64,000 bases of DNA from Myxococcota bacterium. GTDB lineage: Bacteria; Myxococcota_A; Polyangia; Polyangiales; Houyiibacteriaceae. The stretch lies in the NCBI GenBank assembly GCA_028284955.1, contig JANQQS010000026.1, forward strand, positions 18,068 to 82,067, in the 5' to 3' direction. Shown in pieces: positions 1-64,000 of the stretch (position 1 is its first letter; each line of letters begins with the position of its first letter). Made by a program: the position numbers and the translations under genes. The notes below the pieces were generated by a model. The model saw nothing but the letters and a program-made list of their open reading frames with translations. It was not told where the DNA came from and ran no database searches.

Positions 1-327
1 GATCTCGGCGACGACGCAGTCACCATCCAGCCGCCGCGAGATTGGATCGAAGTGCAGGTAGTGGGGCAACAGACCGATTGGCCCGTCGAATACTTCGGAG
101 ACTCGCTCATAGAGTCGTGGAGCGACCGGCACTGTGCTCAGATCCACCACGATATCCGGCCGTCGGTTGGCACGCGAGAGCAAGCCGCGGAGCTTCTCAA
201 TCTCGCGTTCTACCTCTCTCGGGGAGTTCGCGCCTATCGCCACCGCAGTTCTGACTGGCAGTCCCCCGCCCACGGCTAGGTAGCCTCGATTTGTCCGCAG
301 GCGTACGTGTCCAGGCTCGCGCCTCAT
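1..327 (-). CDS. ThiC-related protein, N-terminal part (runs off window)
   Basis: The frame is open from an ATG at 325-327 to the window edge, giving 109 residues with no stop. The segment LPVRTAVAIGANSPREVERE, followed by IEKLRG, PDIVVDLST and FDGPIGLLPHY, resembles the start of the barrel in the ThiC (phosphomethylpyrimidine synthase) family, which reads roughly ANIG-SS--EEE-EK, ADTVMDLSTG and PVPIGTVPIYQA in well-known members. ThiC is a radical-SAM enzyme that makes the pyrimidine part of thiamine. The N-terminus here is much shorter than in E. coli ThiC, so this may be a ThiC paralogue and not the thiamine enzyme itself. The catalytic cysteine motif would lie outside the window. I see no Shine-Dalgarno and no thi-box riboswitch upstream. 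The family call is an inference from motif resemblance. Confidence 0.5.
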   Translation of the reverse strand, partial: MRREPGHVRLRTNRGYLAVGGGLPVRTAVAIGANSPREVEREIEKLRGLLSRANRRPDIVVDLSTVPVAPRLYERVSEVFDGPIGLLPHYLHFDPISRRLDGDCVVAEI

Positions 328-470
328 CTATTCGAGTCTCGCAGCTCAAGCGGGAACTGCCAACCAACGGGCAGATACAGAAATTGCGCACAGTGCATCA
401 ACCAACGGGAGGCGGCGATTTGCCATCGAATCGGATAATGACCGACTGGCGGTGTGGTCCGCGGACGAGG

Positions 471-800
471 CTAACACCGAACTGCGACCTTCAGCCAACT
501 CCCTCTGACATGGGTGATGTCGAAGCAGCCCTCTCTAACTTGCAGCACGAACAGGGTCTCATTCACCGTGTTCTCGCCACCCTTGATCAGATTGAGCTGG
601 CGGCGATAGACCTGCACGCCCATGCCGCTGCCACAACCGCGCTGGCCACCCTCAACGAACTTCCTAAAGTCGCGATGGAGGGCAGAAGGATCTTCGGAGA
701 CACCTTGACGCACTCCAAGGAATGAGTCGGTATAGCACTCGGTGAGTAGTTTCGAGCACGGCGGCATCCTGAAAACTTGCTCGCCGAGAATGTCCGTCAT
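471..800 (-). CDS. Hypothetical small protein (109 aa), doubtful
   Basis: An open frame of 109 codons lies between the ThiC-like fragment and the XRE-type regulator on the same strand. It contains several cysteines and the segment QVYRRQLNLIKGGENTVNE, which looks more protein-like than the shadows around it, but I recognise no domain. Its ATG overlaps the degraded end of the XRE gene, so it may be part of the same decayed locus. Treat it as a possible gene only. Confidence 0.25.
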   Translation of the reverse strand: MTDILGEQVFRMPPCSKLLTECYTDSFLGVRQGVSEDPSALHRDFRKFVEGGQRGCGSGMGVQVYRRQLNLIKGGENTVNETLFVLQVREGCFDITHVRGSWLKVAVRC

Positions 801-1156
801 CGGGAGCCTCGCGCAGGAGATCGGGGGAGCACCTGCAGGTCGTTGGTGTTAGGTCCTGGCGTTCGATCCGGCGGGCGAGGGCAAGACCTAGGTTCTGGTA
901 CTGAGGCGGTGCGCCCGCGAGCTCCAGTTGAACACCCTTGCTGAGTACCGACTGCCGTCGCAGCTCATCGGTAGTTACGCCGAGGAAGCGTCTCAGCCAG
1001 GCGCGGCCACCATTTCTCTCCGAAAGGTGCCCGCACGCCGCGCTCGACCTCACCGAGGTAGACATGTGAACAGCCCAGGGCGTCGGCCAGCTGTCGAAGG
1101 CTCCAACCTACCTCGCGCCGCTTCCTTCTGATGTACTGGCCGAACTGTGAATTCAT
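790..1156 (-). pseudogene. XRE-family helix-turn-helix regulator, frameshifted
   Basis: From the ATG at 1154-1156, which has a GGAG ribosome site six bases upstream, the protein begins MNSQFGQYIRRKRREVGWSL and continues RQLADALGCSHVYLGEVERG. This is a classic Cro/C1-type (XRE) DNA-binding domain in residues 1-55. The frame stops soon after LAETLPRRNYR. The neighbouring frame continues with GVTTDELRRQSVLSKGVQLE and LALARRIERQDL, the expected continuation. One extra base near 980-985 explains the break. A second disruption follows about 100 nt later, where the protein-like frame switches again (TNDLQVL in one frame, LREAPDDGH in another). Two lesions in one short gene favour a decaying gene over a single sequencing error. 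Its target is unknown; it may once have regulated the ThiC-like gene downstream. Confidence 0.6.
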
Positions 1157-1647
1157 AGGTTCTCCGTGTTGTAAGGCGCACTTAACTCCCCCGGTCAAGG
1201 CGGTCGCGTCAACGCCCCGGGATGATCGGCCGAACCAGCCGACTCACGATGCTCGGAAGTCGGTCCCGTACCCCGACGACTACTTCATTTGGCTGTCGAC
1301 ACGGTGCTCAAAGAGCGGACCATCTCGCTCCCTCATGTCCTCATGAGCTCCTCGCACGGTTGGCCAAAAGCCGAAACGCCAGAACTCCGCCTTCGGATAA
1401 GGCGCTCAAGATACTTCCCAGTAGGCTCGCAGATGGCCTTGGGGTCGCCGGGGCGTCGTCCGTGCCAACCGGCCAGTAGGCCGAAACCCCGGTTGGCGCG
1501 GACGCCGAGGGGGACTTGCGCGGCGTAAGGAATACGCCACCAGTCTTGAGACGGCGCCGCATCTGCAAGTCCCCCGTCCCCGGCGACCCCAAGGCCATCT
1601 GCGAGCCGGGTGCACTAAGAGCACGTGCGCCCTGGACCCTCAAAAAA
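1157..1647. other. Non-coding stretch between gyrB and the XRE remnant
   Basis: About 490 bases without a convincing gene. Frames here translate to Arg/Pro/Ser-rich low-complexity peptides typical of non-coding GC-rich DNA. The only clear structure is the nested palindrome at 1424-1607, listed separately, which begins about 40 nt after the gyrB stop codon. Confidence 0.6.
1424..1607. repeat. 184-bp nested palindromic element
   Basis: The ends 1424-1453 and 1578-1607 form a perfect 30-bp inverted repeat. Inside, 1457-1472 pairs with 1489-1504 (16 bp with one G-T pair), 1509-1519 pairs with 1565-1575 (11 bp, perfect), and a small hairpin GGCGTA/TACGCC sits near 1522-1538. The whole unit could fold as a long stem carrying two arms. 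It carries no gene. It could be a MITE-like remnant or a large 3' structure for gyrB. Confidence 0.75.
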
Positions 1648-4122
<2,475 letters not shown>

Positions 4123-4204
4123 TTAGAGCCTAGCCTCCGCGGAGGTTTGGCGCAAGACTGAGACCAAGGCACAACCCATTGAAAACAAAAGGAAAATAAC
4201 GACC

Positions 4205-5425
4205 CTATCCCGGCTCTCGAGCCGCCGCGGAAACCGCCTCCAAACGCGCCCGAACCTGCGCCGGATTCAGGGTCGAACGGTACACATAGAGCGCGCCCGG
4301 CAAGTCGTCCTCAAGAACCGATTCACTCACCCGCAGCCGCTTGGGCACCGCAAACACAATCGGTTGTTTCAGGCCTTCGGTAACCAGCTCCACCCGCTTC
4401 CACACCGCGTCGCGGCTCCAAAACCCGAGCACTTCAAGATAGACTCGGTCTTCGTCTCGCGTGAACACCAAGTCGGGCACGCAGAGGCCAATGCCGGGCA
4501 AGTGCAGAATGTCGCCGCAAGACTGCGCGCTCCACCCTCCGAGAGAACTTTGTTCAAACTTCGCGCGAAGCGTTTCAACTTCTTCCGGCAACGAGGCTTC
4601 GGTGTTCTCGCGTTCGTGGTGTGACCCGCTCAGCTCGAAGGTAAGGCGCTCTCTCGTCTTTCCCCAACGAACCACGGCACGAAGAGAAAACCGAGTGCAC
4701 GCCCGCAGCGACGGCAAGAGCAGCGCCAGTTGAAGGCCATACTTCGTGACGGAGGCGAACAAACTGTAGGGGCCATCGATCTCGATGCGGTACCCCGTAT
4801 CCACCTCGTGCACCGAATAAAGCAGGCGCAAGAATTTCATCTTTCGGAATAGATCGCGAAGCGCGGCTGCTGAGTCGCACTGCACATCTACTGTCACGCG
4901 TTCCGCGCGAAGGAGCACCGCCTGGGCTTGCGCCGAATCGTATTCGTCGATCAACGCCTCTGCCGAAAGCGCTTGAAAATCACGCAGCCGATGAGCCGTT
5001 TTGAGATCGGAATAGAGTCCTTCTTCCAGGTCGCTCGCGGAGATACCCATTTCGTCGGCGCACTGCGCAATCATCTCGTCGCGATCAAAAGGCTGGCCCG
5101 CGTCGAGCTCCGCGCGCGCTCGGCTCGCCTTCGAAAACACCGAGGCGCGAAGTTCTCGAGCCCTCGACTCGAGCCCGGAGTCAAAGTCGCAGCGGTCCAA
5201 CACAAGCTTGCGCAGCCCTAGCGCGACGCGTTTCTCGCGAGCCGAATAAGAAACGCCGCCAAACGCCCGCTCCACCTCGCCGCGAGTGTTCCCGACGCTC
5301 TGCACCGCGATGTCGATATACTGCGCGCCGATCGCAAGCGCGCGATCTCGGGCTCCGGACGCCCACTTGGTAAGGCAGAGCTTGTCCCCGCGCTTTCGTG
5401 CACGGACGAGATCAGCGGTAAGCAC
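4205..5425 (-). CDS. Bax1-like nuclease (DUF790 family), partner of XPB
   Basis: The 406-residue protein begins MLTADLVRARKRGDKLCLTK, typical of the DUF790 family, whose archaeal member Bax1 binds the XPB helicase and acts as a structure-specific nuclease in a nucleotide-excision-repair-like reaction. The C-terminal part carries a PD-(D/E)xK-type signature: VPDLVFTRDEDRVYLEVLGF at about residues 315-335, where P-D and E-V-L occupy the expected catalytic positions, followed by a basic helix (WKRVELV). Its ATG overlaps the end of the XPB-like helicase gene by 14 nt, so the two are almost certainly translationally coupled. Length is close to the archaeal family. That it works as a helicase-nuclease pair is an inference from family and context. 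The main uncertainty is its natural DNA substrate. Confidence 0.85.
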   Translation of the reverse strand: MLTADLVRARKRGDKLCLTKWASGARDRALAIGAQYIDIAVQSVGNTRGEVERAFGGVSYSAREKRVALGLRKLVLDRCDFDSGLESRARELRASVFSKASRARAELDAGQPFDRDEMIAQCADEMGISASDLEEGLYSDLKTAHRLRDFQALSAEALIDEYDSAQAQAVLLRAERVTVDVQCDSAAALRDLFRKMKFLRLLYSVHEVDTGYRIEIDGPYSLFASVTKYGLQLALLLPSLRACTRFSLRAVVRWGKTRERLTFELSGSHHERENTEASLPEEVETLRAKFEQSSLGGWSAQSCGDILHLPGIGLCVPDLVFTRDEDRVYLEVLGFWSRDAVWKRVELVTEGLKQPIVFAVPKRLRVSESVLEDDLPGALYVYRSTLNPAQVRARLEAVSAAAREPG

Positions 5426-6779
5426 TGTGTTCTCGCCGTCTCTGGCTCACGTCTTGCTCGGTCGTGCGAGCCGTCACGAGTTCATACAAGCGGGCTTGTT
5501 TTCCATCCTTCTTGCGGAGGATTCGACCCAAACGCTGAACGTGTTCGCGCACCGATCCGCTCCCCGACACCACGATCGCGACGTTGGCATCAGGAACGTC
5601 GACGCCCTCGTTGAGCACTTTCGAGGTTGCCACCGCGCGGTAGGTTCCTTCCGCGAATCGTTTTAGTATTTCGCTGCGCTCGCTGACTTTGGTTTGGTGG
5701 GTAATCACTGGAACCAGCATGCGGCGAGAGATCTCATAGGCCGTGCGGTTGTCTTGCGTGAACACAATCGTTCGGTCGATACGATGACGATGCAATAGAT
5801 GCTCTACGTAGGCGAGCTTGGCCGGAGCGCCAAACGCGATGTTCCGCTGTTTTTGATAGCTCTCCATGGCCCGGCGGCCTTCGTCGCTCCACGCGCTTCG
5901 CTTGATAAACTCGCCCCAGCCGCTGGGCGAACCGAGACGAATTCCTTGGCTCATGATGAACTGACGATACGTACGTCGCGCATCGTCGTATTCACGACGC
6001 TCCTCGTCCGATAGCTCCACCGAAATCGAAATCGTTTCGTAGTCGGCGAGGTATTCGCCCGACATCTCCACAATGTCATGTCGACATACGGTCGGCCCGA
6101 TCAGCGAAGCAAGCCGATGATCAAGCCCATCCGCGCGCTCGGGTGTCGCGGTAAGTCCCAGCCGAAACGGCGCAATGCTCAGCTGGGCGCTCAGCGCATA
6201 CGTCTCGCTCGGCAGATGGTGGCATTCGTCAAAGATCACCGTTCCGAATCGACGCCCAAGATGCTCCATATGGAGATAGGCGGAGTCATAGGTTGTGACA
6301 GTGATGGGTTCGACTCGATACTCGCCGCCGCCAATGACGCCAATCTCTCTGCCAAACCTGGTGCTGAGCACGTCGTGCCACTGCCGAACCAAGTCGAGCG
6401 TTGGCGCAATAACCAGCGCGTCGCGCCGTTTGCGATCGATCGCCATGACGCCGACCAAGGTTTTTCCTGCGCCCGTCGGAAGCACCACGACACCTCGACC
6501 GCGCGCGGCAAGCCATGCATCGAGGGCTTCCTTCTGGTACGGCCGCGGTTTTTGGGTGACGACAAGGCCGCGGTCGAGTTCCCCATACGCCGGAACGTCG
6601 TCACGATAGGGAATCTCCTGACGAACCAATTCTCGCACGATGGGCGCATAGGCCATGCCCGGAGCCCGAAACGCGCGGACCCGTTCATCCCAGGTGCATG
6701 GCTCAGCGAGCGGGGTCTCTTCGGATGCGTTGCGAATCTCGATGGTTCCGGACACAAAGGTGAGCGCGACCGGTTCCAC
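5412..6779 (-). CDS. XPB-like superfamily 2 DNA helicase
   Basis: A 455-residue SF2 helicase of the XPB/Rad25 type, a 3'-5' DNA translocase. Visible motifs: PYQKEAL (Q-like, about 80-86), motif I LPTGAGKT (100-107), motif II FDECHH (183-188), motif III LTATPER (209-215), motif V region LNEGVDVPDANVAIV and motif VI QRLGRILRKK near the C-terminus. A short N-terminal domain of about 75 residues precedes the core, as in compact prokaryotic XPB proteins. The downstream overlapping Bax1-like gene confirms the subtype. The start is 64 nt after the stop of the DUF4340 gene, so it might be read with the ABC cluster, although the functions are unrelated. I infer a role in DNA repair; a general DNA translocase role is the alternative. 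Confidence 0.9.
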   Translation of the reverse strand: MEPVALTFVSGTIEIRNASEETPLAEPCTWDERVRAFRAPGMAYAPIVRELVRQEIPYRDDVPAYGELDRGLVVTQKPRPYQKEALDAWLAARGRGVVVLPTGAGKTLVGVMAIDRKRRDALVIAPTLDLVRQWHDVLSTRFGREIGVIGGGEYRVEPITVTTYDSAYLHMEHLGRRFGTVIFDECHHLPSETYALSAQLSIAPFRLGLTATPERADGLDHRLASLIGPTVCRHDIVEMSGEYLADYETISISVELSDEERREYDDARRTYRQFIMSQGIRLGSPSGWGEFIKRSAWSDEGRRAMESYQKQRNIAFGAPAKLAYVEHLLHRHRIDRTIVFTQDNRTAYEISRRMLVPVITHQTKVSERSEILKRFAEGTYRAVATSKVLNEGVDVPDANVAIVVSGSGSVREHVQRLGRILRKKDGKQARLYELVTARTTEQDVSQRRREHSAYR

Positions 6780-6843
6780 ATCGACTCCTCAGTGGATGTC
6801 CCTCGGGCGGCAACTCAATGCTTGCTCGGAAGCAAGATCGAAC

Positions 6844-8043
6844 TCAATGCGCGTGTCCAGCATGCGGATCCGCGGGCGCGGCACCAGGCGAAGCTGCGCC
6901 AGCCCCCGATGGTTTGGCACCGGGCGGATTGGCACCGGGCGGATTGGCACCGGGCGGATTGGCACCGGGCGGACGGGCACCGGGCGGGGCGCTGGTACCA
7001 GAGGACTGGGCGGGCGAAACACCGGCCGGCGATTCGTCTTTCTTAGGTTCGGCGGCGGGCGCTGGCTGCAACCCGAGCACTACGCGGAGATCGTCTTCTA
7101 CCTGCTTGGCCGTCGACGCGACGATCCGCGCCCAGGTTCGAGTCACTCCGCTGCGCGCGTAGTAGGCCGGTTGCCCTGCTTCCGCTTTGACCATCTCGAT
7201 CTTCTCGAGCACTTTCCCGCGCGGATTCGAAAACTCGACCGTCATGATCGGCGTGAGCGCCGCGCTCTCTCCCTCGATGTCGCTCCCTGGAGCCGCTTTT
7301 TCATCCAGATATTTCTGCACGCGAAGCGCGTCCACGCGTTCCAGCCAGTTGGAGTAAAGCTCATTGCGCCGATCCGGCGCCTCTGCATCGACCCATTCTG
7401 CTTTGTCGGGGTCGAGGCGATTGCGGTGCTCAAGTTTTTTGTTTCGCTCGAACCCTTTCACCGATGCGGAGGCGAGTTTGGTCTTCTCCACGTCCATCAG
7501 CTCGCGCTGCATCAGGCGGAATTCGGCCGACTCGATATCTTTGAGAATCGCCGAGTTCAGAAGGTATACCGACCCGCCACCCTTGGCACGTGCGTAGCGG
7601 TCGCCGACGCCAAACGCCGAACCGCCGATCTCGAACGTTCGCTTTTTCCCGCCGCAGCGCATCACGAGCTGGCTCTGCGGCTTGTCGAGCTCGATTTCCT
7701 TGAGCTGTTTCTTCTTGAGCTTTCCGAGCGACCGCTGCGCGACAAAGGGGGCAACCGTTTTGAGGTAGTCTTTGACCGCTTTGCTGCCTACGAATCGCTT
7801 GGTGTCTGGCTTGCCCTTTTCCGGCGTTTTCTTCACCGTGATCCAGAAGTATCCAGAGCGGCGCGCAATGATGGTTTCTTGCGTCTTTTTCTTTAGACGA
7901 ACTTCTTTGACGTCGCCCGCATCGCAGTCCCACACCGTAACCGCATCCGCGGCGCGTTCCGGCGCGTCGCCTTCCGTCCACACGCTGTAGGCGAGCCAAA
8001 GGCCGCCAAGCGCCAGCACTGCGTGCGCGATCACGCTCTTCAT
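6844..8043 (-). CDS. DUF4340 domain protein with N-terminal membrane anchor
   Basis: The 399-residue protein starts with a hydrophobic segment (VIAHAVLALGGLWLAYSVW, residues 4-22) that should act as a signal anchor, then a long charged domain with repeating beta-strand segments such as VWDCDAGDVKEVRLKKK, typical of DUF4340 proteins encoded beside GldG-like ABC components. The last 60 residues are low complexity: five near-identical five-residue units with the core PPGAN, then a histidine-containing end (DPHAGHAH). The units come from the 15-nt tandem repeat at 6911-6985. The ATG overlaps the stop of the GldG-like gene by 4 nt, so it is the last gene of a tightly coupled four-gene cluster. The molecular role of DUF4340 is not known; periplasmic work with the ABC complex is likely. 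Confidence 0.8.
   Translation of the reverse strand: MKSVIAHAVLALGGLWLAYSVWTEGDAPERAADAVTVWDCDAGDVKEVRLKKKTQETIIARRSGYFWITVKKTPEKGKPDTKRFVGSKAVKDYLKTVAPFVAQRSLGKLKKKQLKEIELDKPQSQLVMRCGGKKRTFEIGGSAFGVGDRYARAKGGGSVYLLNSAILKDIESAEFRLMQRELMDVEKTKLASASVKGFERNKKLEHRNRLDPDKAEWVDAEAPDRRNELYSNWLERVDALRVQKYLDEKAAPGSDIEGESAALTPIMTVEFSNPRGKVLEKIEMVKAEAGQPAYYARSGVTRTWARIVASTAKQVEDDLRVVLGLQPAPAAEPKKDESPAGVSPAQSSGTSAPPGARPPGANPPGANPPGANPPGAKPSGAGAASPGAAPADPHAGHAH
6911..6985. repeat. 15-nt tandem repeat, five copies, in frame
   Basis: Five units of GGATTGGCACCGGGC lie in tandem, the middle three identical and the outer two with one to three changes. They encode the Pro-Gly-Ala-Asn repeats at the C-terminus of the DUF4340 protein. 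The unit length is a multiple of three, so copy changes keep the frame. Confidence 0.9.
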
Positions 8044-9938
8044 GATGCGCTCCCTCGATTACCCTTCGGTCCTCCCGAAGAGGTTTCTTTCTTTTTCGAT
8101 TTCTTCGGGCGGTAGCGCCGATACGCCACGATAAACCCGATGAGGAGAATCGGCACCGGCGCGCCAAAGCTGGTCGCATAAAACCAGACCTTGTCCTCGT
8201 CGCGGGTATGCTCGATCTTCACGTCTTCCTCGGACGCGGTTTCGCCGACGATCTGGTCTTGTCCGAGAAGCCACTGCATGACGTCGGAGAAAATCAGTGC
8301 GTTTCCGGGATTGCGAATCACCTGGTCAGTGACGAAATCGGCGTCGGCGATCACCACTGCGCGACCCTCTTCGCCTTTAGGATTCTTGACTGTGATCGCA
8401 GCCATCACGTTGGCCTCTTCAAGCGCCTCGTCTGGGCCGCGCTGAAAATCGCCATCGAGGTCGCGCCACACATCACGCGCGGTGCGCACCGGGAACACGA
8501 CTTGCACACCCTTCGGAGTAGACTTGGCGGTCTCGAGAGATCCACCTTGCACGAGCACCGCCGCGAGCTGCGCGGAGTGACGGCTCGCAAGGGTCACCGT
8601 GGGGTGGGAGCTGAACCGGTTGGTGAAGACCAGCGTGCGGTCGGCGAGGGTGTGGGTTCGGCGAACGTGGTTGCGCTCGCTTGCGAGCGTGCCGGGTTTG
8701 ATATTGATGCCCAGCCCAGCGAGAAGTGGCTCGAGGCCGTGATTGTCGCCCGGATCCACCAGCACCACCAGGCGCCCTCCGCCAGTACGCAGGTACTCGA
8801 GCAAAGCCGCGTTCTCTTCTGGAAGAAGCGGCTCTCGAGGGCCGACTACCGCCACGGCAGGCGCGCCCGCGGGCACGGCATTGGCGAGCCCTTGCGCCAT
8901 CCCCAGCGGGGTCGTGGTGATGTTCGAGCGACCAAGCGCGTTCATGAGCTCGCTGAGCCGCAGCGGTACCGGATCTCCATCCGCTCCCATGCGCGAACGC
9001 TCTCGGTGACCCGCTGTCATGTGAAGTTCGCGACGCTGGCGAGTCAGCTTCACAAACGACTCTTGGAACGTCCCGTCCAGCGTTCGCAATCGGCTGCGAG
9101 CTGCACCGAGCTCGAGGCCGACTTCAAAGTTCTCTGCTTGCTGCGTTTTTTCTTTGCCTTTGAGCAGCACAACGAAACCATTGCCGCGAACTCGATGTTT
9201 TTTGGCTAGCGCGGGAACTAGAGCATGGTCGACACGCCGTACGGAGAGCTCCTTCCCCGCTTTATCGATTTCATCGAAGTAGGGCCTCAGCTTTTCATAA
9301 ACGTCGTTGACCCGGGGATAGAACAGGAGCACCTGGATCGGTTCGCCGAGTTTCTTGACCATCTTGGTCGTCGCGTCGCTCGGCCGCGTTGTCTTGAGGT
9401 ACGACACGTCCTTTTTGACGTCTCGCTTGGTCGTCGCGTAGTTGACGCTGACCAAGAACACGAGCGATAGCGCGAGGCTCACGCCGGAAAGCGCTGCGGC
9501 TCGGAATCGACGCATCTCCACCGATTGGCTGATCGGCATGCTCTGGAGCGCTGTTTCCATGAACAGCAACGCACAAAACGCGGTTCCCAGCACCGCCGGC
9601 CACAAGATTTTCAGTAGCGGCCCAATGCGATCCTCTGGACCGGTGTCGATCCCGAGCAGCTCGAGACCCCAATCGGTCGACAGGGCGTAGAGACCGAGCG
9701 CGATGACGATCGCGATATACGACCCGATGACCGCCAGCTCCGGACCGCGCGCAGCTTCTGCCACCTGCGAGCGCGCTACGAAGCGGTACGCGAGCGCTCC
9801 GAGCGCCCCGAGCCCGCCCAGAGCGAGCACCGCGTTGCGCGCGGTACCTTCTCCGAACAGCCGCTCCGCCAGAAATACAAGCACCACCGAACCGAGGATG
9901 CTCAGCGACGCGATGAGTCGACCGGCCTTCATCGCCAC
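8040..9938 (-). CDS. GldG-like ABC transport auxiliary membrane protein
   Basis: A 632-residue protein with several hydrophobic segments in its first 190 residues (for example VVLVFLAERLF and VIGSYIAIVIALGLYAL), a large extracytoplasmic domain, and one further membrane segment near the end (APVPILLIGFIVAYRRY) followed by a Lys-rich tail. The soluble part contains PIQVLLFYPRVNDVYEKLRP and LLPEENAALLEYLRTGGGRL, typical of the GldG / ABC-type auxiliary family. GldG works with GldF and GldA in Bacteroidetes gliding, but homologues are widespread in non-gliding bacteria and their substrate is unknown. The start overlaps the permease gene by 10 nt and the end overlaps the DUF4340 gene by 4 nt, so the set is translated as a unit. 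Confidence 0.85.
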   Translation of the reverse strand: MAMKAGRLIASLSILGSVVLVFLAERLFGEGTARNAVLALGGLGALGALAYRFVARSQVAEAARGPELAVIGSYIAIVIALGLYALSTDWGLELLGIDTGPEDRIGPLLKILWPAVLGTAFCALLFMETALQSMPISQSVEMRRFRAAALSGVSLALSLVFLVSVNYATTKRDVKKDVSYLKTTRPSDATTKMVKKLGEPIQVLLFYPRVNDVYEKLRPYFDEIDKAGKELSVRRVDHALVPALAKKHRVRGNGFVVLLKGKEKTQQAENFEVGLELGAARSRLRTLDGTFQESFVKLTRQRRELHMTAGHRERSRMGADGDPVPLRLSELMNALGRSNITTTPLGMAQGLANAVPAGAPAVAVVGPREPLLPEENAALLEYLRTGGGRLVVLVDPGDNHGLEPLLAGLGINIKPGTLASERNHVRRTHTLADRTLVFTNRFSSHPTVTLASRHSAQLAAVLVQGGSLETAKSTPKGVQVVFPVRTARDVWRDLDGDFQRGPDEALEEANVMAAITVKNPKGEEGRAVVIADADFVTDQVIRNPGNALIFSDVMQWLLGQDQIVGETASEEDVKIEHTRDEDKVWFYATSFGAPVPILLIGFIVAYRRYRPKKSKKKETSSGGPKGNRGSAS

Positions 9939-10654
9939 CTCTGACTCTGCAAGACGCGCGTCGCGGCAAGCAGCGAAATATAAATCATGGATAGGTAAAA
10001 CACGATGTCGCTAAGCTGAATCAAGCCCTGACGGAAGCTCGTGTAGTGCTTCCACACTGGAGCGAGATGCGCGATGACGTCCTGTAGTGGGGGATCCGAA
10101 ATCCGCGCGATGAACCAGCTCAGCTCGAGGATGCCGACAAAGAATGCGGCCACGAGCACGCTGACGAAGGGATGCGGGGACAGCGCGGAAGCGAGCATTC
10201 CCACCGCCAGGATGGCCGCGCCGAGCAAGATCATGCCTCCGTAGCCGCCTGCGATGTGGCCGATCGATACCTTGCCGTTGACGAAAATCAGCGCCGGCAA
10301 GTAGAGGCTCAAGAGCACCACGATGCTCAAGAACACCAGCGACGAGAGAAACTTTCCGATCACGATTTCGCCTTCGCGAATCGGCGAGGTAAAGAGCAGC
10401 GTCTGAACGCCGTTGCTGCGCTCTTCGGCCAGCATGCGCATGGAAAACAGCACCGCGGTGGCCTCGGTGATGAACGCAGCGTTGAATAGAAATGTCTCGA
10501 GAACGATGGCCGAATATTGAGGCGAATCACCAACCGCGACCGAGTTGAACTGCAACGCATTAAGCAGAAGGGCGAACGCTGCGATCAGATAACCGCTCGG
10601 GGTGCGCATATACGCGCCGAGCTCGCGACCCATAATCAGGAGAATATTGCTCAT
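9929..10654 (-). CDS. ABC transporter permease (GldF/ABC-2 type)
   Basis: A 241-residue polytopic membrane protein starting MSNILLIMGRELGAYMRTPS, the usual opening of ABC-2 permeases, with about six hydrophobic segments. The cytoplasmic loop SNGVQTLLFTSPIREGEIVIGKFL contains the coupling-helix pattern of this family. It should form the membrane channel or mechanotransduction part served by the ATPase encoded just upstream, whose stop codon overlaps this ATG by 4 nt. The gene order ATPase, permease, GldG-like, DUF4340 matches Gld-type clusters. The transported substrate cannot be read from the sequence. Confidence 0.88.
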   Translation of the reverse strand: MSNILLIMGRELGAYMRTPSGYLIAAFALLLNALQFNSVAVGDSPQYSAIVLETFLFNAAFITEATAVLFSMRMLAEERSNGVQTLLFTSPIREGEIVIGKFLSSLVFLSIVVLLSLYLPALIFVNGKVSIGHIAGGYGGMILLGAAILAVGMLASALSPHPFVSVLVAAFFVGILELSWFIARISDPPLQDVIAHLAPVWKHYTSFRQGLIQLSDIVFYLSMIYISLLAATRVLQSQRWR

Positions 10655-11784
10655 GATTCGACCTTCTCAGAGGTTTCGCTCGAGGAGGAGGATTCGTCGG
10701 ACGAAGATCCGCTGGGCTTTGCCTCTTCGCTGGGCTTCGCAGCTTCGGCGGATTTGGCTGGTTCGGTGGCCACCTTGCTACCTTTGGCAGGTCCGCCCTT
10801 CGACGAGGCCGACTTTTTCGACCCGAGAATCGCGTCGACAGCGGCGGACGCATCGGACGTTTCCGACTTGCTGAGTTGAACGAAAATCGCCTCGAGGCCC
10901 GTCGACAAACGCTCCATCCGCAAGAGCCCGGCTCCCGACTCGACGACTGCGCGCGCAAGAGCCTCGCGCACATCGCCCCGCGCACGGACGCGAAGATTGA
11001 CGATGCCGTTGTCTTGGTCGCCCGGCTCGATATCCGTGACCTCGTCCACCGCGTTCAGCGCGCGATGAACATCGACGTCTCCCGGCCGGACCTCGAGCGC
11101 AATCAGAGATCGGTCGCCGTGGCTCGACACCAAGTCTTCCTCGCTGCCCTGCGCGGCGATCCGGCCGCGGTGGAGCATGAGGATGCGGTCACAGGTTTGC
11201 TCGATTTCGGACAGGATGTGCGTGCTGAGCAAAATCGTATGCTGGCCGCGCAAACTCTTTATCATTTCGCGCATTTCGACAATTTGAACGGGGTCCAAGC
11301 CCTGAATCGGTTCGTCCAAAATGAGCAGCGCCGGCCGATGGACAATCGCTTGGGCGATGCCCACTCGCTGGCGGTAGCCGTGGGAGAGCGTGCCGATGGA
11401 TTGATCCGCCACGTCTCGAAGCGCGCAGGTGTCAATGACGCGGGGGAGCCGCTTTTTGATCTCTGCGCCCGACATGCCGCGGAGCTTTCCCGCAAAGCGG
11501 AGATAGCTCGCCACCGTCATCTCGGTGTAGACGGGAGGCGTGTCGGGGAGAAACCCGATGAGCTTCCGGATTTCGTGGGGTTGTTCTTCGGCGTCCAGCC
11601 CGCGGATGGTGACTCGCCCCGAGGTAGGTAGGAGCAAGCAGCTCAGCAACCTCAGGATCGTGGTCTTTCCGGCCCCGTTGAGGCCCAAAAAGCCAACGCA
11701 CTCCCCTTCCTCGATCCGGAAGTCCAAGTCCTGAACCGCGGGATGAGAGCCGTAATACTTGGTGACTTGGTCAACGACAATCAT
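10651..11784 (-). CDS. ABC transporter ATP-binding protein (GldA-like)
   Basis: A 377-residue ABC ATPase. Walker A GLNGAGKT is at 34-41, the signature LSHGYRQR at 133-140, Walker B LLILDEP at 153-159 with D-loop GLDP, and the switch histidine in STHI at 187-190. These support full ATPase function for the Gld-like complex encoded downstream. The core ends near residue 300, after which comes a tail of about 75 residues rich in Lys, Ala, Ser and Glu, which is unusual for this family and probably disordered. It is the first gene of the coupled cluster; an 84-nt gap separates it from the lipoprotein gene upstream, enough for a promoter, though I see no clear -35/-10. Confidence 0.93.
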   Translation of the reverse strand: MIVVDQVTKYYGSHPAVQDLDFRIEEGECVGFLGLNGAGKTTILRLLSCLLLPTSGRVTIRGLDAEEQPHEIRKLIGFLPDTPPVYTEMTVASYLRFAGKLRGMSGAEIKKRLPRVIDTCALRDVADQSIGTLSHGYRQRVGIAQAIVHRPALLILDEPIQGLDPVQIVEMREMIKSLRGQHTILLSTHILSEIEQTCDRILMLHRGRIAAQGSEEDLVSSHGDRSLIALEVRPGDVDVHRALNAVDEVTDIEPGDQDNGIVNLRVRARGDVREALARAVVESGAGLLRMERLSTGLEAIFVQLSKSETSDASAAVDAILGSKKSASSKGGPAKGSKVATEPAKSAEAAKPSEEAKPSGSSSDESSSSSETSEKVES

Positions 11785-11868
11785 CGGTTTGGGCGTCGAT
11801 TCGTATCATGCATTCTGCGTTCGTCAATATCCGAACGGGGCTACCCAAACAAGCGGGAAACCTACGAT

Positions 11869-12438
11869 CTACTCAGTCAGGGGAACATCGATGCTTTCGC
11901 AGCCCGAAACCCCGCAACTCATATTCGCCGGACACTGCACATCGATGCAGGCGCGGACGAGCAGTAACTCGAGCCGGAGGCTTTGCATGTCTTCGAACTC
12001 GAACCGCGCATCCCGCAGCACGACGGCTCCACCATTTTTTCGGGCCACCGCGTCGACCCGAAAGGGCCCGAGGCGACCTCCGCGATGAATCAAACCCAGA
12101 AATCGCGGTAGACCGAGCTCGCTCTGATTCAGAAAGGCTTCGGAACGCTGGCGTTCCCCGAGAGGCCCGGTGACTTCGATCTCGATCTCGTCGATTTCGT
12201 CCGGCGAATTAAGATCGCTATCCACCACCACGACCACCTCGGTCACTCCCGACGCGTCGCTGCTGCATCCCGAAAGCCCGAGACCGAGAAGGCCCAAACC
12301 GACCAAGCCCCGGCCGAAAAACGCCAATCCATCGAGCGCCGAAATCGCGAGGTTGATTTGCCGCCACTGTTTCGCCGTCAGCCAATGTTTCGCTGTCAGC
12401 CAATGTTTCGCTGTCAACCAATGTTTCGCCGCCATCAT
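11869..12438 (-). CDS. Predicted lipoprotein with N-terminal KHWLTA repeats
   Basis: A 189-residue protein of unknown function. The N-terminus repeats the hexapeptide KHWLTA about three and a half times, then a hydrophobic stretch rich in Gly and Leu ends in LGLSGC, a good lipobox with Cys as the expected lipidated residue. The mature part starts with TEVVVVVDSDL and contains four later cysteines (CIDVQCPANMSCGVSGC), suggesting two disulfides. An unusually long cytoplasmic n-region created by the tandem repeat is odd for a lipoprotein; the true start could be internal, but no other ATG precedes the h-region. The ATG overlaps the stop of the upstream TPR gene by 4 nt, so the two are probably one transcription unit. 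Confidence 0.65.
   Translation of the reverse strand: MMAAKHWLTAKHWLTAKHWLTAKQWRQINLAISALDGLAFFGRGLVGLGLLGLGLSGCSSDASGVTEVVVVVDSDLNSPDEIDEIEIEVTGPLGERQRSEAFLNQSELGLPRFLGLIHRGGRLGPFRVDAVARKNGGAVVLRDARFEFEDMQSLRLELLLVRACIDVQCPANMSCGVSGCESIDVPLTE
12368..12437. repeat. 18-nt tandem repeat encoding KHWLTA
   Basis: Three full units (12368-12385, 12386-12403, 12404-12421) and a partial fourth of TGTTTCGCTGTCAGCCAA, with one change in the first and third. They encode the repeated hexapeptide at the start of the lipoprotein. Frame is kept with any copy number. Confidence 0.9.
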
Positions 12439-13304
12439 CGAAACTCCAGTACGGGGGGATTGAAGTCGCCTTGCGCTGCCGCCGCCGAAGTCTCGTCGTC
12501 GCGAAGCAAAACATAGGTGACGCCCGCCGCGGCACCCGCCACGAGCACAGCACCCAAAACGGTCCAGAACTTCCAGTTCCGTCGCAACGGAACGGAGTCG
12601 TCTTTTTCGGGAGGGGGGCGGGTATGTGCCACTCCAGAACGCGTCTCTTTCGGTTTCGGCTCGACCGACACGTTCGGCGCAGCGCCCACTGGCGGAACCA
12701 CCACGCGAACGGATTGGGCGCCGCGTTCGGTGACGGTGACTTCAGCCCGCGCGACCTCTTTGCCGCCCCGCTCCGCAACGATGACATGGCTCCCCGGGCG
12801 CACGTGAATGTTGGTCCCGAGGCGCTCCTCCGATAGCTCGCGCCCGTCCAGCGTGACGTACGCGCCATGGGTCACCCCGGCGAGCTCAACCTTGAGGGTT
12901 CCCGAGCGTGCCTCGATCTTGCGAAGCAAGGCTTCGACTTGCTTCTTGGTCTCCTGGGTCTGTGGGCCCGGGTCGTCAAACGTAATGCCCTGTAGGATGT
13001 CCTCGGCCTCGGCGTACTCCTGAAGCTCGACCAGAGCCACGCCCAGATTGTATCGGACCGCCGCGGTGTCGCGAACCCCGATCACTTGCCGAAATTTGTC
13101 CGCGGCCTCCCGCCAACGACGCAAGTCTGCGAGTTCTATGCCTTGTGCGAACGCCGCGCGGGCCCGACTCACCTGCTCCGCGGACGGCGTCGGGGCTGGC
13201 TCCGATTGAGCGCGGGCCTCTGCCGAAGAACCAGCCCAGGCTGCCAACACGAGGGCGACCCCGAACCAATCTCGGGCAAAGCAAAACATGGGATGTCCAT
13301 ACAT
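12435..13304 (-). CDS. Secreted or anchored TPR protein with PEGA-like domain
   Basis: A 289-residue protein. A signal peptide (FGVALVLAAWAGSSAEARAQ) is followed by two to three tetratricopeptide units (ARAAFAQGIELADLRRWREA and AVRYNLGVALVELQEYAEAE), then a PEGA-like beta domain (VTHGAYVTLDGREL, RPGSHVIVAE) and a C-terminal transmembrane helix (FWTVLGAVLVAGAAAGVTYV). TPRs usually mediate protein contacts; PEGA domains are common in myxobacterial envelope proteins and kinases. The gene is divergent from the pseudokinase at 13331 with a gap of only 26 nt, and that protein also ends in a PEGA domain, which suggests related work. The start at the first Met or at MFCFARDW five codons later cannot be decided. 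Confidence 0.75.
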   Translation of the reverse strand: MYGHPMFCFARDWFGVALVLAAWAGSSAEARAQSEPAPTPSAEQVSRARAAFAQGIELADLRRWREAADKFRQVIGVRDTAAVRYNLGVALVELQEYAEAEDILQGITFDDPGPQTQETKKQVEALLRKIEARSGTLKVELAGVTHGAYVTLDGRELSEERLGTNIHVRPGSHVIVAERGGKEVARAEVTVTERGAQSVRVVVPPVGAAPNVSVEPKPKETRSGVAHTRPPPEKDDSVPLRRNWKFWTVLGAVLVAGAAAGVTYVLLRDDETSAAAAQGDFNPPVLEFR

Positions 13305-13330
13305 GGCTCAACATCCTACAATGAACAGGC

Positions 13331-15577
13331 ATGGCTGCATACTTGGAGGACCGCTACGAGTTCGGGGACGAGCTCGATCGCTTGCCGCTCGGTCGTAGGT
13401 TCAAGGCCAAGGATCGACGTTTCGGAGAACCCGTCGCGGTCTCCGTGCTGGAGGTCGAGGGAGAAGGCGCGGATGCCACGCGCGCGCAGTTCACGAAAGA
13501 CGCCGACGCGCTCGAACGACTGAGACATCCGCACGTGGTGCGCGTTCGGGATGTCGGCCGCTCTCGCGCGGGTCACCCCTACATGGCCACCGAGCCGTCG
13601 GTCGGTCAGTCGATCGGAACACGACTGGAGGAAACCCCATCACTTCTCATTACCGATTTGCTCCGAATCATCGCCGGAGCGCTCGACGGGCTCGCCGCGG
13701 TGCACGCAATCGGCACGACACACGGAGACATTGAGCTCGCGCACATTTGTCTCTTTCAGGGAGGGAGCCCCAAACTTACGGGTTTTGGACTGAACTGCGC
13801 CTGGGACCGCACCGGCCTCGTCTCGGCACAAGACCGCGACGCGCGCGTCCAGCGCTCGCTCGCGTACATGGCGCCCGAGCAGGCCCGCGGTGAAGCACCA
13901 ACTCCTCAGAGCGACATCTTCAGCATGGGCGTGGTGTTGTATGATGCAATTGCGGGCGCATTGCCATGGCCCACGACCGAACGAGACGCCGTGCGTGAAA
14001 CCATCGCGGAAGGCATCTTCGTTCCGCTAAGCGAACGCCGACCGGAAGTGACCGGCCCGCTGGTTCGCACGATCGAACGCGCCCTGCAGTTGAACCCTCA
14101 CGAACGTTTCGAGAGCGCGACGAGTATGCGCAAGTCTTTGATGTCGGCGATGATCGCGTCGCCCGAAGTCTGTCAGCTTTCGCTCCCCATCGCGCCTCGC
14201 GGTCAGCTCGAAGCTTCTGAAGAAGCAAGCCAGGTCCACGTACGCGCGCCGGGGCCCATGTTCCAGTTGGACCTGCCCGACCAGCCGGCCAAACCGAAGC
14301 GATCAGAGGAAATCGACCGCGCGGTAGACGAAGCAATCAACGATTTTGAGCGGAGGGAGCGAGAGGAACAGCGCCCCGACGTACCAGCGCCGATCGATCC
14401 TGCGCTGGAAGTCGCCGACACCACCAAGCACGCCGCGGTAGAATCGCTCTCGGCCGCGCCAGAAGCCAGAGAGCTCCTCGAAGACGAGACAGTCGGCGAG
14501 GGAGACCGCGACAGCGCTACGGAAGTCCTTGAAGTGGGCGAGCTGCTGGAAATTCTTCCTTCCGCAGAGCTTGCCACCAAAGGCAACACAACTTCATCGT
14601 CATCACCACGACCGGTCACCGTTCCGCCGCCGGTGCCCATTCCTCTGCTGACGAAAAAGGCTGCCCGCAATTCCAACCCTATCGCCCCCGTCGCGCAGTC
14701 CGCGGGACGCAACGGCTCATCGTCTCGCGCTTTGGCGGTGAGCCGCGCCCCAGACATTGAGTTTCCTCCCGACGTGGACATCTCCGAAGACGAATCACCG
14801 GGCGCCGATTCGCTGGTCCCCGAGTCCTTCGCGTCTTCGCCGCAGCCGGCGCTCGCAAACCCGAGACCTGAGGTTGATCTTAGAGGTGAATCGACCGTGC
14901 CCGATTTGCCGCTCGAACGCCGAACCACCACGTGGCGACCGGGGAAACGGGGTCGCACTGGACGATGGTTGTTCCCGGTTCTCGCGGTGGGCGGCTTGGC
15001 GATCGGCTGGTTCGCTTGGACGCGAACGCAGCGGGAACCTGTACGCGACGCGGAAGTTGCTCCAGAACAGTACGCGACAAACGAAGTCAACGCGAACGAC
15101 GAAGCGAACCGGGATCAACCCATCAGCACGGATATCCCCGGCGGCTTGAGCCAGACACCATCAAGCGAAGTGAACCAAGACGACGAACTCGAGGCGTCAA
15201 GCGAGGAAGCTGACAAGAAAACTGTCGCGGTAACCCTCACGCCGCTCCCCGACAACGCCGTCATAACGGTCGATGGAGAAACCCGCCGCCCACCCATTGA
15301 GGTACCGAACGACGGGAAGCCCCACGCCATCGCGGTTGATGTTCCCGGTTATCAAACGTGGCGCGAACAGGTATCAGCAGACGGAAACCTCACCTTTTAT
15401 TTGAAGCTCGAGCGCATCACGGTTCCGTCGACCGTCGCAAAACCATCCGAAGAACCCAAACACGCCAGCCGCCGAATCGCTGCCGCGAAACCCGCGCGAG
15501 CCAGAAAACCGCGACGACCGCGCAAGACCCAGGGCCCCCCCGAGCAACCCAACGTCATCCGAGATCCCGGGTTCTAG
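13331..15577 (+). CDS. Ser/Thr protein kinase-like protein, predicted pseudokinase, with PEGA domain
   Basis: The first 280 residues of this 748-residue protein have the fold signature of Hanks-type kinases, with APEQ (181-184) and the DIFSMGVVLYDAIAG helix (195-209). The catalytic residues are lost, however. There is no glycine-rich loop; the VAIK lysine is Ser (VAVS, 35-38); HRDLKPxN reads HGDIELAH (131-138), keeping Asp but losing Lys and Asn; and DFG reads GFG (151-153). A long disordered acidic/Pro-rich linker follows, then a single membrane helix (LFPVLAVGGLAIGWFAWT) and a PEGA domain (VTLTPLPDNAVITVDGE) outside the membrane. It probably acts as a scaffold or sensor, not an enzyme. Repeat R1 begins directly after the TAG stop. 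Confidence 0.85.
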   Translation: MAAYLEDRYEFGDELDRLPLGRRFKAKDRRFGEPVAVSVLEVEGEGADATRAQFTKDADALERLRHPHVVRVRDVGRSRAGHPYMATEPSVGQSIGTRLEETPSLLITDLLRIIAGALDGLAAVHAIGTTHGDIELAHICLFQGGSPKLTGFGLNCAWDRTGLVSAQDRDARVQRSLAYMAPEQARGEAPTPQSDIFSMGVVLYDAIAGALPWPTTERDAVRETIAEGIFVPLSERRPEVTGPLVRTIERALQLNPHERFESATSMRKSLMSAMIASPEVCQLSLPIAPRGQLEASEEASQVHVRAPGPMFQLDLPDQPAKPKRSEEIDRAVDEAINDFERREREEQRPDVPAPIDPALEVADTTKHAAVESLSAAPEARELLEDETVGEGDRDSATEVLEVGELLEILPSAELATKGNTTSSSSPRPVTVPPPVPIPLLTKKAARNSNPIAPVAQSAGRNGSSSRALAVSRAPDIEFPPDVDISEDESPGADSLVPESFASSPQPALANPRPEVDLRGESTVPDLPLERRTTTWRPGKRGRTGRWLFPVLAVGGLAIGWFAWTRTQREPVRDAEVAPEQYATNEVNANDEANRDQPISTDIPGGLSQTPSSEVNQDDELEASSEEADKKTVAVTLTPLPDNAVITVDGETRRPPIEVPNDGKPHAIAVDVPGYQTWREQVSADGNLTFYLKLERITVPSTVAKPSEEPKHASRRIAAAKPARARKPRRPRKTQGPPEQPNVIRDPGF

Positions 15578-16192
15578 CCCAGCTGTGTTCTCTGGAGGGG
15601 CTGGCCACAGCCGCTGTGTTCTCTGGAGGGGCTGGTCGCAGCCCCTCCCCCCACGAAATACGATTCCGCGGGGGCCCCTCCCGACGCCGGCCGCTCACGC
15701 GGCCGCCCCATCGCTCCGCGACGGGGCCCCGGTCGCGTCGAGCTTCAGCCCGTGCGACAAGACTTGCGGACGACTACACCTTGGTCCTCCCGCAGTTCTC
15801 CACCACGAAACACAGCACATGCAGCCTGGCGGGGGAGTTTGGGTGACTGTGTGGTTCGGAGGGTTTGAGGCAAACCCTCCCCCCACGAAATACGATTCCG
15901 CGGGGCCCCCCTCCCGACGCCGGCCGCTGTCGCGGCCGCCCCACCGCGGAGCGGCGGGGCCCCAGCAGTTTGACCCCACACAACCAGGTCACGTGCAGCC
16001 TGGCGGGGGAGAGGGTCTGGGTGCCAGACCCTCAGAAAACACAGCCTGGCGGGGGAGTTTGGGTGAATCGGCGGGGTCGTACCCCGGCGAGAGGGTCTGG
16101 GTGCCAGACCCTCAGAAAACACAGCCTGGCGGGAGAGTTTGGGTGAATCGGCGGGGTCGTACCCCGGCGAGAGGGTCTGGGTGCCAGACCCT
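15578..16192 (-). repeat. R1: multi-hairpin 3' repeat
   Basis: A 615-bp GC-rich block between two convergent genes with no credible coding frame. Read on the minus strand from the stop of the lipoprotein at 16191, it starts with hairpin A (GGGTCTGG-CAC-CCAGACCC), then B (CGGGGT-ACG-ACCCCG), a spacer with CACCCAAACTCCCCCGCC, and a block D built on GGGGCCCCGCCGC. Then come hairpins with stems such as GGAGGGTTTG/CAAACCCTCC (15858-15880) and GGAGGGGCTG/CAGCCCCTCC (15625-15648). Within it, an 80-bp unit is repeated in tandem (16011-16090 and 16091-16170, one mismatch; a third copy starts at 16171). The series A to E occurs about twice. See the findings on the R family. Confidence 0.85.
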
Positions 16193-16784
16193 AATTTAAT
16201 TGATAGCCAAGGAGCGTGGCGCGAACCGACGCTTTCATTTGCGTCACGTTGGTGACAAGGCTCGCGTGTACCGCTACGGGGCCTACGTCCGGGCAGTATG
16301 TCGTGACCACCTTTCGGCCATCTGCTCCTCCAGTTTCTTCGACCCGGACGCAGCGCCTGAACGTGCCCGCTTGGGTGTTCATTGACATATCCACATCACG
16401 AATCCGGGCGGTTCGACCCGAGGCGGCGTCCCACTCGCGTCCGACGGCAATCGGGCCGCGCAAAAGCCATGCTTCGTGAGCCGGCTGGTAGATCCCTTCG
16501 GCCCGTACCTCGTACTTCACGGATGGGCTTCGATTATTGCTGACTTCGTACTGATTTCCGGCAGAGGACACTACGCGAGAGATACTCAGCACGCGCTCGT
16601 GTCCCGTGTCCACCGAGTATGACCACACGTTGCCCTTCGCCAGTGGGTAAAGCTGTTGCGGCGTTGGCGGCGCGGCATCTCCGGCTCTCCCTGACTGGGC
16701 TCCGCCGCACCCGACAGCAAGAGACAAAACCGTCCACGCGACCAAGGCAGGGATGATTAGAGGACGTACTTGAATGAAACCCAT
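16191..16784 (-). CDS. Predicted lipoprotein, function unknown
   Basis: With the ATG at 16784 the protein has 197 residues and begins MGFIQVRPLIIPALVAWTVL, then SLAVGCGG, a lipobox with Cys as first mature residue. The mature part holds beta-rich segments (QLYPLAKGNVWSYSV, YEVRAEGIYQ, REWDAASGRTARI) of the kind seen in small outer-membrane lipoproteins with a clamp or barrel fold, but I recognise no named family. It ends GYQLN, where the TAG stop overlaps the first base of hairpin A of repeat R1. A TTG start six codons earlier is possible. Its 5' end overlaps the small membrane protein gene upstream by 28 nt. Confidence 0.75.
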   Translation of the reverse strand: MGFIQVRPLIIPALVAWTVLSLAVGCGGAQSGRAGDAAPPTPQQLYPLAKGNVWSYSVDTGHERVLSISRVVSSAGNQYEVSNNRSPSVKYEVRAEGIYQPAHEAWLLRGPIAVGREWDAASGRTARIRDVDMSMNTQAGTFRRCVRVEETGGADGRKVVTTYCPDVGPVAVHASLVTNVTQMKASVRATLLGYQLN

Positions 16785-17068
16785 ATCAGCAAAAGCAAAC
16801 AACCGACGAGCACCGCCATTGATACCGGATCGATCGTAACCCGAGCGTACAGCGCCCGTGCTTCTTCAGCCACTTCTCGCTGCCGAAGAGCAGCCAGCGA
16901 CGCACACAGCCGGCGAACAGATCGATAGTCTCCCGCGGCAAACGCCGCGTTGGCTTGCTCCAGGGTGCGCTCTGGATCCTGGCCCGACTCAGAATCACCT
17001 ACCTCGCCGCCGGCATCTTTCACCCCGGAAGGGTAGCATCTATTGACTTCTGGAGCGGTTTCGCCCAT
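16757..17068 (-). CDS. Small tail-anchored membrane protein, unknown
   Basis: A 103-residue frame. The centre (ERTLEQANAAFAAGDYRSVR, then RLCASLAALRQREVAEEAR) looks like one to two TPR-like helix pairs, and the C-terminus is a single hydrophobic helix (VSMAVLVGCLLLLIWVSFKYVL), so it should be tail-anchored with its helical part in the cytoplasm. The frame starts inside the divergent receiver gene, and a GTG at 17023 gives a start nearer to the conserved-looking part. It precedes and overlaps the lipoprotein gene, suggesting a two-gene unit. Confidence 0.6.
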   Translation of the reverse strand: MGETAPEVNRCYPSGVKDAGGEVGDSESGQDPERTLEQANAAFAAGDYRSVRRLCASLAALRQREVAEEARALYARVTIDPVSMAVLVGCLLLLIWVSFKYVL

Positions 17069-17489
17069 TCACTCGTGCGTGGACTCTTCAGGGAACGACG
17101 AACGGCAACGCCCTCCAGACGGCAACGCCGTGCTGGTTATCGATGACGATCCCGACCTTCGATTGATCATTCAAAAGCTGATTGAGGGCGACGGTCATCG
17201 CGTGCACACCGTGTCGGATGGAGCCGCCGCGCTCGAATTCTGCGCCTCGGATGTGCCACAGCTGATCATTGCCGACCTCATGCTGCCCAAAATGGATGGC
17301 GAAGAGTTTTTGCGTCGTTTCAAAAACCAGTTTCCCGATCAAGACGTGCCCGTCATCCTGGTCTCGGCGAGCGCGATTCGTCAGGAAGTCGCCAAACGAA
17401 CGAACGTGGCAGCGTCGCTCCCCAAACCCTTCGATGGCGACGAGTTGCTCGAGCTGGTTCGCAAATACCTAGGGACCGCGCCGCGGTAG
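17043..17489 (+). CDS. Single-domain response regulator (CheY-like receiver)
   Basis: A receiver domain alone: VLVIDDDPDLRLIIQKL holds the acidic pair, LIIADLMLPKMDGEEFL the phosphoacceptor Asp, VILVSAS the conserved Ser, and LPKPF the Lys. There is no output domain, so it should signal by phosphorylation-dependent protein contact, as CheY or SpdR-like proteins do. No kinase gene is adjacent. The nearest partners in the window are the chemoreceptor-like protein at 18827-20503 and the Ser/Thr kinases, but no link can be shown. The open frame begins at a TTG at 17043; about 28 residues precede the domain, and the true start is probably a later GTG. Confidence 0.85.
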   Translation: MTSGAVSPIHSCVDSSGNDERQRPPDGNAVLVIDDDPDLRLIIQKLIEGDGHRVHTVSDGAAALEFCASDVPQLIIADLMLPKMDGEEFLRRFKNQFPDQDVPVILVSASAIRQEVAKRTNVAASLPKPFDGDELLELVRKYLGTAPR

Positions 17490-17504
17490 ATCGCTACGCG
17501 TGGC

Positions 17505-18293
17505 TCACGTCGAGCCAGCTTGTCCCCGGGTTCGTCGGTAGGTAATGAGAAACGCCACCCCGACGGAAAGAAAGTAGAGCACCACCAGGGGAACCAACAT
17601 CATGAGTTGTGATCCGACATCGGGCGGAGTGAGAAACGCAGCCAGGAGCGTCGCGATCAGCACCCACCACCGACCGAACTTGAGCAACTGTTTCCAGTCG
17701 ACGATGCCCGCAGCCGCCAAAAAGGTCACCACCACGGGCACCTCGAATACGACTCCGAACGCGAGCAACATTCGCGTGCAAAACGTCAAATAGTCGTTGA
17801 TCATCAGCGTCGGCGTGACCGTCAGGTTGTGGCTCGGAAGCACTCCCGCAAACCCCAGCAGCGTCTCGAATGCCATCGGGAAGACGACGAGGTAGCCAAA
17901 CGCCGCGCCTCCCGCGAAACAGATCGTGGACGCGATGACGAAGGGGATCGCGAGCAATTTCTCCCGCCGATAGAGCCCCGGCGCGACAAAACCCCAGACC
18001 TGCCAAAACAGCCATGGCGCCGACGCGAGCAGACCCGCGACCACGGCAATTTTTAGATAAGCAACGAAGACGTCGACGGGGCTCGAAAAATGGATTTGAG
18101 GCGGCCCGAGTTTGAGCCTGCCAAACGCGTGGACGAGAGGTCGCACCAGAAGATCGAGCAGTTCCTCACGAAAGATCCACGCGACCCCCATTCCCGGAAG
18201 AATTCCCCAAATGGCGCGGATGATACGGGTTCGAAGTTCGCCGAGATGATCGAAAAAGCCCATCTCAACATCGTCTTCCGGGAGGTCAGTCAT
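17505..18293 (-). CDS. tatC: Sec-independent translocase subunit TatC
   Basis: TatC is the polytopic receptor of the twin-arginine export system and binds the RR signal peptide of folded proteins. The 262-residue protein has the family hallmark FFDHLGELRTRIIRAI near residue 13, six hydrophobic segments, and the motif LFWQVWGFVAPGLYRREK, matching the F-W-Q-x-W-x-F-x-x-P-G-L pattern. The loop before the third-fourth segments (FGYLVVFPMAFETLL) is also typical. Its ATG overlaps the stop of the tatB-like gene by 4 nt. No separate tatA is seen in the window. Confidence 0.96.
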   Translation of the reverse strand: MTDLPEDDVEMGFFDHLGELRTRIIRAIWGILPGMGVAWIFREELLDLLVRPLVHAFGRLKLGPPQIHFSSPVDVFVAYLKIAVVAGLLASAPWLFWQVWGFVAPGLYRREKLLAIPFVIASTICFAGGAAFGYLVVFPMAFETLLGFAGVLPSHNLTVTPTLMINDYLTFCTRMLLAFGVVFEVPVVVTFLAAAGIVDWKQLLKFGRWWVLIATLLAAFLTPPDVGSQLMMLVPLVVLYFLSVGVAFLITYRRTRGQAGST

Positions 18294-18781
18294 GCGCGCT
18301 CCGGCTCCTTATCCTCCGTCGGAGATGGGCTATCCGTTCGAGGCTGGCCTTCCGTAGATGACTGGGCTTCGACAGGCGACTGCGTTTCTACGGGCGACTG
18401 CGTTTCTACGGGCGACTGCGCCTCAGCGGGTGAGGGAGCACCGTGAGCGTCTTCACGCGCAACCGCGCCGGCGGGCATCTGAGTGGCTGGGGCAGAGGTC
18501 GCGTCCGGGCTTTCTGAGTTCGCGTGATCGGCCCGAGGGCGGGTCACCGGAGGTCGAACGGGTGGCTTCGTGCCAATGGGATTGCGAAAGTCGTCGTCTC
18601 GAAGCAGCTCATCGATTCCCGCCTGCCGTCGAAGATCCTGCGCGGCTCGACGGAACTCGCGCAAAACCCGTCCCACCGCGCGCATAAAGGTAGGCAACCG
18701 ATCCGGCCCCACTGCAATGAGGAGCACGATGAGAATCACCGCCCATTCGCCTGCACCTATCCCAAACACGCCCGCGAGCAT
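18290..18781 (-). CDS. tatB: Sec-independent translocase protein TatB (TatA/B family)
   Basis: A 163-residue protein with one N-terminal membrane helix (GEWAVILIVLLIAVGPDRLP, with the Gly-Pro hinge) and an amphipathic helix (FMRAVGRVLREFRRAAQDLR). The Glu in GAGEW and the GPDRLP hinge favour TatB over TatA, as does its position fused by a 4-nt overlap to tatC. It should form the receptor complex with TatC at the inner membrane. The C-terminal tail is long and low in complexity; the hexapeptide SPVETQ is repeated, encoded by the 18-nt tandem repeat at 18373-18426. The tail is probably disordered and not needed for transport. Confidence 0.88.
   Translation of the reverse strand: MLAGVFGIGAGEWAVILIVLLIAVGPDRLPTFMRAVGRVLREFRRAAQDLRRQAGIDELLRDDDFRNPIGTKPPVRPPVTRPRADHANSESPDATSAPATQMPAGAVAREDAHGAPSPAEAQSPVETQSPVETQSPVEAQSSTEGQPRTDSPSPTEDKEPERA
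18373..18426. repeat. 18-nt tandem repeat in tatB tail
   Basis: Three units of CGGGCGACTGCGTTTCTA (18373-18390, 18391-18408, 18409-18426) with a weaker fourth before them. They encode SPVETQ on the minus strand. Confidence 0.85.
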
Positions 18782-18826
18782 GAATCGCGGACGACCGGTC
18801 AGGCAAGCGATGATTTTGCGAAATAC

Positions 18827-20503
18827 TCAGGCACGAAGCTTGCGTAGCCGCTCCGCTGCGCCGTTCATATTGCGCACGTAGCGCTCGTAGTTGCCCGTTA
18901 ACTGCTCAATGCGGGCGGCCGCCGCCAAGGTCTCTTCCGAGCCTTGAGCCTGCCGACGATGTGACTGGTGCAGATGGTTGACCATGTTGGAGATATTTTC
19001 AATGGCCTGGCTGATCTGGCGACCACCTCGCGCTTGCTCCTGGCTGCTCCGCTCCATGTGCTGGGTAATCAGTCTCATCTTCTCGGCGCTCTTCATGATG
19101 AGCTCTGAGCCGCGAGCTTGCTCCGCGGTCGCGGCGGCGATCTGCTGCACGGTTTCGGCGATTCGACCGATCGAATCGGTCACCTGCTTGCTTCCTTTGG
19201 CCTGCTCGACCGTGGCACGGGCAATGGCGCGGACCATCGTTGTCGATTTCTGAGACGACTCGAGAATCTTCTTGAGCGCGCGTTCGGCCTCTGCGCTCAC
19301 CGTAACGCCCGAATCCACGGTGCTCGCGCCTCGCTCCACGGCTTGAATCGCGTTGCGCGACTCGATTTGAATCGTCTTGATGAGCTCTGCGATCTCTTTG
19401 GTGGAAGCGCCGGCTCGTTCGGCCAAGTCTTTGATCTCGTCGGCCACGACGGCGAACCCTTTGCCGTGCTCACCAGCCTGGGCAGCAATAATCGCCGCAT
19501 TGAGCGCGAGAAGGTTGGTTTGCTCGGCAACGTCGTCAATGACGTTCAGGATGTCGCCAATCGCCTCGATACGACTGCCAAGGTTCGAAATCACCGCCAC
19601 GGCTTCGGAAGACGTCTCCTTAATGCGGTTGATTTCGGTAATGATCGACTGAATAGATTCTGCGCCGGTTTCCGCGTCGGTAGCCACGTCTTCAGAAAGA
19701 CGCGCGGTTTCGTTGGCGTTTGATTGTACCTGGTCAATCGAGACATCCATCTCGTTCATCGATGATGACGTCTCCTCGGCGGTCAACGAAAGCGCATCGA
19801 CATTCCGAGCGACTTCCTTGATCGAGTAGGCCATCTCTTCGATGGAGGAGACCGTTTCTCGCACGCTCGATGCCAGATTCGCCATGTTCTCCGCCACCTC
19901 GTCGTTGGTAGCAGTCATCTCGAGAATGCTGGAGGAGCTCTCTTGTGCGTTCGAGGCGAGTGTCTCGACGTGCTCGGAGATGTCTTGCAGCGAGAGAGCC
20001 ATGGATTTCATGGACGTCGTGGTCTGTTCCACAGCCGCCATTTGCTCGCCCAACCCGCTTGACAGCTCTTCCACGTTGACCGAAATCACTTCTTCGACGT
20101 CTTGAATGTCACCGAATGCACGTTCGAGATCGTTGCGGGCAGCTCGCTCTTCTTCGCGCAAACTATCGAGCTCTCGCTGCGCGGAATGCGCGCGTTCAAA
20201 CTCGGTCAACAAATCGTCGAGTGCATCAAAAAGCGCAGCCACATTCGCCGAAGCGCGAGCCGGGCGTTGCGGCGAACGCCCTCGCCCAAGGCCTCGCACT
20301 GCCTCGAGCAAGTTGGAGGCGTCCGGCTGAGAAGGCAGGCCTCGGATGATGATGCCCGCCGCTACTAGGCCAAGCACCACGCCAACCACGCCCGGGAGCA
20401 TGTGCTCGACGGTTTGTGACCACCATCCGCAAAGCGCCGCTCCCGCCAGCGCGACCAAGATTCCCGGACCAAAATATCGACTCTGCACGATGCGTTCGCT
20501 CAT
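18827..20503 (-). CDS. Methyl-accepting chemotaxis-type signalling protein
   Basis: With the ATG at 20503 the protein has 558 residues. It begins with two membrane helices ([17 protein letters not shown] and [20 protein letters not shown]) separated by only about ten residues, so it has no periplasmic sensing domain. A coiled coil follows, then a complete MCP signalling domain whose hairpin tip reads [30 protein letters not shown] (described here by its ends EQTNLL and VVADE). Many Gln/Glu pairs could be methylation sites. No CheA/CheW pentapeptide or che genes are near. The large number of heptads suggests a long signalling arm. It may sense membrane or cytoplasmic state. An upstream GTG at 20596 would add 31 residues without hydrophobic character. 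Confidence 0.88.
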
Positions 20504-20645
20504 CAACCGGTCGGCTTCGCAGGCCCCCCCACGGCAGAGGCATAAGCTAGGATATTCGCTAGGTTGCCTCGGACGCAAGTTCTCTCTTAGCGACACTCCA
20601 GTCTTTGTGAGGTCTCGTCACAGCCCCCTGCTCTGGAAGAGGCTA

Positions 20646-21224
20646 CTACGACGGAGGCATCAGCTGCATCGCGAGCTGCAGCGCTGGACCGTAGTTTCCC
20701 TCGAGCCGTATCCGGCCTGCCAAGAACAGTTCCGGTAGGGTCGCCGCGCCCGAGGTAAGCTGGCCCAGCTCGTTCGCACCCACATGTACGGAAAAATCTG
20801 CTTGCTCTCGCGCGTCTCGACCAATTCCGATCGAAACCGAATGAGCCCTCTGGTCATGCTCGAGCACAACCGTAACTGCTAGCGCTTGATCAGCAAAAGC
20901 CTGCTCGAGCCGGCTCCGAGCGGCGATCGCATTCGCCTGCGCATCAGCTTGGCCCGGTTCTGGTTGCGGCAGTTCCAGCGATCCGTCAGGCGACATGACT
21001 CGAATCAAAGCGCCCAAGTCATCGGCGGTGGCGGCGATCGCGACCGCCACAGGCATCGCCGGAGATTCCTCTCTCAACTCGCACACACCGCGTTCCCAAC
21101 AAAACCAGCGCGTCGTCTCGTCGAGATCAACTCGGACCGCAAAATCGCCACCGCCAACCCCTCCGAAATACCGATTCACAAACCCCGGAACCTCAGAAAA
21201 CAAGCTCATTAGCTCCGCGCTCAT
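20646..21224 (-). CDS. SCP2-like sterol-carrier domain protein
   Basis: The open frame extends into repeat R2, but the ATG at 21222-21224 has a GGAG ribosome site eight bases upstream and gives a 192-residue protein starting MSAELMSLFSEVPGFVNRYF. The body carries two lipid-binding-like halves: FAVRVDLDETTRWFCWERG in the first, and FSVHVGANELGQLTSGAATL followed by LPELFLAGRIRLEGNYGPAL in the second. The latter matches the SCP2 pattern of a hydrophobic pocket, a G-R-I-x-x-x-G strand and a closing helix. SCP2 domains bind lipids or fatty-acyl compounds in the cytosol. The precise ligand is unknown. The gene is separated from the chemoreceptor-like gene by about 140 nt. Confidence 0.7.
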   Translation of the reverse strand: MSAELMSLFSEVPGFVNRYFGGVGGGDFAVRVDLDETTRWFCWERGVCELREESPAMPVAVAIAATADDLGALIRVMSPDGSLELPQPEPGQADAQANAIAARSRLEQAFADQALAVTVVLEHDQRAHSVSIGIGRDAREQADFSVHVGANELGQLTSGAATLPELFLAGRIRLEGNYGPALQLAMQLMPPS

Positions 21225-21707
21225 TGAACAGACTCCATGGATATCGGAGACATGATACCGCAGACGCCGCGTCGTCAGGAGACGATTCCGCGGCTGCCCC
21301 ACCGCGGAGCGGCGGGGCCCGTCAGTTTTCTCTGGAGGGTTTGAAGCAAACCCTCCCCCACGCGGGTACGACCGGCGCGGGTCCCCCTCCTGACTCCGGA
21401 CGCTGCGCGTCCGCCCCATCGCTTCGCGATGGGGCCCCGGTCGCGTTTGGCTTCAGCCGTGGGATCAAGACTGCGGTCGTCAACAACACCTCGGTGGTGA
21501 ACTGTGATCGTCTGGTGAGCCGCTCCAAACTGTGGCGTTAGAAGGCGCAGCTACGTCCACTGTCCGGCCGCTTCCGCGGCCGCCCCACCGCGAAGCGGCG
21601 GGGCCCCAGCAGTTCAACCCCACGTACCAGGTCACGTGCCTCCTGGCGGGGGAGTTTGGGTGAATCGGCGGGGTCGCACCCCGACGAGAGGGTCTGGGTG
21701 CCAGACC
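21225..21707 (-). repeat. R2: multi-hairpin 3' repeat
   Basis: A 483-bp non-coding block between two minus-strand genes. Hairpin A (stem 21690-21697 with 21701-21708) overlaps the TAG stop (21708-21710) of the MopE-type gene. Hairpin B (CGGGGT-GCG-ACCCCG), the CTCCCCCGCC spacer, block D (GGGGCCCCGCCGC) and the stem GGAGGGTTTG/CAAACCCTCC (21334-21356) follow in the same order as in R1, R3 and R4. A stretch of about 100 bases near 21460-21560 does not match the other copies, so R2 looks like two fragments around unique sequence. It may affect expression of the SCP2-like gene downstream. Confidence 0.8.
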
Positions 21708-23798
21708 CTAATTAAGAATCGGCGGGCAGCTCTGCGTGACATCAAACGATTCCACGCGTGGAGTGATCACCTCGGTGCTGCTGCTGCGGTCCGCGATGAG
21801 GACGACTTCAACCATCAAGAACGCCTTCGATCCAACCCCCGCTGCGTCGAGCGCAGTGCCGATGGCCGCGGGAGGATCATCACCCGGAACCGCCGCTACC
21901 GAAATCCAGTTCGACTCTGTACCTGCCAAAGTATCGAGCTCGGCTCGCGTATCCGCCGTCACCACCCGGAAGACGACCCGTGTGCCGGCCGGTGTCTCCG
22001 CCATCCATCGCAGCACACCCCAAGCCGCGGTCTCTCCCTCGCAGAGCTCGAGCACGTGCCGGTAGAATCCGCGAGGGTTCGTCGCCAGCCGCAGCTGCAA
22101 ACCGGTCATATCCGAATACGTGTAGGGATCGACGATCGACCGGGCGACATCGGAATCGACCGTCGCTTCCGTAAGGCCAGCGCCGGGGTCGATGACCACC
22201 GCGCGGTCGCTGCGGGTGATGGACCAAATCTTTCCATCCGAATCCACGGCCATTCCCTTGTTGCTGAACCCGGTGGTCCCCTCGACGGCGACCCACGACT
22301 GGTCCTCGCCCATGGCGGGTTCGTCCGCGTTTACGCGAATCACGCCGCTGCCTTGGCCGGCGCCCCAAATCCACCCTTGCGCGTCAGCCGCAATCCCGTG
22401 AATCGCGATTCCGCCCGAGCCGTACCCCACGCGCACCCAACGATTGCCAACCGGCGCAGAGGGGTCGTATCGCTCGATATCGCCGCCGCCAATCCACACT
22501 CGCTGCTTGAAATCGACCGTGATTCCGTAGGGAGTGTGCTGGGTGCCGTCGATCCGCTGTTTGGCGCAATCGTCAAATCCGGCGCCTTCGCCCACGCAGA
22601 TGTCTTCATCACATCCCGCGAGATTGGTTTCTGAGCACATCGTGGTATCGAGTCGTCCGATACGCCGACCTTCCCGCGTCGACATCCAGAGATTGCCTGC
22701 GGCGTCGATCGCAAACCCGTAGGGACGAACCGGCGCTTCGGTCACCAAGAGCACCTCGCCGGTCACACCGTCGAGCTTAGCGATCCGGTCGGTCGCGTAT
22801 CCCCCGATCCATACGTACTGGAGCAGCTCACCATCGGGGCCTTCCACGTCCTGGGCCGCGACCGCGCGGATCTGCCGCACGTCGTACTCAGAGTCTGCGA
22901 GGTCGCGATGCCAGAGCACGCAATCGTCTTCGCCCCACGGAAGCATGGTGGTGGGCGCTACGCCGCCGAAACCAGACGTCGTAATCTCTCCATCTCCATT
23001 GGTATCCGGGCAATCTTCCCCGAGCACCGAGATGCGCGTTACGCTGCCGTTCACCCCCGAGGAACCGCCGCCGTAGGTTCGCCATTCACGGTTGCCCACA
23101 TATACGTCGCCCAGCGTGTTCACCGACGTTCGCGACGGATCCATCTGCAGACGCGAACGCGTCGTCGGAACGCCAGGCCCCGATACGTCACGGTCGTCGC
23201 CGGTAATGTATCGTCCGACCTCCAGATAATCGCCGTTTTCGTCCGGCGTGGTGCTGAACCGCGATACCGAACCCTCTTCTGTGTTCGCGATCCAGATAAA
23301 GTCCGTATTGATTTCTTCCGAGTTGAGAATCAACGCGCCGTCCGGATCCACGCCGACTCCTTGCGACGGATCCGTCGATGGATCGAAAGGATTTTCCGTG
23401 CCCGTGCCGATGCCGCCCCGTGTGCAGAAGGGGTCGCAATCGCCACACGCGGAAAGCACGCCGTTGTCTGCTTCCCCGTCGCAATCGTTGTCGCGGCCGT
23501 CACAAACCTCGGTACCGGTTTGCGTCGCATCCTGGTCGTCGCAGTCAGGTCCGCGCGCACACCCCTGACCATACCCATCACCGTCTTCATCCACTTCGCA
23601 ACTCGACGGGTTTCCTCCCGAGCTATCGGGCGCCGTCGCGACAACCTGACAAGTACCATCCACGCACATTTGGTCGTCGCGGCAGTCCTCAGGGAGATCG
23701 CAAGGCGCACCACTGGCCGAATCACCACTGCAATTGCATGAGGCAAACAACATCGCGGAGGGCACCAGGGCGTAAAAAAACAGTCGTTGAACGCGCAT
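21708..23798 (-). CDS. Lipoprotein with MopE motif and beta-propeller-like domain
   Basis: A 696-residue surface protein. The signal peptide RVQRLFFYALVPSAMLFASC ends in a lipobox. A Cys-rich region (CDLPEDCRDDQMCVDGTC) and a MopE-type putative metal-binding motif (VCDGRDNDCDGEADNG, about 97-112) follow. The large C-terminal part contains repeating units such as VWIGGYATDRIAKLDGVTGE, YGFAIDAAGNLWMSTREGRR and GMAVDSDGKIWSITRSDR, which match NHL/SMP-30 type propeller blades. Related myxobacterial proteins are exposed at the outer membrane; binding or a lyase-like activity are both possible, and no catalytic site is obvious. A good ribosome site (AAGGAAG) precedes the ATG. The TAG stop overlaps hairpin A of R2. 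Confidence 0.8.
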   Translation of the reverse strand: MRVQRLFFYALVPSAMLFASCNCSGDSASGAPCDLPEDCRDDQMCVDGTCQVVATAPDSSGGNPSSCEVDEDGDGYGQGCARGPDCDDQDATQTGTEVCDGRDNDCDGEADNGVLSACGDCDPFCTRGGIGTGTENPFDPSTDPSQGVGVDPDGALILNSEEINTDFIWIANTEEGSVSRFSTTPDENGDYLEVGRYITGDDRDVSGPGVPTTRSRLQMDPSRTSVNTLGDVYVGNREWRTYGGGSSGVNGSVTRISVLGEDCPDTNGDGEITTSGFGGVAPTTMLPWGEDDCVLWHRDLADSEYDVRQIRAVAAQDVEGPDGELLQYVWIGGYATDRIAKLDGVTGEVLLVTEAPVRPYGFAIDAAGNLWMSTREGRRIGRLDTTMCSETNLAGCDEDICVGEGAGFDDCAKQRIDGTQHTPYGITVDFKQRVWIGGGDIERYDPSAPVGNRWVRVGYGSGGIAIHGIAADAQGWIWGAGQGSGVIRVNADEPAMGEDQSWVAVEGTTGFSNKGMAVDSDGKIWSITRSDRAVVIDPGAGLTEATVDSDVARSIVDPYTYSDMTGLQLRLATNPRGFYRHVLELCEGETAAWGVLRWMAETPAGTRVVFRVVTADTRAELDTLAGTESNWISVAAVPGDDPPAAIGTALDAAGVGSKAFLMVEVVLIADRSSSTEVITPRVESFDVTQSCPPILN

Positions 23799-24054
23799 CG
23801 GAACTTCCTTTAAATGAAGGCAAAGCAGGCCAGAACGTCGGCCTTTTGAAACCGCGTAGCGAGGGGCACCACTATTTATGAGCTTGACATTGATCTACGG
23901 ATCAAAGCAAGTACGTGCGCGGTGTTTTCCGCCCTTAAGGAGGCAAGCTTATCTGCGCGGTTCGCACACGGTGTAGGCCGCTGTACGGAGAGATGACCAA
24001 CGTCCGCAGAGCACCTCCGATTGCCATCATGCGAACCACGGTCATCCGCATTGT
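23799..24054. other. Intergenic region upstream of the MopE lipoprotein
   Basis: About 256 bases between two minus-strand genes. It must hold the promoter of the lipoprotein gene and the 3' end of the helicase unit. I see no convincing -35/-10 pair, hairpin terminator or small gene. Confidence 0.5.
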
Positions 24055-26613
<2,559 letters not shown>

Positions 26614-26669
26614 CGTGAAATTGCGTTTAGCTCAGGAATACGCTCGAAAGTACGGTACAATTTCTCTGA

Positions 26670-28814
26670 ATGGAGCGACCACCCCACAGCGTTGCCGGGG
26701 ATCGCGCCTCCGGCCAGCCCGTCGGGACCGCGCGCACAGTTCACTCGGAATCCGAGCAACTCGCAAACCACGTGGCCGACGCGCTACTCGGATCCGAGGC
26801 ATCCAAGCCGCAGAACACGAGCGCCCCCGAAACGCGTGAAGCATTGCGGGAACTTCGAGTTCTGATCCTGGATACCGACCAGACCCGAGCCGAAACATGG
26901 GCGGCAGCCGCGCGCGCACAGGATGCTCTGGTGACCGTTGCAGAACCTTCGGAGGATGGGCTCCGAAGTATGCGAGGCACGGATGCAGACGTCGTTCTGC
27001 TCGATTCGCTCGCGATCGACCGCGGCGGCTTTGAAGTCGTGCGCCATATGCGACGTGATCCGCAACTGAAGTGGGCAGCGTTGTTTGTAGCTCGCTGGCA
27101 AGAGATTTGGCAGGATCCCTCCACACCGCCAGACCTCGATGCGCTGATCGCGCGCATCGAACCCCTTATCGAGCCGGCGCAATCGCTCAGACAGCTCTTG
27201 GGAAACCGCGACTGCGTGGATACTCGGTTGGAGCTGCTCGGGCCGGCCCGGCTGCTTCGCCTGGTCGCGCGTGTGGGGGGCACATGGCACCTCACCATTC
27301 GGTCGATGCACGGTCAATTTGATGTCGACGTGTCCGACGACCTCGTGGTGGGCGTCGTGGGGAAAGAAATCGGCTCCGAGCGCGTCACACGCGTTGGTCC
27401 GACAGCGATGGAAGCGCTACTCGGCCTCGACAAAGCTCGGGTACGGATCGAGCGCCGAGGCCATCCCAAGAACGCGAATATGATGGCGCCGATCGATGAG
27501 GCACTTACCGGCGCGATGCAAGAAGTCGCCGAGCGTACAGTCAAGCTTGCCGCCGTTCCCGAAGAGGCCGCACTCCGCCAAACAACACCCGACCGGGCTG
27601 CTCCTCGCGAGCCTACAGCCCGAGAGCCGGTCGCCGGCGAGGAGCCGATCACGGGGAGTCGTCCCGTGGTGGCTCCGCCAGTCTCGCCGGCGGCACGGGC
27701 GAGCATGCGACCCACTGCCCCGCCTCGCTATCGCGCAGTCTCTGCCTCCACCGAATCCGCCCCCACCACGTCGGATATTCCTTTCCTCGATGTCGAAATG
27801 GCGCCGTTGGACGGGTCGATTCCCGCCCCGGCGTCACCGCCGAACGCCGGCGAAGCACCTGCAGATAGTTCTAACGCCCCTGAAGCAAAAGCAAGCGAAG
27901 CTATGGGAAGTGCGGATACCATGCCGGCTCCCGCGCTGCTTTCGACGCCACCAGCAGACGCCGAACGTCTGGAATCCGGCCACCGTCTCTGGGCGCAACA
28001 AGCGGCCGCACCGCAGAGCGAGTGGCCTGTCGATCCACCGACAGTCACAAAAACTCGCAGCCGCGCCGCTCTGGGGGTCGCCGCTGCAGTGATCGCGGTA
28101 AGCGCATTCGCTGCCATCGCGATTCTAGGATATCGCTGGTATTCCGCATCCTCCGGAGAACGACACGCGGCATCGGAGTACGGCACCGAAATCGAGCGCA
28201 GCACGGAGGCCGCGCGCGGCACCAAGGTCGAACGCGAGACCAAGGTCGAACGCGGAACCAAGATCGAACACAGCGCAAATCTTCGGCCAGATGTCGCTCC
28301 GTCAAAACCAGCTCCGCCTTCGCATGCGCAGCCTGCCGCCCAAGAAAAACTGGAAGCTTCCGCGAAGCCCGATGAATCAGCGGAAGCAACCGGCCAGCAC
28401 ACCGAGGAACAAACCGAAGCATCTCCCCCGAACCCATCGCCGGCAATCGACGAGGTCAACGCAGATGACGCAGCCAACTCGGATGCGCTGGTGCGGAGCG
28501 CGCGCCGTTCCATCAGCCGCGGCGACCTTGTCCAAGCCGAGCAGGCGCTCAACCAAGCGACCACGCTCGATCCCAAAAATCCGCGCGCCATGGCCGGATG
28601 GGCCAAGTACTACTTGGTCCGCAAACAGCCCGCCAAAGCGCTCGAATGGATCGAGCAGGCGGTTAAACGGAGGTCGCGTCGAGTCGCGTATCATCTGCTC
28701 CACGGCGATATTCTCAAGGCCGCGGGCCGACCTGCCGACGCACGACGAGCGTGGCAACGAGTGCTTGAACGCGAACCTGACCACCGCGAAGCCAAGGCGC
28801 GTCTGGGACTGTAG
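26670..28814 (+). CDS. Membrane protein with receiver, DUF4388-like and TPR domains
   Basis: A 714-residue protein. After a disordered start, residues about 62-150 form a response-regulator-like receiver (LRVLILDTDQTRAETW, then DVVLLDSLAIDRGGFEVVRH, in which LLD could hold the acceptor Asp), but the acidic pair and the terminal Lys are poorly conserved. Residues about 190-290 (RLLRLVARVGGTWHLTIRSM) resemble DUF4388/PATAN-type domains common in myxobacterial regulators. A long Pro/Ala linker leads to one membrane helix near 465-490 (LGVAAAVIAVSAFAAIAILG). The C-terminal 110 residues hold three TPR units (NPRAMAGWAKYYLVRKQPAK). The arrangement suggests a cytoplasmic input part and an outside protein-binding part. 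The 18-nt repeat at 28221-28274 lies in the outer linker. I know no matching characterised protein. Confidence 0.7.
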   Translation: MERPPHSVAGDRASGQPVGTARTVHSESEQLANHVADALLGSEASKPQNTSAPETREALRELRVLILDTDQTRAETWAAAARAQDALVTVAEPSEDGLRSMRGTDADVVLLDSLAIDRGGFEVVRHMRRDPQLKWAALFVARWQEIWQDPSTPPDLDALIARIEPLIEPAQSLRQLLGNRDCVDTRLELLGPARLLRLVARVGGTWHLTIRSMHGQFDVDVSDDLVVGVVGKEIGSERVTRVGPTAMEALLGLDKARVRIERRGHPKNANMMAPIDEALTGAMQEVAERTVKLAAVPEEAALRQTTPDRAAPREPTAREPVAGEEPITGSRPVVAPPVSPAARASMRPTAPPRYRAVSASTESAPTTSDIPFLDVEMAPLDGSIPAPASPPNAGEAPADSSNAPEAKASEAMGSADTMPAPALLSTPPADAERLESGHRLWAQQAAAPQSEWPVDPPTVTKTRSRAALGVAAAVIAVSAFAAIAILGYRWYSASSGERHAASEYGTEIERSTEAARGTKVERETKVERGTKIEHSANLRPDVAPSKPAPPSHAQPAAQEKLEASAKPDESAEATGQHTEEQTEASPPNPSPAIDEVNADDAANSDALVRSARRSISRGDLVQAEQALNQATTLDPKNPRAMAGWAKYYLVRKQPAKALEWIEQAVKRRSRRVAYHLLHGDILKAAGRPADARRAWQRVLEREPDHREAKARLGL
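28221..28274. repeat. 18-nt tandem repeat, three copies
   Basis: Units ACCAAGGTCGAACGCGAG, the same with a GGA end, and a more diverged third, encoding TKVERE, TKVERG and TKIEHS in the linker of the receiver-TPR protein. Confidence 0.8.
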
Positions 28815-28929
28815 GGGAGCCGAGGAAGCTCAGCCATTCAGCGACCGAGTGCGCACGTGTCTCATCGGTGCTAACCCAATCTAGACGCTGGTTCGCCGTA
28901 ATCATCGAGCCAGCATCAGGTTGGGCACA

Positions 28930-30072
28930 ATGTTTTACGGGATTCTTAGGGCTTTTTCGTTATTCGCGTTTTTTCTAGTATTGGGCGGTTGCTCGGACGA
29001 TCCAGGCACCGTGACCCCGATGACAGATGAGTCGACGCCGCAGCTATGTGCGGACGGGGTCGACAACGACAGCGACGGACTTATCGACTGCAACGACCTA
29101 GGCTGCGAACCGCTCTCGGTTTGTGCTTCTCGCTCAACTGGCACCGTCGACATCGCAGGGTGCTCGGCCAACACGTTTCGCGCCAACACCCAGGTGCCGC
29201 AGACCGATGTCATATGGGCGATCGACAGCTCTCGCAGCATGTCGGAAGAGCTCTCTGAAATCGAGACCAAGTTTAACCAGCTCGCGACCGACTTGATTCA
29301 AGCGCAGATCGATGTGCGCTGGACGGTGATTACCGCCGCAGGAACCCTCCAACCGCCGACTGTCTTCGCGGCCAATCCAGATGCTTTTCAGGTCCTCGGG
29401 CGCGCGGTGGGTCCGGAACAGGCGCTTCAGGTGTTGCTGTCTGCGTATGGCGAATATTCGCCACGGCTCCGACCTGGCGCCGCGCTCCACTTTGTCGCGG
29501 TATCGAACAACGACTCATCTTTGGCGGCGAGCGCTTTCGAATCCCAAATGCAGGCGCTATCGAACCGAGTCTTCCGCGCGCATGCGATTGCCTCGCCACC
29601 AGGATCTATGTACTGCCCGTTCGGCAACTGCGAGAACGGGCAGTTTGACGGATGCTCGGGCCCATTTGGAAACGCAGTGCGCAACGGCAACGAATACTGG
29701 GCGCTCGCCGCCTCGACGGGAGGCGAACAGCTTTCCATTTGCCTCGACGATTGGACGTCACTCTTTTCGCGCCTATCCGCTGCGGTTGCCAATCAGCCCG
29801 CGACGTCGTGCGATTTTCGCGTGCCGGCAGTGGGAGAAACCTTCAACGCTCAGAAAACCAACTTCATCATCCGCACCGCGGATGGAAACACACAGACAGT
29901 TCCATTCGTCGACAATGCAACGGCGTGCACCGCCGCCGGCTGGTATTTCTCCACCGATGAGACGACCACCAGCAGCGTAATCACCACCTGCCCAGCCACC
30001 TGCGACCTGATCCGCAGCAACCCCAACGCACAAATCGACGTCGCCATCGGCTGCGACCGAGTCCTGCAGTAG
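28930..30072 (+). CDS. Predicted lipoprotein with VWA-like domain
   Basis: Taking the ATG at 28930, the 380-residue protein starts MFYGILRAFSLFAFFLVLGG followed by CS, a lipobox Cys. A short DxDxDG-type motif (CADGVDNDSDGLIDCNDLGC) comes next, as in many myxobacterial surface proteins. The rest resembles a von Willebrand A domain: VIWAIDSSRSMSEELSEIE carries the MIDAS pattern D-x-S-x-S, and LHFVAVSNNDSS is a plausible second metal loop. VWA domains bind proteins through a metal ion. Cys pairs in the second half suggest disulfides. The open frame extends three codons upstream to a TTG. R3 begins shortly after its TAG stop. Confidence 0.78.
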   Translation: MFYGILRAFSLFAFFLVLGGCSDDPGTVTPMTDESTPQLCADGVDNDSDGLIDCNDLGCEPLSVCASRSTGTVDIAGCSANTFRANTQVPQTDVIWAIDSSRSMSEELSEIETKFNQLATDLIQAQIDVRWTVITAAGTLQPPTVFAANPDAFQVLGRAVGPEQALQVLLSAYGEYSPRLRPGAALHFVAVSNNDSSLAASAFESQMQALSNRVFRAHAIASPPGSMYCPFGNCENGQFDGCSGPFGNAVRNGNEYWALAASTGGEQLSICLDDWTSLFSRLSAAVANQPATSCDFRVPAVGETFNAQKTNFIIRTADGNTQTVPFVDNATACTAAGWYFSTDETTTSSVITTCPATCDLIRSNPNAQIDVAIGCDRVLQ

Positions 30073-30310
30073 CGGCGGCCGCCTAGTTGTTTGGAGGGTT
30101 TGGTGCAAACCCTCCCCCACGCGGGTACAACCCGCGCGGGACCCCCTCCCGACTCCGGCCGCTTCGCGTCCGCCCCACCGCGTAACGGCGGGGCCCCAGC
30201 AGTAAACCCATTACGTAAGCAGGTCACGTGGTTCCTGGCGGGGGAGTTTGGGTGAATCGTCCGGGATTGTATCCCGGGCGAGAGGGTTTGGGTGCCAAAC
30301 CCTAATTGAA
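30073..30310 (-). repeat. R3: multi-hairpin 3' repeat (single full unit)
   Basis: The shortest and cleanest copy, about 230 bp between two convergent genes. On the minus strand, hairpin A reads GGGTTTGG-CAC-CCAAACCC (stems 30284-30291 and 30295-30302), hairpin B has CCGGGAT/ATCCCGG, then the CTCCCCCGCC spacer with CACGTG, block D (GGGGCCCCGCCG), a stem CGCGGGT/ACCCGCG and the stem GGAGGGTTTG/CAAACCCTCC (30093-30115). The stems carry compensating changes relative to R1, R2 and R4. The A end lies eight bases after the stop of the gene at 30311, and the reading frame of that gene meets another in-frame TAG at the A boundary. Confidence 0.85.
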
Positions 30311-30802
30311 TCAGCGCATTTCTGAGACGCCAATGATTCTTGGGGCGTTGACCATGACCACTGACGCGGCTTCGACGCTCGGACCCTTCGCGTCTAGTCC
30401 CAGCGTGCACTCGTTCATCACGAAGAATCCCTTGAACTCCATCAGTCGATCCGATACGCGCACGCCCTGCGGGAGGGTAAGCGCCCCCATAAGAAGGCCG
30501 CCTTCGAAAAGACACGACACACGACGAGGTTCGCCCTCGGATCCTTCCTCCGTGGGCTTCAGTCGTTCGTCGGCGCCAGCGACCACGAGCACTACCGCGC
30601 TGCGCTGAAGCGCAAGGAAGGGAACTTCGGTGCGCTGCTGTGGCAGCATGACGTCAGTCAGCCGAAAAAACCCATCGACGGTGTTCAGAAACTTGAGGAA
30701 CGACATCTCCGGCGGCACATGAAATGTGCCGACGACCCAACCGCCTGACACGAAGATCCGCGCTGGGACTTTACGTCGTTTCGGATTGGCGAGCGCACCC
30801 AC
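30311..30802 (-). CDS. Conserved-looking hypothetical protein (163 aa)
   Basis: A soluble protein without signal peptide or membrane helix. Segments such as VPARIFVSGGWVVGTFHVPP, VPFLALQRSAVVLVVAGADE and RVSDRLMEFKGFFVMNECTL alternate strands and turns and suggest an all-beta fold. I do not recognise the family. The frame opens with GTG at 30802. It stands alone, with R3 beyond its stop and about 120 nt to the divergent gene at 30927. Confidence 0.65.
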   Translation of the reverse strand: MGALANPKRRKVPARIFVSGGWVVGTFHVPPEMSFLKFLNTVDGFFRLTDVMLPQQRTEVPFLALQRSAVVLVVAGADERLKPTEEGSEGEPRRVSCLFEGGLLMGALTLPQGVRVSDRLMEFKGFFVMNECTLGLDAKGPSVEAASVVMVNAPRIIGVSEMR

Positions 30803-30926
30803 ACCGTTAGCCTACCCAATGAGGCGGGACTTGCCTAGAAAACACCTTCGCCCTTAGAGCGCGGTTGCCTTCAAACCACGGTTGCTTGTGGAATGCGGTG
30901 CGACACAGTAGGAACGGCAATCAAGC

Positions 30927-31481
30927 ATGGCGCGTGACCTCCCCATCGCTGGCGATACCCGGCTGGGCCAGCCCACCGTGATGGACCGGGGTTTGGCAGC
31001 CAAGTACGGCACTCGCTACGTCCACCTGACTGCCTTTGCAATCGATGTAGACAGACTGCGCGCGCACATCGAAGAAGAGGCGGATCCCGAATCACTATGG
31101 CCGTTTGGCTGGGAAGTCTTTCTCACGGAAATGTATATGCTTGCCGTGCTGGACCCCGCAGCCCGCGAAGACTACGGACTCATTGAAGACGTGTGTGTCC
31201 ACATCTTCGAGCTTGGTCCGCAGCAGCAAGCTCTCGGGGCGCAGATTCCTTTTGCGGTATTTGATGCGGTGAATCGCGGAGCGTGGCCAGACTCGCTCCT
31301 CCCACTTTTTGTGGATTGGGACCGGTCCGCGAACAACCTCGTTCAAGATCTCAAACCTCTTTGGGAGCATGCTGAAGACGAAGCAGCCGACCTCGCAGAT
31401 GCATGTTTGCGAGCACCGATGCAGCCGCCGTTCGCCCCGCCCACCAAGCACGCGCTGGCCACCTGGCTCGAGGTCGGCTGA
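30927..31481 (+). CDS. Hypothetical cytoplasmic protein (184 aa), coupled to lgt-like gene
   Basis: An acidic 184-residue protein rich in aromatic and acidic residues (ESLWPFGWEVFLTEMYMLAV, then DYGLIEDVCVHIFELG). No signal peptide, membrane helix or known motif is visible; helices predominate. Its TGA stop shares one base with the ATG of the downstream Lgt-like gene (TGATG), so the two are translated together, which hints at an envelope-related role. I give it no function. Confidence 0.65.
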   Translation: MARDLPIAGDTRLGQPTVMDRGLAAKYGTRYVHLTAFAIDVDRLRAHIEEEADPESLWPFGWEVFLTEMYMLAVLDPAAREDYGLIEDVCVHIFELGPQQQALGAQIPFAVFDAVNRGAWPDSLLPLFVDWDRSANNLVQDLKPLWEHAEDEAADLADACLRAPMQPPFAPPTKHALATWLEVG

Positions 31482-32437
31482 TGGCGCCAGTGGTGTTTCA
31501 TCTCGCCACACCATTTGGTTTCGTGCCGGTGTACTCCTACGGAATCCTGCTTGGGCTCAGCCTGATCGCGATCTGGTATTTTCTTCTCTATGTGGGCGTG
31601 CGCAAAGAGCACTTCAATCGCAGCCTCGCTGCAACATCCCTAGTCGCCGCAACGTGCGGCGCATTGGTGGGTGCACGCGTGCTCTATTGGGCGCTCAATG
31701 GTGAGGCCGATGGGGTGTCGGCGTGGGCGCTTGGAAGCGGAGGGCTCCATGGCTTGGGAGGCATCGGAGGTGGATTGCTCGGCGCATATCTCTACCTTCG
31801 TCGCCGCGGAGTTCCGGTTCTCGCGTGGGCCGACGCGGTAGCGCCATCGCTCGGGCTTGGTGCGTTCCTGACCGAGATCGGCTGCTGGCTTCACGGCTCG
31901 GGGTTCGGCACCGTTCTCGCAACGAGCGCTCCGAGGTGGCTCAAGCGCTTGGGCACATATCCGCGATGGGGCTCGGAGCTGTTTCGGGGCGCCGAAGCGC
32001 ACCGGGAAGGCGCGGCCGCGTTCTATCACCATGTGAGCGTCCCCGAGTACGCCGCGCGTCTATCAGCGGACGCCGATGCATCTCTTCCCGTACATCCGAC
32101 GCAGCTCTATGCGGCTTTGGCCGGGCTCGTGCTGTTCGGGCTTGGATGGAAGATTTTTCGGACGCGCGTGTTTCGTGGTCAGGTGATCCTAGCTATTGTT
32201 GCCGGTCTCGCTGCGACAACGTTTTTCTTCGATTTCTGGGTGGCCGATCCATCGCGCGCTCACCAACTTGGGCTGTCGCCGACTCAGTGGGTTGCGCTCG
32301 GCGCCACGAGCGGGTGCGCGATCTCCTACGCATGGCTGAGGAGACGTTTTCGGCGCGACGGAGACCCCCGGCTCCCTGAGTTTGCCGTCGAAAAAACCAG
32401 CCCTGCAGCACCCTTCGTGCGCCAAGCGGGCGCGTAG
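31481..32437 (+). CDS. Prolipoprotein diacylglyceryl transferase-like membrane protein
   Basis: Lgt transfers diacylglycerol from phosphatidylglycerol to the lipobox Cys of prelipoproteins. This 318-residue protein shares its layout: an opening FGFVPVYSYGILLGLSLIAI, seven or so membrane segments, a Gly-rich loop GLHGLGGIGGGLLGAYLYLR, and HPTQLYAALAG, which matches the conserved H-P-x-Q-L-Y motif. The signature G-R-x-G-N-F-x-N, which contains an essential Arg in E. coli Lgt, here reads FLTEIGCWLHGSGF, without that Arg. It is therefore a divergent paralogue whose transferase activity is uncertain. The genome has many lipoproteins, so a canonical Lgt probably exists elsewhere. Start chosen by the one-base overlap with the upstream gene. 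Confidence 0.8.
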   Translation: MAPVVFHLATPFGFVPVYSYGILLGLSLIAIWYFLLYVGVRKEHFNRSLAATSLVAATCGALVGARVLYWALNGEADGVSAWALGSGGLHGLGGIGGGLLGAYLYLRRRGVPVLAWADAVAPSLGLGAFLTEIGCWLHGSGFGTVLATSAPRWLKRLGTYPRWGSELFRGAEAHREGAAAFYHHVSVPEYAARLSADADASLPVHPTQLYAALAGLVLFGLGWKIFRTRVFRGQVILAIVAGLAATTFFFDFWVADPSRAHQLGLSPTQWVALGATSGCAISYAWLRRRFRRDGDPRLPEFAVEKTSPAAPFVRQAGA

Positions 32438-32461
32438 AACCAGGTGGCGTAGAATCGGGTG
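32432..32461. repeat. 15-nt direct repeat at the 3' end of the lgt-like gene
   Basis: Two units, GCGTAGAACCAGGTG and GCGTAGAATCGGGTG. The TAG stop codon of the lgt-like gene lies in the first. Confidence 0.7.
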
Positions 32462-32476
32462 GAGTCCCGCTCAAGA

Positions 32477-33487
32477 CTATCGGACAGCTTGCTTTTTGAT
32501 CGGCTTCGCGGGCGGTCGATTTCTCTGTTTTTGCGCCCGCATGAATACACGCATGACGGTCGGCGACGTGCGTACCGAATCGAGTTCTAGATCGGGCTGC
32601 CGTTCGAGGGCGGCGCGAAACGATTTCAGCGCCAAGTCCTCTCGCCCGAGTGCGACATATGCGGTGCCAAGCACCTTCTGAATCGTCACCACTTGATTGC
32701 CGGTGAGCGCCCGTGAGCCGAGCAGTCGATTTCCGAGAGCCACTGCGTCTGTGAACTGACCTCGCTCTACATGGCCAAGCAACGCCGGCAGTTTGTCGCT
32801 GATGCGCGACTGCAGCGTTCGCGTCTCGCCCGCGCTCGTGGCGCGACCGGTTTGTTTTTCGAACGCGCGCCGCCCCTCTTCGGAAAGCACGAGCTCCGAA
32901 ATCGGGACCAGTACGATCTGCCCCCGCGACAGTCGGTTCGCTCGAATACGGTTGAAGCGACGCAACAGTTTGATGGGTCCCGTGCCGGGACCGTAGTAGA
33001 GGCGCGCCACGCGAGTGAGCGTATCGTTTTGGGTCGCGACATGCCGCAGCGGATACGGAATGAGCAGCTCCGCTCCTTCGTCAGGTTGAACAGCTGCGTT
33101 TCCTCGATTGGCTTCCACGAGCGCAAACAGACGACGCCGGTCTCCGTAAAACCGGGAAGCCAGCTCAGCCCACGTTTCCCCTGCGCGTACGCGATGGTAA
33201 CTGACCCACGGAATACGCAGCCGGAGTCCCGTCACGATGGCTTGCCCCCCTTGCGAGCTGAGACCGTTTTCCGCCACGATCACGCTTTCTCGTCGTGGCT
33301 CCCCATAATAAAGCTGCGCGATCGATGCGAGCGTCTCGCCCGGCATCACGACATGAGACAAACCATCGGCGCGGATCACGTCGGGATTCTGTGCATCCCA
33401 CACCAAAATACCGAGCACCCCGAGTGTGATCGCGGCAACTCGACGCATCAACCCGGGGGCCGCGCGGCTATGGGTTTTCCGCGACAT
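32477..33487 (-). CDS. LysM-domain envelope protein
   Basis: Starting at MSRKTHSRAAPGLMRR (ATG at 33487) the protein has 336 residues with one N-terminal hydrophobic helix (VAAITLGVLGILVW). Three LysM-like modules follow: HVVMPGETLASIAQLYYGE, HRVRAGETWAELASRFYGD and HVATQNDTLTRVARLYYGP, each with the usual G-E/D-T-L-x-x-I-A core. LysM binds peptidoglycan glycan chains, so it should sit at the cell wall. The C-terminal 110 residues are helical and TPR-like (TIQKVLGTAYVALGREDLAL). The start overlaps the end of the kinase gene by 20 nt, so the kinase and the wall-binding protein are co-expressed, and the kinase may act on it or sense through it. Confidence 0.82.
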   Translation of the reverse strand: MSRKTHSRAAPGLMRRVAAITLGVLGILVWDAQNPDVIRADGLSHVVMPGETLASIAQLYYGEPRRESVIVAENGLSSQGGQAIVTGLRLRIPWVSYHRVRAGETWAELASRFYGDRRRLFALVEANRGNAAVQPDEGAELLIPYPLRHVATQNDTLTRVARLYYGPGTGPIKLLRRFNRIRANRLSRGQIVLVPISELVLSEEGRRAFEKQTGRATSAGETRTLQSRISDKLPALLGHVERGQFTDAVALGNRLLGSRALTGNQVVTIQKVLGTAYVALGREDLALKSFRAALERQPDLELDSVRTSPTVMRVFMRAQKQRNRPPAKPIKKQAVR

Positions 33488-34808
33488 CCGCCTGTTCCGA
33501 ATCAACGAGCGCTTCGAGCGATTCCGAAAGCACGCGCGTTTCACCCGTTCGAATATCTACCTCCCGCGAAAGCTCGCGAAAAAACGGGTTCACCAGGCGC
33601 ACGAAATGCGAACCGGCGCTCAGCGGAATTTTTTGGGCCGAAGGAGTCGTCATGACTTTCTGACCATCGACGTATACCGTAGCCCAGGGATCCACAACGA
33701 CTTTCAGATACCCGGCGCGCTCGGGAACCACCGCGCCGCGCGCCCGAGTGGCGAAGCTCTTTGGGCTCCATGTCAGGTTGCCCGCAGCGGCCTGAATCGC
33801 CCCCCCGCCAGCCAATACTCCTGCCAACATAAGCCCCTGAATCAACGCCACATGTGGCAGTAGCGATCGGTCCTTGGGCCCTCGCCAGATGCCCCGCGGC
33901 CCTCCCGCGTTGAGAATCGCATCGGCCTCTTGGTCGGTCATGACGCCCACATCTCGAAGATACATCACGACTCGAGCGTTGTAATTCATAGGAACCCGAG
34001 GCGCGAGAAACTCCATCAAATCATCGATGAGTGCCTGCGTCGATGAATAGCGATTGGCGATCATCTTTTCCATACAGCGCGCCAAGATGCGCTCCAGCTG
34101 ACGCGGTACCGTGCTGTTGATCTTTCGAGGGGAAACGTATCGATCGAGGCGAATCTTCTGCATCACCGTGCGCGTATCGTCTTCTACAAACGGTTTGAGG
34201 CCCGTGATCATCTGATACAGCACGATACCGACCGAAAACACATCGCTCCTGAAATCCAGCTTGTCGCCAAGGATTTGCTCCGGACTCATGTAGCTCGGCG
34301 TTCCGAGCCCCGTTCCTGTTTCGGTAAGATCGCTCAGCTTGTCGTCGCGCGCGATGCCGAAATCCATGAGTTTTACTTCACCCTGTTTGGAAATCATGAT
34401 GTTCGCGGGCTTGATGTCGCGGTGAATGATTCCCCGAAAATGCGCATAATCGAGTGCCCGGGTGACTTGCAGAGCGATGATCGCGGCTACCTCGATAGGA
34501 AGCGTAGGCGTGTGCTCAAGCAGATCGTACAGATCGATGCCCTGCACGTACTCCATGACGATGTACATGGAGCGGCCGTCCTTAACAAAATCGATGACGT
34601 GTAGAATGTTTTCATGCTGAAGCGACGCCATGAAATGCGCTTCTCGCTCGAAGCGCTTGGCAAACTGACTATCCATCGCGATGGAAGGCTTCAAAGCCTT
34701 GATCGCGACAAGTCGACCCAGCGGTTCCTGAACGGCCTTGTACACCACCGCCATTCCCCCGCTACCGATCTCTCCCAAGATACGGCAGTTGGCTATTCGA
34801 TCGGTCAT
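33468..34808 (-). CDS. Ser/Thr protein kinase with PEGA domain
   Basis: A complete Hanks-type kinase of 446 residues. Gly-rich loop GSGGMAVVYK (15-24), VAIK Lys at 38, HRDIKPAN (129-136), DFGIA (149-153), and the activation segment ending in SPEQ are all intact, so it should be active. A hydrophobic segment near 330-345 (LPHVALIQGLMLAGVLAGGG) could cross the membrane and puts the C-terminal PEGA domain (YLKVVVDPWATVYVDGQKVM, then SAGSHFVRLVNPFFREL) outside. It is the first gene of a two-gene unit with the LysM protein and is divergent from the sigma-like gene at 34932. The signal it senses is not known. Confidence 0.93.
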   Translation of the reverse strand: MTDRIANCRILGEIGSGGMAVVYKAVQEPLGRLVAIKALKPSIAMDSQFAKRFEREAHFMASLQHENILHVIDFVKDGRSMYIVMEYVQGIDLYDLLEHTPTLPIEVAAIIALQVTRALDYAHFRGIIHRDIKPANIMISKQGEVKLMDFGIARDDKLSDLTETGTGLGTPSYMSPEQILGDKLDFRSDVFSVGIVLYQMITGLKPFVEDDTRTVMQKIRLDRYVSPRKINSTVPRQLERILARCMEKMIANRYSSTQALIDDLMEFLAPRVPMNYNARVVMYLRDVGVMTDQEADAILNAGGPRGIWRGPKDRSLLPHVALIQGLMLAGVLAGGGAIQAAAGNLTWSPKSFATRARGAVVPERAGYLKVVVDPWATVYVDGQKVMTTPSAQKIPLSAGSHFVRLVNPFFRELSREVDIRTGETRVLSESLEALVDSEQADVAENP

Positions 34809-34931
34809 CGGACGCGTCGATGGTAAGAAGCCGGTTCGGCCTTGTCAAAGGAAACCGCTGAAATTGCGGTGTGTTTCCGTGCTCACAGTTGACCTGGGAG
34901 TCGTACCTCGGCACGATAATCGCGGAGCGAG

Positions 34932-36428
34932 ATGTCGACGACTGTCCCCCCGAGGCGAGCCCCTGAACGCGGTCTGATCGAACGCTGTGCAGCTGGAGAA
35001 GACGATGCGTGGCGGGAACTGATCACGACCCATGCTGCGTTGATCGAAGCGGTGGTGGTGTGCGCTTTGCACGACTCTCAGCTAGCAAAGCTCGATGAAT
35101 CGCAGGCTCTCACGGCTCAGTTCTGGGAAGATTTGCGAGCGAACGACGCGGAAATCCTACGTGACTGGAACGGTACGAGCCTTCGGCACTATCTCGCACT
35201 GGTAGCAAGACGCACCGCCGAGTCTTACTTGCACAGCACCACCACCACCGCGCAATTGGTGACGAGCGACTTTGCTCACGCAACGCTCACCGACAGTTCC
35301 GCACCCGACCTCGTACCAAGTGCCGAACCTGCGCCGTTCGACAAACTCTCCCTGCAATTTCAGGCAATGATCCGGCTGCGGCGGCTCGGACTAGATCTCG
35401 ACTCCATCGCCGCTGTGTTGGGCATGTCTCAGGCATCGGTGACCCAAAATATGCAGCGAGCCGCCCACAAACTCACACAGCTACAAACCGCAACCCCGTC
35501 TCAAGCGCAACTTCCAACTTCGCAAACGAACCAAACAGACCTGGAGCTAGCTTGGCGCCTCGTGCTGGGATGCGCGCCAACTTCTGAGCGAGTCGATGCC
35601 GCGCTGCGAAGCGAACAAGAGCCAGCCCTCCGTGCAATTCGTGATCGCGTTCAAATCACGTTTGCGCAAGCCCACGACATGACCGCTGCACGGCCATGCG
35701 ACTCAGGAAAAAGCTGTCTTTCCGAGCTCGACCTTGTCTACCTCGTGGACGGAACGATGCGTGGTTCGGCGAAGGCCGCTGCCGAATCCCAACTTTCGTC
35801 CTGCATGCTATGCCTTTACGCCGTTGCGAATCTGACCCTCGACATGAGGATGGCCAGAATTTTTCGAGACGCGAAAGGAACGCATCGGGCGCTGCAGGTT
35901 GCCGCCGCGTGCATTGCCACCGAACGAGCCTCCGCCGCAGAAATCAAAGCTCGAGAAGCGCTCGATGAAGGCGCGCTTCGCGCCGCGGAGCTCATCCGTG
36001 TGGCCCTCGTCGCCCACAACCTGCCCGGCCGCGAAGCCATCTCCCGCGAAACCAGCCGGGTCGTCACCGCGCCGCAAATACCGACCGATCTAGAAGCTCC
36101 CATTATGGGTATCGAAGCGCTCGTGTCGGGGGACGTGACCGGGGCGTACCGCGCTGTCGACGAGCACGGGGCGAAACAAAATATCGGAGCGCGTCTCCGG
36201 CTGCTCGCTGCCGCGGCGGGTCACGACCTCCCCGAGGCACACGAGCGCGCCGAGGAAATCTTGTCGCGAACCAGCGCCGATCCTGGCTTGCGCCGAGACG
36301 CCGAAGCCGTCGCGGCTCTGCCGGACCACCGGGCGCTGCCGCGAGAAATCTTGCTGGAACGTCTCGCGGACGCGCTTCCCGATCTCGCTCGCTTTTTGAT
36401 CACCCATTCCGGCGACGCGCCCGTCTAA
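34932..36428 (+). CDS. Sigma-70-like and anti-sigma-like fusion protein
   Basis: A 498-residue protein. Residues about 15-100 ([20 protein letters not shown], then [18 protein letters not shown]) resemble region 2 of ECF sigma factors. Residues about 140-175 ([33 protein letters not shown]) are a region-4-like helix-turn-helix. Residues about 255-305 ([20 protein letters not shown], then [15 protein letters not shown]) look like a zf-HC2 anti-sigma domain, but the His of the H-x3-C-x2-C zinc site is Gln. The last 190 residues are helical and unknown. No membrane helix is seen. It could be a self-regulated regulator or a transcription-inactive relic. It converges on the Ig-repeat gene, the two stops overlapping by 4 nt. 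Confidence 0.65.
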
Positions 36429-39400
36429 GCTTCGATTTCGCGTCGCGCTGAGCGTGCCGACGGAGTGCCCTTCCGCTTTCGTCGTCGCCGCGCCACGCAG
36501 ACTGCCATACCGATCAGAATGAGCGCCGCCGGAATGTGTGACGTTTGTCCGGACCGCATAGCACAGAGCGCACCTCCAGAGAGCCCCGATCCTTCGGGCG
36601 CCGTCGCGGCGTTTTCGTCGAAATCGAGATAGTCCGGAATCCCATCGCCGTCGCTGTCCACGACGCCTTCGTCTTCGTCGCGCCGACCGTCGTTATCCGA
36701 ATTCGTGTCGAGATAGTTCGGTGTTCCGTCGTCGTCTACGTCCTCTCCGAACATCTCAGCGTCGGCGCGCTCTCGGGCGGTTGGAATCATGTCGCCGTCG
36801 TCGTCGGCATCGAGATAGTCGGGTTCTCCGTCTCGATCGGTATCTACCGCCACACCACCCGGAGTTTCGTCTGCCGTCGAGACGCCATCGCCGTCGTCGT
36901 CGGTATCGAGGTGGTCGGGAACGGAATCAAGATCGGTATCCATCACCTGCCCCTCAGAGACCTCGACCAGCGTCAATCGGCCATCCCCATCGTCATCGAA
37001 ATCCAGGTAGTTGGGCTGGCCATCGCCATCAGTGTCGGTATCTTGGCCTTCCACGCGCTCAAGCGCAGTGGGGATTCCGTCGCCGTCGTCGTCCGGATCT
37101 TCAAAGTTTGGAATGCCGTCACCATCGCTATCGATCGGCACTCCATCCGGCCGTTCTGCTTCGTTGGAAAGACCATCCCCATCCGCATCGCCCGTGGGAT
37201 CGTCGATCACGAATGCTTGGCTGGTGGTTGCGGTGTTTCCGAGCGCGTCGGTCGCCACCGCAGTCACACGGTGAGCTCCCGCATCAATGTCGGAAGTGGG
37301 GGTGGCCACCCAGTCGCCCGTCACAGCATCGGCAGTGGCAGTGGCCACCGGATTTCCGTCAAGTGCCACTTCAACGGTGGCTCCTGGTTCGGCGCTTCCC
37401 GTGATCATCGGCCGCGGGCCACCCACGACAGCTCCCTCAGCCGGCATCGTAATGCTCACAAACGTTTCTGTATCGACCGTGATCGACCGCGCATCAGCCC
37501 CGCGAATGCCGCTGCTGTCGGTGACCACCGCTTCGAATACGTGCAGACCATCGGTGAGCGCGTCGGTCGGGGTGTACGACCAGTCCCCCGACGCATCTGC
37601 GTCCACGGTATCGACCGTGGTTCCGTCAATCACGATCTCCACCGAAGCGTTCATCGGCGCAGTGCCGCGGATCTCAGGGGTCGCATCTGAAATCATCGAC
37701 GAACTTGGTTCCACAATCTCGACCTCGGGCGCATTGCCCACAGTGAACTGATGGCTGTCGCTTGCGGTGTTGCCCGCATCGTCTGTCGATTCGACCCGCA
37801 CCGTATGCATACCCAGCGATAGCGGAGACGAGCCTGTGAGCCCCCAGCGACCGTCCGCGGCTGCGGTTGCGGTGCCAATCATCACGCTGTCCACGATCAC
37901 GATCACCGAGGCCCCGGGATCGGAAATCCCTGAAATAAGTGGGGTTGTGTCGGTCGTGCCTGTTTGGTCAGCGGGCGTCACCAAGATCAATGTGGGGAGC
38001 GCCGTGTCGACGACGAAAGAGCTGCGGGCGATCGCGACGTTTCCTGCGGCGTCTGTGACACTCATCACAATATCGTGAGAGCCATCCTCCAGGTCGCTGC
38101 TCAGGCTCACCACAAAACGGCCGCTGGCGTCCACCACCACGCTACCCACCAATACCGAGTCAACCAGCACCTGTACGGTCGCGCCCGGCTCTGCCGTACC
38201 TTCGATATCCGGCCGCGCGGTGCCAATCGTGCCCGCAGGACCGGAGACGCTCACCATCGTCGTGGTATCGATCTCAAAACTCGTAGTCGCTCGACCCATG
38301 CCCATGCCATCAAGATTGGTGACCTCAGCGACGTACGATCCATCCATGAACGCAGTGGCCGCGTCGCACGACCAGTCCCCCGACGCGTCGACGGTCGCGG
38401 AGCACACCACCGCCGAGTCAACTTCCACCTGAATCGACAGCCCTGCTTCCCCAGTGCCTGAAAACGAAGGAGTCGAATCTCGACTCACGCTCCCGTTCGC
38501 CGGCGCATCGATGGTCAGCGCGGTGCACGTCGCGCCATCTCCAGTAAAGCCTGCTGCACAGGAGCACACAAACGATCCTTCCGTGTTCATACACACCGCG
38601 TTGGCTCCGCACGCAGCCATGCCGGTCGAGCATTCATCCACATCCGAACACGTCGAAGCGCGAGACCCCAGCGCAAGATAGCGAGCCCCACGCTGCGAAA
38701 AGTTGTAGATCCCGAGCGCGCCATCGGGAAACGTCTCCCCCATGGGAGGCTCGACATTGAACTGCTCCACGCCATCCACTCGTACGATCAAGCGGTCGTC
38801 GCGGTACGTAATATCGAACCGATAGGTCGTACTCGTGACCCACCCTGTCGACCCAAGCGAGGAAGCGCGCCCCAGCTCGGTGACCGCGCCCACGTGGTCC
38901 CATAGATCGGTATCCACCGTGGTCGGCGTTTGATCAGGTTCGCCTTGTATCCGGGAAAGAGCGAGCCCTTCCGCTGCTCCGCTTTGCGCAGCGCCCTTCC
39001 AGTCGACGAGCAAATAGTCGGCGGATGAGCTGGTGGTATCTCCCGGTTCAAAGCCGATCACAAAACCGACGAAATCATCGTCAGAGCCAGATTCGACGCG
39101 CACCTCGAAGCTGTATGTCTGCGCCTTCGCGTCGGTGGCTCCGATCACAATCGTCGGTGACGAATTCGAATCCTGAAAGGCAGAGGAGCCATCTGCCGCG
39201 ATCGTCCAATCGGGCGTATCTCCGCTCGCGTACGATTCCTCGGTCGTTGCGTCAAAGGTGGGCGGCCGCAAACAAACGTATCCATCTTCCGTGCCGCACA
39301 TAGCGTCGCAACCGTCACCGATGATGCTATTGCCATCGTCACATTCCTCGGCGTCCACCACCACGCCATCGGGAGCGCCACCCACGCACTGGGCGTGCGC

Positions 39401-39481
39401 GAGTTCCGCTCCGGACCACCAAGTCACGAGGCCGGCTAGTGCAACCATTGAGCTCAACGATGAGTAGGCTAGTCGCCGCAT
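36425..39481 (-). CDS. Large surface protein: Cys-rich repeat, EGF, Ig-like and TSP3 repeats, MYXO-CTERM-like tail
   Basis: Start is the ATG at 39481, preceded by GAGGAG; the frame opens further upstream but [20 protein letters not shown] is a proper signal peptide. In order, the 1018-residue protein has a Myxococcus Cys-rich motif ([18 protein letters not shown]), a lectin-like domain of about 160 residues ([17 protein letters not shown]), an EGF-like unit ([16 protein letters not shown]), five or six bacterial Ig-like repeats (for example [20 protein letters not shown]), and about nine Asp-rich thrombospondin type 3 repeats ([20 protein letters not shown]), which bind calcium. The end, [10 protein letters not shown], a hydrophobic helix ([15 protein letters not shown]) and RRRRKRK, is a MYXO-CTERM-like sorting tail, so it is probably displayed at the surface, perhaps for adhesion. 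Confidence 0.88.
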
Positions 39482-39594
39482 GTTCGTTCTCCTCGGGGGC
39501 GCTGTTGGCGCCGCGGGGTTCATGAAACGGTACCGTGTCCCCCGCTTGCGAGGCCAAAAAAACACCGACGTTTCGTTTCAAGCCAGCTGTGCGC

Positions 39595-40620
39595 TCAGAA
39601 CAAGTCTCGCTGCGAAGACGGCGCGCTCTTTCCCAAGTGCGAAAATGCTTTTCGCGTGGCGGTACGACCTCTGGCGGTTCGCGCAATGAAGCCTTGCTGC
39701 AATAGGTATGGCTCGTAGACGTCTTCGAGCGTGTCCCGTGGTTCGCTCAGCGCAGCGGCAAGCGTTTCAATCCCCACCGGGCCTCCGTCGTAGTGCTCGA
39801 TGATCACCCGCATGTACTTCCGGTCCATATCGTCTAATCCAGCACGGTCGACGTCCAGCCGGTCGAGGCTCTCCCGTGCCGTTTCGAGGTCCAGCGCGCC
39901 GTTCGAAAGCACTTCCGCAAAATCACGACCGCGCCGGAGCAGCCGATTGGCAATCCGAGGCGTGCCTCGAGACCGCGCGGCGATTTCTTGCGACGCGTCC
40001 GGCGTGATCTCGATTCCCAGTAAACCCGCGCTTCGCGTCACGATTTTCGAGAGCTCGTCTGGCGCATAGTATTCGAGGCGTGCGGGATACCCAAAGCGAG
40101 AGCGCATCGGGTTAGAAAGCAAGCCTGTGCGCGTGGTGGCTCCCACCAAGGTAAACGGGTGAAGGCGAAGCTGGAGCGACTGCGCGTAGGGCCCATCGCC
40201 GTGAACCACGTCGATACGAAAATCTTCCACCGCGGTATAGAGATTTTCTTCCACCGCGGGGGTCAAGCGATGGATCTCGTCAATAAACAGAATGTCGTTT
40301 GGCTCAAGTTTCGTCAGCAACGCCGCGAGCTGCCCTTTGTGTTCAATGGCCGGGCCCGAGGTCATATGCAGATGGACTCCTCGCTCCTCGGCGAGAATCA
40401 GCGCGAGGGTCGTTTTGCCGAGCCCCGGTGGACCACAGAGCAATACATGATCGACCGGTTCTCCTCGGCGGCGAGCCGCTTCGACGAATACACGAAGGTT
40501 GCTGCGAATCTTTTCCTGACCCACAAAATCATCGAAGCGAGCCGGTCGAAGCGCGACTTCGTAGGGTCTGTCGGGCTCTTGCGCCTCCGCGCTGATGCTT
40601 CGTTCTGCCGCTTCAACCAC
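39595..40620 (-). CDS. ruvB: Holliday junction branch-migration ATPase RuvB
   Basis: A 341-residue AAA+ motor that drives branch migration with Ruv[21 protein letters not shown] opens the family; Walker A is GPPGLGKTT, Walker [10 protein letters not shown], sensor region [19 protein letters not shown] and the arginine finger precede a winged-helix end ([24 protein letters not shown]). All expected residues are present. The gene lies 38 nt downstream of ruvA on the same strand. ruvC and yebC lie about 4 kb upstream beyond two inserted genes. Confidence 0.98.
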
Positions 40621-40658
40621 GCTTGTCTCCAGATTCGTTTACGTTCCCACGATAGAGG

Positions 40659-41264
40659 TCACGAAAGCCGTGCGAGCGCTTCGCGGAGCAGGCTCTCCAC
40701 CGAGCTATCCGGCGAAGCATCGCCGAGCCCCGTCAGCGCTTGTTCCGCGTCGTTCTTTCGATATCCGAGCTGGATCAACGCAGACACCACGGCGTCACCG
40801 TTTTGGTATTCAGTCGTCGCTGTCACCGGGGCTGATCGGGCAGGACCGGCAATCGGCATATCGCGCAGCTTATCTTTGAGATCGATCAAGATGCGTTCGA
40901 TAGTTTTGCGACCGACTCCGGGAATCCCCTTAAACGCAGCTTTGTCGTCGCGCGCCACGGCCGCCGCAAGGTCACCCGGACTCAACCGACCAAGGATGGC
41001 CAAAGCAAGCTTAGGGCCAATGCTGGAGACGCTGAGCAACGCGCGAAACACCCGTCGCTGCTGTTGCGACTCGAACCCGAAAAGCGTGATGGCATCCTCG
41101 CGCACATGGGTATGCACGCTCAACGTGACCTCCGATCCGTCTGCGACCACTCGTCCATGCGCGCCAGCAGGAACGAATAGTTCGTATCCGACGCCTCGCA
41201 CATCGAGCACAATCGACCCTTCTGGGTCTCGCTCTACGACTTCACCTTTGAGCCTTCCAATCAC
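40659..41264 (-). CDS. ruvA: Holliday junction DNA-binding protein RuvA
   Basis: RuvA grips the four-way junction and recruits RuvB. The 201-residue protein begins MIGRLKGEVVERDPEGSIVL, the OB-fold domain, then two helix-hairpin-helix motifs (LLSVSSIGPKLALAILGRL and FKGIPGVGRKTIERILIDLK) and a short C-terminal UBA-like domain (ALIQLGYRKNDAEQAL) that contacts RuvB. Length and order are normal. It starts the ruvAB unit; a 15-nt repeat array lies about 100 nt upstream between it and the divergent sulfatase-GDPD gene. Confidence 0.97.
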   Translation of the reverse strand: MIGRLKGEVVERDPEGSIVLDVRGVGYELFVPAGAHGRVVADGSEVTLSVHTHVREDAITLFGFESQQQRRVFRALLSVSSIGPKLALAILGRLSPGDLAAAVARDDKAAFKGIPGVGRKTIERILIDLKDKLRDMPIAGPARSAPVTATTEYQNGDAVVSALIQLGYRKNDAEQALTGLGDASPDSSVESLLREALARLS

Positions 41265-41365
41265 AGACCCTCGTTTGTGGTATTGATGAACGTGTTCTTT
41301 GCCGTCGCTGCCCGCAATCGCGCCGACGACATGTGTAGCAGGTTGCGATCCTCGTCACAAAGCCA

Positions 41366-41410
41366 GACCCCGCTCCGCCTGATTCGACTCCGCCCGATTC
41401 GACTCCGCCC
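41366..41410. repeat. 15-nt tandem repeat between ruvA and the sulfatase gene
   Basis: Two perfect units of GATTCGACTCCGCCC (41381-41395, 41396-41410), with a diverged copy before them. The array lies in the promoter region shared by divergent genes, so copy changes could alter spacing of control sites. Confidence 0.8.
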
Positions 41411-41433
41411 GACAGACCTCGACCCTGCACACC

Positions 41434-44217
41434 ATGCGCGCCGATTCATCCCCTGATTGTAGGTCGCCCTCCTCATCCGCCCCCCCTCACCGAGCGGCTC
41501 CGTTGTACCGAGTATGTGCTTTCGCCTTGTTGTACACGGCCGCGGTGATCGTGCTTCGGGTAGCGGTTCACGTCGCGGAGTCTCCTTTTCGAGCCGACGT
41601 CTGGTATCGCCTGGGAGTACTTGCGGGAAGCGGCACGCAACTCCTGCTCGGCGTCGCCGCGGGCTCAGCGTTGTGGTTTCGTTCGAGCCGCGCCGCAATC
41701 ATGGCAAGCTCCGCGATAGCGGGGGGCTTGCTCGCGGCGCACGCTGCGGCAGCCCACTACCACGCGACCTTTCATCGCCTGCCCTCTGAGCGCGCGCTCT
41801 CGGTGCTGGAGCACTCTGTATTCGAACGTGGAAGCGCGCTCGCGGAATCGGTCGCCGCGCATGCGCCCTTTTGGCTGGTCGCGGCCGAAGCGGGGGTGCT
41901 CGCGGCGGCGGTCGGACTTTCGACATCGCGGTTTGCTGGCTATCTCCGAATGCGGTTCGGCCAACGCGCCCGGTCCGTATATCAAGCCGTGGGTGCCGCT
42001 TTTGTTCTCCTGATTGGAATCGCGATCGCCACAACCACAAAAGGCACCGGCCAACTCTATTTTGGAGCCGCCGATCCCATCATTCATTTGGCGTTCCACG
42101 GTCACCAACCAAATCTTCCCTCGCCGCGATACGCGCCCCGCGCAGAGGTCATGAGATTTCTACAAACGGAGCTGGGTGTGGAAGCGCCAACTCCCATTGC
42201 CGACCCGCGTTTCCCATATTGCCGCGACGAAATCGCATCCCGCGACGGATCGTCAAATGACGAACCGCGCGACATGCGCGGAAGACGGCAAAGCATCGTG
42301 ATGCTGATCCTTGAGAGCGTCGGCGCGCGTGAATTGCAGCTTAAACACCAAGGACAACCGCTGATGCCCAATCTCGCGCGCATGGCCATGGAGGGCGTGT
42401 CGTTTCAGCGCTTCTTCGCGTCTGGAGATCGGAGCGCTCAAGCACTGGTATCGATGTTCTCGGGAATACCGCCGGCAACCTATCGACGGATTCTCGCCCA
42501 CGCCCCGCTGGCTCCTTTACCCGGCGTGGCGCGAGATCTGAAAAAGGCCGGTTTTGAAACGCGCTACTACCACGGCAGCGATCTCTCGTTTGAGCAACAG
42601 CGCATGTATCTCCGGCGCGCCGGCTTCGATGCAATCGTGGAGCCGCATCCCGCCGAAGAGCGGATCGGATGGGGTCTTCCGGACGGAACTATGTTTCAGA
42701 GAATGCAGTCTGATCTCGAACAGCGATCCAGGGAGCAACCACATTTCTCAGTGCTGTTCACGCTAAGCACGCACGACCCCTACGCCATACCCGACGACTT
42801 TGTCGCGCCCGTCACGCAAAGCGACCGCTGGAGCCGATTTGCTAGCAGTCTGGCCTACCTCGACCACGAGCTCGGTCTGTTTTACGAATGGTTTCTTCGC
42901 CATGAAGCTCCGTCGGGTGCCTTGTTGATCGTCGTCGGCGACCACACGCCCCGTCTCCCTCATCCTACAGACCCGACAAGCACCACAACAGGCGAGTTCG
43001 AATATCGTTTCCGAGTTCCGTTGATCTTGTTGGGTTTGAAACCCGAGACACTCGCGCGAGCTCGTCAAAGAACCAGGGTCACGTCCGGCCACGTGGACCT
43101 CCCGCAGACTATTCTAGGACTCGCTCGCGTGGCCCGACGCGGTTGCTATCAAGGCCGGAATCTGCTCGGAAGAACGCCATGGCCAAAGGCCCGCAAGGTC
43201 GTCTCCCTGGCCGGCGAAGAACTCGAGTTCATGTACGTCCACGAGCAATCGCAGCGCTGGATGTTTCATCTCAAAACGCAAGTTGCGCGCCTCTACGATA
43301 TAGAACGCGATCCAAATCTCAAACGCGACCTGTACCGTCCACAGCACGAACAATCAATTAGACTCGGAAACCTCGTGCGCGCCTACCATGAAGTAGGTCG
43401 CTATCTCAGCGAGCATGCACGCTACGCTCCATCTCACGATGCGCTGCGACAGCGCCAAAACGCCGGAATGAAGCCTGCCTCAAAAGGGCAATCCGAAGAG
43501 CGCTTGCGACTAGTCTCGCACCGCGGAAACACCATCGACAACCAGGAGCATTCCTCTGCGAAGGAAAACACGCTCGACGCGATCGCGGCAGCCATCGAGG
43601 CTGGATTTGAATGGGTGGAAGTCGACGTCCAAGTGACGCGGGATGGTGTTCCCGTTTTGGCCCACGATGCGGCGGTGCACGTCGCTCTGAGCTCAAATCG
43701 CGCTCCCGCGGCAAAGGATATCGCCGCGCTGGAATACGCCGAGCTCGAACGCTTGGGTGACGCGCGCCCACCCTCGCTCGAGGAAGCGCTCACGCGGTTT
43801 GGCACACGGGTCGGCTTTTGTCTCGAACTCAAACCACAACGCGACGTCTTTCGTCAGATGGACCTTGTCCACGGCGTAGTTCGGCTACTCGATACCATTC
43901 CCCACCAGCCTGTAATGGTGGATAGTTTCGCGCGAACGATGCTCACAAGCATGCGAGAGTTTTCGGACGTAGAAATCGGTTACGACTTGCCTCAGCAACC
44001 GGTCGAACAAGAATGGCTGGCCTACGCCGCCCAAGCGCGTTTCGACTGGGTCTACATTCGTGCCGACCTCATCACCGAGGAAGTGTTGTCAGAAGCCCGT
44101 CGCATGGGATTGCGGGTCATGGCCTACACCGTCAATCAAGTGGGCACTCTTCGAGGAATGAATGTCGACGGTATCATGACCGACCATGTGTCGGTCTTGC
44201 GCGCCTTTTCGCGCTAG
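41434..44217 (+). CDS. Membrane sulfatase / LTA-synthase-like domain fused to a glycerophosphodiesterase
   Basis: A 927-residue protein. Five membrane helices fill residues 20-210 (for example LYTAAVIVLRVAVHVAE). The sulfatase/alkaline-phosphatase domain of the LtaS group follows: VMLILESVGARELQL near 290, MPNLARMAMEGVSF, FFASGDRSAQALVSMFSGIP with a Ser at the expected nucleophile site (often Thr), and VGDHTPRLPHP near 506. From about 685 to the end lies a full GDPD domain: SHRGNTID, AKENTLDAIAAAIEAGF, WVEVDVQVTRDGVPVLAHD and FCLELKPQ. LtaS-type enzymes move phosphoglycerol groups from phosphatidylglycerol, and GDPD enzymes cleave glycerophosphodiesters, so one protein could add and remove such groups in the periplasm. 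That is an inference. Confidence 0.87.
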   Translation: MRADSSPDCRSPSSSAPPHRAAPLYRVCAFALLYTAAVIVLRVAVHVAESPFRADVWYRLGVLAGSGTQLLLGVAAGSALWFRSSRAAIMASSAIAGGLLAAHAAAAHYHATFHRLPSERALSVLEHSVFERGSALAESVAAHAPFWLVAAEAGVLAAAVGLSTSRFAGYLRMRFGQRARSVYQAVGAAFVLLIGIAIATTTKGTGQLYFGAADPIIHLAFHGHQPNLPSPRYAPRAEVMRFLQTELGVEAPTPIADPRFPYCRDEIASRDGSSNDEPRDMRGRRQSIVMLILESVGARELQLKHQGQPLMPNLARMAMEGVSFQRFFASGDRSAQALVSMFSGIPPATYRRILAHAPLAPLPGVARDLKKAGFETRYYHGSDLSFEQQRMYLRRAGFDAIVEPHPAEERIGWGLPDGTMFQRMQSDLEQRSREQPHFSVLFTLSTHDPYAIPDDFVAPVTQSDRWSRFASSLAYLDHELGLFYEWFLRHEAPSGALLIVVGDHTPRLPHPTDPTSTTTGEFEYRFRVPLILLGLKPETLARARQRTRVTSGHVDLPQTILGLARVARRGCYQGRNLLGRTPWPKARKVVSLAGEELEFMYVHEQSQRWMFHLKTQVARLYDIERDPNLKRDLYRPQHEQSIRLGNLVRAYHEVGRYLSEHARYAPSHDALRQRQNAGMKPASKGQSEERLRLVSHRGNTIDNQEHSSAKENTLDAIAAAIEAGFEWVEVDVQVTRDGVPVLAHDAAVHVALSSNRAPAAKDIAALEYAELERLGDARPPSLEEALTRFGTRVGFCLELKPQRDVFRQMDLVHGVVRLLDTIPHQPVMVDSFARTMLTSMREFSDVEIGYDLPQQPVEQEWLAYAAQARFDWVYIRADLITEEVLSEARRMGLRVMAYTVNQVGTLRGMNVDGIMTDHVSVLRAFSR

Positions 44218-44252
44218 CAAGGCAGGCGCTTTCGGATGTGGGTCGTTGCTGG

Positions 44253-45182
44253 CTACGGTAGCTCTGGTTCGCGGTCCTCGAGCAAGGTTGTGCGCACGGC
44301 GTGAATGCTCGCGATTCGGTCTGATTCGGTTCGCCAAGCGAGGTAGATCGGCTTTCGATACCTCGGTTCTAGTTCAGGAGAGATACCCTGGAGAGGCAAG
44401 GGAACCAACTGCCCCGTTTCCAGCGCGCCCCCGCAAAGATACGTTGGCAAGATCGCGACTCCAAACCCTTGAAGCGCAAAGAACATCGTTTCTTCCATAT
44501 CGCTCGACGAAAAACGAACGCGCTTGGGCGGCGGGCACGAAGTACCGAAAATCGCTCTCCACCAAGGTTCGAACACCGAAATCGGATTGACCATGTGTAC
44601 GTGTCGGGTTCTCAGCTCCTGAATCGACGTCGGTGGTCCGACGCGTTGCAGATAGGTCGGTGCAACCACTGCAACGAGCTCCTCCTCCGCGATGGGGACA
44701 CAATCGAATTGTCGCGTGCGCCATTTTCGAAGACTGAAATATACCGCGACGTCGAGCTTGCCGGCCTGGAGCAGCGGCTCGAGATCATAGGATTCGCCCG
44801 TCACCAACTCGAGCTCGATTTGTGGAAAGCGTTCGAGGACCTTGGCAATCCGGGCGCGCAACCAAAACTTGGCGAACGGGCCCGGAGCACCGATGCGGAC
44901 TTGGCCCTCAAGCTTTTCGTCCGCATGGGTGGCTACGTCGACCGCGAGATCGATCTGTGAAAAACGGATGGCAATCGATTCATATAAATCGCGGCCCGAA
45001 CGAGTAAGCTGCGCTCGTCGGCCAACTTTTTCAAAAAGGACAATGCCGAGCTGGTTTTCCAAGCTCTTCATCTGCTGACTGATTGCGGATTGAGTCACTC
45101 GACGTCGTTTTGCGGCTTCCACGAAGCTGGGCGATTTCGCGACCTCAACGAAACTTCTGAGCAAGTCGTAGTCCACCGCCAC
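44253..45182 (-). CDS. LysR-family transcriptional regulator
   Basis: With the GTG at 45182 (ribosome site GGGAG eight bases upstream) the protein has 309 residues. The N-terminal winged helix-turn-helix reads DLLRSFVEVAKSPSFVEAAK followed by RRRVTQSAISQQMKSLE, the typical LysR pattern, then a linker helix and a substrate-binding domain in two lobes (VRIGAPGPFAKFWLRARIAK). LysR proteins bind small co-inducers. The likely target is not adjacent: it follows ruvC by 13 nt on the same strand and converges on the sulfatase-GDPD gene. The open frame continues upstream into ruvC, but that start lacks a ribosome site. Confidence 0.92.
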   Translation of the reverse strand: MAVDYDLLRSFVEVAKSPSFVEAAKRRRVTQSAISQQMKSLENQLGIVLFEKVGRRAQLTRSGRDLYESIAIRFSQIDLAVDVATHADEKLEGQVRIGAPGPFAKFWLRARIAKVLERFPQIELELVTGESYDLEPLLQAGKLDVAVYFSLRKWRTRQFDCVPIAEEELVAVVAPTYLQRVGPPTSIQELRTRHVHMVNPISVFEPWWRAIFGTSCPPPKRVRFSSSDMEETMFFALQGFGVAILPTYLCGGALETGQLVPLPLQGISPELEPRYRKPIYLAWRTESDRIASIHAVRTTLLEDREPELP

Positions 45183-45195
45183 TGGTGCGCTCCCT

Positions 45196-45705
45196 TTAGA
45201 CGACCCGGGGGCTCGCGGGTCGCTGAACACGCGACTCCACCGTGGACGCATGCAGATGGGTCAGCGCGATCGCGAGCGCATCCGTCGCGTCGGGAGGAGG
45301 TTCCTCGCGGAGCCCGAGGATAGATCGCATCAATCGAGCGACTTGCGCTTTGTCGGCCGCTCCACGACCCGCAATCGAACGTTTGACCACGGCGGGGGGA
45401 TAGGAACTCACCGCGAGATCCGCTTCCGCGACGGCAAGCAAAGCCACACCGCGAGCGTGTCCGAGTTTCAGCGCAGCACTTGGATGTTTTGCAAAAAAAA
45501 TGTCCTCCACCGCAACGGCCTCCGGTTGGTGCTGAGCAATAACCTCCCGCAGTCCATCATGGATGCCACGCAGCCGCAGGGGGAGCGAGTCGTTCTTTGC
45601 GGGCGCGATGACGCCAAAACCGCACGCCGTCACCCCTTGGCGGGAACGCGTTACCACCCCCCAACCGGTCTTTCGGGTCCCGGGATCAATGCCAAGCACG
45701 CGCAA
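45196..45705 (-). CDS. ruvC: Crossover junction endodeoxyribonuclease RuvC
   Basis: RuvC resolves Holliday junctions by paired cuts. The 169-residue protein starts at a TTG (45705), one base after the yebC stop, with GGAG about eight bases upstream; an upstream ATG lies inside yebC and adds residues not seen in the family. The core VLGIDPGTRKTGWGVV holds the first catalytic Asp; VAVEDIFFAKHPSAALKLGH holds the second acidic residue; the C-terminal DATDALAIALTH holds the last Asp pair and His. Length is normal. ruvAB lie about 4 kb downstream, separated by the LysR and sulfatase-GDPD genes. Confidence 0.95.
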   Translation of the reverse strand: MRVLGIDPGTRKTGWGVVTRSRQGVTACGFGVIAPAKNDSLPLRLRGIHDGLREVIAQHQPEAVAVEDIFFAKHPSAALKLGHARGVALLAVAEADLAVSSYPPAVVKRSIAGRGAADKAQVARLMRSILGLREEPPPDATDALAIALTHLHASTVESRVQRPASPRVV

Positions 45706-45706
45706 A

Positions 45707-46441
45707 CTATGGCTCCGAGGAGCTGAGTTGAAAGTCGGCGAACACGTTCTGCACATCCTCGTGGTCGTCCAACACGTCAAACAACTGAAGCAGGCTATCC
45801 GCTTCTTTTCCCTCGACCTCCTTCGGTGTTTTGGGAATGTACGCGAGCGCGGCTTCCAATACGTTGATTCCTGCTTGCTCTACCGCCTCGCGCACCGCGT
45901 CGAGTTCTGTGCGGCCGCACGTGATCATCCAGTCGCTATCGTCGGATTCGATATCGTCTGCCCCTGCGTCGCCCGCAACCTCGAAGAGCTGTTCCTCGGT
46001 CGCGCTGTCACCGCCAACTTTGATGACGCCTTTTTGGTCAAAAGCCCACGCGGCCACACCGCTTGCTCCGAGCTGGCCTCCGTTCTTGTCGAACAGCTTC
46101 CGAATCTCGGCGGCAGTTCGGTTTCGATTGTCAGTCATCACCTCGAGCAAAAACAATGACCCCGCGGGGCCGACGCCTTCGTACAAGAGCTCCTCATAGT
46201 TGACCCCATCGAGCTCGCCGGTCCCCTTCTTGATCGCCCGGACGATATTGTCCTGGGGCATGTTTTGCGACCGAGCTAGATCGATGGCTCGACGCAGGCG
46301 AGGATTCCCATCCGGGTCTCCGCCGCCCATCCGCGCGGCCACGGTGACCTCTTTGATAATCTTGGTGAATACCTTGGCTCGTTTGGCATCTTGAGCACCT
46401 TTTCGATGCTTGATGGTGGACCATTTATTGTGACCGCTCAT
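45707..46441 (-). CDS. yebC: YebC/PmpR family protein
   Basis: A 244-residue protein beginning MSGHNKWSTIKHRKGAQDAK, the exact family opening, followed by KVFTKIIKEVTVAARMGGGD and the GVAAWAFDQKGVI segment. YebC proteins act as transcriptional regulators in some bacteria, and in others (YebC2/TACO1) relieve ribosome stalling. It is usually next to ruvC, as here. Its ATG lies inside the end of the upstream lipoprotein gene (overlap 17 nt), so the three genes form one unit. Confidence 0.97.
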   Translation of the reverse strand: MSGHNKWSTIKHRKGAQDAKRAKVFTKIIKEVTVAARMGGGDPDGNPRLRRAIDLARSQNMPQDNIVRAIKKGTGELDGVNYEELLYEGVGPAGSLFLLEVMTDNRNRTAAEIRKLFDKNGGQLGASGVAAWAFDQKGVIKVGGDSATEEQLFEVAGDAGADDIESDDSDWMITCGRTELDAVREAVEQAGINVLEAALAYIPKTPKEVEGKEADSLLQLFDVLDDHEDVQNVFADFQLSSSEP

Positions 46442-47150
46442 CGCTACTCTCCGGCCTATCGCCTACCTCAACGACCTTCCACTGACCAGCTTCCCGTCGC
46501 AATACGATCTCGCGTCCGCTCGTGGTGCGTACGCGCGCATCATTGCCTTGGGTCTCATAGGCAAGGTCGAGTTCATCCTCGGTGTCTTCGAGAAGCTGAG
46601 TCATCTCGGTTTCCAGCTCGGCGCGGGAACCCCGCGACAAGACTCTGAGAACGCCGTGCAGGCTGCGACGCGTGATCGCGCGGCGCAACGCCGCGACAGT
46701 TTCTTGCGGAGTTCGGAGCGAAGGCTCGCCAATCACGTCTCCGGGGACCCACCAGACCCCTTTTTTCTTCTTCAGGGTCGTGACTTCGCCGGTCGAAAGG
46801 TGAACATCCGCCTCCGCAGAAAGCGCCCCCTCGTCGAGCTTGGCAAGGTGGTTCGCTTGCTCACTCAGCTCCCGCTGGTTCTCCTTCATCAACCGCTCAA
46901 ACTCCTCGAACGAGATGCTGGCTCTCGTTTCGCGATCGAGCAGTGCATACGCGGCTCGCGCGTCTGAAGAACGAACCGCAGCAACGTATCGATCGACAAC
47001 TCCTTGCGGGCTCGTCGCTCCCGAAGCGCAAGCGCCAAGGACTACGAGCCACCCGATCGCTCGAAGAGCCGCACGAATACGCGATGCGCCCACGTGCAAT
47101 ACTCCACGTCGTGTCGTCTCCCCGGCGATCGGCGGTTTCCAAAGGACCAC
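46425..47150 (-). CDS. Predicted lipoprotein upstream of yebC
   Basis: A 241-residue protein with the hydrophobic core RAALRAIGWLVVLGACASG, which ends in a lipobox Cys. The mature part starts with PQGVVDRYVAAVRSSDARAA, a helical pattern resembling NTF2/DUF4878-like lipoproteins, and has two half-repeats with W-x-V ends (GVWWVPGD and GQWKVVEV). Probably an outer-membrane lipoprotein of unknown function. The start is more likely a GTG about 19 codons downstream (VGASRIRAALRAIGW) than the first codon of the frame. Confidence 0.7.
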   Translation of the reverse strand: MVLWKPPIAGETTRRGVLHVGASRIRAALRAIGWLVVLGACASGATSPQGVVDRYVAAVRSSDARAAYALLDRETRASISFEEFERLMKENQRELSEQANHLAKLDEGALSAEADVHLSTGEVTTLKKKKGVWWVPGDVIGEPSLRTPQETVAALRRAITRRSLHGVLRVLSRGSRAELETEMTQLLEDTEDELDLAYETQGNDARVRTTSGREIVLRREAGQWKVVEVGDRPESSDERSQ

Positions 47151-47416
47151 GCTTTTGCAAGCGTAGCTCGCTTTTTCCCGACAGTCGGCAAAACCGCTCT
47201 TTTCGCCCGGGCGATCCCGTCTCTCTGAGGACCACGACCCGATGCGTAGTCACGTTCACGAGCCGTGAGAACGCCGGTTCACAAGACGTCGTCATCGCAC
47301 GCTGAAGAGAAACTAACTAACTGAATTCAATGATCATTTGTCACCAGACTATTCTGGCACGATTCCTGGAACTGTCTCTGGGTGCCGAAACCAGACGATC
47401 GGCGAAGGGACAGAGA

Positions 47417-48070
47417 ATGCAAACGCGAAGAGCATACGGCCAGTTTGGAATGCTGCTTTGGGTGGCAATGAGTAGCGGGCTCGCGAGCTGCGCCTCTGAC
47501 AACGACCACTGCGACGATTCGGGCTGTCACGAGGCCGAATCCGAATCAAACGGCACCAGTGAAGAAAGCGTGTGCCGATTCAGCCACGAGTGTGGTGCGG
47601 GACGGGCCTGCCTCAACGGCGCGTGCCAGGCCGAATGCGACGCGGATACCATGTGTCCCGAAGGACAGGGCTGCACGGACGGATGGTGCACGCCGGACGC
47701 GTCGCAGGAATGTGAAGACGACACCGCCTGCGAGGACGGGCAAATCTGCATGAACGGAGCCTGCATCGATTCATGCACGGATGATCCCGAATGCGGCGAG
47801 GGACGATACTGCAACGGCGGTCAATGCACGGTCGACACACGGCCAAAGCCTTTCTGCAAGGAAGATAGCGAGTGCGAACCTGGACATCCTTGCGTCGGCG
47901 GAGTGTGTCGTACGACATGCGAGACCCACGACCAATGCCTGCGTTTCGACGTGCAGTTCAGTTTTTGCAAAGAAAACCTCTGCGTCACGGGCAATGAAGC
48001 GACCAGCGACTGCGCTACAAATCGCCATTGTGAACCCGGAAAGGTCTGTCTCGACGGCGTGTGTCGCTAG
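47417..48070 (+). CDS. Cys-rich predicted lipoprotein
   Basis: From the ATG at 47417 the 217-residue protein begins MQTRRAYGQFGMLLWVAMSS with the lipobox GLASC. The mature part is built of about six units with the pattern C-x5-C-x2-G-x2-C-x2-G-x-C (for example CADSN-like HECGAGRACLNGACQAEC and CEDGQICMNGAC), similar to short disulfide-rich repeats of surface proteins in Myxococcota. No enzyme domain is seen. It is transcribed away from the yebC unit. The open frame extends 29 codons further upstream, but without a signal. Confidence 0.75.
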   Translation: MQTRRAYGQFGMLLWVAMSSGLASCASDNDHCDDSGCHEAESESNGTSEESVCRFSHECGAGRACLNGACQAECDADTMCPEGQGCTDGWCTPDASQECEDDTACEDGQICMNGACIDSCTDDPECGEGRYCNGGQCTVDTRPKPFCKEDSECEPGHPCVGGVCRTTCETHDQCLRFDVQFSFCKENLCVTGNEATSDCATNRHCEPGKVCLDGVCR

Positions 48071-48092
48071 TGTTGCGTGGAGCTCGCCGAAG

Positions 48093-50534
48093 CTACTTCT
48101 TCTTCCCTCTTTTTTTGATGACAAACTGCACGCGCCGGTTTCGCGCCCGGTTGGCGGACGTGATGTTCGGCACCAGGGGGCGATCTGGCCCGTAGCCCGT
48201 CGCTTCGAGTCGCGACGAATCGACACCGTGCGATACGAGCCACGCTCGAACGGCTGCGGCTCTCTCAGTGGACAGCGTTTTGTTGTGGGCGCGACCGCCA
48301 CGATTGTCGGTGTGCCCTTGAATTTCAATCAACTCGAGATGCGGGTTACGCACGATGAGGTCTGCGACTTCGCTGAGCAACGGGTCGCTGCTCGGCAAAA
48401 TCTCTGCGCTGTCGGTGGCGAAGTTCACCTGGCGCCGAATGCGGATATTTTTTCCCGCGATGCGCGCGAGCGGCTTGCGGGGCTTGGTTATCAATACAAC
48501 CTCGAGCGAGGTATCCTCCCGCGCAGCGATTTCAAGAGGCTGCACACGGAGCAAATAACCCTCCGCCTCCGTACGCGCGGAATAGCTCCCGGGGGGAAGA
48601 TCGGATGCCGAAAACGCTCCCGATGCGTCCGAGGTCAGCTCACGCGTGTCGGCGCCCGAAATCTGAATCTTGGCCCCGCCGACCGCTTCTCCTTGGTCGT
48701 CGACCACGCGGCCTTGCAAGGCTGCCACTTTCGGCTTTGACTTCAGCACACATCGCGTTTCGACCGGTCCCTCTGAGTTCGCGCCAGTCGGACTCGCGGC
48801 GTCTCCGGCTTCTCCCTCTTGTTCCGCTTCTTCGAACGGGTCGTCGAACTCCTCTTCAGAGACACCATCCTGACCACCGTCCTCGCTAGTCGACGAGGCT
48901 TCGTCGTTCGACGAGGCCGACGCGGCGCTGGGAATCGTGGCCGAACACGAGCCGTCTTCGTAGTCTGGATGCGTCACGCGCATGTCCACCTGGTCACCCG
49001 GCTCGAAGAGGTACGTCGTAAACTCGCCGGTCTCGTCGGCGACCAGCGCGGTCAACTGTCGATTCTCGAATCGAATCGTAGCTCCGCCCACGGGAGTTTC
49101 GGATCCTTCCTCGACAACGACGCCGTGCACTCGCTTGCGCAACGCGAACGGGTCTACTTCCTTTTCTCGTTCCACCCGCTCAACCCTTGGCTCGAGAGGG
49201 TCTGGGTCGTACGCGTAGGAAATTCCGACGAGGATGTTGTAGGGCGCAGTCGGCGCCAGTTCCCGAACGAAATCTCGAGAGCCCGTGAGACCGATATCGC
49301 CCCCGAGCAGAAACGACAGCCCGTGCACTGGTGGAAGAATGCGAACTCCGAGCGTAAGCGTCATCGGAAACGCGCTGGGACCGGCCTGGTCAAGACAACT
49401 GTCCGCATCCGCCGGCACCTCGCTGGTGCTTCCTGCGGCGGACACGAAAAGGCACGAATAGCCCTGTCGATTGATGGGAATCGACCAGTTCCATTCCAAA
49501 ATGGGGTGAATATAGAAATCGCGAGACACCCGCAACGGCGACTCGAACCCCAAACCCAGACGGAAAAAATCCGTCCGATTGATGTTTAGCCCGAAGCGCT
49601 CGATCGCCGTCACAAGATGACGGGTTTCGTCTGCCATCGAAGCGGCAGGGTCTTCGAGGTTCGCGAAGCGTTCATTTTCCGTGTCCTCGATCAAGTTGCC
49701 CGAGTTATCGAAGTAGTATTGTCCGGAAAGCCGGGCCACAAAGGGTATCGGCTTGCGCAATCCGCGCAGATCGGCCGTGAGGTTGGCCCTCAGGCCAACG
49801 CTTGTTCCCTTGAGGCCAACGCCAATGTCGCCAACGGTATTGAGCAAGGCCAGCGTTGCGTCTCCTCCTACGGTCAACCAGGGCGTCGGGCTGTAGAACC
49901 CTTTGACGCCAAGGTCTGCGTCCCCGAGAACTTGAAACAGCTCGGGATCTCCTTGGTCGTTGGAGTTGGCGTACGATTGGACCGAGGCGAACACTTCGAC
50001 GTTGTCGTGAACCGACCAGCCGAGCGACAGAAACCCTCCCACGTGTTTGGCGTCGTCGCCCGACACAATGAAGTCCTTGGCGAAGAAAAACTCGCTCGCC
50101 AGCTGCAGACGAAACGACCCCGTGGTCCCTGAGCCGGCGTCCACCACCCGAATGCCGCCGACGGGCCCGCGAAGCGTGTTGTGGGAACGAAAACGCTCGC
50201 GTCGACGTTCGGCAGACTCCGGCGTCGCAGTTGTGCGCGCGCTCGAGGAGGCCGCTGCAGACGAACCCGAGACCTGAGCGGACGCCTCGACCTCGGAGGG
50301 TGTGTCCGGTTCATCGTCGAACTCATCGTCAAACTCGTCGCCACCCGACCGGCTCTCCGCCACTGGCGCCGGGCTCTTGGGCGCAGGGGAAGCGCGCCTA
50401 GGCGTTTCGTCCTCGAAATCATCATCAAATTCGTCGTCGAATTCATCGTCCGCCTGGGCGGCAACCGACGACTCCAACACGAAGCCGCTTCCCCAAGCCA
50501 CACCCAAGCAGAGGAAAGGGATCGTGACCCTCAT
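48093..50534 (-). CDS. OmpA-family outer-membrane protein with carboxypeptidase-regulatory-like domains
   Basis: From the ATG at 50534 (MRVTIPFLCLGVAWGSGFVL, signal peptide) the protein has 813 residues. Next is an extremely acidic stretch with repeated D-D-E-F units (DDEFDDEFDDDFEDE) and a Ser/Thr/Glu-rich linker. A beta-barrel-like region (FRLQLASEFFFAKDFIVSGD onward) with many aromatic strands follows. Two carboxypeptidase-regulatory-like folds come next (VHGVVVEEGSETPVGGATIR and ALQGRVVDDQGEAVGGAKIQ), then a C-terminal OmpA peptidoglycan-binding domain (IEIQGHTDNRGGRAHNKTLS, TERAAAVRAWLVSHGV). It probably tethers the outer membrane to the wall. The acidic repeats may bind calcium. Confidence 0.87.
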   Translation of the reverse strand: MRVTIPFLCLGVAWGSGFVLESSVAAQADDEFDDEFDDDFEDETPRRASPAPKSPAPVAESRSGGDEFDDEFDDEPDTPSEVEASAQVSGSSAAASSSARTTATPESAERRRERFRSHNTLRGPVGGIRVVDAGSGTTGSFRLQLASEFFFAKDFIVSGDDAKHVGGFLSLGWSVHDNVEVFASVQSYANSNDQGDPELFQVLGDADLGVKGFYSPTPWLTVGGDATLALLNTVGDIGVGLKGTSVGLRANLTADLRGLRKPIPFVARLSGQYYFDNSGNLIEDTENERFANLEDPAASMADETRHLVTAIERFGLNINRTDFFRLGLGFESPLRVSRDFYIHPILEWNWSIPINRQGYSCLFVSAAGSTSEVPADADSCLDQAGPSAFPMTLTLGVRILPPVHGLSFLLGGDIGLTGSRDFVRELAPTAPYNILVGISYAYDPDPLEPRVERVEREKEVDPFALRKRVHGVVVEEGSETPVGGATIRFENRQLTALVADETGEFTTYLFEPGDQVDMRVTHPDYEDGSCSATIPSAASASSNDEASSTSEDGGQDGVSEEEFDDPFEEAEQEGEAGDAASPTGANSEGPVETRCVLKSKPKVAALQGRVVDDQGEAVGGAKIQISGADTRELTSDASGAFSASDLPPGSYSARTEAEGYLLRVQPLEIAAREDTSLEVVLITKPRKPLARIAGKNIRIRRQVNFATDSAEILPSSDPLLSEVADLIVRNPHLELIEIQGHTDNRGGRAHNKTLSTERAAAVRAWLVSHGVDSSRLEATGYGPDRPLVPNITSANRARNRRVQFVIKKRGKKK

Positions 50535-50635
50535 GCACCAATCTCCCCTCATGCACCCCTCCCCCTGGTCAGATGCTCCAAGGTCCGAGCGCGTCCCGTC
50601 CGAGCGCATCCCATAGAGCAATGGTCAGTGTGGCT

Positions 50636-50658
50636 GAGGGTCTGGCGCCCAGACCCTC
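50636..50658. terminator. Solo hairpin of type A
   Basis: A perfect 10-bp stem (50636-50645 with 50649-50658, loop CGC) of the R-family A type, with the CTCTCG flank on the plus-strand side. It lies ten bases beyond the stop of the gene at 50668. Its orientation is opposite to that in R1-R4 relative to the gene. It lacks a T tract, so it may work as a structured 3' end. Confidence 0.6.
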
Positions 50659-50667
50659 TCGTCTGCT

Positions 50668-50994
50668 CTAGTTTGATGCGACGCGTAGAGTGACCCGCCC
50701 GGCCGGCGGAATCATCACCTCGCGCGGCGGTGTGCTCGCACCTTCGTTCGGGCGAAATACCACTTGGTACGTCCCGCCAGGCACCCCATCGATCTGGCAA
50801 CGCCCTTGTTTCGTCTGACAGGTCCGTTCGGAATCGTCGGCACGAACCAAAATCACCGCGCCGTCCGCGGGCTCGCCGTCCGCGTCGCGCACTTCCACCG
50901 ACACGAGCGCATCTGCCGATGCCGGCGTTGTCCAGCAGAAGACCAAAACGGTAAGCGCGATGACGATCAAAGGTCGGGTAGCGAATCGAATCAC
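50668..50994 (-). CDS. Small secreted carboxypeptidase-regulatory-like protein
   Basis: The GTG at 50994 has GGAG seven bases upstream and gives a 108-residue protein starting with the signal peptide IRFATRPLIVIALTVLVFC (cleavage after ASA). The mature domain ALVSVEVRDADGEPADGAVI, then QTKQGRCQIDGVPGGTYQVV, is one carboxypeptidase-regulatory-like beta sandwich with a likely disulfide (CQTKQGRC). It resembles the domains in the OmpA-type protein encoded just downstream and may act with it. An ATG at 51045 extends the frame but spoils the signal peptide. Confidence 0.7.
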   Translation of the reverse strand: MIRFATRPLIVIALTVLVFCWTTPASADALVSVEVRDADGEPADGAVILVRADDSERTCQTKQGRCQIDGVPGGTYQVVFRPNEGASTPPREVMIPPAGRVTLRVASN

Positions 50995-51159
50995 GTTGAG
51001 GCTCCGAGGAGTTCGGACGCAGGGTGGGCGGTGGTGATTCACCACGCTCCGTCAAGTCGTCCATACGAGGTTGGTCCATGAGAGGTGGTTTCGTCCATGG
51101 GTCGGTCATCATGTGGACGTCGACACCGGTCTTCGCAGAGTCGATGCCCACTGAGCCGT

Positions 51160-52194
51160 TCAGTCTTCATCCGTGTGGTCTTGAACCGAGACGTATTCTT
51201 CATCGACAACTTCCAGATCATGAGACTGCCCCAGATCCCGTTCTTCATCCTGGGCAAACTCGGCCACCGCGCCCATATCAACCTCCGCGGTGGCGGGTTC
51301 TCCGGACGAAGGGCGAGGTGCCGGAGCGACCCGCAGCGAAGGATCGAGATCGGGTCGCGGGGGTTGCGCGGGGATTGGAAGCGGTCCGTCATAAAGGAAC
51401 ATGCCGCTCGATGCTCTGGGCTCGGGTCGCGCATCCGCGGAAGGTCGCCAGGAGCTCGCCACCGTCGGACGACCGAGGGGTATGTCCGGACGGTCGACGT
51501 GATATCGCAGATCCTCACCTTCATGGGGTGCGATCTCCTCCGTAGAGGCTGAAACCGCTGGAATTTCCTCAGCCGCGTATTCTACCGGTGAGTATTCGGC
51601 GGAATCATCCGTGGCCGGGCTTTCGCTATGGATCATTTGAACATCGGCTACATCGACGTCGCCGGACGCGATGTCGGCATAACCAAGCTCGCCGGGAACT
51701 TCGTCTACAATATGTGGACCGTCCGCCTCCGAGACCGATGATGCCGCGAGCGATACATCCGCCGCATGCGCAATCTGCTCATCGTCGTAAGGCGGGGATT
51801 CGTACGCCTCGGCGGCTTGCTCGATCTCGTCGACCGCCGAGACGTCGACTTCTCCCGTGGGCGGTTCCACGCCGAGCAGGGTCTGCCGCGCGAGCACGAT
51901 GCGTTCGTATACAACCTCCGAACGTCCGTCGAGCTGGAGTGTATCAAATACAATATCGTAACGGGTTTCCGGGGCACGTTCGTCACCGCCATCGACCGCC
52001 GCGGCGACTCGCCCGACCCCCTCGAGGGCCGGAGTTCCATCCAGCAGCAGTACCGAGAACCCAACCTCGATGCCCTCGTCGTATGCCATAGGCCCGTAAA
52101 GGATCAGTTTTTCTGCATCGACACGATCCACCAACCCTTGCGATAGGTCAGACACGTTTTCGAAATGGGTGGGAACGGTCAGCACTTCACTCAT
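51160..52194 (-). CDS. Acidic protein with PilZ-like N-terminal domain
   Basis: The first 90 residues (VGFSVLLLDGTPALEGVGRV, followed by AAAV) resemble the PilZ-like TIGR02266 group common in Myxococcota, in which the pattern G-x-x-V-x-F-x-L-x-L-x-D-G-x-P-x-L-x-G-x-G is typical. PilZ domains bind cyclic di-GMP, but the binding R-x-x-x-R and D/N-x-S-x-x-G signatures are not seen, so ligand binding is doubtful. The other 250 residues are acidic and low in complexity and are probably disordered. The stop overlap with xseB (ATGA, 4 nt) shows that it is translated after it. Confidence 0.55.
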   Translation of the reverse strand: MSEVLTVPTHFENVSDLSQGLVDRVDAEKLILYGPMAYDEGIEVGFSVLLLDGTPALEGVGRVAAAVDGGDERAPETRYDIVFDTLQLDGRSEVVYERIVLARQTLLGVEPPTGEVDVSAVDEIEQAAEAYESPPYDDEQIAHAADVSLAASSVSEADGPHIVDEVPGELGYADIASGDVDVADVQMIHSESPATDDSAEYSPVEYAAEEIPAVSASTEEIAPHEGEDLRYHVDRPDIPLGRPTVASSWRPSADARPEPRASSGMFLYDGPLPIPAQPPRPDLDPSLRVAPAPRPSSGEPATAEVDMGAVAEFAQDEERDLGQSHDLEVVDEEYVSVQDHTDED

Positions 52195-52448
52195 GGGTTC
52201 TCGTTCTCCTCTCGGTCCAGCGAACGAGTTCGAGTCCCTTGTTTGTCGGCCAAGAGCAGCTCCACAGTGCGTTCGGCGTCATCCAATCTTCGCTCGCCCT
52301 CCCGAGACAGCTTCACGCCTTCTTCAAATACCCGTAATGAATCCTCAAGGGACAGTTCACCCTGTTCGAGCTGCTCAACAACGTGCTCGAGGCGCGCAAT
52401 GACGGCCTCAAAACTCTCCTCGGAAGCACTGCCAGTCTGGTCGTTCAT
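52191..52448 (-). CDS. xseB: Exodeoxyribonuclease VII small subunit
   Basis: From MNDQTGSASEESFEAVIARL the 85-residue protein shows the family pattern: FEAVIARLEHVVEQLEQGEL, SLEDSLRVFEEGVKLSREGE, then RRLDDAERTVELLL. XseB binds XseA to form the nuclease that degrades single-stranded DNA in both directions. xseA is not in the window. The frame is open another 43 codons upstream, but that part has no resemblance; ATGs at 52448 and 52454 are both possible. It overlaps the following gene by 4 nt. Confidence 0.92.
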   Translation of the reverse strand: MNDQTGSASEESFEAVIARLEHVVEQLEQGELSLEDSLRVFEEGVKLSREGERRLDDAERTVELLLADKQGTRTRSLDREENENP

Positions 52449-52588
52449 CGCCATGGAGCGAGGGCGGTCCCCTAATCGACGTAGATTATCGCCGCAGGTA
52501 TATGAAATCACAAGCCGACCCGCAAAAGAAAGTCTTGTATGCAAAAAACCACCAACGTCGCGCGGCACTGTGGTCACCGAGCAAATCC

Positions 52589-54616
52589 CTATCTCGACGC
52601 TCCTCCAAGCCCTACCCGCACGTCCACCACACTGTCCGGAAGGCCGGCGAGAATCAGTTCTCCTCCGGTGAGTGTGTGCGTCTGAATCCAGCGGCCGTCG
52701 GACAACACAATGTCCACTGGGAGCTCCCGTCCGCGCAATTGTTCACTCGCCGCGCGGACACGAACCCGCAATACGCTGTGCCCCATGGCCTGAAAATGAA
52801 GCGGCCCGCGCGGCAGCGGTGCCCCCGGCGACTGCAGTTGGGCCCTGACCTTCGCTTCCTTTTCCACTCTCCACCGAGCACGCAGGAGCAGGTTTGCCGC
52901 CGGTACCTGCAACACCCTCAAAGCACGAGCTGCGCTGGTGCGCACGTCGGCGTGGTCATCGTCAAGCAAGCGCGCGATCGCGCGCCATGCACGCTTCTCC
53001 CGAACGTTGGCCAACGCCCAGCACGCCTGGGCACGTACGCTCGGGCGAGGATGTCGCAGGTTCGCACGCAATAGACGACCGAGTCGGCGAGCTTGGCGCG
53101 CGGACCACCTCGGCGCCGACACACTGGCCAGAATCATCGCCGCACCGACGGTTGACCAAGGGCGCAACCAGCGCCACAGCGAAGACGCATCCGCCGCACC
53201 GCCAAGCGCGGCCATCGACATCGCAATGGCCACAAATGCACGCTCTGAGCGCTCTTTCTTGAGCGCAGTTCCAAGCGGGAACGTATTCTCGGAAGAGCCG
53301 TACAACGCCATGGCGTTTGCGGCCACCGCGCGCTGCTGAGCGCTATCGGCACGCAACCGCCGCACGAGCACGTCGCGCACCGCGGGATCGCGAGCCAGCG
53401 CGCGAAACACCAGCATTCGATCGCCTGGGCCTCGTTTTCGCAAAAACGACCACGCCGCTGACTTCAATTCGGTGGAGAACGAAATGCCTCGGCGCAGACC
53501 GATGGCGATGGAGCGGGCGAGGTCTGGATTTGGGTTCGTCCGATTGGCGTTTCGTAAGAGCGCGCGAAGCGCCGCGGGTGTGCCGATTTCGGCGATCGCA
53601 TCCGCCACCCTGGCGGAGTAGACTCCCCTCCGCATCAAGGTTTCGTAGATCTCGAGGAATGCAGCGTGCTGATGGTGCATCACTAATTCCGCGATATCTC
53701 GAGCGTCACCCGGTCGCGCTTCTAGCTCGCCTCGAATCACTGGAATTGCCGCTTCAGGGGACAACGCAACAAGGCTATTCAAGGCGAGGCGCCGTCTCCG
53801 TGCGTCACTTCCGCGGAGCACGTCGAGGAGTCGGTCAACATGGGCTGGCGAGCCGACAGAACTCAAAGCAGAAATCGCCGCGATAACAACCTCCCCCGAT
53901 GAATCCTGGAGCGCGCGCAGCACCACGTACGCAGCACGCTCGTCGCCAATCGACCCCAGCGCCCGAATCGACTCCTCACGTATTTCGGGATCCGAATCCT
54001 GAGCCCACGAAACCAGTTCCGGAGTCGCGGTGTGGGACTTGAGCTCGCCCAGCAAACGGATCGCGGCCAGCCGGCTCTCATCGACATGGAGAGCGCGAAC
54101 TAGGAAGGGAATGGCGACCACCCCGGCGCGAAGGAGGGCGCGTGATGCGACGTTTCGGCGAGGCGTCTGGGCGAGCGCATCAGCCAACTCCGCGAGCGCA
54201 TGAGAGCCTCCCACCGCGGCCAGCGCGTCAGCGAGTGCGGGGAGGGTTTGCACGTCCGCTTCACGAAAGGCGGTCGCAAGCGCTCGGGCTGCACGAGAAT
54301 CTCCACGGCGCGCGAGCGATTCGGCGATAGCCCGGATGACCACTGGGTTGCGCTCCCGTTCGAGAGCCTGCACAAGCGCTTTGATCGCATGCGCGGGCAC
54401 TCCGTTTCGCGCGAGAAAGCTGGCTGCCCGAATCCGAATGGACGCGTTTCCAGAGGACAGCTGTGCGATCGCGTCCGGCCCCGAGAACGAACCGACAAAA
54501 CCCGATTGAGCCTGCGCCTGCGTCGCGACGATCGAGCCATGACCCACCGTCCACGCGCTCACGCACAGCGCCCACTCAACGCACGATGGCCATCGCCTCG
54601 CCACGGCGTCGAGCAT
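52589..54616 (-). CDS. HEAT-repeat secreted protein
   Basis: A 675-residue protein with an N-terminal hydrophobic stretch (VEWALCVSAWTVGHGSIVATQ) that could be a signal peptide. Most of the rest is about 13 HEAT-type helix pairs such as PVVIRAIAESLARRGDSRAA, DPEIREESIRALGSIGDERA and HPRPSVRAQACWALANVREK. HEAT arrays form curved protein-binding solenoids. The last 100 residues turn beta-rich (VLRVRVRAASEQLRGRELPV) and may be a small separate domain. No catalytic motif is seen. Partner unknown. A hairpin at 54635-54656 lies upstream of its start. Confidence 0.82.
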   Translation of the reverse strand: MLDAVARRWPSCVEWALCVSAWTVGHGSIVATQAQAQSGFVGSFSGPDAIAQLSSGNASIRIRAASFLARNGVPAHAIKALVQALERERNPVVIRAIAESLARRGDSRAARALATAFREADVQTLPALADALAAVGGSHALAELADALAQTPRRNVASRALLRAGVVAIPFLVRALHVDESRLAAIRLLGELKSHTATPELVSWAQDSDPEIREESIRALGSIGDERAAYVVLRALQDSSGEVVIAAISALSSVGSPAHVDRLLDVLRGSDARRRRLALNSLVALSPEAAIPVIRGELEARPGDARDIAELVMHHQHAAFLEIYETLMRRGVYSARVADAIAEIGTPAALRALLRNANRTNPNPDLARSIAIGLRRGISFSTELKSAAWSFLRKRGPGDRMLVFRALARDPAVRDVLVRRLRADSAQQRAVAANAMALYGSSENTFPLGTALKKERSERAFVAIAMSMAALGGAADASSLWRWLRPWSTVGAAMILASVSAPRWSARQARRLGRLLRANLRHPRPSVRAQACWALANVREKRAWRAIARLLDDDHADVRTSAARALRVLQVPAANLLLRARWRVEKEAKVRAQLQSPGAPLPRGPLHFQAMGHSVLRVRVRAASEQLRGRELPVDIVLSDGRWIQTHTLTGGELILAGLPDSVVDVRVGLGGASR

Positions 54617-54634
54617 AACGCACTGTAGCTGTTC

Positions 54635-54656
54635 AGGGGGTCTTCCGAGACCCCCT
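54635..54656. terminator. Perfect hairpin between the GIDE-like and HEAT genes
   Basis: AGGGGGTCT pairs with AGACCCCCT around the tetraloop TCCG (9 bp). It lies about 170 nt downstream of the GIDE-like gene stop, on the same strand, and just before the HEAT gene. It resembles R-family A hairpins and has no T tract. It could terminate the upstream transcript. Confidence 0.5.
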
Positions 54657-54824
54657 CGATTGGCGAACTCCGTCCACCAATCTTCACCCCTACCGTAAGA
54701 ATCGCTTCGCTCAAGCGGATCGAGCTGCCGCTACTTTGCACAAAACCGTTCCTGGTGAGACTCGGGAGAGGTGGGTGAACAGATACTAACGCACACCCCG
54801 AAACGTTCGAGAGGCAGAGTTTCG

Positions 54825-55475
54825 TCAGAGCAGGGCCAGCGCAGACAGCAATGCGGTGAGCAACAGCATCAGGGCACCCGCCCCCTGCAGGAACGTCGTG
54901 ACGTCGTCGAGGGGTTTGACCATTCCCGGCTCGGTACGGTACGAGAGCGTGGGTAGTCCTGCAGCGTCCGCGGTTGGATGCCAGGTGGACGGGAGCGCTC
55001 GATAGGGTCCTTCGCTGCCCGAAATCGCACCACGAGCGAAACTCGCAATCAGCTCCACGTGCTCTCCCACGCGCAGTCGGCGCTCCGCGCACAATCCCCC
55101 ATCTTCGACCACGGTGACCGCGTCGACCGCGACGCATCCCGGGTCCACCGCGAGCCGGCCCGTGCCGTCGTCTATGTAGAACGGATGCGCACAAGAATAT
55201 CGGCCCAATTCCTTCATCACCGGTCCGGCCCACACCCCGAGGGGCTTATATTCCGCATGCTCGAGGTACACACAAGGCACTCCATCGATCGCACTACGCG
55301 TCGATTTTACGGACACCACGCGCCCCGAAACCCGAAATCGGCCCCGTTCGAGCTCGGAGATGCGCCTTCGAGGCGCGGCTTCCGGCAAGCGTCGAAGCGA
55401 GCGCAGACGCACTCTTGCGAGCCCCAGCAATCCGCCTGCACATGCGATTGCCACGCTGGCCAGAACATAGCCCAA
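54825..55475 (-). CDS. GIDE-like membrane protein
   Basis: A 216-residue protein with a membrane helix at each end (VLASVAIACAGGLLGLARV and FLQGAGALMLLLTALLSALAL) and a soluble domain between them. The middle (RFRVSGRVVSVKSTRSAIDG and PCVYLEHAEY, then FYIDDGTGRLAVDPGCV) matches the GIDE domain of mitochondrial MUL1/MAPL and its bacterial homologues. No RING finger is present, so no ubiquitin function is implied; the bacterial role is unknown. The gene starts opposite the kinase at 55676, with about 200 nt between. Confidence 0.75.
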   Translation of the reverse strand: MGYVLASVAIACAGGLLGLARVRLRSLRRLPEAAPRRRISELERGRFRVSGRVVSVKSTRSAIDGVPCVYLEHAEYKPLGVWAGPVMKELGRYSCAHPFYIDDGTGRLAVDPGCVAVDAVTVVEDGGLCAERRLRVGEHVELIASFARGAISGSEGPYRALPSTWHPTADAAGLPTLSYRTEPGMVKPLDDVTTFLQGAGALMLLLTALLSALALL

Positions 55476-55487
55476 AAGGAACCTCCC

Positions 55488-55504
55488 GACGGGGCAACCC
55501 CGTC
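55488..55504. other. Seven-bp hairpin in the divergent promoter region
   Basis: GACGGGG pairs with CCCCGTC around CAA, twelve bases before the GIDE-like gene start. The sequence resembles hairpin B of the R family but stands alone and may be chance in GC-rich DNA. Confidence 0.4.
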
Positions 55505-55675
55505 ATATGTTCAGCCTGTGATCCAGAAATGGGTTGCGCAAGCCCCACCGGGAAGAAGTCCGCCGACAGGGCGAAACCGAATTTGCCGTCGGGGCCCATA
55601 TATCCTACATGGCACTACAATTGCTTACTCGTGTGCGTGGAGCGCACGGGCGTGCGCGGAGTTGGTTGGTGATCC

Positions 55676-57466
55676 GTGAGATTGATTCGTTGTAGTGACA
55701 AACGCGTTTCCGCGACCGAGGCGCAATCCGCGCCAAGCGGGCGATTCGGTGAACGGTCGCCGGGCCATTCGCAGCCACCGCGCTCAGGCAGCGACCCGCT
55801 CCTTGGACGCGTCATCGACGATCGCTACCGCATTCTCGCCACCATTGCTCAAGGGGGGATGGGGCGAATCTATCGCGCGGAACAAACGCTCCTCGGTCGG
55901 AGCGTAGCCCTCAAGGTACTGAACTCGGCCTATTCAGACGATGAGCATCCAGAGTTTCGGCGGCGTTTTTTCCTCGAAGCATCGATCTGCGCGCGCCTTA
56001 CGCATCCCAATACGGTCACGATTTTTGACTACGGCGGCACGACCGACGGCATCTATTACATGGCCATGGAGCTGCTCAAGGGATACACGCTCCACCAGGC
56101 GCTTCAGCGGGAAGGTCGCTTTCCCCCCGCGCGGGCGATTCATGTCGCGCAGCAAATCTGTCGGAGCCTTCGCGAAGCTCACCGGCTCGGGGTGATTCAT
56201 CGTGACCTGAAGCCGGCCAATGTGTTTTTGGTCCAACACGAAGATGAACGCGACTTTGTCAAAGTGCTCGATTTCGGACTGGTCAAACATTTGGGAGCAA
56301 AGAGCCCAGAGATCACCCAGCGCGGGCTCTTTATGGGTTCGCCGAAATACATGTCACCAGAGCAGATTCGCACCAGCTCGCTCGATGGGCGGTCGGATGT
56401 CTATTCACTCGGCATCATGCTCTACGAAATGCTGACCGGGAAGGTTCCCTTCAACCTCCCGACATCGGTCACCGTACTGATGGCACACGTCCATGACGAA
56501 CCGCCCCCGATGCGTGAGATCAATCCCAATGTGCGCGTCGATCCTGCCCTCGAAGCGCTCGTTATGAAAGCGATCGCAAAGGCCCCCGAGAACCGTTTTC
56601 AGAGCATTCACGCCCTGTTTCGGGCACTCACGCAGGTCAGCTCCGAAATCAATGCGCAGGGAAACCCGGGTGTGAGTTCACCCGATCGCTCTGGCGCAGG
56701 AGAGCGCCCTCGGCAACCACGGAGACCCTCGCCATCGGCGCCACAGTCCGGAGAGCGACCTTTCTTTCCCCGCGCGAGGATGTTCCCGGATACTGGGGGC
56801 GCGGAATCGACTCCACCGCCGCATCCCAACGACCGCCTCAAAAAACGCTCGTCGGAATGGGGTCACATCAAAACTCGGGTCTCCTCGAGAACGAATCGAA
56901 CGCTGCCAGATAGCAAGCGCGCAAGGTGGATTGGGGTAGTGATTTTCTTGATCGTGGCTGCCGCGGCTGGCTACTGGTTTCGAGATCCGCGTCATCAAAG
57001 CTTCCCGTTCACGCAATCGGAATCGAAACCGCTGGCAAAAGCCGCCACGCCGGACGTCGGAGTCTTGAAAAAGACGACGAAGCGGCAAAAGATTTGGCTG
57101 CGACTGCGTTCCGATCCCCATGCGGCACTCGTACGAGTCGGGGATCGTGTATACGGACCCACCCCTATCGATGTCGAATGGGTGGATGCCAAAGCCGCAG
57201 GTGACGAAATCACATTTCGATTCGAGCGACCCGGATATGAGCCCCTCTCCGTTGTGCGCAAGCTTCGCGGCCCGTCGCTTACTGTTTCCGCCAAGATGCA
57301 GCCGACAGCCCCGCAGACCACACCTCCCCCTCGGTCCACACAACTTGAGTCGGCAGCGGGGACGAAACCACAACAAGCCCCTCCCATGCGGCCTCCGCCG
57401 CCAATTCCAAATCCAAATCGAAATCCTCAATCTCCAAATCTTCAGCCTCCAGACTTCGCGTTGTAG
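55676..57466 (+). CDS. Ser/Thr protein kinase with PEGA-like domain
   Basis: A 596-residue kinase starting at GTG. Gly-rich loop AQGGMGRIYR (58-67), VALK Lys at 80, HRDLKPAN (175-182), DFGLV (199-203) and SPEQ (227-230) are intact. After a Pro/Ser/Arg-rich linker comes one membrane helix (RWIGVVIFLIVAAAAGYWF), then an outside PEGA-like domain (IWLRLRSDPHAALVRVGDRV) and a Pro-rich tail. It should phosphorylate cytoplasmic proteins in response to an envelope cue. It is upstream of ribF by about 60 nt, but the two do not look functionally linked. Confidence 0.92.
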   Translation: MRLIRCSDKRVSATEAQSAPSGRFGERSPGHSQPPRSGSDPLLGRVIDDRYRILATIAQGGMGRIYRAEQTLLGRSVALKVLNSAYSDDEHPEFRRRFFLEASICARLTHPNTVTIFDYGGTTDGIYYMAMELLKGYTLHQALQREGRFPPARAIHVAQQICRSLREAHRLGVIHRDLKPANVFLVQHEDERDFVKVLDFGLVKHLGAKSPEITQRGLFMGSPKYMSPEQIRTSSLDGRSDVYSLGIMLYEMLTGKVPFNLPTSVTVLMAHVHDEPPPMREINPNVRVDPALEALVMKAIAKAPENRFQSIHALFRALTQVSSEINAQGNPGVSSPDRSGAGERPRQPRRPSPSAPQSGERPFFPRARMFPDTGGAESTPPPHPNDRLKKRSSEWGHIKTRVSSRTNRTLPDSKRARWIGVVIFLIVAAAAGYWFRDPRHQSFPFTQSESKPLAKAATPDVGVLKKTTKRQKIWLRLRSDPHAALVRVGDRVYGPTPIDVEWVDAKAAGDEITFRFERPGYEPLSVVRKLRGPSLTVSAKMQPTAPQTTPPPRSTQLESAAGTKPQQAPPMRPPPPIPNPNRNPQSPNLQPPDFAL

Positions 57467-57529
57467 ACTCCCTGCAAACCGCAGGCGTCGCGCGCAAACC
57501 CGTCGGGTCAGTGCCGGGGCCCAAGCCTA

Positions 57530-58528
57530 GTGGCTGGAGAACGCTTGTTGATAGGAACGTCCTCGAACCCGCGAGCCAGTATCGTCGTCCCCGGAAATCA
57601 TGACGGCGTGCACCAGGGGCATCGAACTATCCTGAACCTCGCGCGAGCTCGCGCGAACCGCGAGGGGTGGCGCACGCTGGCGATGTTTTTCGATCCGCCC
57701 CCGTCCGATCTGTTGACCGGCACGCCAGCACGCTCTCAAATCACTACTTCTACGCGACGCGCCGAGCTGTTGAGGGGAGCAGGGGCGGACGATGTGATCA
57801 TCGAACGCTTCGATCATGTGTATGCGTCGCAGTCAGCCAGAGAGTTCGTTCACGACGTGCTGCAAACGCGTTACGGTGCCGTGGCCGCAGTGGTCGGCGC
57901 AGACTTTCGTTTTGGCCAAGGACGTCAGGGCGATGCCGCGACACTCCGAGAGTTGGGTTTGGACACCCTGGTGGCAGAACCGGTGATGTTTGGGGGGGCG
58001 CCGGTTTCATCCACCCGCGTTCGCAACCTCCTGTCAGAAGGCCAAGTTGTTGAGGCGGCGCGCCTGCTCATGCGGGTGCACGAGACGACGGGAACGGTGG
58101 TCCTCGGCGATCAGCGCGGGCGCGCGCTTGGCATCCCAACCGCCAACCTGGAATGTGAACGTGTTCTGCTCCCGCGCGACGGCGTGTACGCGGTGAAAGT
58201 GCGTCTGCTGGAAAATGCTGGCGAAGGCTCCCCGGTCGACCGTCCGGTGTCGAGAAGCAGGTCAGGGATGGACTCCGCGCTAATTGACGGAGTCGCCAAC
58301 CTCGGACACCGGCCCACATTCGAGGCTGGCAGGTCGGTGGAAGTTCATCTACTAGACTTCGACGAAGACATCTACGGCCGACAACTTCGTGTAGGCTTCG
58401 TTGCGCGAATTCGGAACGAACAAAAATTTTCGGGCATCGAGGAGTTGCTCAACCAAATCGCCATGGATATTCACAGCGCGCGGCGCGAGCTGAGCCACGT
58501 GGACGAGGAGCTTTTGGTATGGATCTGA
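57530..58528 (+). CDS. ribF: Bifunctional riboflavin kinase / FAD synthetase
   Basis: RibF converts riboflavin to FMN and then FAD. The 332-residue protein starts at GTG. The FAD synthetase half has GNHDGVHQGHRTIL (normally GNFDGVHxGH), FFDPPPSDLL (normally FEPHP), FDHVYASQSAREFV, GADFRFGQGRQGD and VSSTRVRNLL. The kinase half (about 185-330) has TGTVVLGDQRGRALGIPTAN, which holds the G-x-P-T-A-N ATP/Mg site, DGVYAVKV and ANLGHRPTF. The changes in the first two motifs are unusual; the His and Gly of the nucleotide loop are kept. Overlaps the next gene by 10 nt. Confidence 0.93.
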   Translation: MAGERLLIGTSSNPRASIVVPGNHDGVHQGHRTILNLARARANREGWRTLAMFFDPPPSDLLTGTPARSQITTSTRRAELLRGAGADDVIIERFDHVYASQSAREFVHDVLQTRYGAVAAVVGADFRFGQGRQGDAATLRELGLDTLVAEPVMFGGAPVSSTRVRNLLSEGQVVEAARLLMRVHETTGTVVLGDQRGRALGIPTANLECERVLLPRDGVYAVKVRLLENAGEGSPVDRPVSRSRSGMDSALIDGVANLGHRPTFEAGRSVEVHLLDFDEDIYGRQLRVGFVARIRNEQKFSGIEELLNQIAMDIHSARRELSHVDEELLVWI

Positions 58529-59457
58529 CCCGTTTTGAGTTTTGGAAACGCGATGCGCTCGAAAAAACGGCGCGGGAGCTCGGAATTCGGGATCCGGAGT
58601 ACATGACTCGTCGAACTTTGCTGAAATCGATTCGGGATCAGCTCCGCGGACCTCGCGGACCGTTGCGTAAAGCCGCCAAGTCGATGGTGAGCCGTATTGC
58701 GGGGCTGGCCCGAGCGTTTACTGGAGACGAGCCTCAACCCGCCGAAACGGACGGCGAACCGACGATTCGCGAAGAGCCGAGCGCGGTGGTTTTGCCTGCG
58801 GCGGAGGAGCCTGTCGAACCGTTCGAACGCGTGGTTTCGAAGGAGCTCGTCAACACAGAAGCACCCCCTCGTTCAGACTCTGAAACGCCTACCCACGCAG
58901 AAAAACCTGTCCACGCGAAGGAGCCCGTCGAAACACGGACCCTGGCGCGAATCCTTCGCGAACAGGGGCATCATCAGCGCGCTCTCTCCATGTACCGACG
59001 ACTGCTCCTGGAACACGAAGACGACCCAGAACTCAAGCACTGGGTCGATCGTCTAAGCCAGGACGCCGCTCAAGGGACAGGACAGCCTCTGCGCGCTGAA
59101 TCTCTGCCGGGCGAATCTTTGCGAGGCGAAGAGTGTATCGGCAACGAGGTGGTTTCGGTGACCGTCGACCCGTCGACCCTGCTGGTGAGTTGGTCGGTGA
59201 CCGAACAGTCGATCGAGCGAGCCCAGGCGCGCCTCGGCTCCTCGGGAGAGCTCACCGCGCGGGTGGTGGTCGTCGCTCCCGAGGAGGATTCGATTGTCGG
59301 CTCCTTTACGCACTCCACGCGAGCCGAGCGGGAGGGCGAGTGGGTGGTTTCAGACCTCCCGCTCGGCGCGCGCGCAGCAGCGGCAGTTGGAATCGCAGAC
59401 CAACACCGATTCATTTCGGTGGCACATGCCCCTGTTCTCTGCGTCAAACAAGTGTAA
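58519..59457 (+). CDS. Rho-N/SAP-like domain protein, unknown
   Basis: A 312-residue protein. The first 45 residues (ALEKTARELGIRDPEYMTRR and TLLKSIRDQL) resemble the Rho N-terminal/SAP-type helical domain that binds nucleic acid. A variable acidic linker follows, then helices with TPR character (LARILREQGHHQRALSMYRR). The last 100 residues (VVSVTVDPSTLLVSWSVTEQ) look like a DUF4912-type beta domain. The start overlaps ribF by 10 nt, so it is translated with it. Function unknown; the combination suggests a cytoplasmic binding protein. Confidence 0.6.
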   Translation: MDLTRFEFWKRDALEKTARELGIRDPEYMTRRTLLKSIRDQLRGPRGPLRKAAKSMVSRIAGLARAFTGDEPQPAETDGEPTIREEPSAVVLPAAEEPVEPFERVVSKELVNTEAPPRSDSETPTHAEKPVHAKEPVETRTLARILREQGHHQRALSMYRRLLLEHEDDPELKHWVDRLSQDAAQGTGQPLRAESLPGESLRGEECIGNEVVSVTVDPSTLLVSWSVTEQSIERAQARLGSSGELTARVVVVAPEEDSIVGSFTHSTRAEREGEWVVSDLPLGARAAAAVGIADQHRFISVAHAPVLCVKQV

Positions 59458-59511
59458 ATCTCGCAGACAAAAAGTACGCAACTATCGCGGGCGAGGGCCG
59501 AAGAGTACGGC

Positions 59512-60039
59512 GTGCGCGTTGGTGCGACCCAGCTGTGTTCGAGAGTCATCTGCCCAGGAGTCAACCGCCTGGGAATCGCCTGCCTAGGAATCGCCTGCCT
59601 GGGAATCGCCTGCCTGGGAATCTCTTCGTGCATCCGCGGAGACGGAACCAACCTGAACTCGCTCGCCGCGAGAGCTATCCCCTCGATTCAAGCGCGTGGA
59701 ACTGGAATCCGAGCGAAGCTGGTTCGCCAGCGCGCTCGCGCTGACCTCGGCCCTCAAAGAGCGGAAACCGGTCGTCGGAAGTGGTTTTTTTCTGTCCAGA
59801 TTCGACTTGTCTGGCCGCTCTCGACCGGGCCCCGCGGCAACCCCCGAGAACGCGCAATGAACGATGTTCCTGAGTACGAAACGAGCCCTCGGAGAGGTTT
59901 CGACAGACTCGCATTCGGAGTTTCGCTTTCGTGCTCGAGCGCATCGCTGTGCGCCTGGGAACGTCAAAGAACACTGCAAACGATTCGCCGACTCGAACAG
60001 CGATTTCTTGAACGCGCGTCCTACTTCATCGAGCTTTGA
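59512..60039 (+). CDS. Possible lipoprotein with repeated LGIAC segment
   Basis: A 175-residue frame from GTG at 59512. Residues about 15-40 repeat the pentapeptide LGIAC three times and end LGISSC, forming a hydrophobic core with Cys that looks like a lipoprotein signal peptide built by the 15-nt tandem repeat at 59541-59625. The rest includes WFFSVQIRLVWPLSTGP, which could be an outer-membrane strand, and ends in a helix (TLQTIRRLEQRFLERASYF). Its TGA stop directly abuts the ATG of the next gene, which argues for a real, coupled gene. No family recognised. Confidence 0.5.
   Translation: MRVGATQLCSRVICPGVNRLGIACLGIACLGIACLGISSCIRGDGTNLNSLAARAIPSIQARGTGIRAKLVRQRARADLGPQRAETGRRKWFFSVQIRLVWPLSTGPRGNPRERAMNDVPEYETSPRRGFDRLAFGVSLSCSSASLCAWERQRTLQTIRRLEQRFLERASYFIEL
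59541..59625. repeat. 15-nt tandem repeat, about six copies
   Basis: Units of GGGAATCGCCTGCCT, perfect at 59571-59585 and 59601-59615, with one change at 59586-59600 and weaker copies on both sides. In frame inside the predicted lipoprotein signal. Confidence 0.85.
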
Positions 60040-60699
60040 ATGTCGCGACCGAAGCACAATCGGCAAGCCTCGCGAGTCGTTCTCAACCGCCGGCATGGCG
60101 GGAGAATCCTGGGAATAGTGGCGCTTGTTGTTTGGTTGTTCGCGCCAGATGCGCATGCGGACGATGGACAAAAAGTCACCCGTGCTCGGCTGCGCGTCGC
60201 AATGACGCGCTACGCCCATGAACCCACCGCTGAACGAGTCGCAGAGCTCGCGCTGGAAGCCGCTGCGGTGCATCCCGAACGCATGCTTCGCATGATTCGT
60301 CGGGCGCGCGCACGGGGTCTGCTTCCCGAAATCCGGCTGGGCGCGCGCCAAGGGCGCGAAGTCGACCGTTTCGTGTCCCAGGTCGGCACCACCGATCGAC
60401 TGTCTACGGATCGCGATTTGACCCTGGAAGCGTCGCTCACCATGCGATTGGATCGTCTGCTGTTTTCAAACCAAGACGCCGCGTTGATGCGCGAGCATCG
60501 GCGTAGGCAGTCGTTGCGTTCGCGGATCATTCGGGAGGTCGTCCGTCTCTACTACGAACGACGCCGCATGCAGCTTGAGCGCGATCTTTTCGGCGTTCAT
60601 TCGCTGGAGCAAGAAATGGCGCTCAGCGAACGAGCAGCGCTCCTCAATGCGTTGACCGACGGAGCGTTTCTAAAAGAAATGAGCCGTCGCAAACCATAG
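60040..60699 (+). CDS. Secreted coiled-coil/helical protein, unknown
   Basis: A 219-residue protein with a basic start and a signal peptide (RILGIVALVVWLFAPDAHA). The mature part is nearly all helical and very rich in Arg and Glu (MLRMIRRARARGLLPEIRLG, RSRIIREVVRLYYERRRMQL), with a likely coiled coil at the end. The segment STDRDLTLEASLTMRLDRLL could be a membrane-spanning strand. It resembles helical halves of TolC-like or OM-associated proteins, but no motif is decisive. It starts right after the stop of the upstream gene, so the two form a pair. Confidence 0.6.
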   Translation: MSRPKHNRQASRVVLNRRHGGRILGIVALVVWLFAPDAHADDGQKVTRARLRVAMTRYAHEPTAERVAELALEAAAVHPERMLRMIRRARARGLLPEIRLGARQGREVDRFVSQVGTTDRLSTDRDLTLEASLTMRLDRLLFSNQDAALMREHRRRQSLRSRIIREVVRLYYERRRMQLERDLFGVHSLEQEMALSERAALLNALTDGAFLKEMSRRKP

Positions 60700-60740
60700 A
60701 CCAAAACCCGCGACGTCTCTACTCCAGCTCATATCCTACT

Positions 60741-60903
60741 CTAGACCGCCCACGGCTTAAACTGATCCCGACTCGCGGGTCTGGTCCGCGTCGTCGCGCG
60801 TTGTTCGTCATCGAAATAGCTTGGCTATTCCTCTTCCTCTCGCCTTCATCGACACGGACCATCCTCCGCGATTCAAAATCAGTTTAAGCCGTGGGCGGTC
60901 TAG
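60741..60903. repeat. 163-bp element with 26-bp perfect inverted terminal repeats
   Basis: Ends 60741-60766 and 60878-60903 are a perfect inverted repeat of 26 bp. Inside, GGTCCGCGTCG pairs with CGACACGGACC (one mismatch) and AATAGC with GCTATT, so the unit is nested and palindromic. The right arm supplies the last codons and TAA stop of the PNPOx-like frame; the left arm begins 41 nt after the stop of the plus-strand gene. No coding frame inside. MITE-like, or a bidirectional terminator-like structure. Confidence 0.8.
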
Positions 60904-61565
60904 GCGACGGACGAAACTCATGGGCAAGGCGACGAATCGCTGGCGTGATCGACGTTTCACACGAAAGTTCGGGATCCGGCTCGGGCGGCGCCCAGGCTTG
61001 CTTCAACGCCACAACGCCGGCCCAGTGAGGCAGCTCATAGTCCGTCGCCGCATCTTTGGGCGGCCCTGAGCGAACTTTTTGCGGAAGCTTCGGTAATCTC
61101 CAGCGCAACCACCCGGGTCGCTCTGAGTTCAGCGTCGCTTGGCGGGCGCGTCTCCGCGCTCCGCCCGGGCGCTACGTGCTCTACCAGTGCTTCCAAGGCG
61201 CGGCGCTTTTCGTCCATCGCGCGCACATCTTGCGCACGGCCGAAAAGAATGACCGACCGGTAATTCATCGAATGATGAAATGCCGATCGCGCGAACACGA
61301 GCCCATCGAGCAAAGTCGCTTCGACGCAAACCGGAGGCCCTTTGGCAATCTGGTTCAGCATTGCGCTCGCGATCGCCCCATGGAGATACACCCGATCTCC
61401 GATACGAGCGTGCACCGTCGGAATAACCACGGGGCCGTGGTTTGCCTGAAAACCTACGTGGCAGATCAGAGCTTCGTCCAAGATGGAATGAATCAGAGAG
61501 CGGTCGTGCGACCCCCGCTCAGGATGACGCCGAAGCGTCGTGCGGCTTGATTGTGTCGTCGTCAT
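60884..61565 (-). pseudogene. PNPOx-family (FMN-binding split barrel) protein, frameshifted
   Basis: From the ATG at 61565 (MTTTQSSRTTLRRHPERGSH) the protein has the split-barrel pattern: LIHSILDEALICHVGFQANH, VIPTVHARIGDRVYLHGAIA, CVEATLLDGLVFARSAFHHS and MNYRSVILFG. The frame then stops early at 61035. The adjacent frame continues naturally with VRSGPPKDAATDYELPHWAG and VVALKQAW, the family C-terminus, which ends at 60884 inside the inverted repeat. The two join at a run of five A (61076-61080); four would keep the frame. The family oxidises pyridoxamine phosphate or reduces other small molecules with FMN. A real frameshift, phase variation or a sequencing error are all possible. It is divergent from the MocR gene. 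Confidence 0.75.
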
Positions 61566-61588
61566 CTGCGGCATCTTGATATCGGCAT

Positions 61589-61621
61589 GGTATGAAAAAA
61601 AGTACCAGAAACACTTTTTCA
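61589..61621. promoter_or_regulatory. Candidate MocR operator between divergent genes
   Basis: In the roughly 100-bp gap between the two starts, TGAAAAAAAGT (61593-61603) is followed after nine bases by ACTTTTTCA (61613-61621), an A/T-rich inverted repeat, and GGTA/TACC flank its left half. MocR/PdxR regulators bind repeats between divergent genes, so this is a likely site. No experimental motif match can be claimed. Confidence 0.4.
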
Positions 61622-61667
61622 ACTAGACCAGTTGGCGAATCGAGGCACAAGAACCACAGGAAGAGTC

Positions 61668-63176
61668 ATGGCGGAACAAAAAAGACCCCGACGGCCGAAC
61701 GACATCGTATTCCGTCTCGAATCTTCGAAACGACCGCTCGCTGTGCGAATTGCCCATGCGATCTCACGCGATATTCGAAGCGGTCGACTGCGCCCCGGCG
61801 AACGATTGCCCGGCTCCCGGTCACTTGCCGAGCATCTCAACGTGCATCGGAACACCGTGCTCGCGGCGTATCGAGAACTCCAAAGCGAAGGTTGGATCGA
61901 TTCGCGCGCCGGGCACAGCACCTACGTCTGCGAGCAACTACCTTCGTCTGTCTACCCTCGTCGCTCCCGGACGCCGCGCTCGGGGTTTGACGATCGAGTC
62001 GGATATCCGGTGCCGCCGCGACCCCGAACCCGAACGCAAACGACTTTCCATTTGCAAGGCCTGATCAACCCAAACCTGATCAACCCAAGCTTGATCAATC
62101 TAAGCGACGCTACGCCCGACGTGCGCTTGCTTCCGACAGCTGCTCTCGGTCGCGCCTATCGGCGAGCAATGCGTTCCCGCGGAAGTGCGCTTTTGGGCTA
62201 TGGCGACCCGCAAGGACATCCAAAGCTCCGACAAGAGCTCGCGCGCTTTCTGTCGAGTACGCGTGGGCTCGTGGTGTCTCCGGCAAACGTTTTGGTCACA
62301 CGCGGTAGTCAAATGGCGCTCTCATTGGTCGCCAAGTTGCTACTTGGGCAACACGATGTCGTCGCTGTGGAGGCTTTTGGTTATCCACCGGCGTGGGATT
62401 CCCTTAGTGGCCAAGGCGCAACGCTAGTACCGGTGTCGATCGACCAAGACGGGCTGAACGTGGAGCAGCTCGAGCAAATGGCAGCGAGCCAATCCCTCCG
62501 GGCGGTTTATCTCACGCCTCACCACCAATACCCCACCATGGCCACGCTAGGCGCCGCACGACGACTTCGACTGCTCGATCTGGCTCGCAGAAAAAAAATC
62601 ATCGTCATCGAAGACGACTACGACCACGAGTTTCACTACGACGGGCGGCCGGTATGGCCACTGGCGAGCACGGACGAACACGGAGTGGTGCTTTACGTCG
62701 GGACCCTGTCCAAAGTTCTCGCTCCAGGAATTCGCGTGGGCTACTTGGTCGCCCCGCGTTCGATCATCGAACGGGCCACCGAACTTCGTTTGTCGATCGA
62801 TCGACAAGGCGACCTCGCAACCGAGTACGCGGTGGCCGAATTGCTCGAAGACGGCGAAGTGCAGCGCCACATACACCGCATGCGCCGAATCTACCGCGCA
62901 AGAAGAGACGCGCTGCTCGAAGCACTCGCGTGCCACCTTAGCGACGCAATCACCGCGCCCTGCCCACCGGGCGGTATGGCGCTGTGGGCACGGACGCATT
63001 CAGACGTCGACGTAAACGCCTGGGCCGCGCGAGCGGCGCAACAAGACATCATCGTACACGTCGCGCAACAGTTTTCATTTTCCAAACGCCGCGCACCCTA
63101 CCTGCGACTAGGATTCGCATCACGAACCGAAACCGAACTAAACGACGCCATCGCGCGCCTAGCGTCTGTTTTTTAA
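61668..63176 (+). CDS. MocR-family transcriptional regulator (GntR HTH plus aminotransferase fold)
   Basis: Taking the ATG at 61668 with an AGGAAG ribosome site, the protein has 502 residues. A GntR winged helix (IRSGRLRPGERLPGSRSLAE, then HLNVHRNTVLAAYRELQSEG) is followed by a linker that includes the 15-nt repeat at 62061-62105 (LINPNLINPSLINLS) and an aspartate-aminotransferase-like fold. The latter has GDPQGHPKLRQELARFL, DDYDHEFHY and the PLP-binding Lys in YVGTLSKVLAPGIRVGY (about Lys349). MocR proteins bind PLP as an effector and often control a nearby PLP or flavin gene. Here the divergent PNPOx-like gene is the likely target. R4 begins directly after the TAA stop. Confidence 0.94.
   Translation: MAEQKRPRRPNDIVFRLESSKRPLAVRIAHAISRDIRSGRLRPGERLPGSRSLAEHLNVHRNTVLAAYRELQSEGWIDSRAGHSTYVCEQLPSSVYPRRSRTPRSGFDDRVGYPVPPRPRTRTQTTFHLQGLINPNLINPSLINLSDATPDVRLLPTAALGRAYRRAMRSRGSALLGYGDPQGHPKLRQELARFLSSTRGLVVSPANVLVTRGSQMALSLVAKLLLGQHDVVAVEAFGYPPAWDSLSGQGATLVPVSIDQDGLNVEQLEQMAASQSLRAVYLTPHHQYPTMATLGAARRLRLLDLARRKKIIVIEDDYDHEFHYDGRPVWPLASTDEHGVVLYVGTLSKVLAPGIRVGYLVAPRSIIERATELRLSIDRQGDLATEYAVAELLEDGEVQRHIHRMRRIYRARRDALLEALACHLSDAITAPCPPGGMALWARTHSDVDVNAWAARAAQQDIIVHVAQQFSFSKRRAPYLRLGFASRTETELNDAIARLASVF
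62061..62105. repeat. 15-nt tandem repeat in MocR linker
   Basis: Three units: CTGATCAACCCAAAC, CTGATCAACCCAAGC and TTGATCAATCTAAGC, encoding LINPN, LINPS and LINLS. Confidence 0.85.
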
Positions 63177-63911
63177 GGGTCTGGCACCCAGACCCTCTCG
63201 TCGGGGTACGACCCCGCCGATTCACCCAAGCTCCCCCGCCAGGAAGCACGTGACCTGCTTACGTAAGGGGTCTACTGCCGGGGCCCCGCCGCTTCGCGGT
63301 GGGGCGGACGCGAAGCGGCCGGAGTCGGGTGGCGGACCCGCGCGGGTCGTACCCGCGGGGGGGGGAGGGTTTGCATCAAACCCTCCAAACAACACAGTCA
63401 CCCAAGCTCCCCCGCCACGAGGCTCGTGACTTGGTTTCGTGGAGGCGAACTGCCGGGGCCCCGCCGCTTCGCGGTGGGGCGGACGCGAAGCGGCCGGATG
63501 GGACAGAATCGCACCTTCAAAAGACGCAGTCGGAACAGATCACCACACAGCAGTGACCCCCGGACGCCACCCAGCAAAGGCAAGGGGGCGTAGGGGACCC
63601 CGCGCGGCGCGTAGCGGCGGTGGGTGGGGGGACCCGCGGAATCGTATTCCGTGGGGGGAGGGTCTGCGGCCAGACCCTGTGTTGTTTGAGGGTTTGGCAC
63701 CCAAACCCTCTCGTTCGGGATACGATCCCGAACGATTCACCCAAGCTCCCCCGCCAGGAGGCACGTGACTTGGTTTCGTGGAGGCGAACTGCCGGGGCGG
63801 GGCCCCGCCGCTACGCGGTGGGGCGGCCGCGACGGCCACCCAGCAAAGGCAAGGGGGCGTAGGGGACCCCGCGCAGCGCGTAGCGGCGGTGGGTGGGGGG
63901 ACCCGCGGGTA
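63177..63911 (+). repeat. R4: compound multi-hairpin 3' repeat
   Basis: The longest copy, about 735 bp. Directly after the TAA stop comes hairpin A (63177-63184 with 63188-63195), B (63202-63207 with 63211-63216), the CTCCCCCGCC spacer, block D (GGGGCCCCGCCGC), a stem with CCCGCG/CGCGGG and the stem at 63364-63386. A second and partial third unit follow. Here A is GGGTTTGG-CAC-CCAAACCC, B has TTCGGGAT/ATCCCGAA and the E stem is GGGTCTG/CAGACCC (63660-63677). Two further blocks at 63567-63638 and 63836-63908 are near-identical, spaced 269 bp. The last unit is cut by the IS-like element. Confidence 0.85.
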
Positions 63912-64000
63912 TGAACCGGGCACATAGGTAACAGATCGAACCGGTGACATGGGTAACACCTGTTGGATGAGCTGGAAGGAAACCTGTGTGAACGAGCTAA
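63912..64000 (+). mobile_element. Start of an IS481-type insertion sequence (truncated by window)
   Basis: Two similar motifs, GAACCGGGCACATAGGTAAC and GAACCGGTGACATGGGTAAC, precede an ATG at 63967 that opens the frame MSWKETCVNEL, closely resembling the N-terminus of IS481-family transposases (M-P-W-K-E-x-x-V-M-D-E). The element interrupts the last hairpin unit of R4. The rest of the transposase lies outside the window, so I cannot tell whether it is intact. Confidence 0.65.

Follow-up and report, generated by a model that had tools for sequence, protein, structure and literature searches.

Results and Discussion

Repeat blocks in the window

The window, a 64,000-nucleotide stretch of a Myxococcota contig, contains four repeat blocks, R1–R4, which an earlier sequence-only reading had picked out. 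The blocks are present at the coordinates given then (Table 1), and they are related far above chance, with R4 matching R3 at 89% over 219–220 bp (E ~1e-76). Their summed lengths confirm a share of ~3% of the window. No gene is assigned within any block, as had been claimed, but open frames cross 15585–16199 and 63398–63700, the latter scoring weakly. An Rfam search of R1–R4 returned zero families at the gathering score, in agreement with the earlier statement that no named family fits, and loose thresholds added only sub-threshold matches and no existing entry. Whalefall-1 RNA (RF01762) also has two hairpins and, in two copies from the related genus g76, weakly matches the region of omega; because the scores of 20.7 and 19.3 bits lie below the gathering cut-off of 37, omega is not a Whalefall-1 member.

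Table 1. Repeat features of the window (aligned rows refer to the omega alignment)
Feature	Position	Strand	Description
R1	15578..16192	-	Compound array: A/B/C hairpins left, omega ends right in 80-bp tandem
Outermost omega of R1	16128..16193	-	F hairpin, E hairpin, TTCACCC core; aligned row 16128-16201
Second omega of R1	16048..16121	-	Same 80-bp tandem; aligned row
R2	21225..21709	-	Compound block; F end abuts stop (21708-21710) of minus-strand gene 21708-23798
Omega of R2	21645..21710	-	Aligned row 21645-21718
R3	30073..30310	-	Single F-E-core-D-C-B-A unit of 218 bp; flanking genes convergent
Omega of R3 with leader	30237..30310	-	Aligned row L001:1665-1738
R4	63177..63911	+	Inverted relative to R1–R3; second unit from ~63690
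Omega of R4 with T-rich leader	63167..63240	+	Aligned row L005:1492-1565
Second omega of R4 with leader	63682..63755	+	Aligned row L005:2007-2080
Mini copy	50614..50670	.	Both inverted-repeat tips: TA-[GAGCAATGGTCAG...F hairpin...GTCTGCTC]-TA

Two details of the earlier description had to be corrected. The four blocks do not share one direction, because the R4 matches are on the minus strand relative to the other three. Nor does hairpin A lie at the stop-codon side; in all four blocks the stop instead adjoins the F end (AGGGTYTGGCACCCARACCC), with −1 to 8 nt between it and the hairpin. These stops are at 16191–16193, where R1 abuts the minus-strand gene 16191–16802, at 21708–21710, at 30311–30313, and at 63174–63176, where the F end of R4 directly follows the TAA of gene 61632–63176. 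The A end is turned toward a second, convergent gene's stop in R1 and R3 and toward the 5′ side of a gene in R2. At the left edge of R1 is a CTAG (15574–15577) whose TAG is the stop of the plus-strand gene 13331–15577; the A edge of R3 also bears CTAG, but there it is not the stop itself. In the mini copy, overlooked in the earlier reading, TA and the first G of the element form, on the minus strand, the TAG stop of gene 50668–51045.

The proposal that all blocks share the hairpin order A, B, spacer, D, and further stems stands in that they form one family. It does not stand as a fixed order, since the omega end, which consists of two hairpins (F and E) and a TTCACCC core and which had been placed last, is found on its own, without the remaining modules, in G007 and G014. 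The architecture is therefore modular.

Position relative to genes and conserved fold

The 218-bp unit of R3 has 86 matches in the window's own genome (G000), and the core GGCGGGGGAGYTYGGGTGAATC occurs there 256 times with up to two mismatches, versus 0 for a reversed-pattern control. A viral link was considered and rejected, as viral contigs yielded 0 stretches with the core. Gene ends in G000 were taken from a codon-model caller trained on the window, as the longest open frame alone is misleading. Both neighbours were called for 52 copy clusters; the flanking genes are convergent in 28, divergent in 1, and read in one direction in 23, whereas the 149 other gene pairs include 21 convergent and 35 divergent ones. 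A gene 3′ end is faced by 87 of the 96 F ends with a called neighbour, and for 44 of those 87 the distance between the hairpin and the end of the stop is −1 to 9 nt. Given this convergent bias and the F ends at gene 3′ ends, the random placement that the earlier reading had raised as grounds for rejecting its proposal was not found. R1–R4 are thus members of a large repeat family that carries no genes and is located mainly at the 3′ ends of bacterial genes.

A preference for convergent pairs and GC-rich hairpins would be expected of ordinary bidirectional transcription terminators. However, the T-rich stretch precedes the F hairpin (104 F ends surveyed) and none follows it (68 aligned copies), and the clusters between genes in one direction are also at odds with this function, which makes terminators a very improbable explanation. 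The earlier suggestion of a transcription-end element is not supported, given the same T-rich stretch and two copies in relatives (L043, L051) that sit just behind what by eye resembles an ordinary hairpin-plus-T terminator.

Both omega stems covary. Double changes occur in 9 of 17 pairs, amounting to 97 cells versus 32.6 in shuffles, a count uncorrected for kinship. Omega copies also fold more stably than shuffled sequences (z −5.9, −5.6, and −2.6). The two-hairpin layout with TTCACCC, though spelled with other letters, is found in six genera from three families, and omega matches in G009, G086, and G034 read as this layout; the G147 match (L196) was set aside because its sequence still reads as chance. 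Possible base pairing between the F arm and the core was considered by eye and dropped.

These features, together with an omega copy that follows rpsB in G007 and again in G014, are what a host-useful 3′ UTR element, such as an mRNA 3′-end protector, would display, with transposition-driven spread being secondary. Consistent with such a role, the F end in one-directional contexts of G000 is on the stop side 18 times and on the start side 3 times (p 0.0015). In g76, where the codon-model caller separated frames poorly and open-frame length at the junction was used instead, no clear side bias appears (15/26 vs 13/26). The distribution of omega is also patchy, with a match in 14 of 183 genomes of the order and in 7 of 377 of the phylum sample, and at most compared sites at least one sister species lacks the copy. 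We regard a primarily host-serving element as unlikely. The structured 3′ UTR suggested in the earlier reading may nevertheless apply, given the covarying stems, the shared two-hairpin layout, and the F ends on the stop side in G000.

Complete units and empty sites

Eight sites were compared for presence and absence of a unit. Six were aligned across the six genomes of g76, and G007 was set against G014 at the other two. The TA duplication is clean at three sites. At siteL186, G154 is filled (CCCC-TA-[GAACATCG...GGCGCTC]-TA-GCTCAAG) and G153 and G155 are empty (CCCGTAGCTCAAG); siteL201 is filled in G156 and G157 and empty in G153 and G155 (CGCTAGCGGCCGAA); siteL191 is filled in G153 and empty in G155 and G157 (CTCTAGGCAGTCC). 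The units at these sites are 155 or 157 bp, and the empty target is CTAG at siteL201 and siteL191 and GTAG at siteL186. Relative to the empty sites of sister species, the change is C-TA-G to C-TA-[G...C]-TA-G. The other five sites show presence and absence with unclear edges and no clean TA duplication.

At all three clean sites the TAG is a gene stop, and at one it is the stop of two convergent genes simultaneously. Because the element starts with G and ends with C, a stop codon is re-formed on each side. Junction TAGs in g76 close an open frame of at least 150 codons in 28 of 52 cases, versus 34 of 204 other TAGs, and g76 CTAGs without an element also close long frames (6/23). Of the 52 CTAGs in the window, 36 fall within called genes and 3 at called stops, so target choice alone does not place copies at stops.

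Other g76 stretches contain 12 distinct complete units of 155–160 bp, all preceded by CTA and 10 followed by TAG, TA on both sides being a search condition. Their terminal inverted repeats pair GAACATCGA... with ...TCGATGCTC or ...TCGGCGCTC. G000 contains eight units of 169–171 bp (GAGCAGTGGTCAGT...ACTGACCACTGCTC) with at most two mismatches per repeat; the preceding TA is a search condition, and the units are followed by TA in six cases, by the contig end in one, and by TG in one. The exact GCTC end is found in only three of these eight, and the evidence for TA duplication in G000 is the flanking TA only, the clean empty sites coming from g76. Complete copies outside R1–R4 are thus inverted-repeat elements of 155–171 bp flanked by TA, located in related species at C-TA-G. 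The filled and empty sister sites, the TA duplication at C-TA-G, and the inverted repeats support the earlier idea of non-coding mobile DNA directed at gene ends.

R1–R4-type units at L019, L028, and L232 bear the same left tip as the complete G000 units. R1–R4 themselves and most listed F ends lack terminal inverted repeats, and many F ends come after TGA or TAA, so the spread of these copies is not explained by the demonstrated mechanism.

Candidate transposases for the units

Two types of transposase were considered. REP and BIME elements are single-strand hairpins moved by a Y1 transposase (TnpA-REP, RAYT) that cuts at CT dinucleotides; the CT cleavage by TnpA-REP is described in PMC8266576. 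Like the REP/BIME/REPIN superfamilies (GTAG, CGTC) as presented in parts of PMC3733652 and PMC8266576, the repeats described here have short perfect stems with 3-nt loops, as in REP_Sm, high copy number, and a mostly extragenic location, and their F edge lies near a CT. G000 encodes a lone RAYT-like gene (L061) that scores below threshold (73.6 bits vs a cut-off of 80). A GGYTGGCACC motif flanking L061 was tried as a RAYT link and rejected, since omega was not detected there by the covariance model. Two Y1 loci of genus g2 (L116, L112) lie near weak homologous core matches, TTCACCC-AACTCCCCAGCC (E 0.034 and 0.079), with no clear F/E hairpins; it is the TTCACCC-AACTCCCC piece that lies beside these Y1 genes.

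However, the 30 + 9 Y1 loci scanned have no significant omega match nearby and include no RAYT gene bounded by omega. The GTAG tag is absent from the 68 aligned copies; CGTC occurs in some, but inside stem E, where it is variable. No Y1_Tnp was detected in G154 (2 contigs), G155, or G156, despite 24, 19, and 24 scored omega matches, respectively. The complete copies, moreover, display inverted repeats and TA duplication. Y1 elements are not known to produce either. An origin by REP/RAYT transposition is improbable and ranks second as the mode of movement because Y1_Tnp is absent from three of the six g76 carrier genomes and because TA is duplicated at the empty sites.

The IS630 family and its miniature derivatives resemble the units more closely in their TA duplication, CTAG target, terminal inverted repeats starting with G, small size, and lack of genes. 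A preference of IS630 for the TA in CTAG is given in the title of Tenzen and Ohtsubo 1991, as cited in PMC2170065. Among the 7 of 12 IS630 loci inspected, four (L352, L354, L357, and L358) have inverted repeats arranged as C-TA-[G...C]-TA-G, and L358 encodes an IS630 family transposase (E 9e-69). The tips of the G000 and g76 units were not found on these four elements, and PF13358, the IS630-type gene, gave 0 matches in G000 (96.55% complete), G007, G156, and G158. An IS630 element with ends GAGCAGTGG or GAACATCGA would be the autonomous partner of the units. Unlike IS630 miniatures, the units described here share an inner covarying double hairpin and TTCACCC across different inverted repeats, occur as hundreds of cores and in compound arrays, and have no cognate transposase in the genomes searched.

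R1–R4 are compound arrays built from a non-coding hairpin unit. We consider it likely that they derive from miniature transposons that an IS630-type (Tc1/mariner) transposase mobilized. In the proposed mechanism, an IS630 family transposase would excise the units and insert them at the TA of CTAG. This target is rare, and insertions at stop codons would be harmless and survive. R1–R4 would have arisen from complete units that lost their inverted repeats, duplicated in tandem, and inserted into one another. The two hairpins with three-base loops and the TTCACCC core may have been kept because they act, either at the RNA level behind the stop or as a DNA structure that is bound, and this more speculative action could make insertion tolerated or useful.

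A transposase that reads the tips alone leaves the conserved inner structure unaccounted for, which is a point against the IS630 reading.

Biological meaning

Among known systems, Correia, ERIC, and other prokaryotic MITEs, as described in parts of a review (PMC10969869), are comparable by description as structured miniature elements at gene edges, and the same source notes that transcript levels are affected by ERIC copies lying at Yersinia gene 3′ ends. The accessible text of that review has 0 occurrences of "stop codon" and "CTAG". We found the family described nowhere in the open-access literature searched, where wording varies, including the accessible portions of PMC3733652, PMC8266576, PMC2170065, PMC10969869, and PMC2864571.

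A miniature-transposon origin would explain why structured repeats are packed against stop codons in some bacterial genomes: the rare target CTAG includes the stop, and the first base of the element restores it. We tentatively extend this reading, as a possibility short of an even chance, to a transposon lineage that targets stop codons, restores them, and supplies a replacement 3′ UTR of its own. The two-hairpin TTCACCC module could then be a selected RNA cargo passed between inverted-repeat shells across the families of the order, so that an insertion at a gene end does no harm or is useful and copies can fill the gene ends of a genome. If the inner module is a functional RNA, the cargo of a transposon, and not only its tips, would be under selection, and mobile DNA would be writing 3′ UTRs for many genes simultaneously.

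Architecture of R1-R4

All four hairpin blocks of the window named in the sequence-only reading (R1-R4) were recovered and are mutually related, forming one family. Two details of that reading were revised. R4 is inverted relative to R1-R3, and the hairpin that adjoins the stop codon in all four blocks (-1 to 8 nt) is F instead of A. R1, R2, R3, and R4 have a common module at one end, omega, which from the gene side consists of a T-rich leader, hairpin F (GAGGGTYTGG-CAC-CCARACCCTC), hairpin E (for example, CGTTCGGGAT-ACG-ATCCCGAACG), and ATTCACCCRARCTCCCCCGCC. In the R3-type unit (218 bp), omega is extended by spacer D and by hairpins C, B, and A, and the A-B part resembles, by eye, an inverted, diverged omega.

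Filled and Empty Insertion Sites

In the related genus g76 (G153-G158; genomes of 10.8-13.4 Mb), omega is often enclosed within a longer unit. Six g76 sites and two sites of genomes G007 and G014 were compared by flank queries, after which the orthologous stretches were fetched and aligned. At siteL186, G154 is filled, reading C-TA-[GAACATCG...omega...GGCGCTC]-TA-GCTCAAG, and G153 and G155 are empty (GTAGCTCAAG). siteL201 is filled in G156 and G157 and empty in G153 and G155 (ATCGCTAGCGGCC); G154 reads nearly as the empty site, and G158 has diverged. At siteL191, G153 carries a complete unit at CTC-TA-G, and G155 and G157 read CTCTAGGCAGTCC. The units at these sites are 155 or 157 bp long. Comparison of filled with empty sites therefore shows insertion at the TA in CTAG (GTAG at siteL186), duplication of this TA, and an element with G as its first base and C as its last. 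In each of the three cases, the upstream gene has this TAG as its stop, and at siteL201 the convergent gene does too. Stops are re-formed at these three clean sites; the convergent stop in G156 is TTA-G (read as TAG), in which the final C of the element completes TA. The remaining five sites (L189, L203, L204, L047, and L063) show presence versus absence, with edges that are not clean.

Other g76 stretches, searched with TA required on both sides, hold 12 distinct complete units (155-160 bp), preceded by CTA in every case and followed by TAG in 10. For 44 g76 copies, TAG junctions were read on the left in 26 instances and on the right in 26. Of these, 15 left and 13 right TAGs terminate a reading frame open for 150 codons or more. 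Within the same loci, this holds for 34 of 204 other TAGs and for 6 of 23 other CTAGs.

The window's genome contains eight similar units of 169-171 bp that carry GAGCAGTGGTCAGT and, at the opposite end, its inverse, in a search that allowed up to two mismatches per repeat and took a preceding TA as a condition. An exact GCTC end is present in three of them, and the 3' flank is TA in six, TG in one, and cut by a contig end in one. R-type units at three loci (L019, L028, and L232) have the left tip of the complete unit, which ties R1-R4 to it. Because inverted repeats and a TA duplication are absent from R1-R4 themselves, we infer their probable place in the miniature-transposon scheme from the shared omega and intermediate copies. 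The mini copy in the window (see the table) completes the TAG stop of gene 50668-51045. Also dispersed in this genome is another family, S, with 48 matches altogether, and several copies begin, by eye, at a gene's TAG; the nine-base tip GAGCAGTGG is common to family S and omega units.

Locations and sequences of omega versions, related repeats, and neighboring features
Feature	Location	Sequence or description
g76 omega	G153-G158	GAGGGGGACGC-CTC-GCGTCCCCCTC, T, CGTCCGGGC-AAA-GCCCGGACG, ATTCACCC
g13 omega	G034, G180	AGGGGCTTTT-CGC-AAAAGCCCCT, GGCGGC-AAA-GCCGCC, CTTCACCC
g10 omega	G009	AGGGGTCTTT-CAC-AAAGACCCCT and ATTCACCC
g47 omega	G086	GGGGGCGC-CGC-GCGCCCCC, CGCCTCGC-TAC-GCGAGGCG, ATTCACCC
Mini copy	window 50616-50668 (50614-50670 with flanks)	53 bp; both inverted-repeat tips, hairpin F only, TA-flanked
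Family S	L008:1200-1495	TA-[GAGCAGTGGCCTTTTGGCCTGAGCGCG ... CGCGCTCAGRCCAAAATTCCACTGCTC]-TA, MITE-like
Near-repeats beside R4	window 63900-64000	two, of type CACATAGGTAACAG / GACATGGGTAACAC
IS630 element at g76 hairpin tip	L352 (G157) 2826-2845	element ends exactly in CTAG (CTAG|AACATCGAGCGG)
g2 omega-core matches	L116:1121-1180; L112:2145-2204	TTCACCC-AACTCCCCAGCC; E 0.034, 0.079
RAYT-like gene	L061 (G000:C158) 1432-2340	REP_Tyr_transpos 73.6 bits (cut-off 80)
Whalefall-1 RNA matches	L201:1525-1578; L189:1525-1577 (minus strand)	20.7; 19.3 bits (gathering 37)

Position Relative to Gene Ends

Mapping of copies against stop codons, proposed in the sequence-only reading, bears out the association with gene ends. 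Neighbors were called with a codon-model caller around 118 clusters, deduplicated by exact sequence, so that a cluster whose boundaries differ between two loci may be counted twice. The 52 clusters with both neighbors called comprise 28 convergent, 23 one-directional, and 1 divergent context, versus 21, 93, and 35 for 149 copy-free neighbor pairs from the same fetched stretches (convergent against the rest, Fisher p 8e-8). Among 104 F ends, 96 have a called neighbor and 87 of these face its 3' end; the corresponding numbers are 37, 30, and 23 for A ends and 47, 35, and 20 for ends of other kinds. Of the 87 F ends that face a 3' end, 44 have the end of the stop codon at -1 to 9 nt from the hairpin. 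One-directional contexts place F on the stop side in 18 cases, the start side in 3, and both ends in 1 (p 0.0015). Leader information climbs about 12-13 nt ahead of GGG, at pyrimidine-T. Behind the other stops (217 genes), no T enrichment was found (0.17-0.26 per position); therefore, the T-rich leader seems to be part of the element. At L171, an F end near 1500 lies directly behind the 3' end of a putative tRNA gene (GGTTCGAATCC...).

Copy Number and Distribution

Searched with the R3 unit, the window's genome (6.07 Mb in 223 contigs) yields 86 matches. With up to two mismatches, the core motif matches 256 times there, 19 times in G007, 9 in G014, and once in G053, and the reversed motif, used as a control, matches 0 times in each. 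Some contig ends fall within copies (for example, C60:11-84 and C12:1-73), and true copy numbers may exceed these counts because contigs break off inside copies. The covariance-model search that the sequence-only reading had called for gives hits in at least 14 of the order's 183 genomes (model R1, E 1e-3) and at least 7 of 377 in a phylum sample (E 1e-5), all 7 belonging to this order; both genome counts are lower bounds, as strict filters were used and scoring covered only 26 or 13 candidates per genome. At least one copy was read out in each of the 14. The layout of F, E, and TTCACCC is found with other letters in 13 of them, spanning six genera and three families. The G147 match (L196) was rejected as an omega copy, since its sequence looks like a chance hit. 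When 57 relatives were searched at the DNA level, 7 had matches, including G053. This genome, from another family, has nine short matches to pieces of the R4 unit (A/B and E parts; e.g., L032, L041, and L049).

Hairpin Structure

The omega alignment comprises 68 rows from 70 found. Both sides have changed in 9 of 17 pairs (97 cells vs 32.6 in shuffles), pairing is intact in 90.8% of cells versus a comparison value of 83.5%, and every slid version of the pairing is worse than the actual register. Further pair types counted in this alignment show no excess over shuffles (467 of 500 shuffles reached the count). Single-fold z scores are -5.9 (L003), -5.6 (L189, g76), and -2.6 (L039, G007), and the predicted fold of L039 retains F and loses E. 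Weak matches to Whalefall-1 RNA on the omega region are probably due to chance.

Mobility and Coding Effects

Copies with enough flank number 18 in G007 and 10 in G014. Two gene neighborhoods are common to both sets, rpsB-tsf and ilvB-ilvN; we named these genes, like sdhC and sdhA, by inspecting their translated text. At the former, a copy lies directly behind rpsB and ahead of tsf in both genomes (L055 and L048, respectively). At the latter, the G014 copy lies inside the 3' end of the ilvB-like gene (L057, around 1430-1600) and is read in frame, contributing about 35 extra residues before the native end resumes. The G007 copy occupies the ilvB-ilvN gap, with none at the insertion point of G014, and we take the two to have inserted independently. 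As for sdhC-sdhA, the protein terminates with ...ELEPAPVTVP in G007, where its TGA adjoins hairpin F, and with ...ELEPS in G014.

Candidate Transposition Machinery

Passages of PMC2170065 give TA duplication and a CTAG preference as marks of IS630, and its reference list includes Tenzen and Ohtsubo 1991 by title. Among 11 carrier genomes, the IS630-type transposase domain PF13358 was matched in 7, with no match in G000 (the window's genome), G007, G156, or G158. Seven of 12 IS630 loci were inspected for repeats. Four (L352, L354, L357, and L358) have inverted repeats arranged as C-TA-[G...C]-TA-G, the repeat pair of L351 is flanked by TA-G at a single end, and no clear pair was found at L353 or L356. 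L358 encodes an IS630 family transposase and adjoins a g76 copy. The tips of the omega units themselves were found on none of the inspected loci. The L352 junction is an element within the target of another element.

Eight of the 11 carriers have the Y1 transposase domain (Y1_Tnp); G154, G155, and G156 lack it. No significant omega match was found near 39 Y1 loci. Two homologous g2 loci beside Y1 transposase genes gave weak omega-core matches without clear F and E hairpins. The RAYT-like gene of L061 stands alone and is flanked on both sides by GGYTGGCACC.

The engine is likely an ordinary one, an IS630-type miniature transposon. What is unusual is that its insertion rebuilds stop codons, that the inner double hairpin persists both from genus to genus and in different inverted-repeat shells, and that hundreds of cores populate this genome, most of those examined lying at gene 3' ends.
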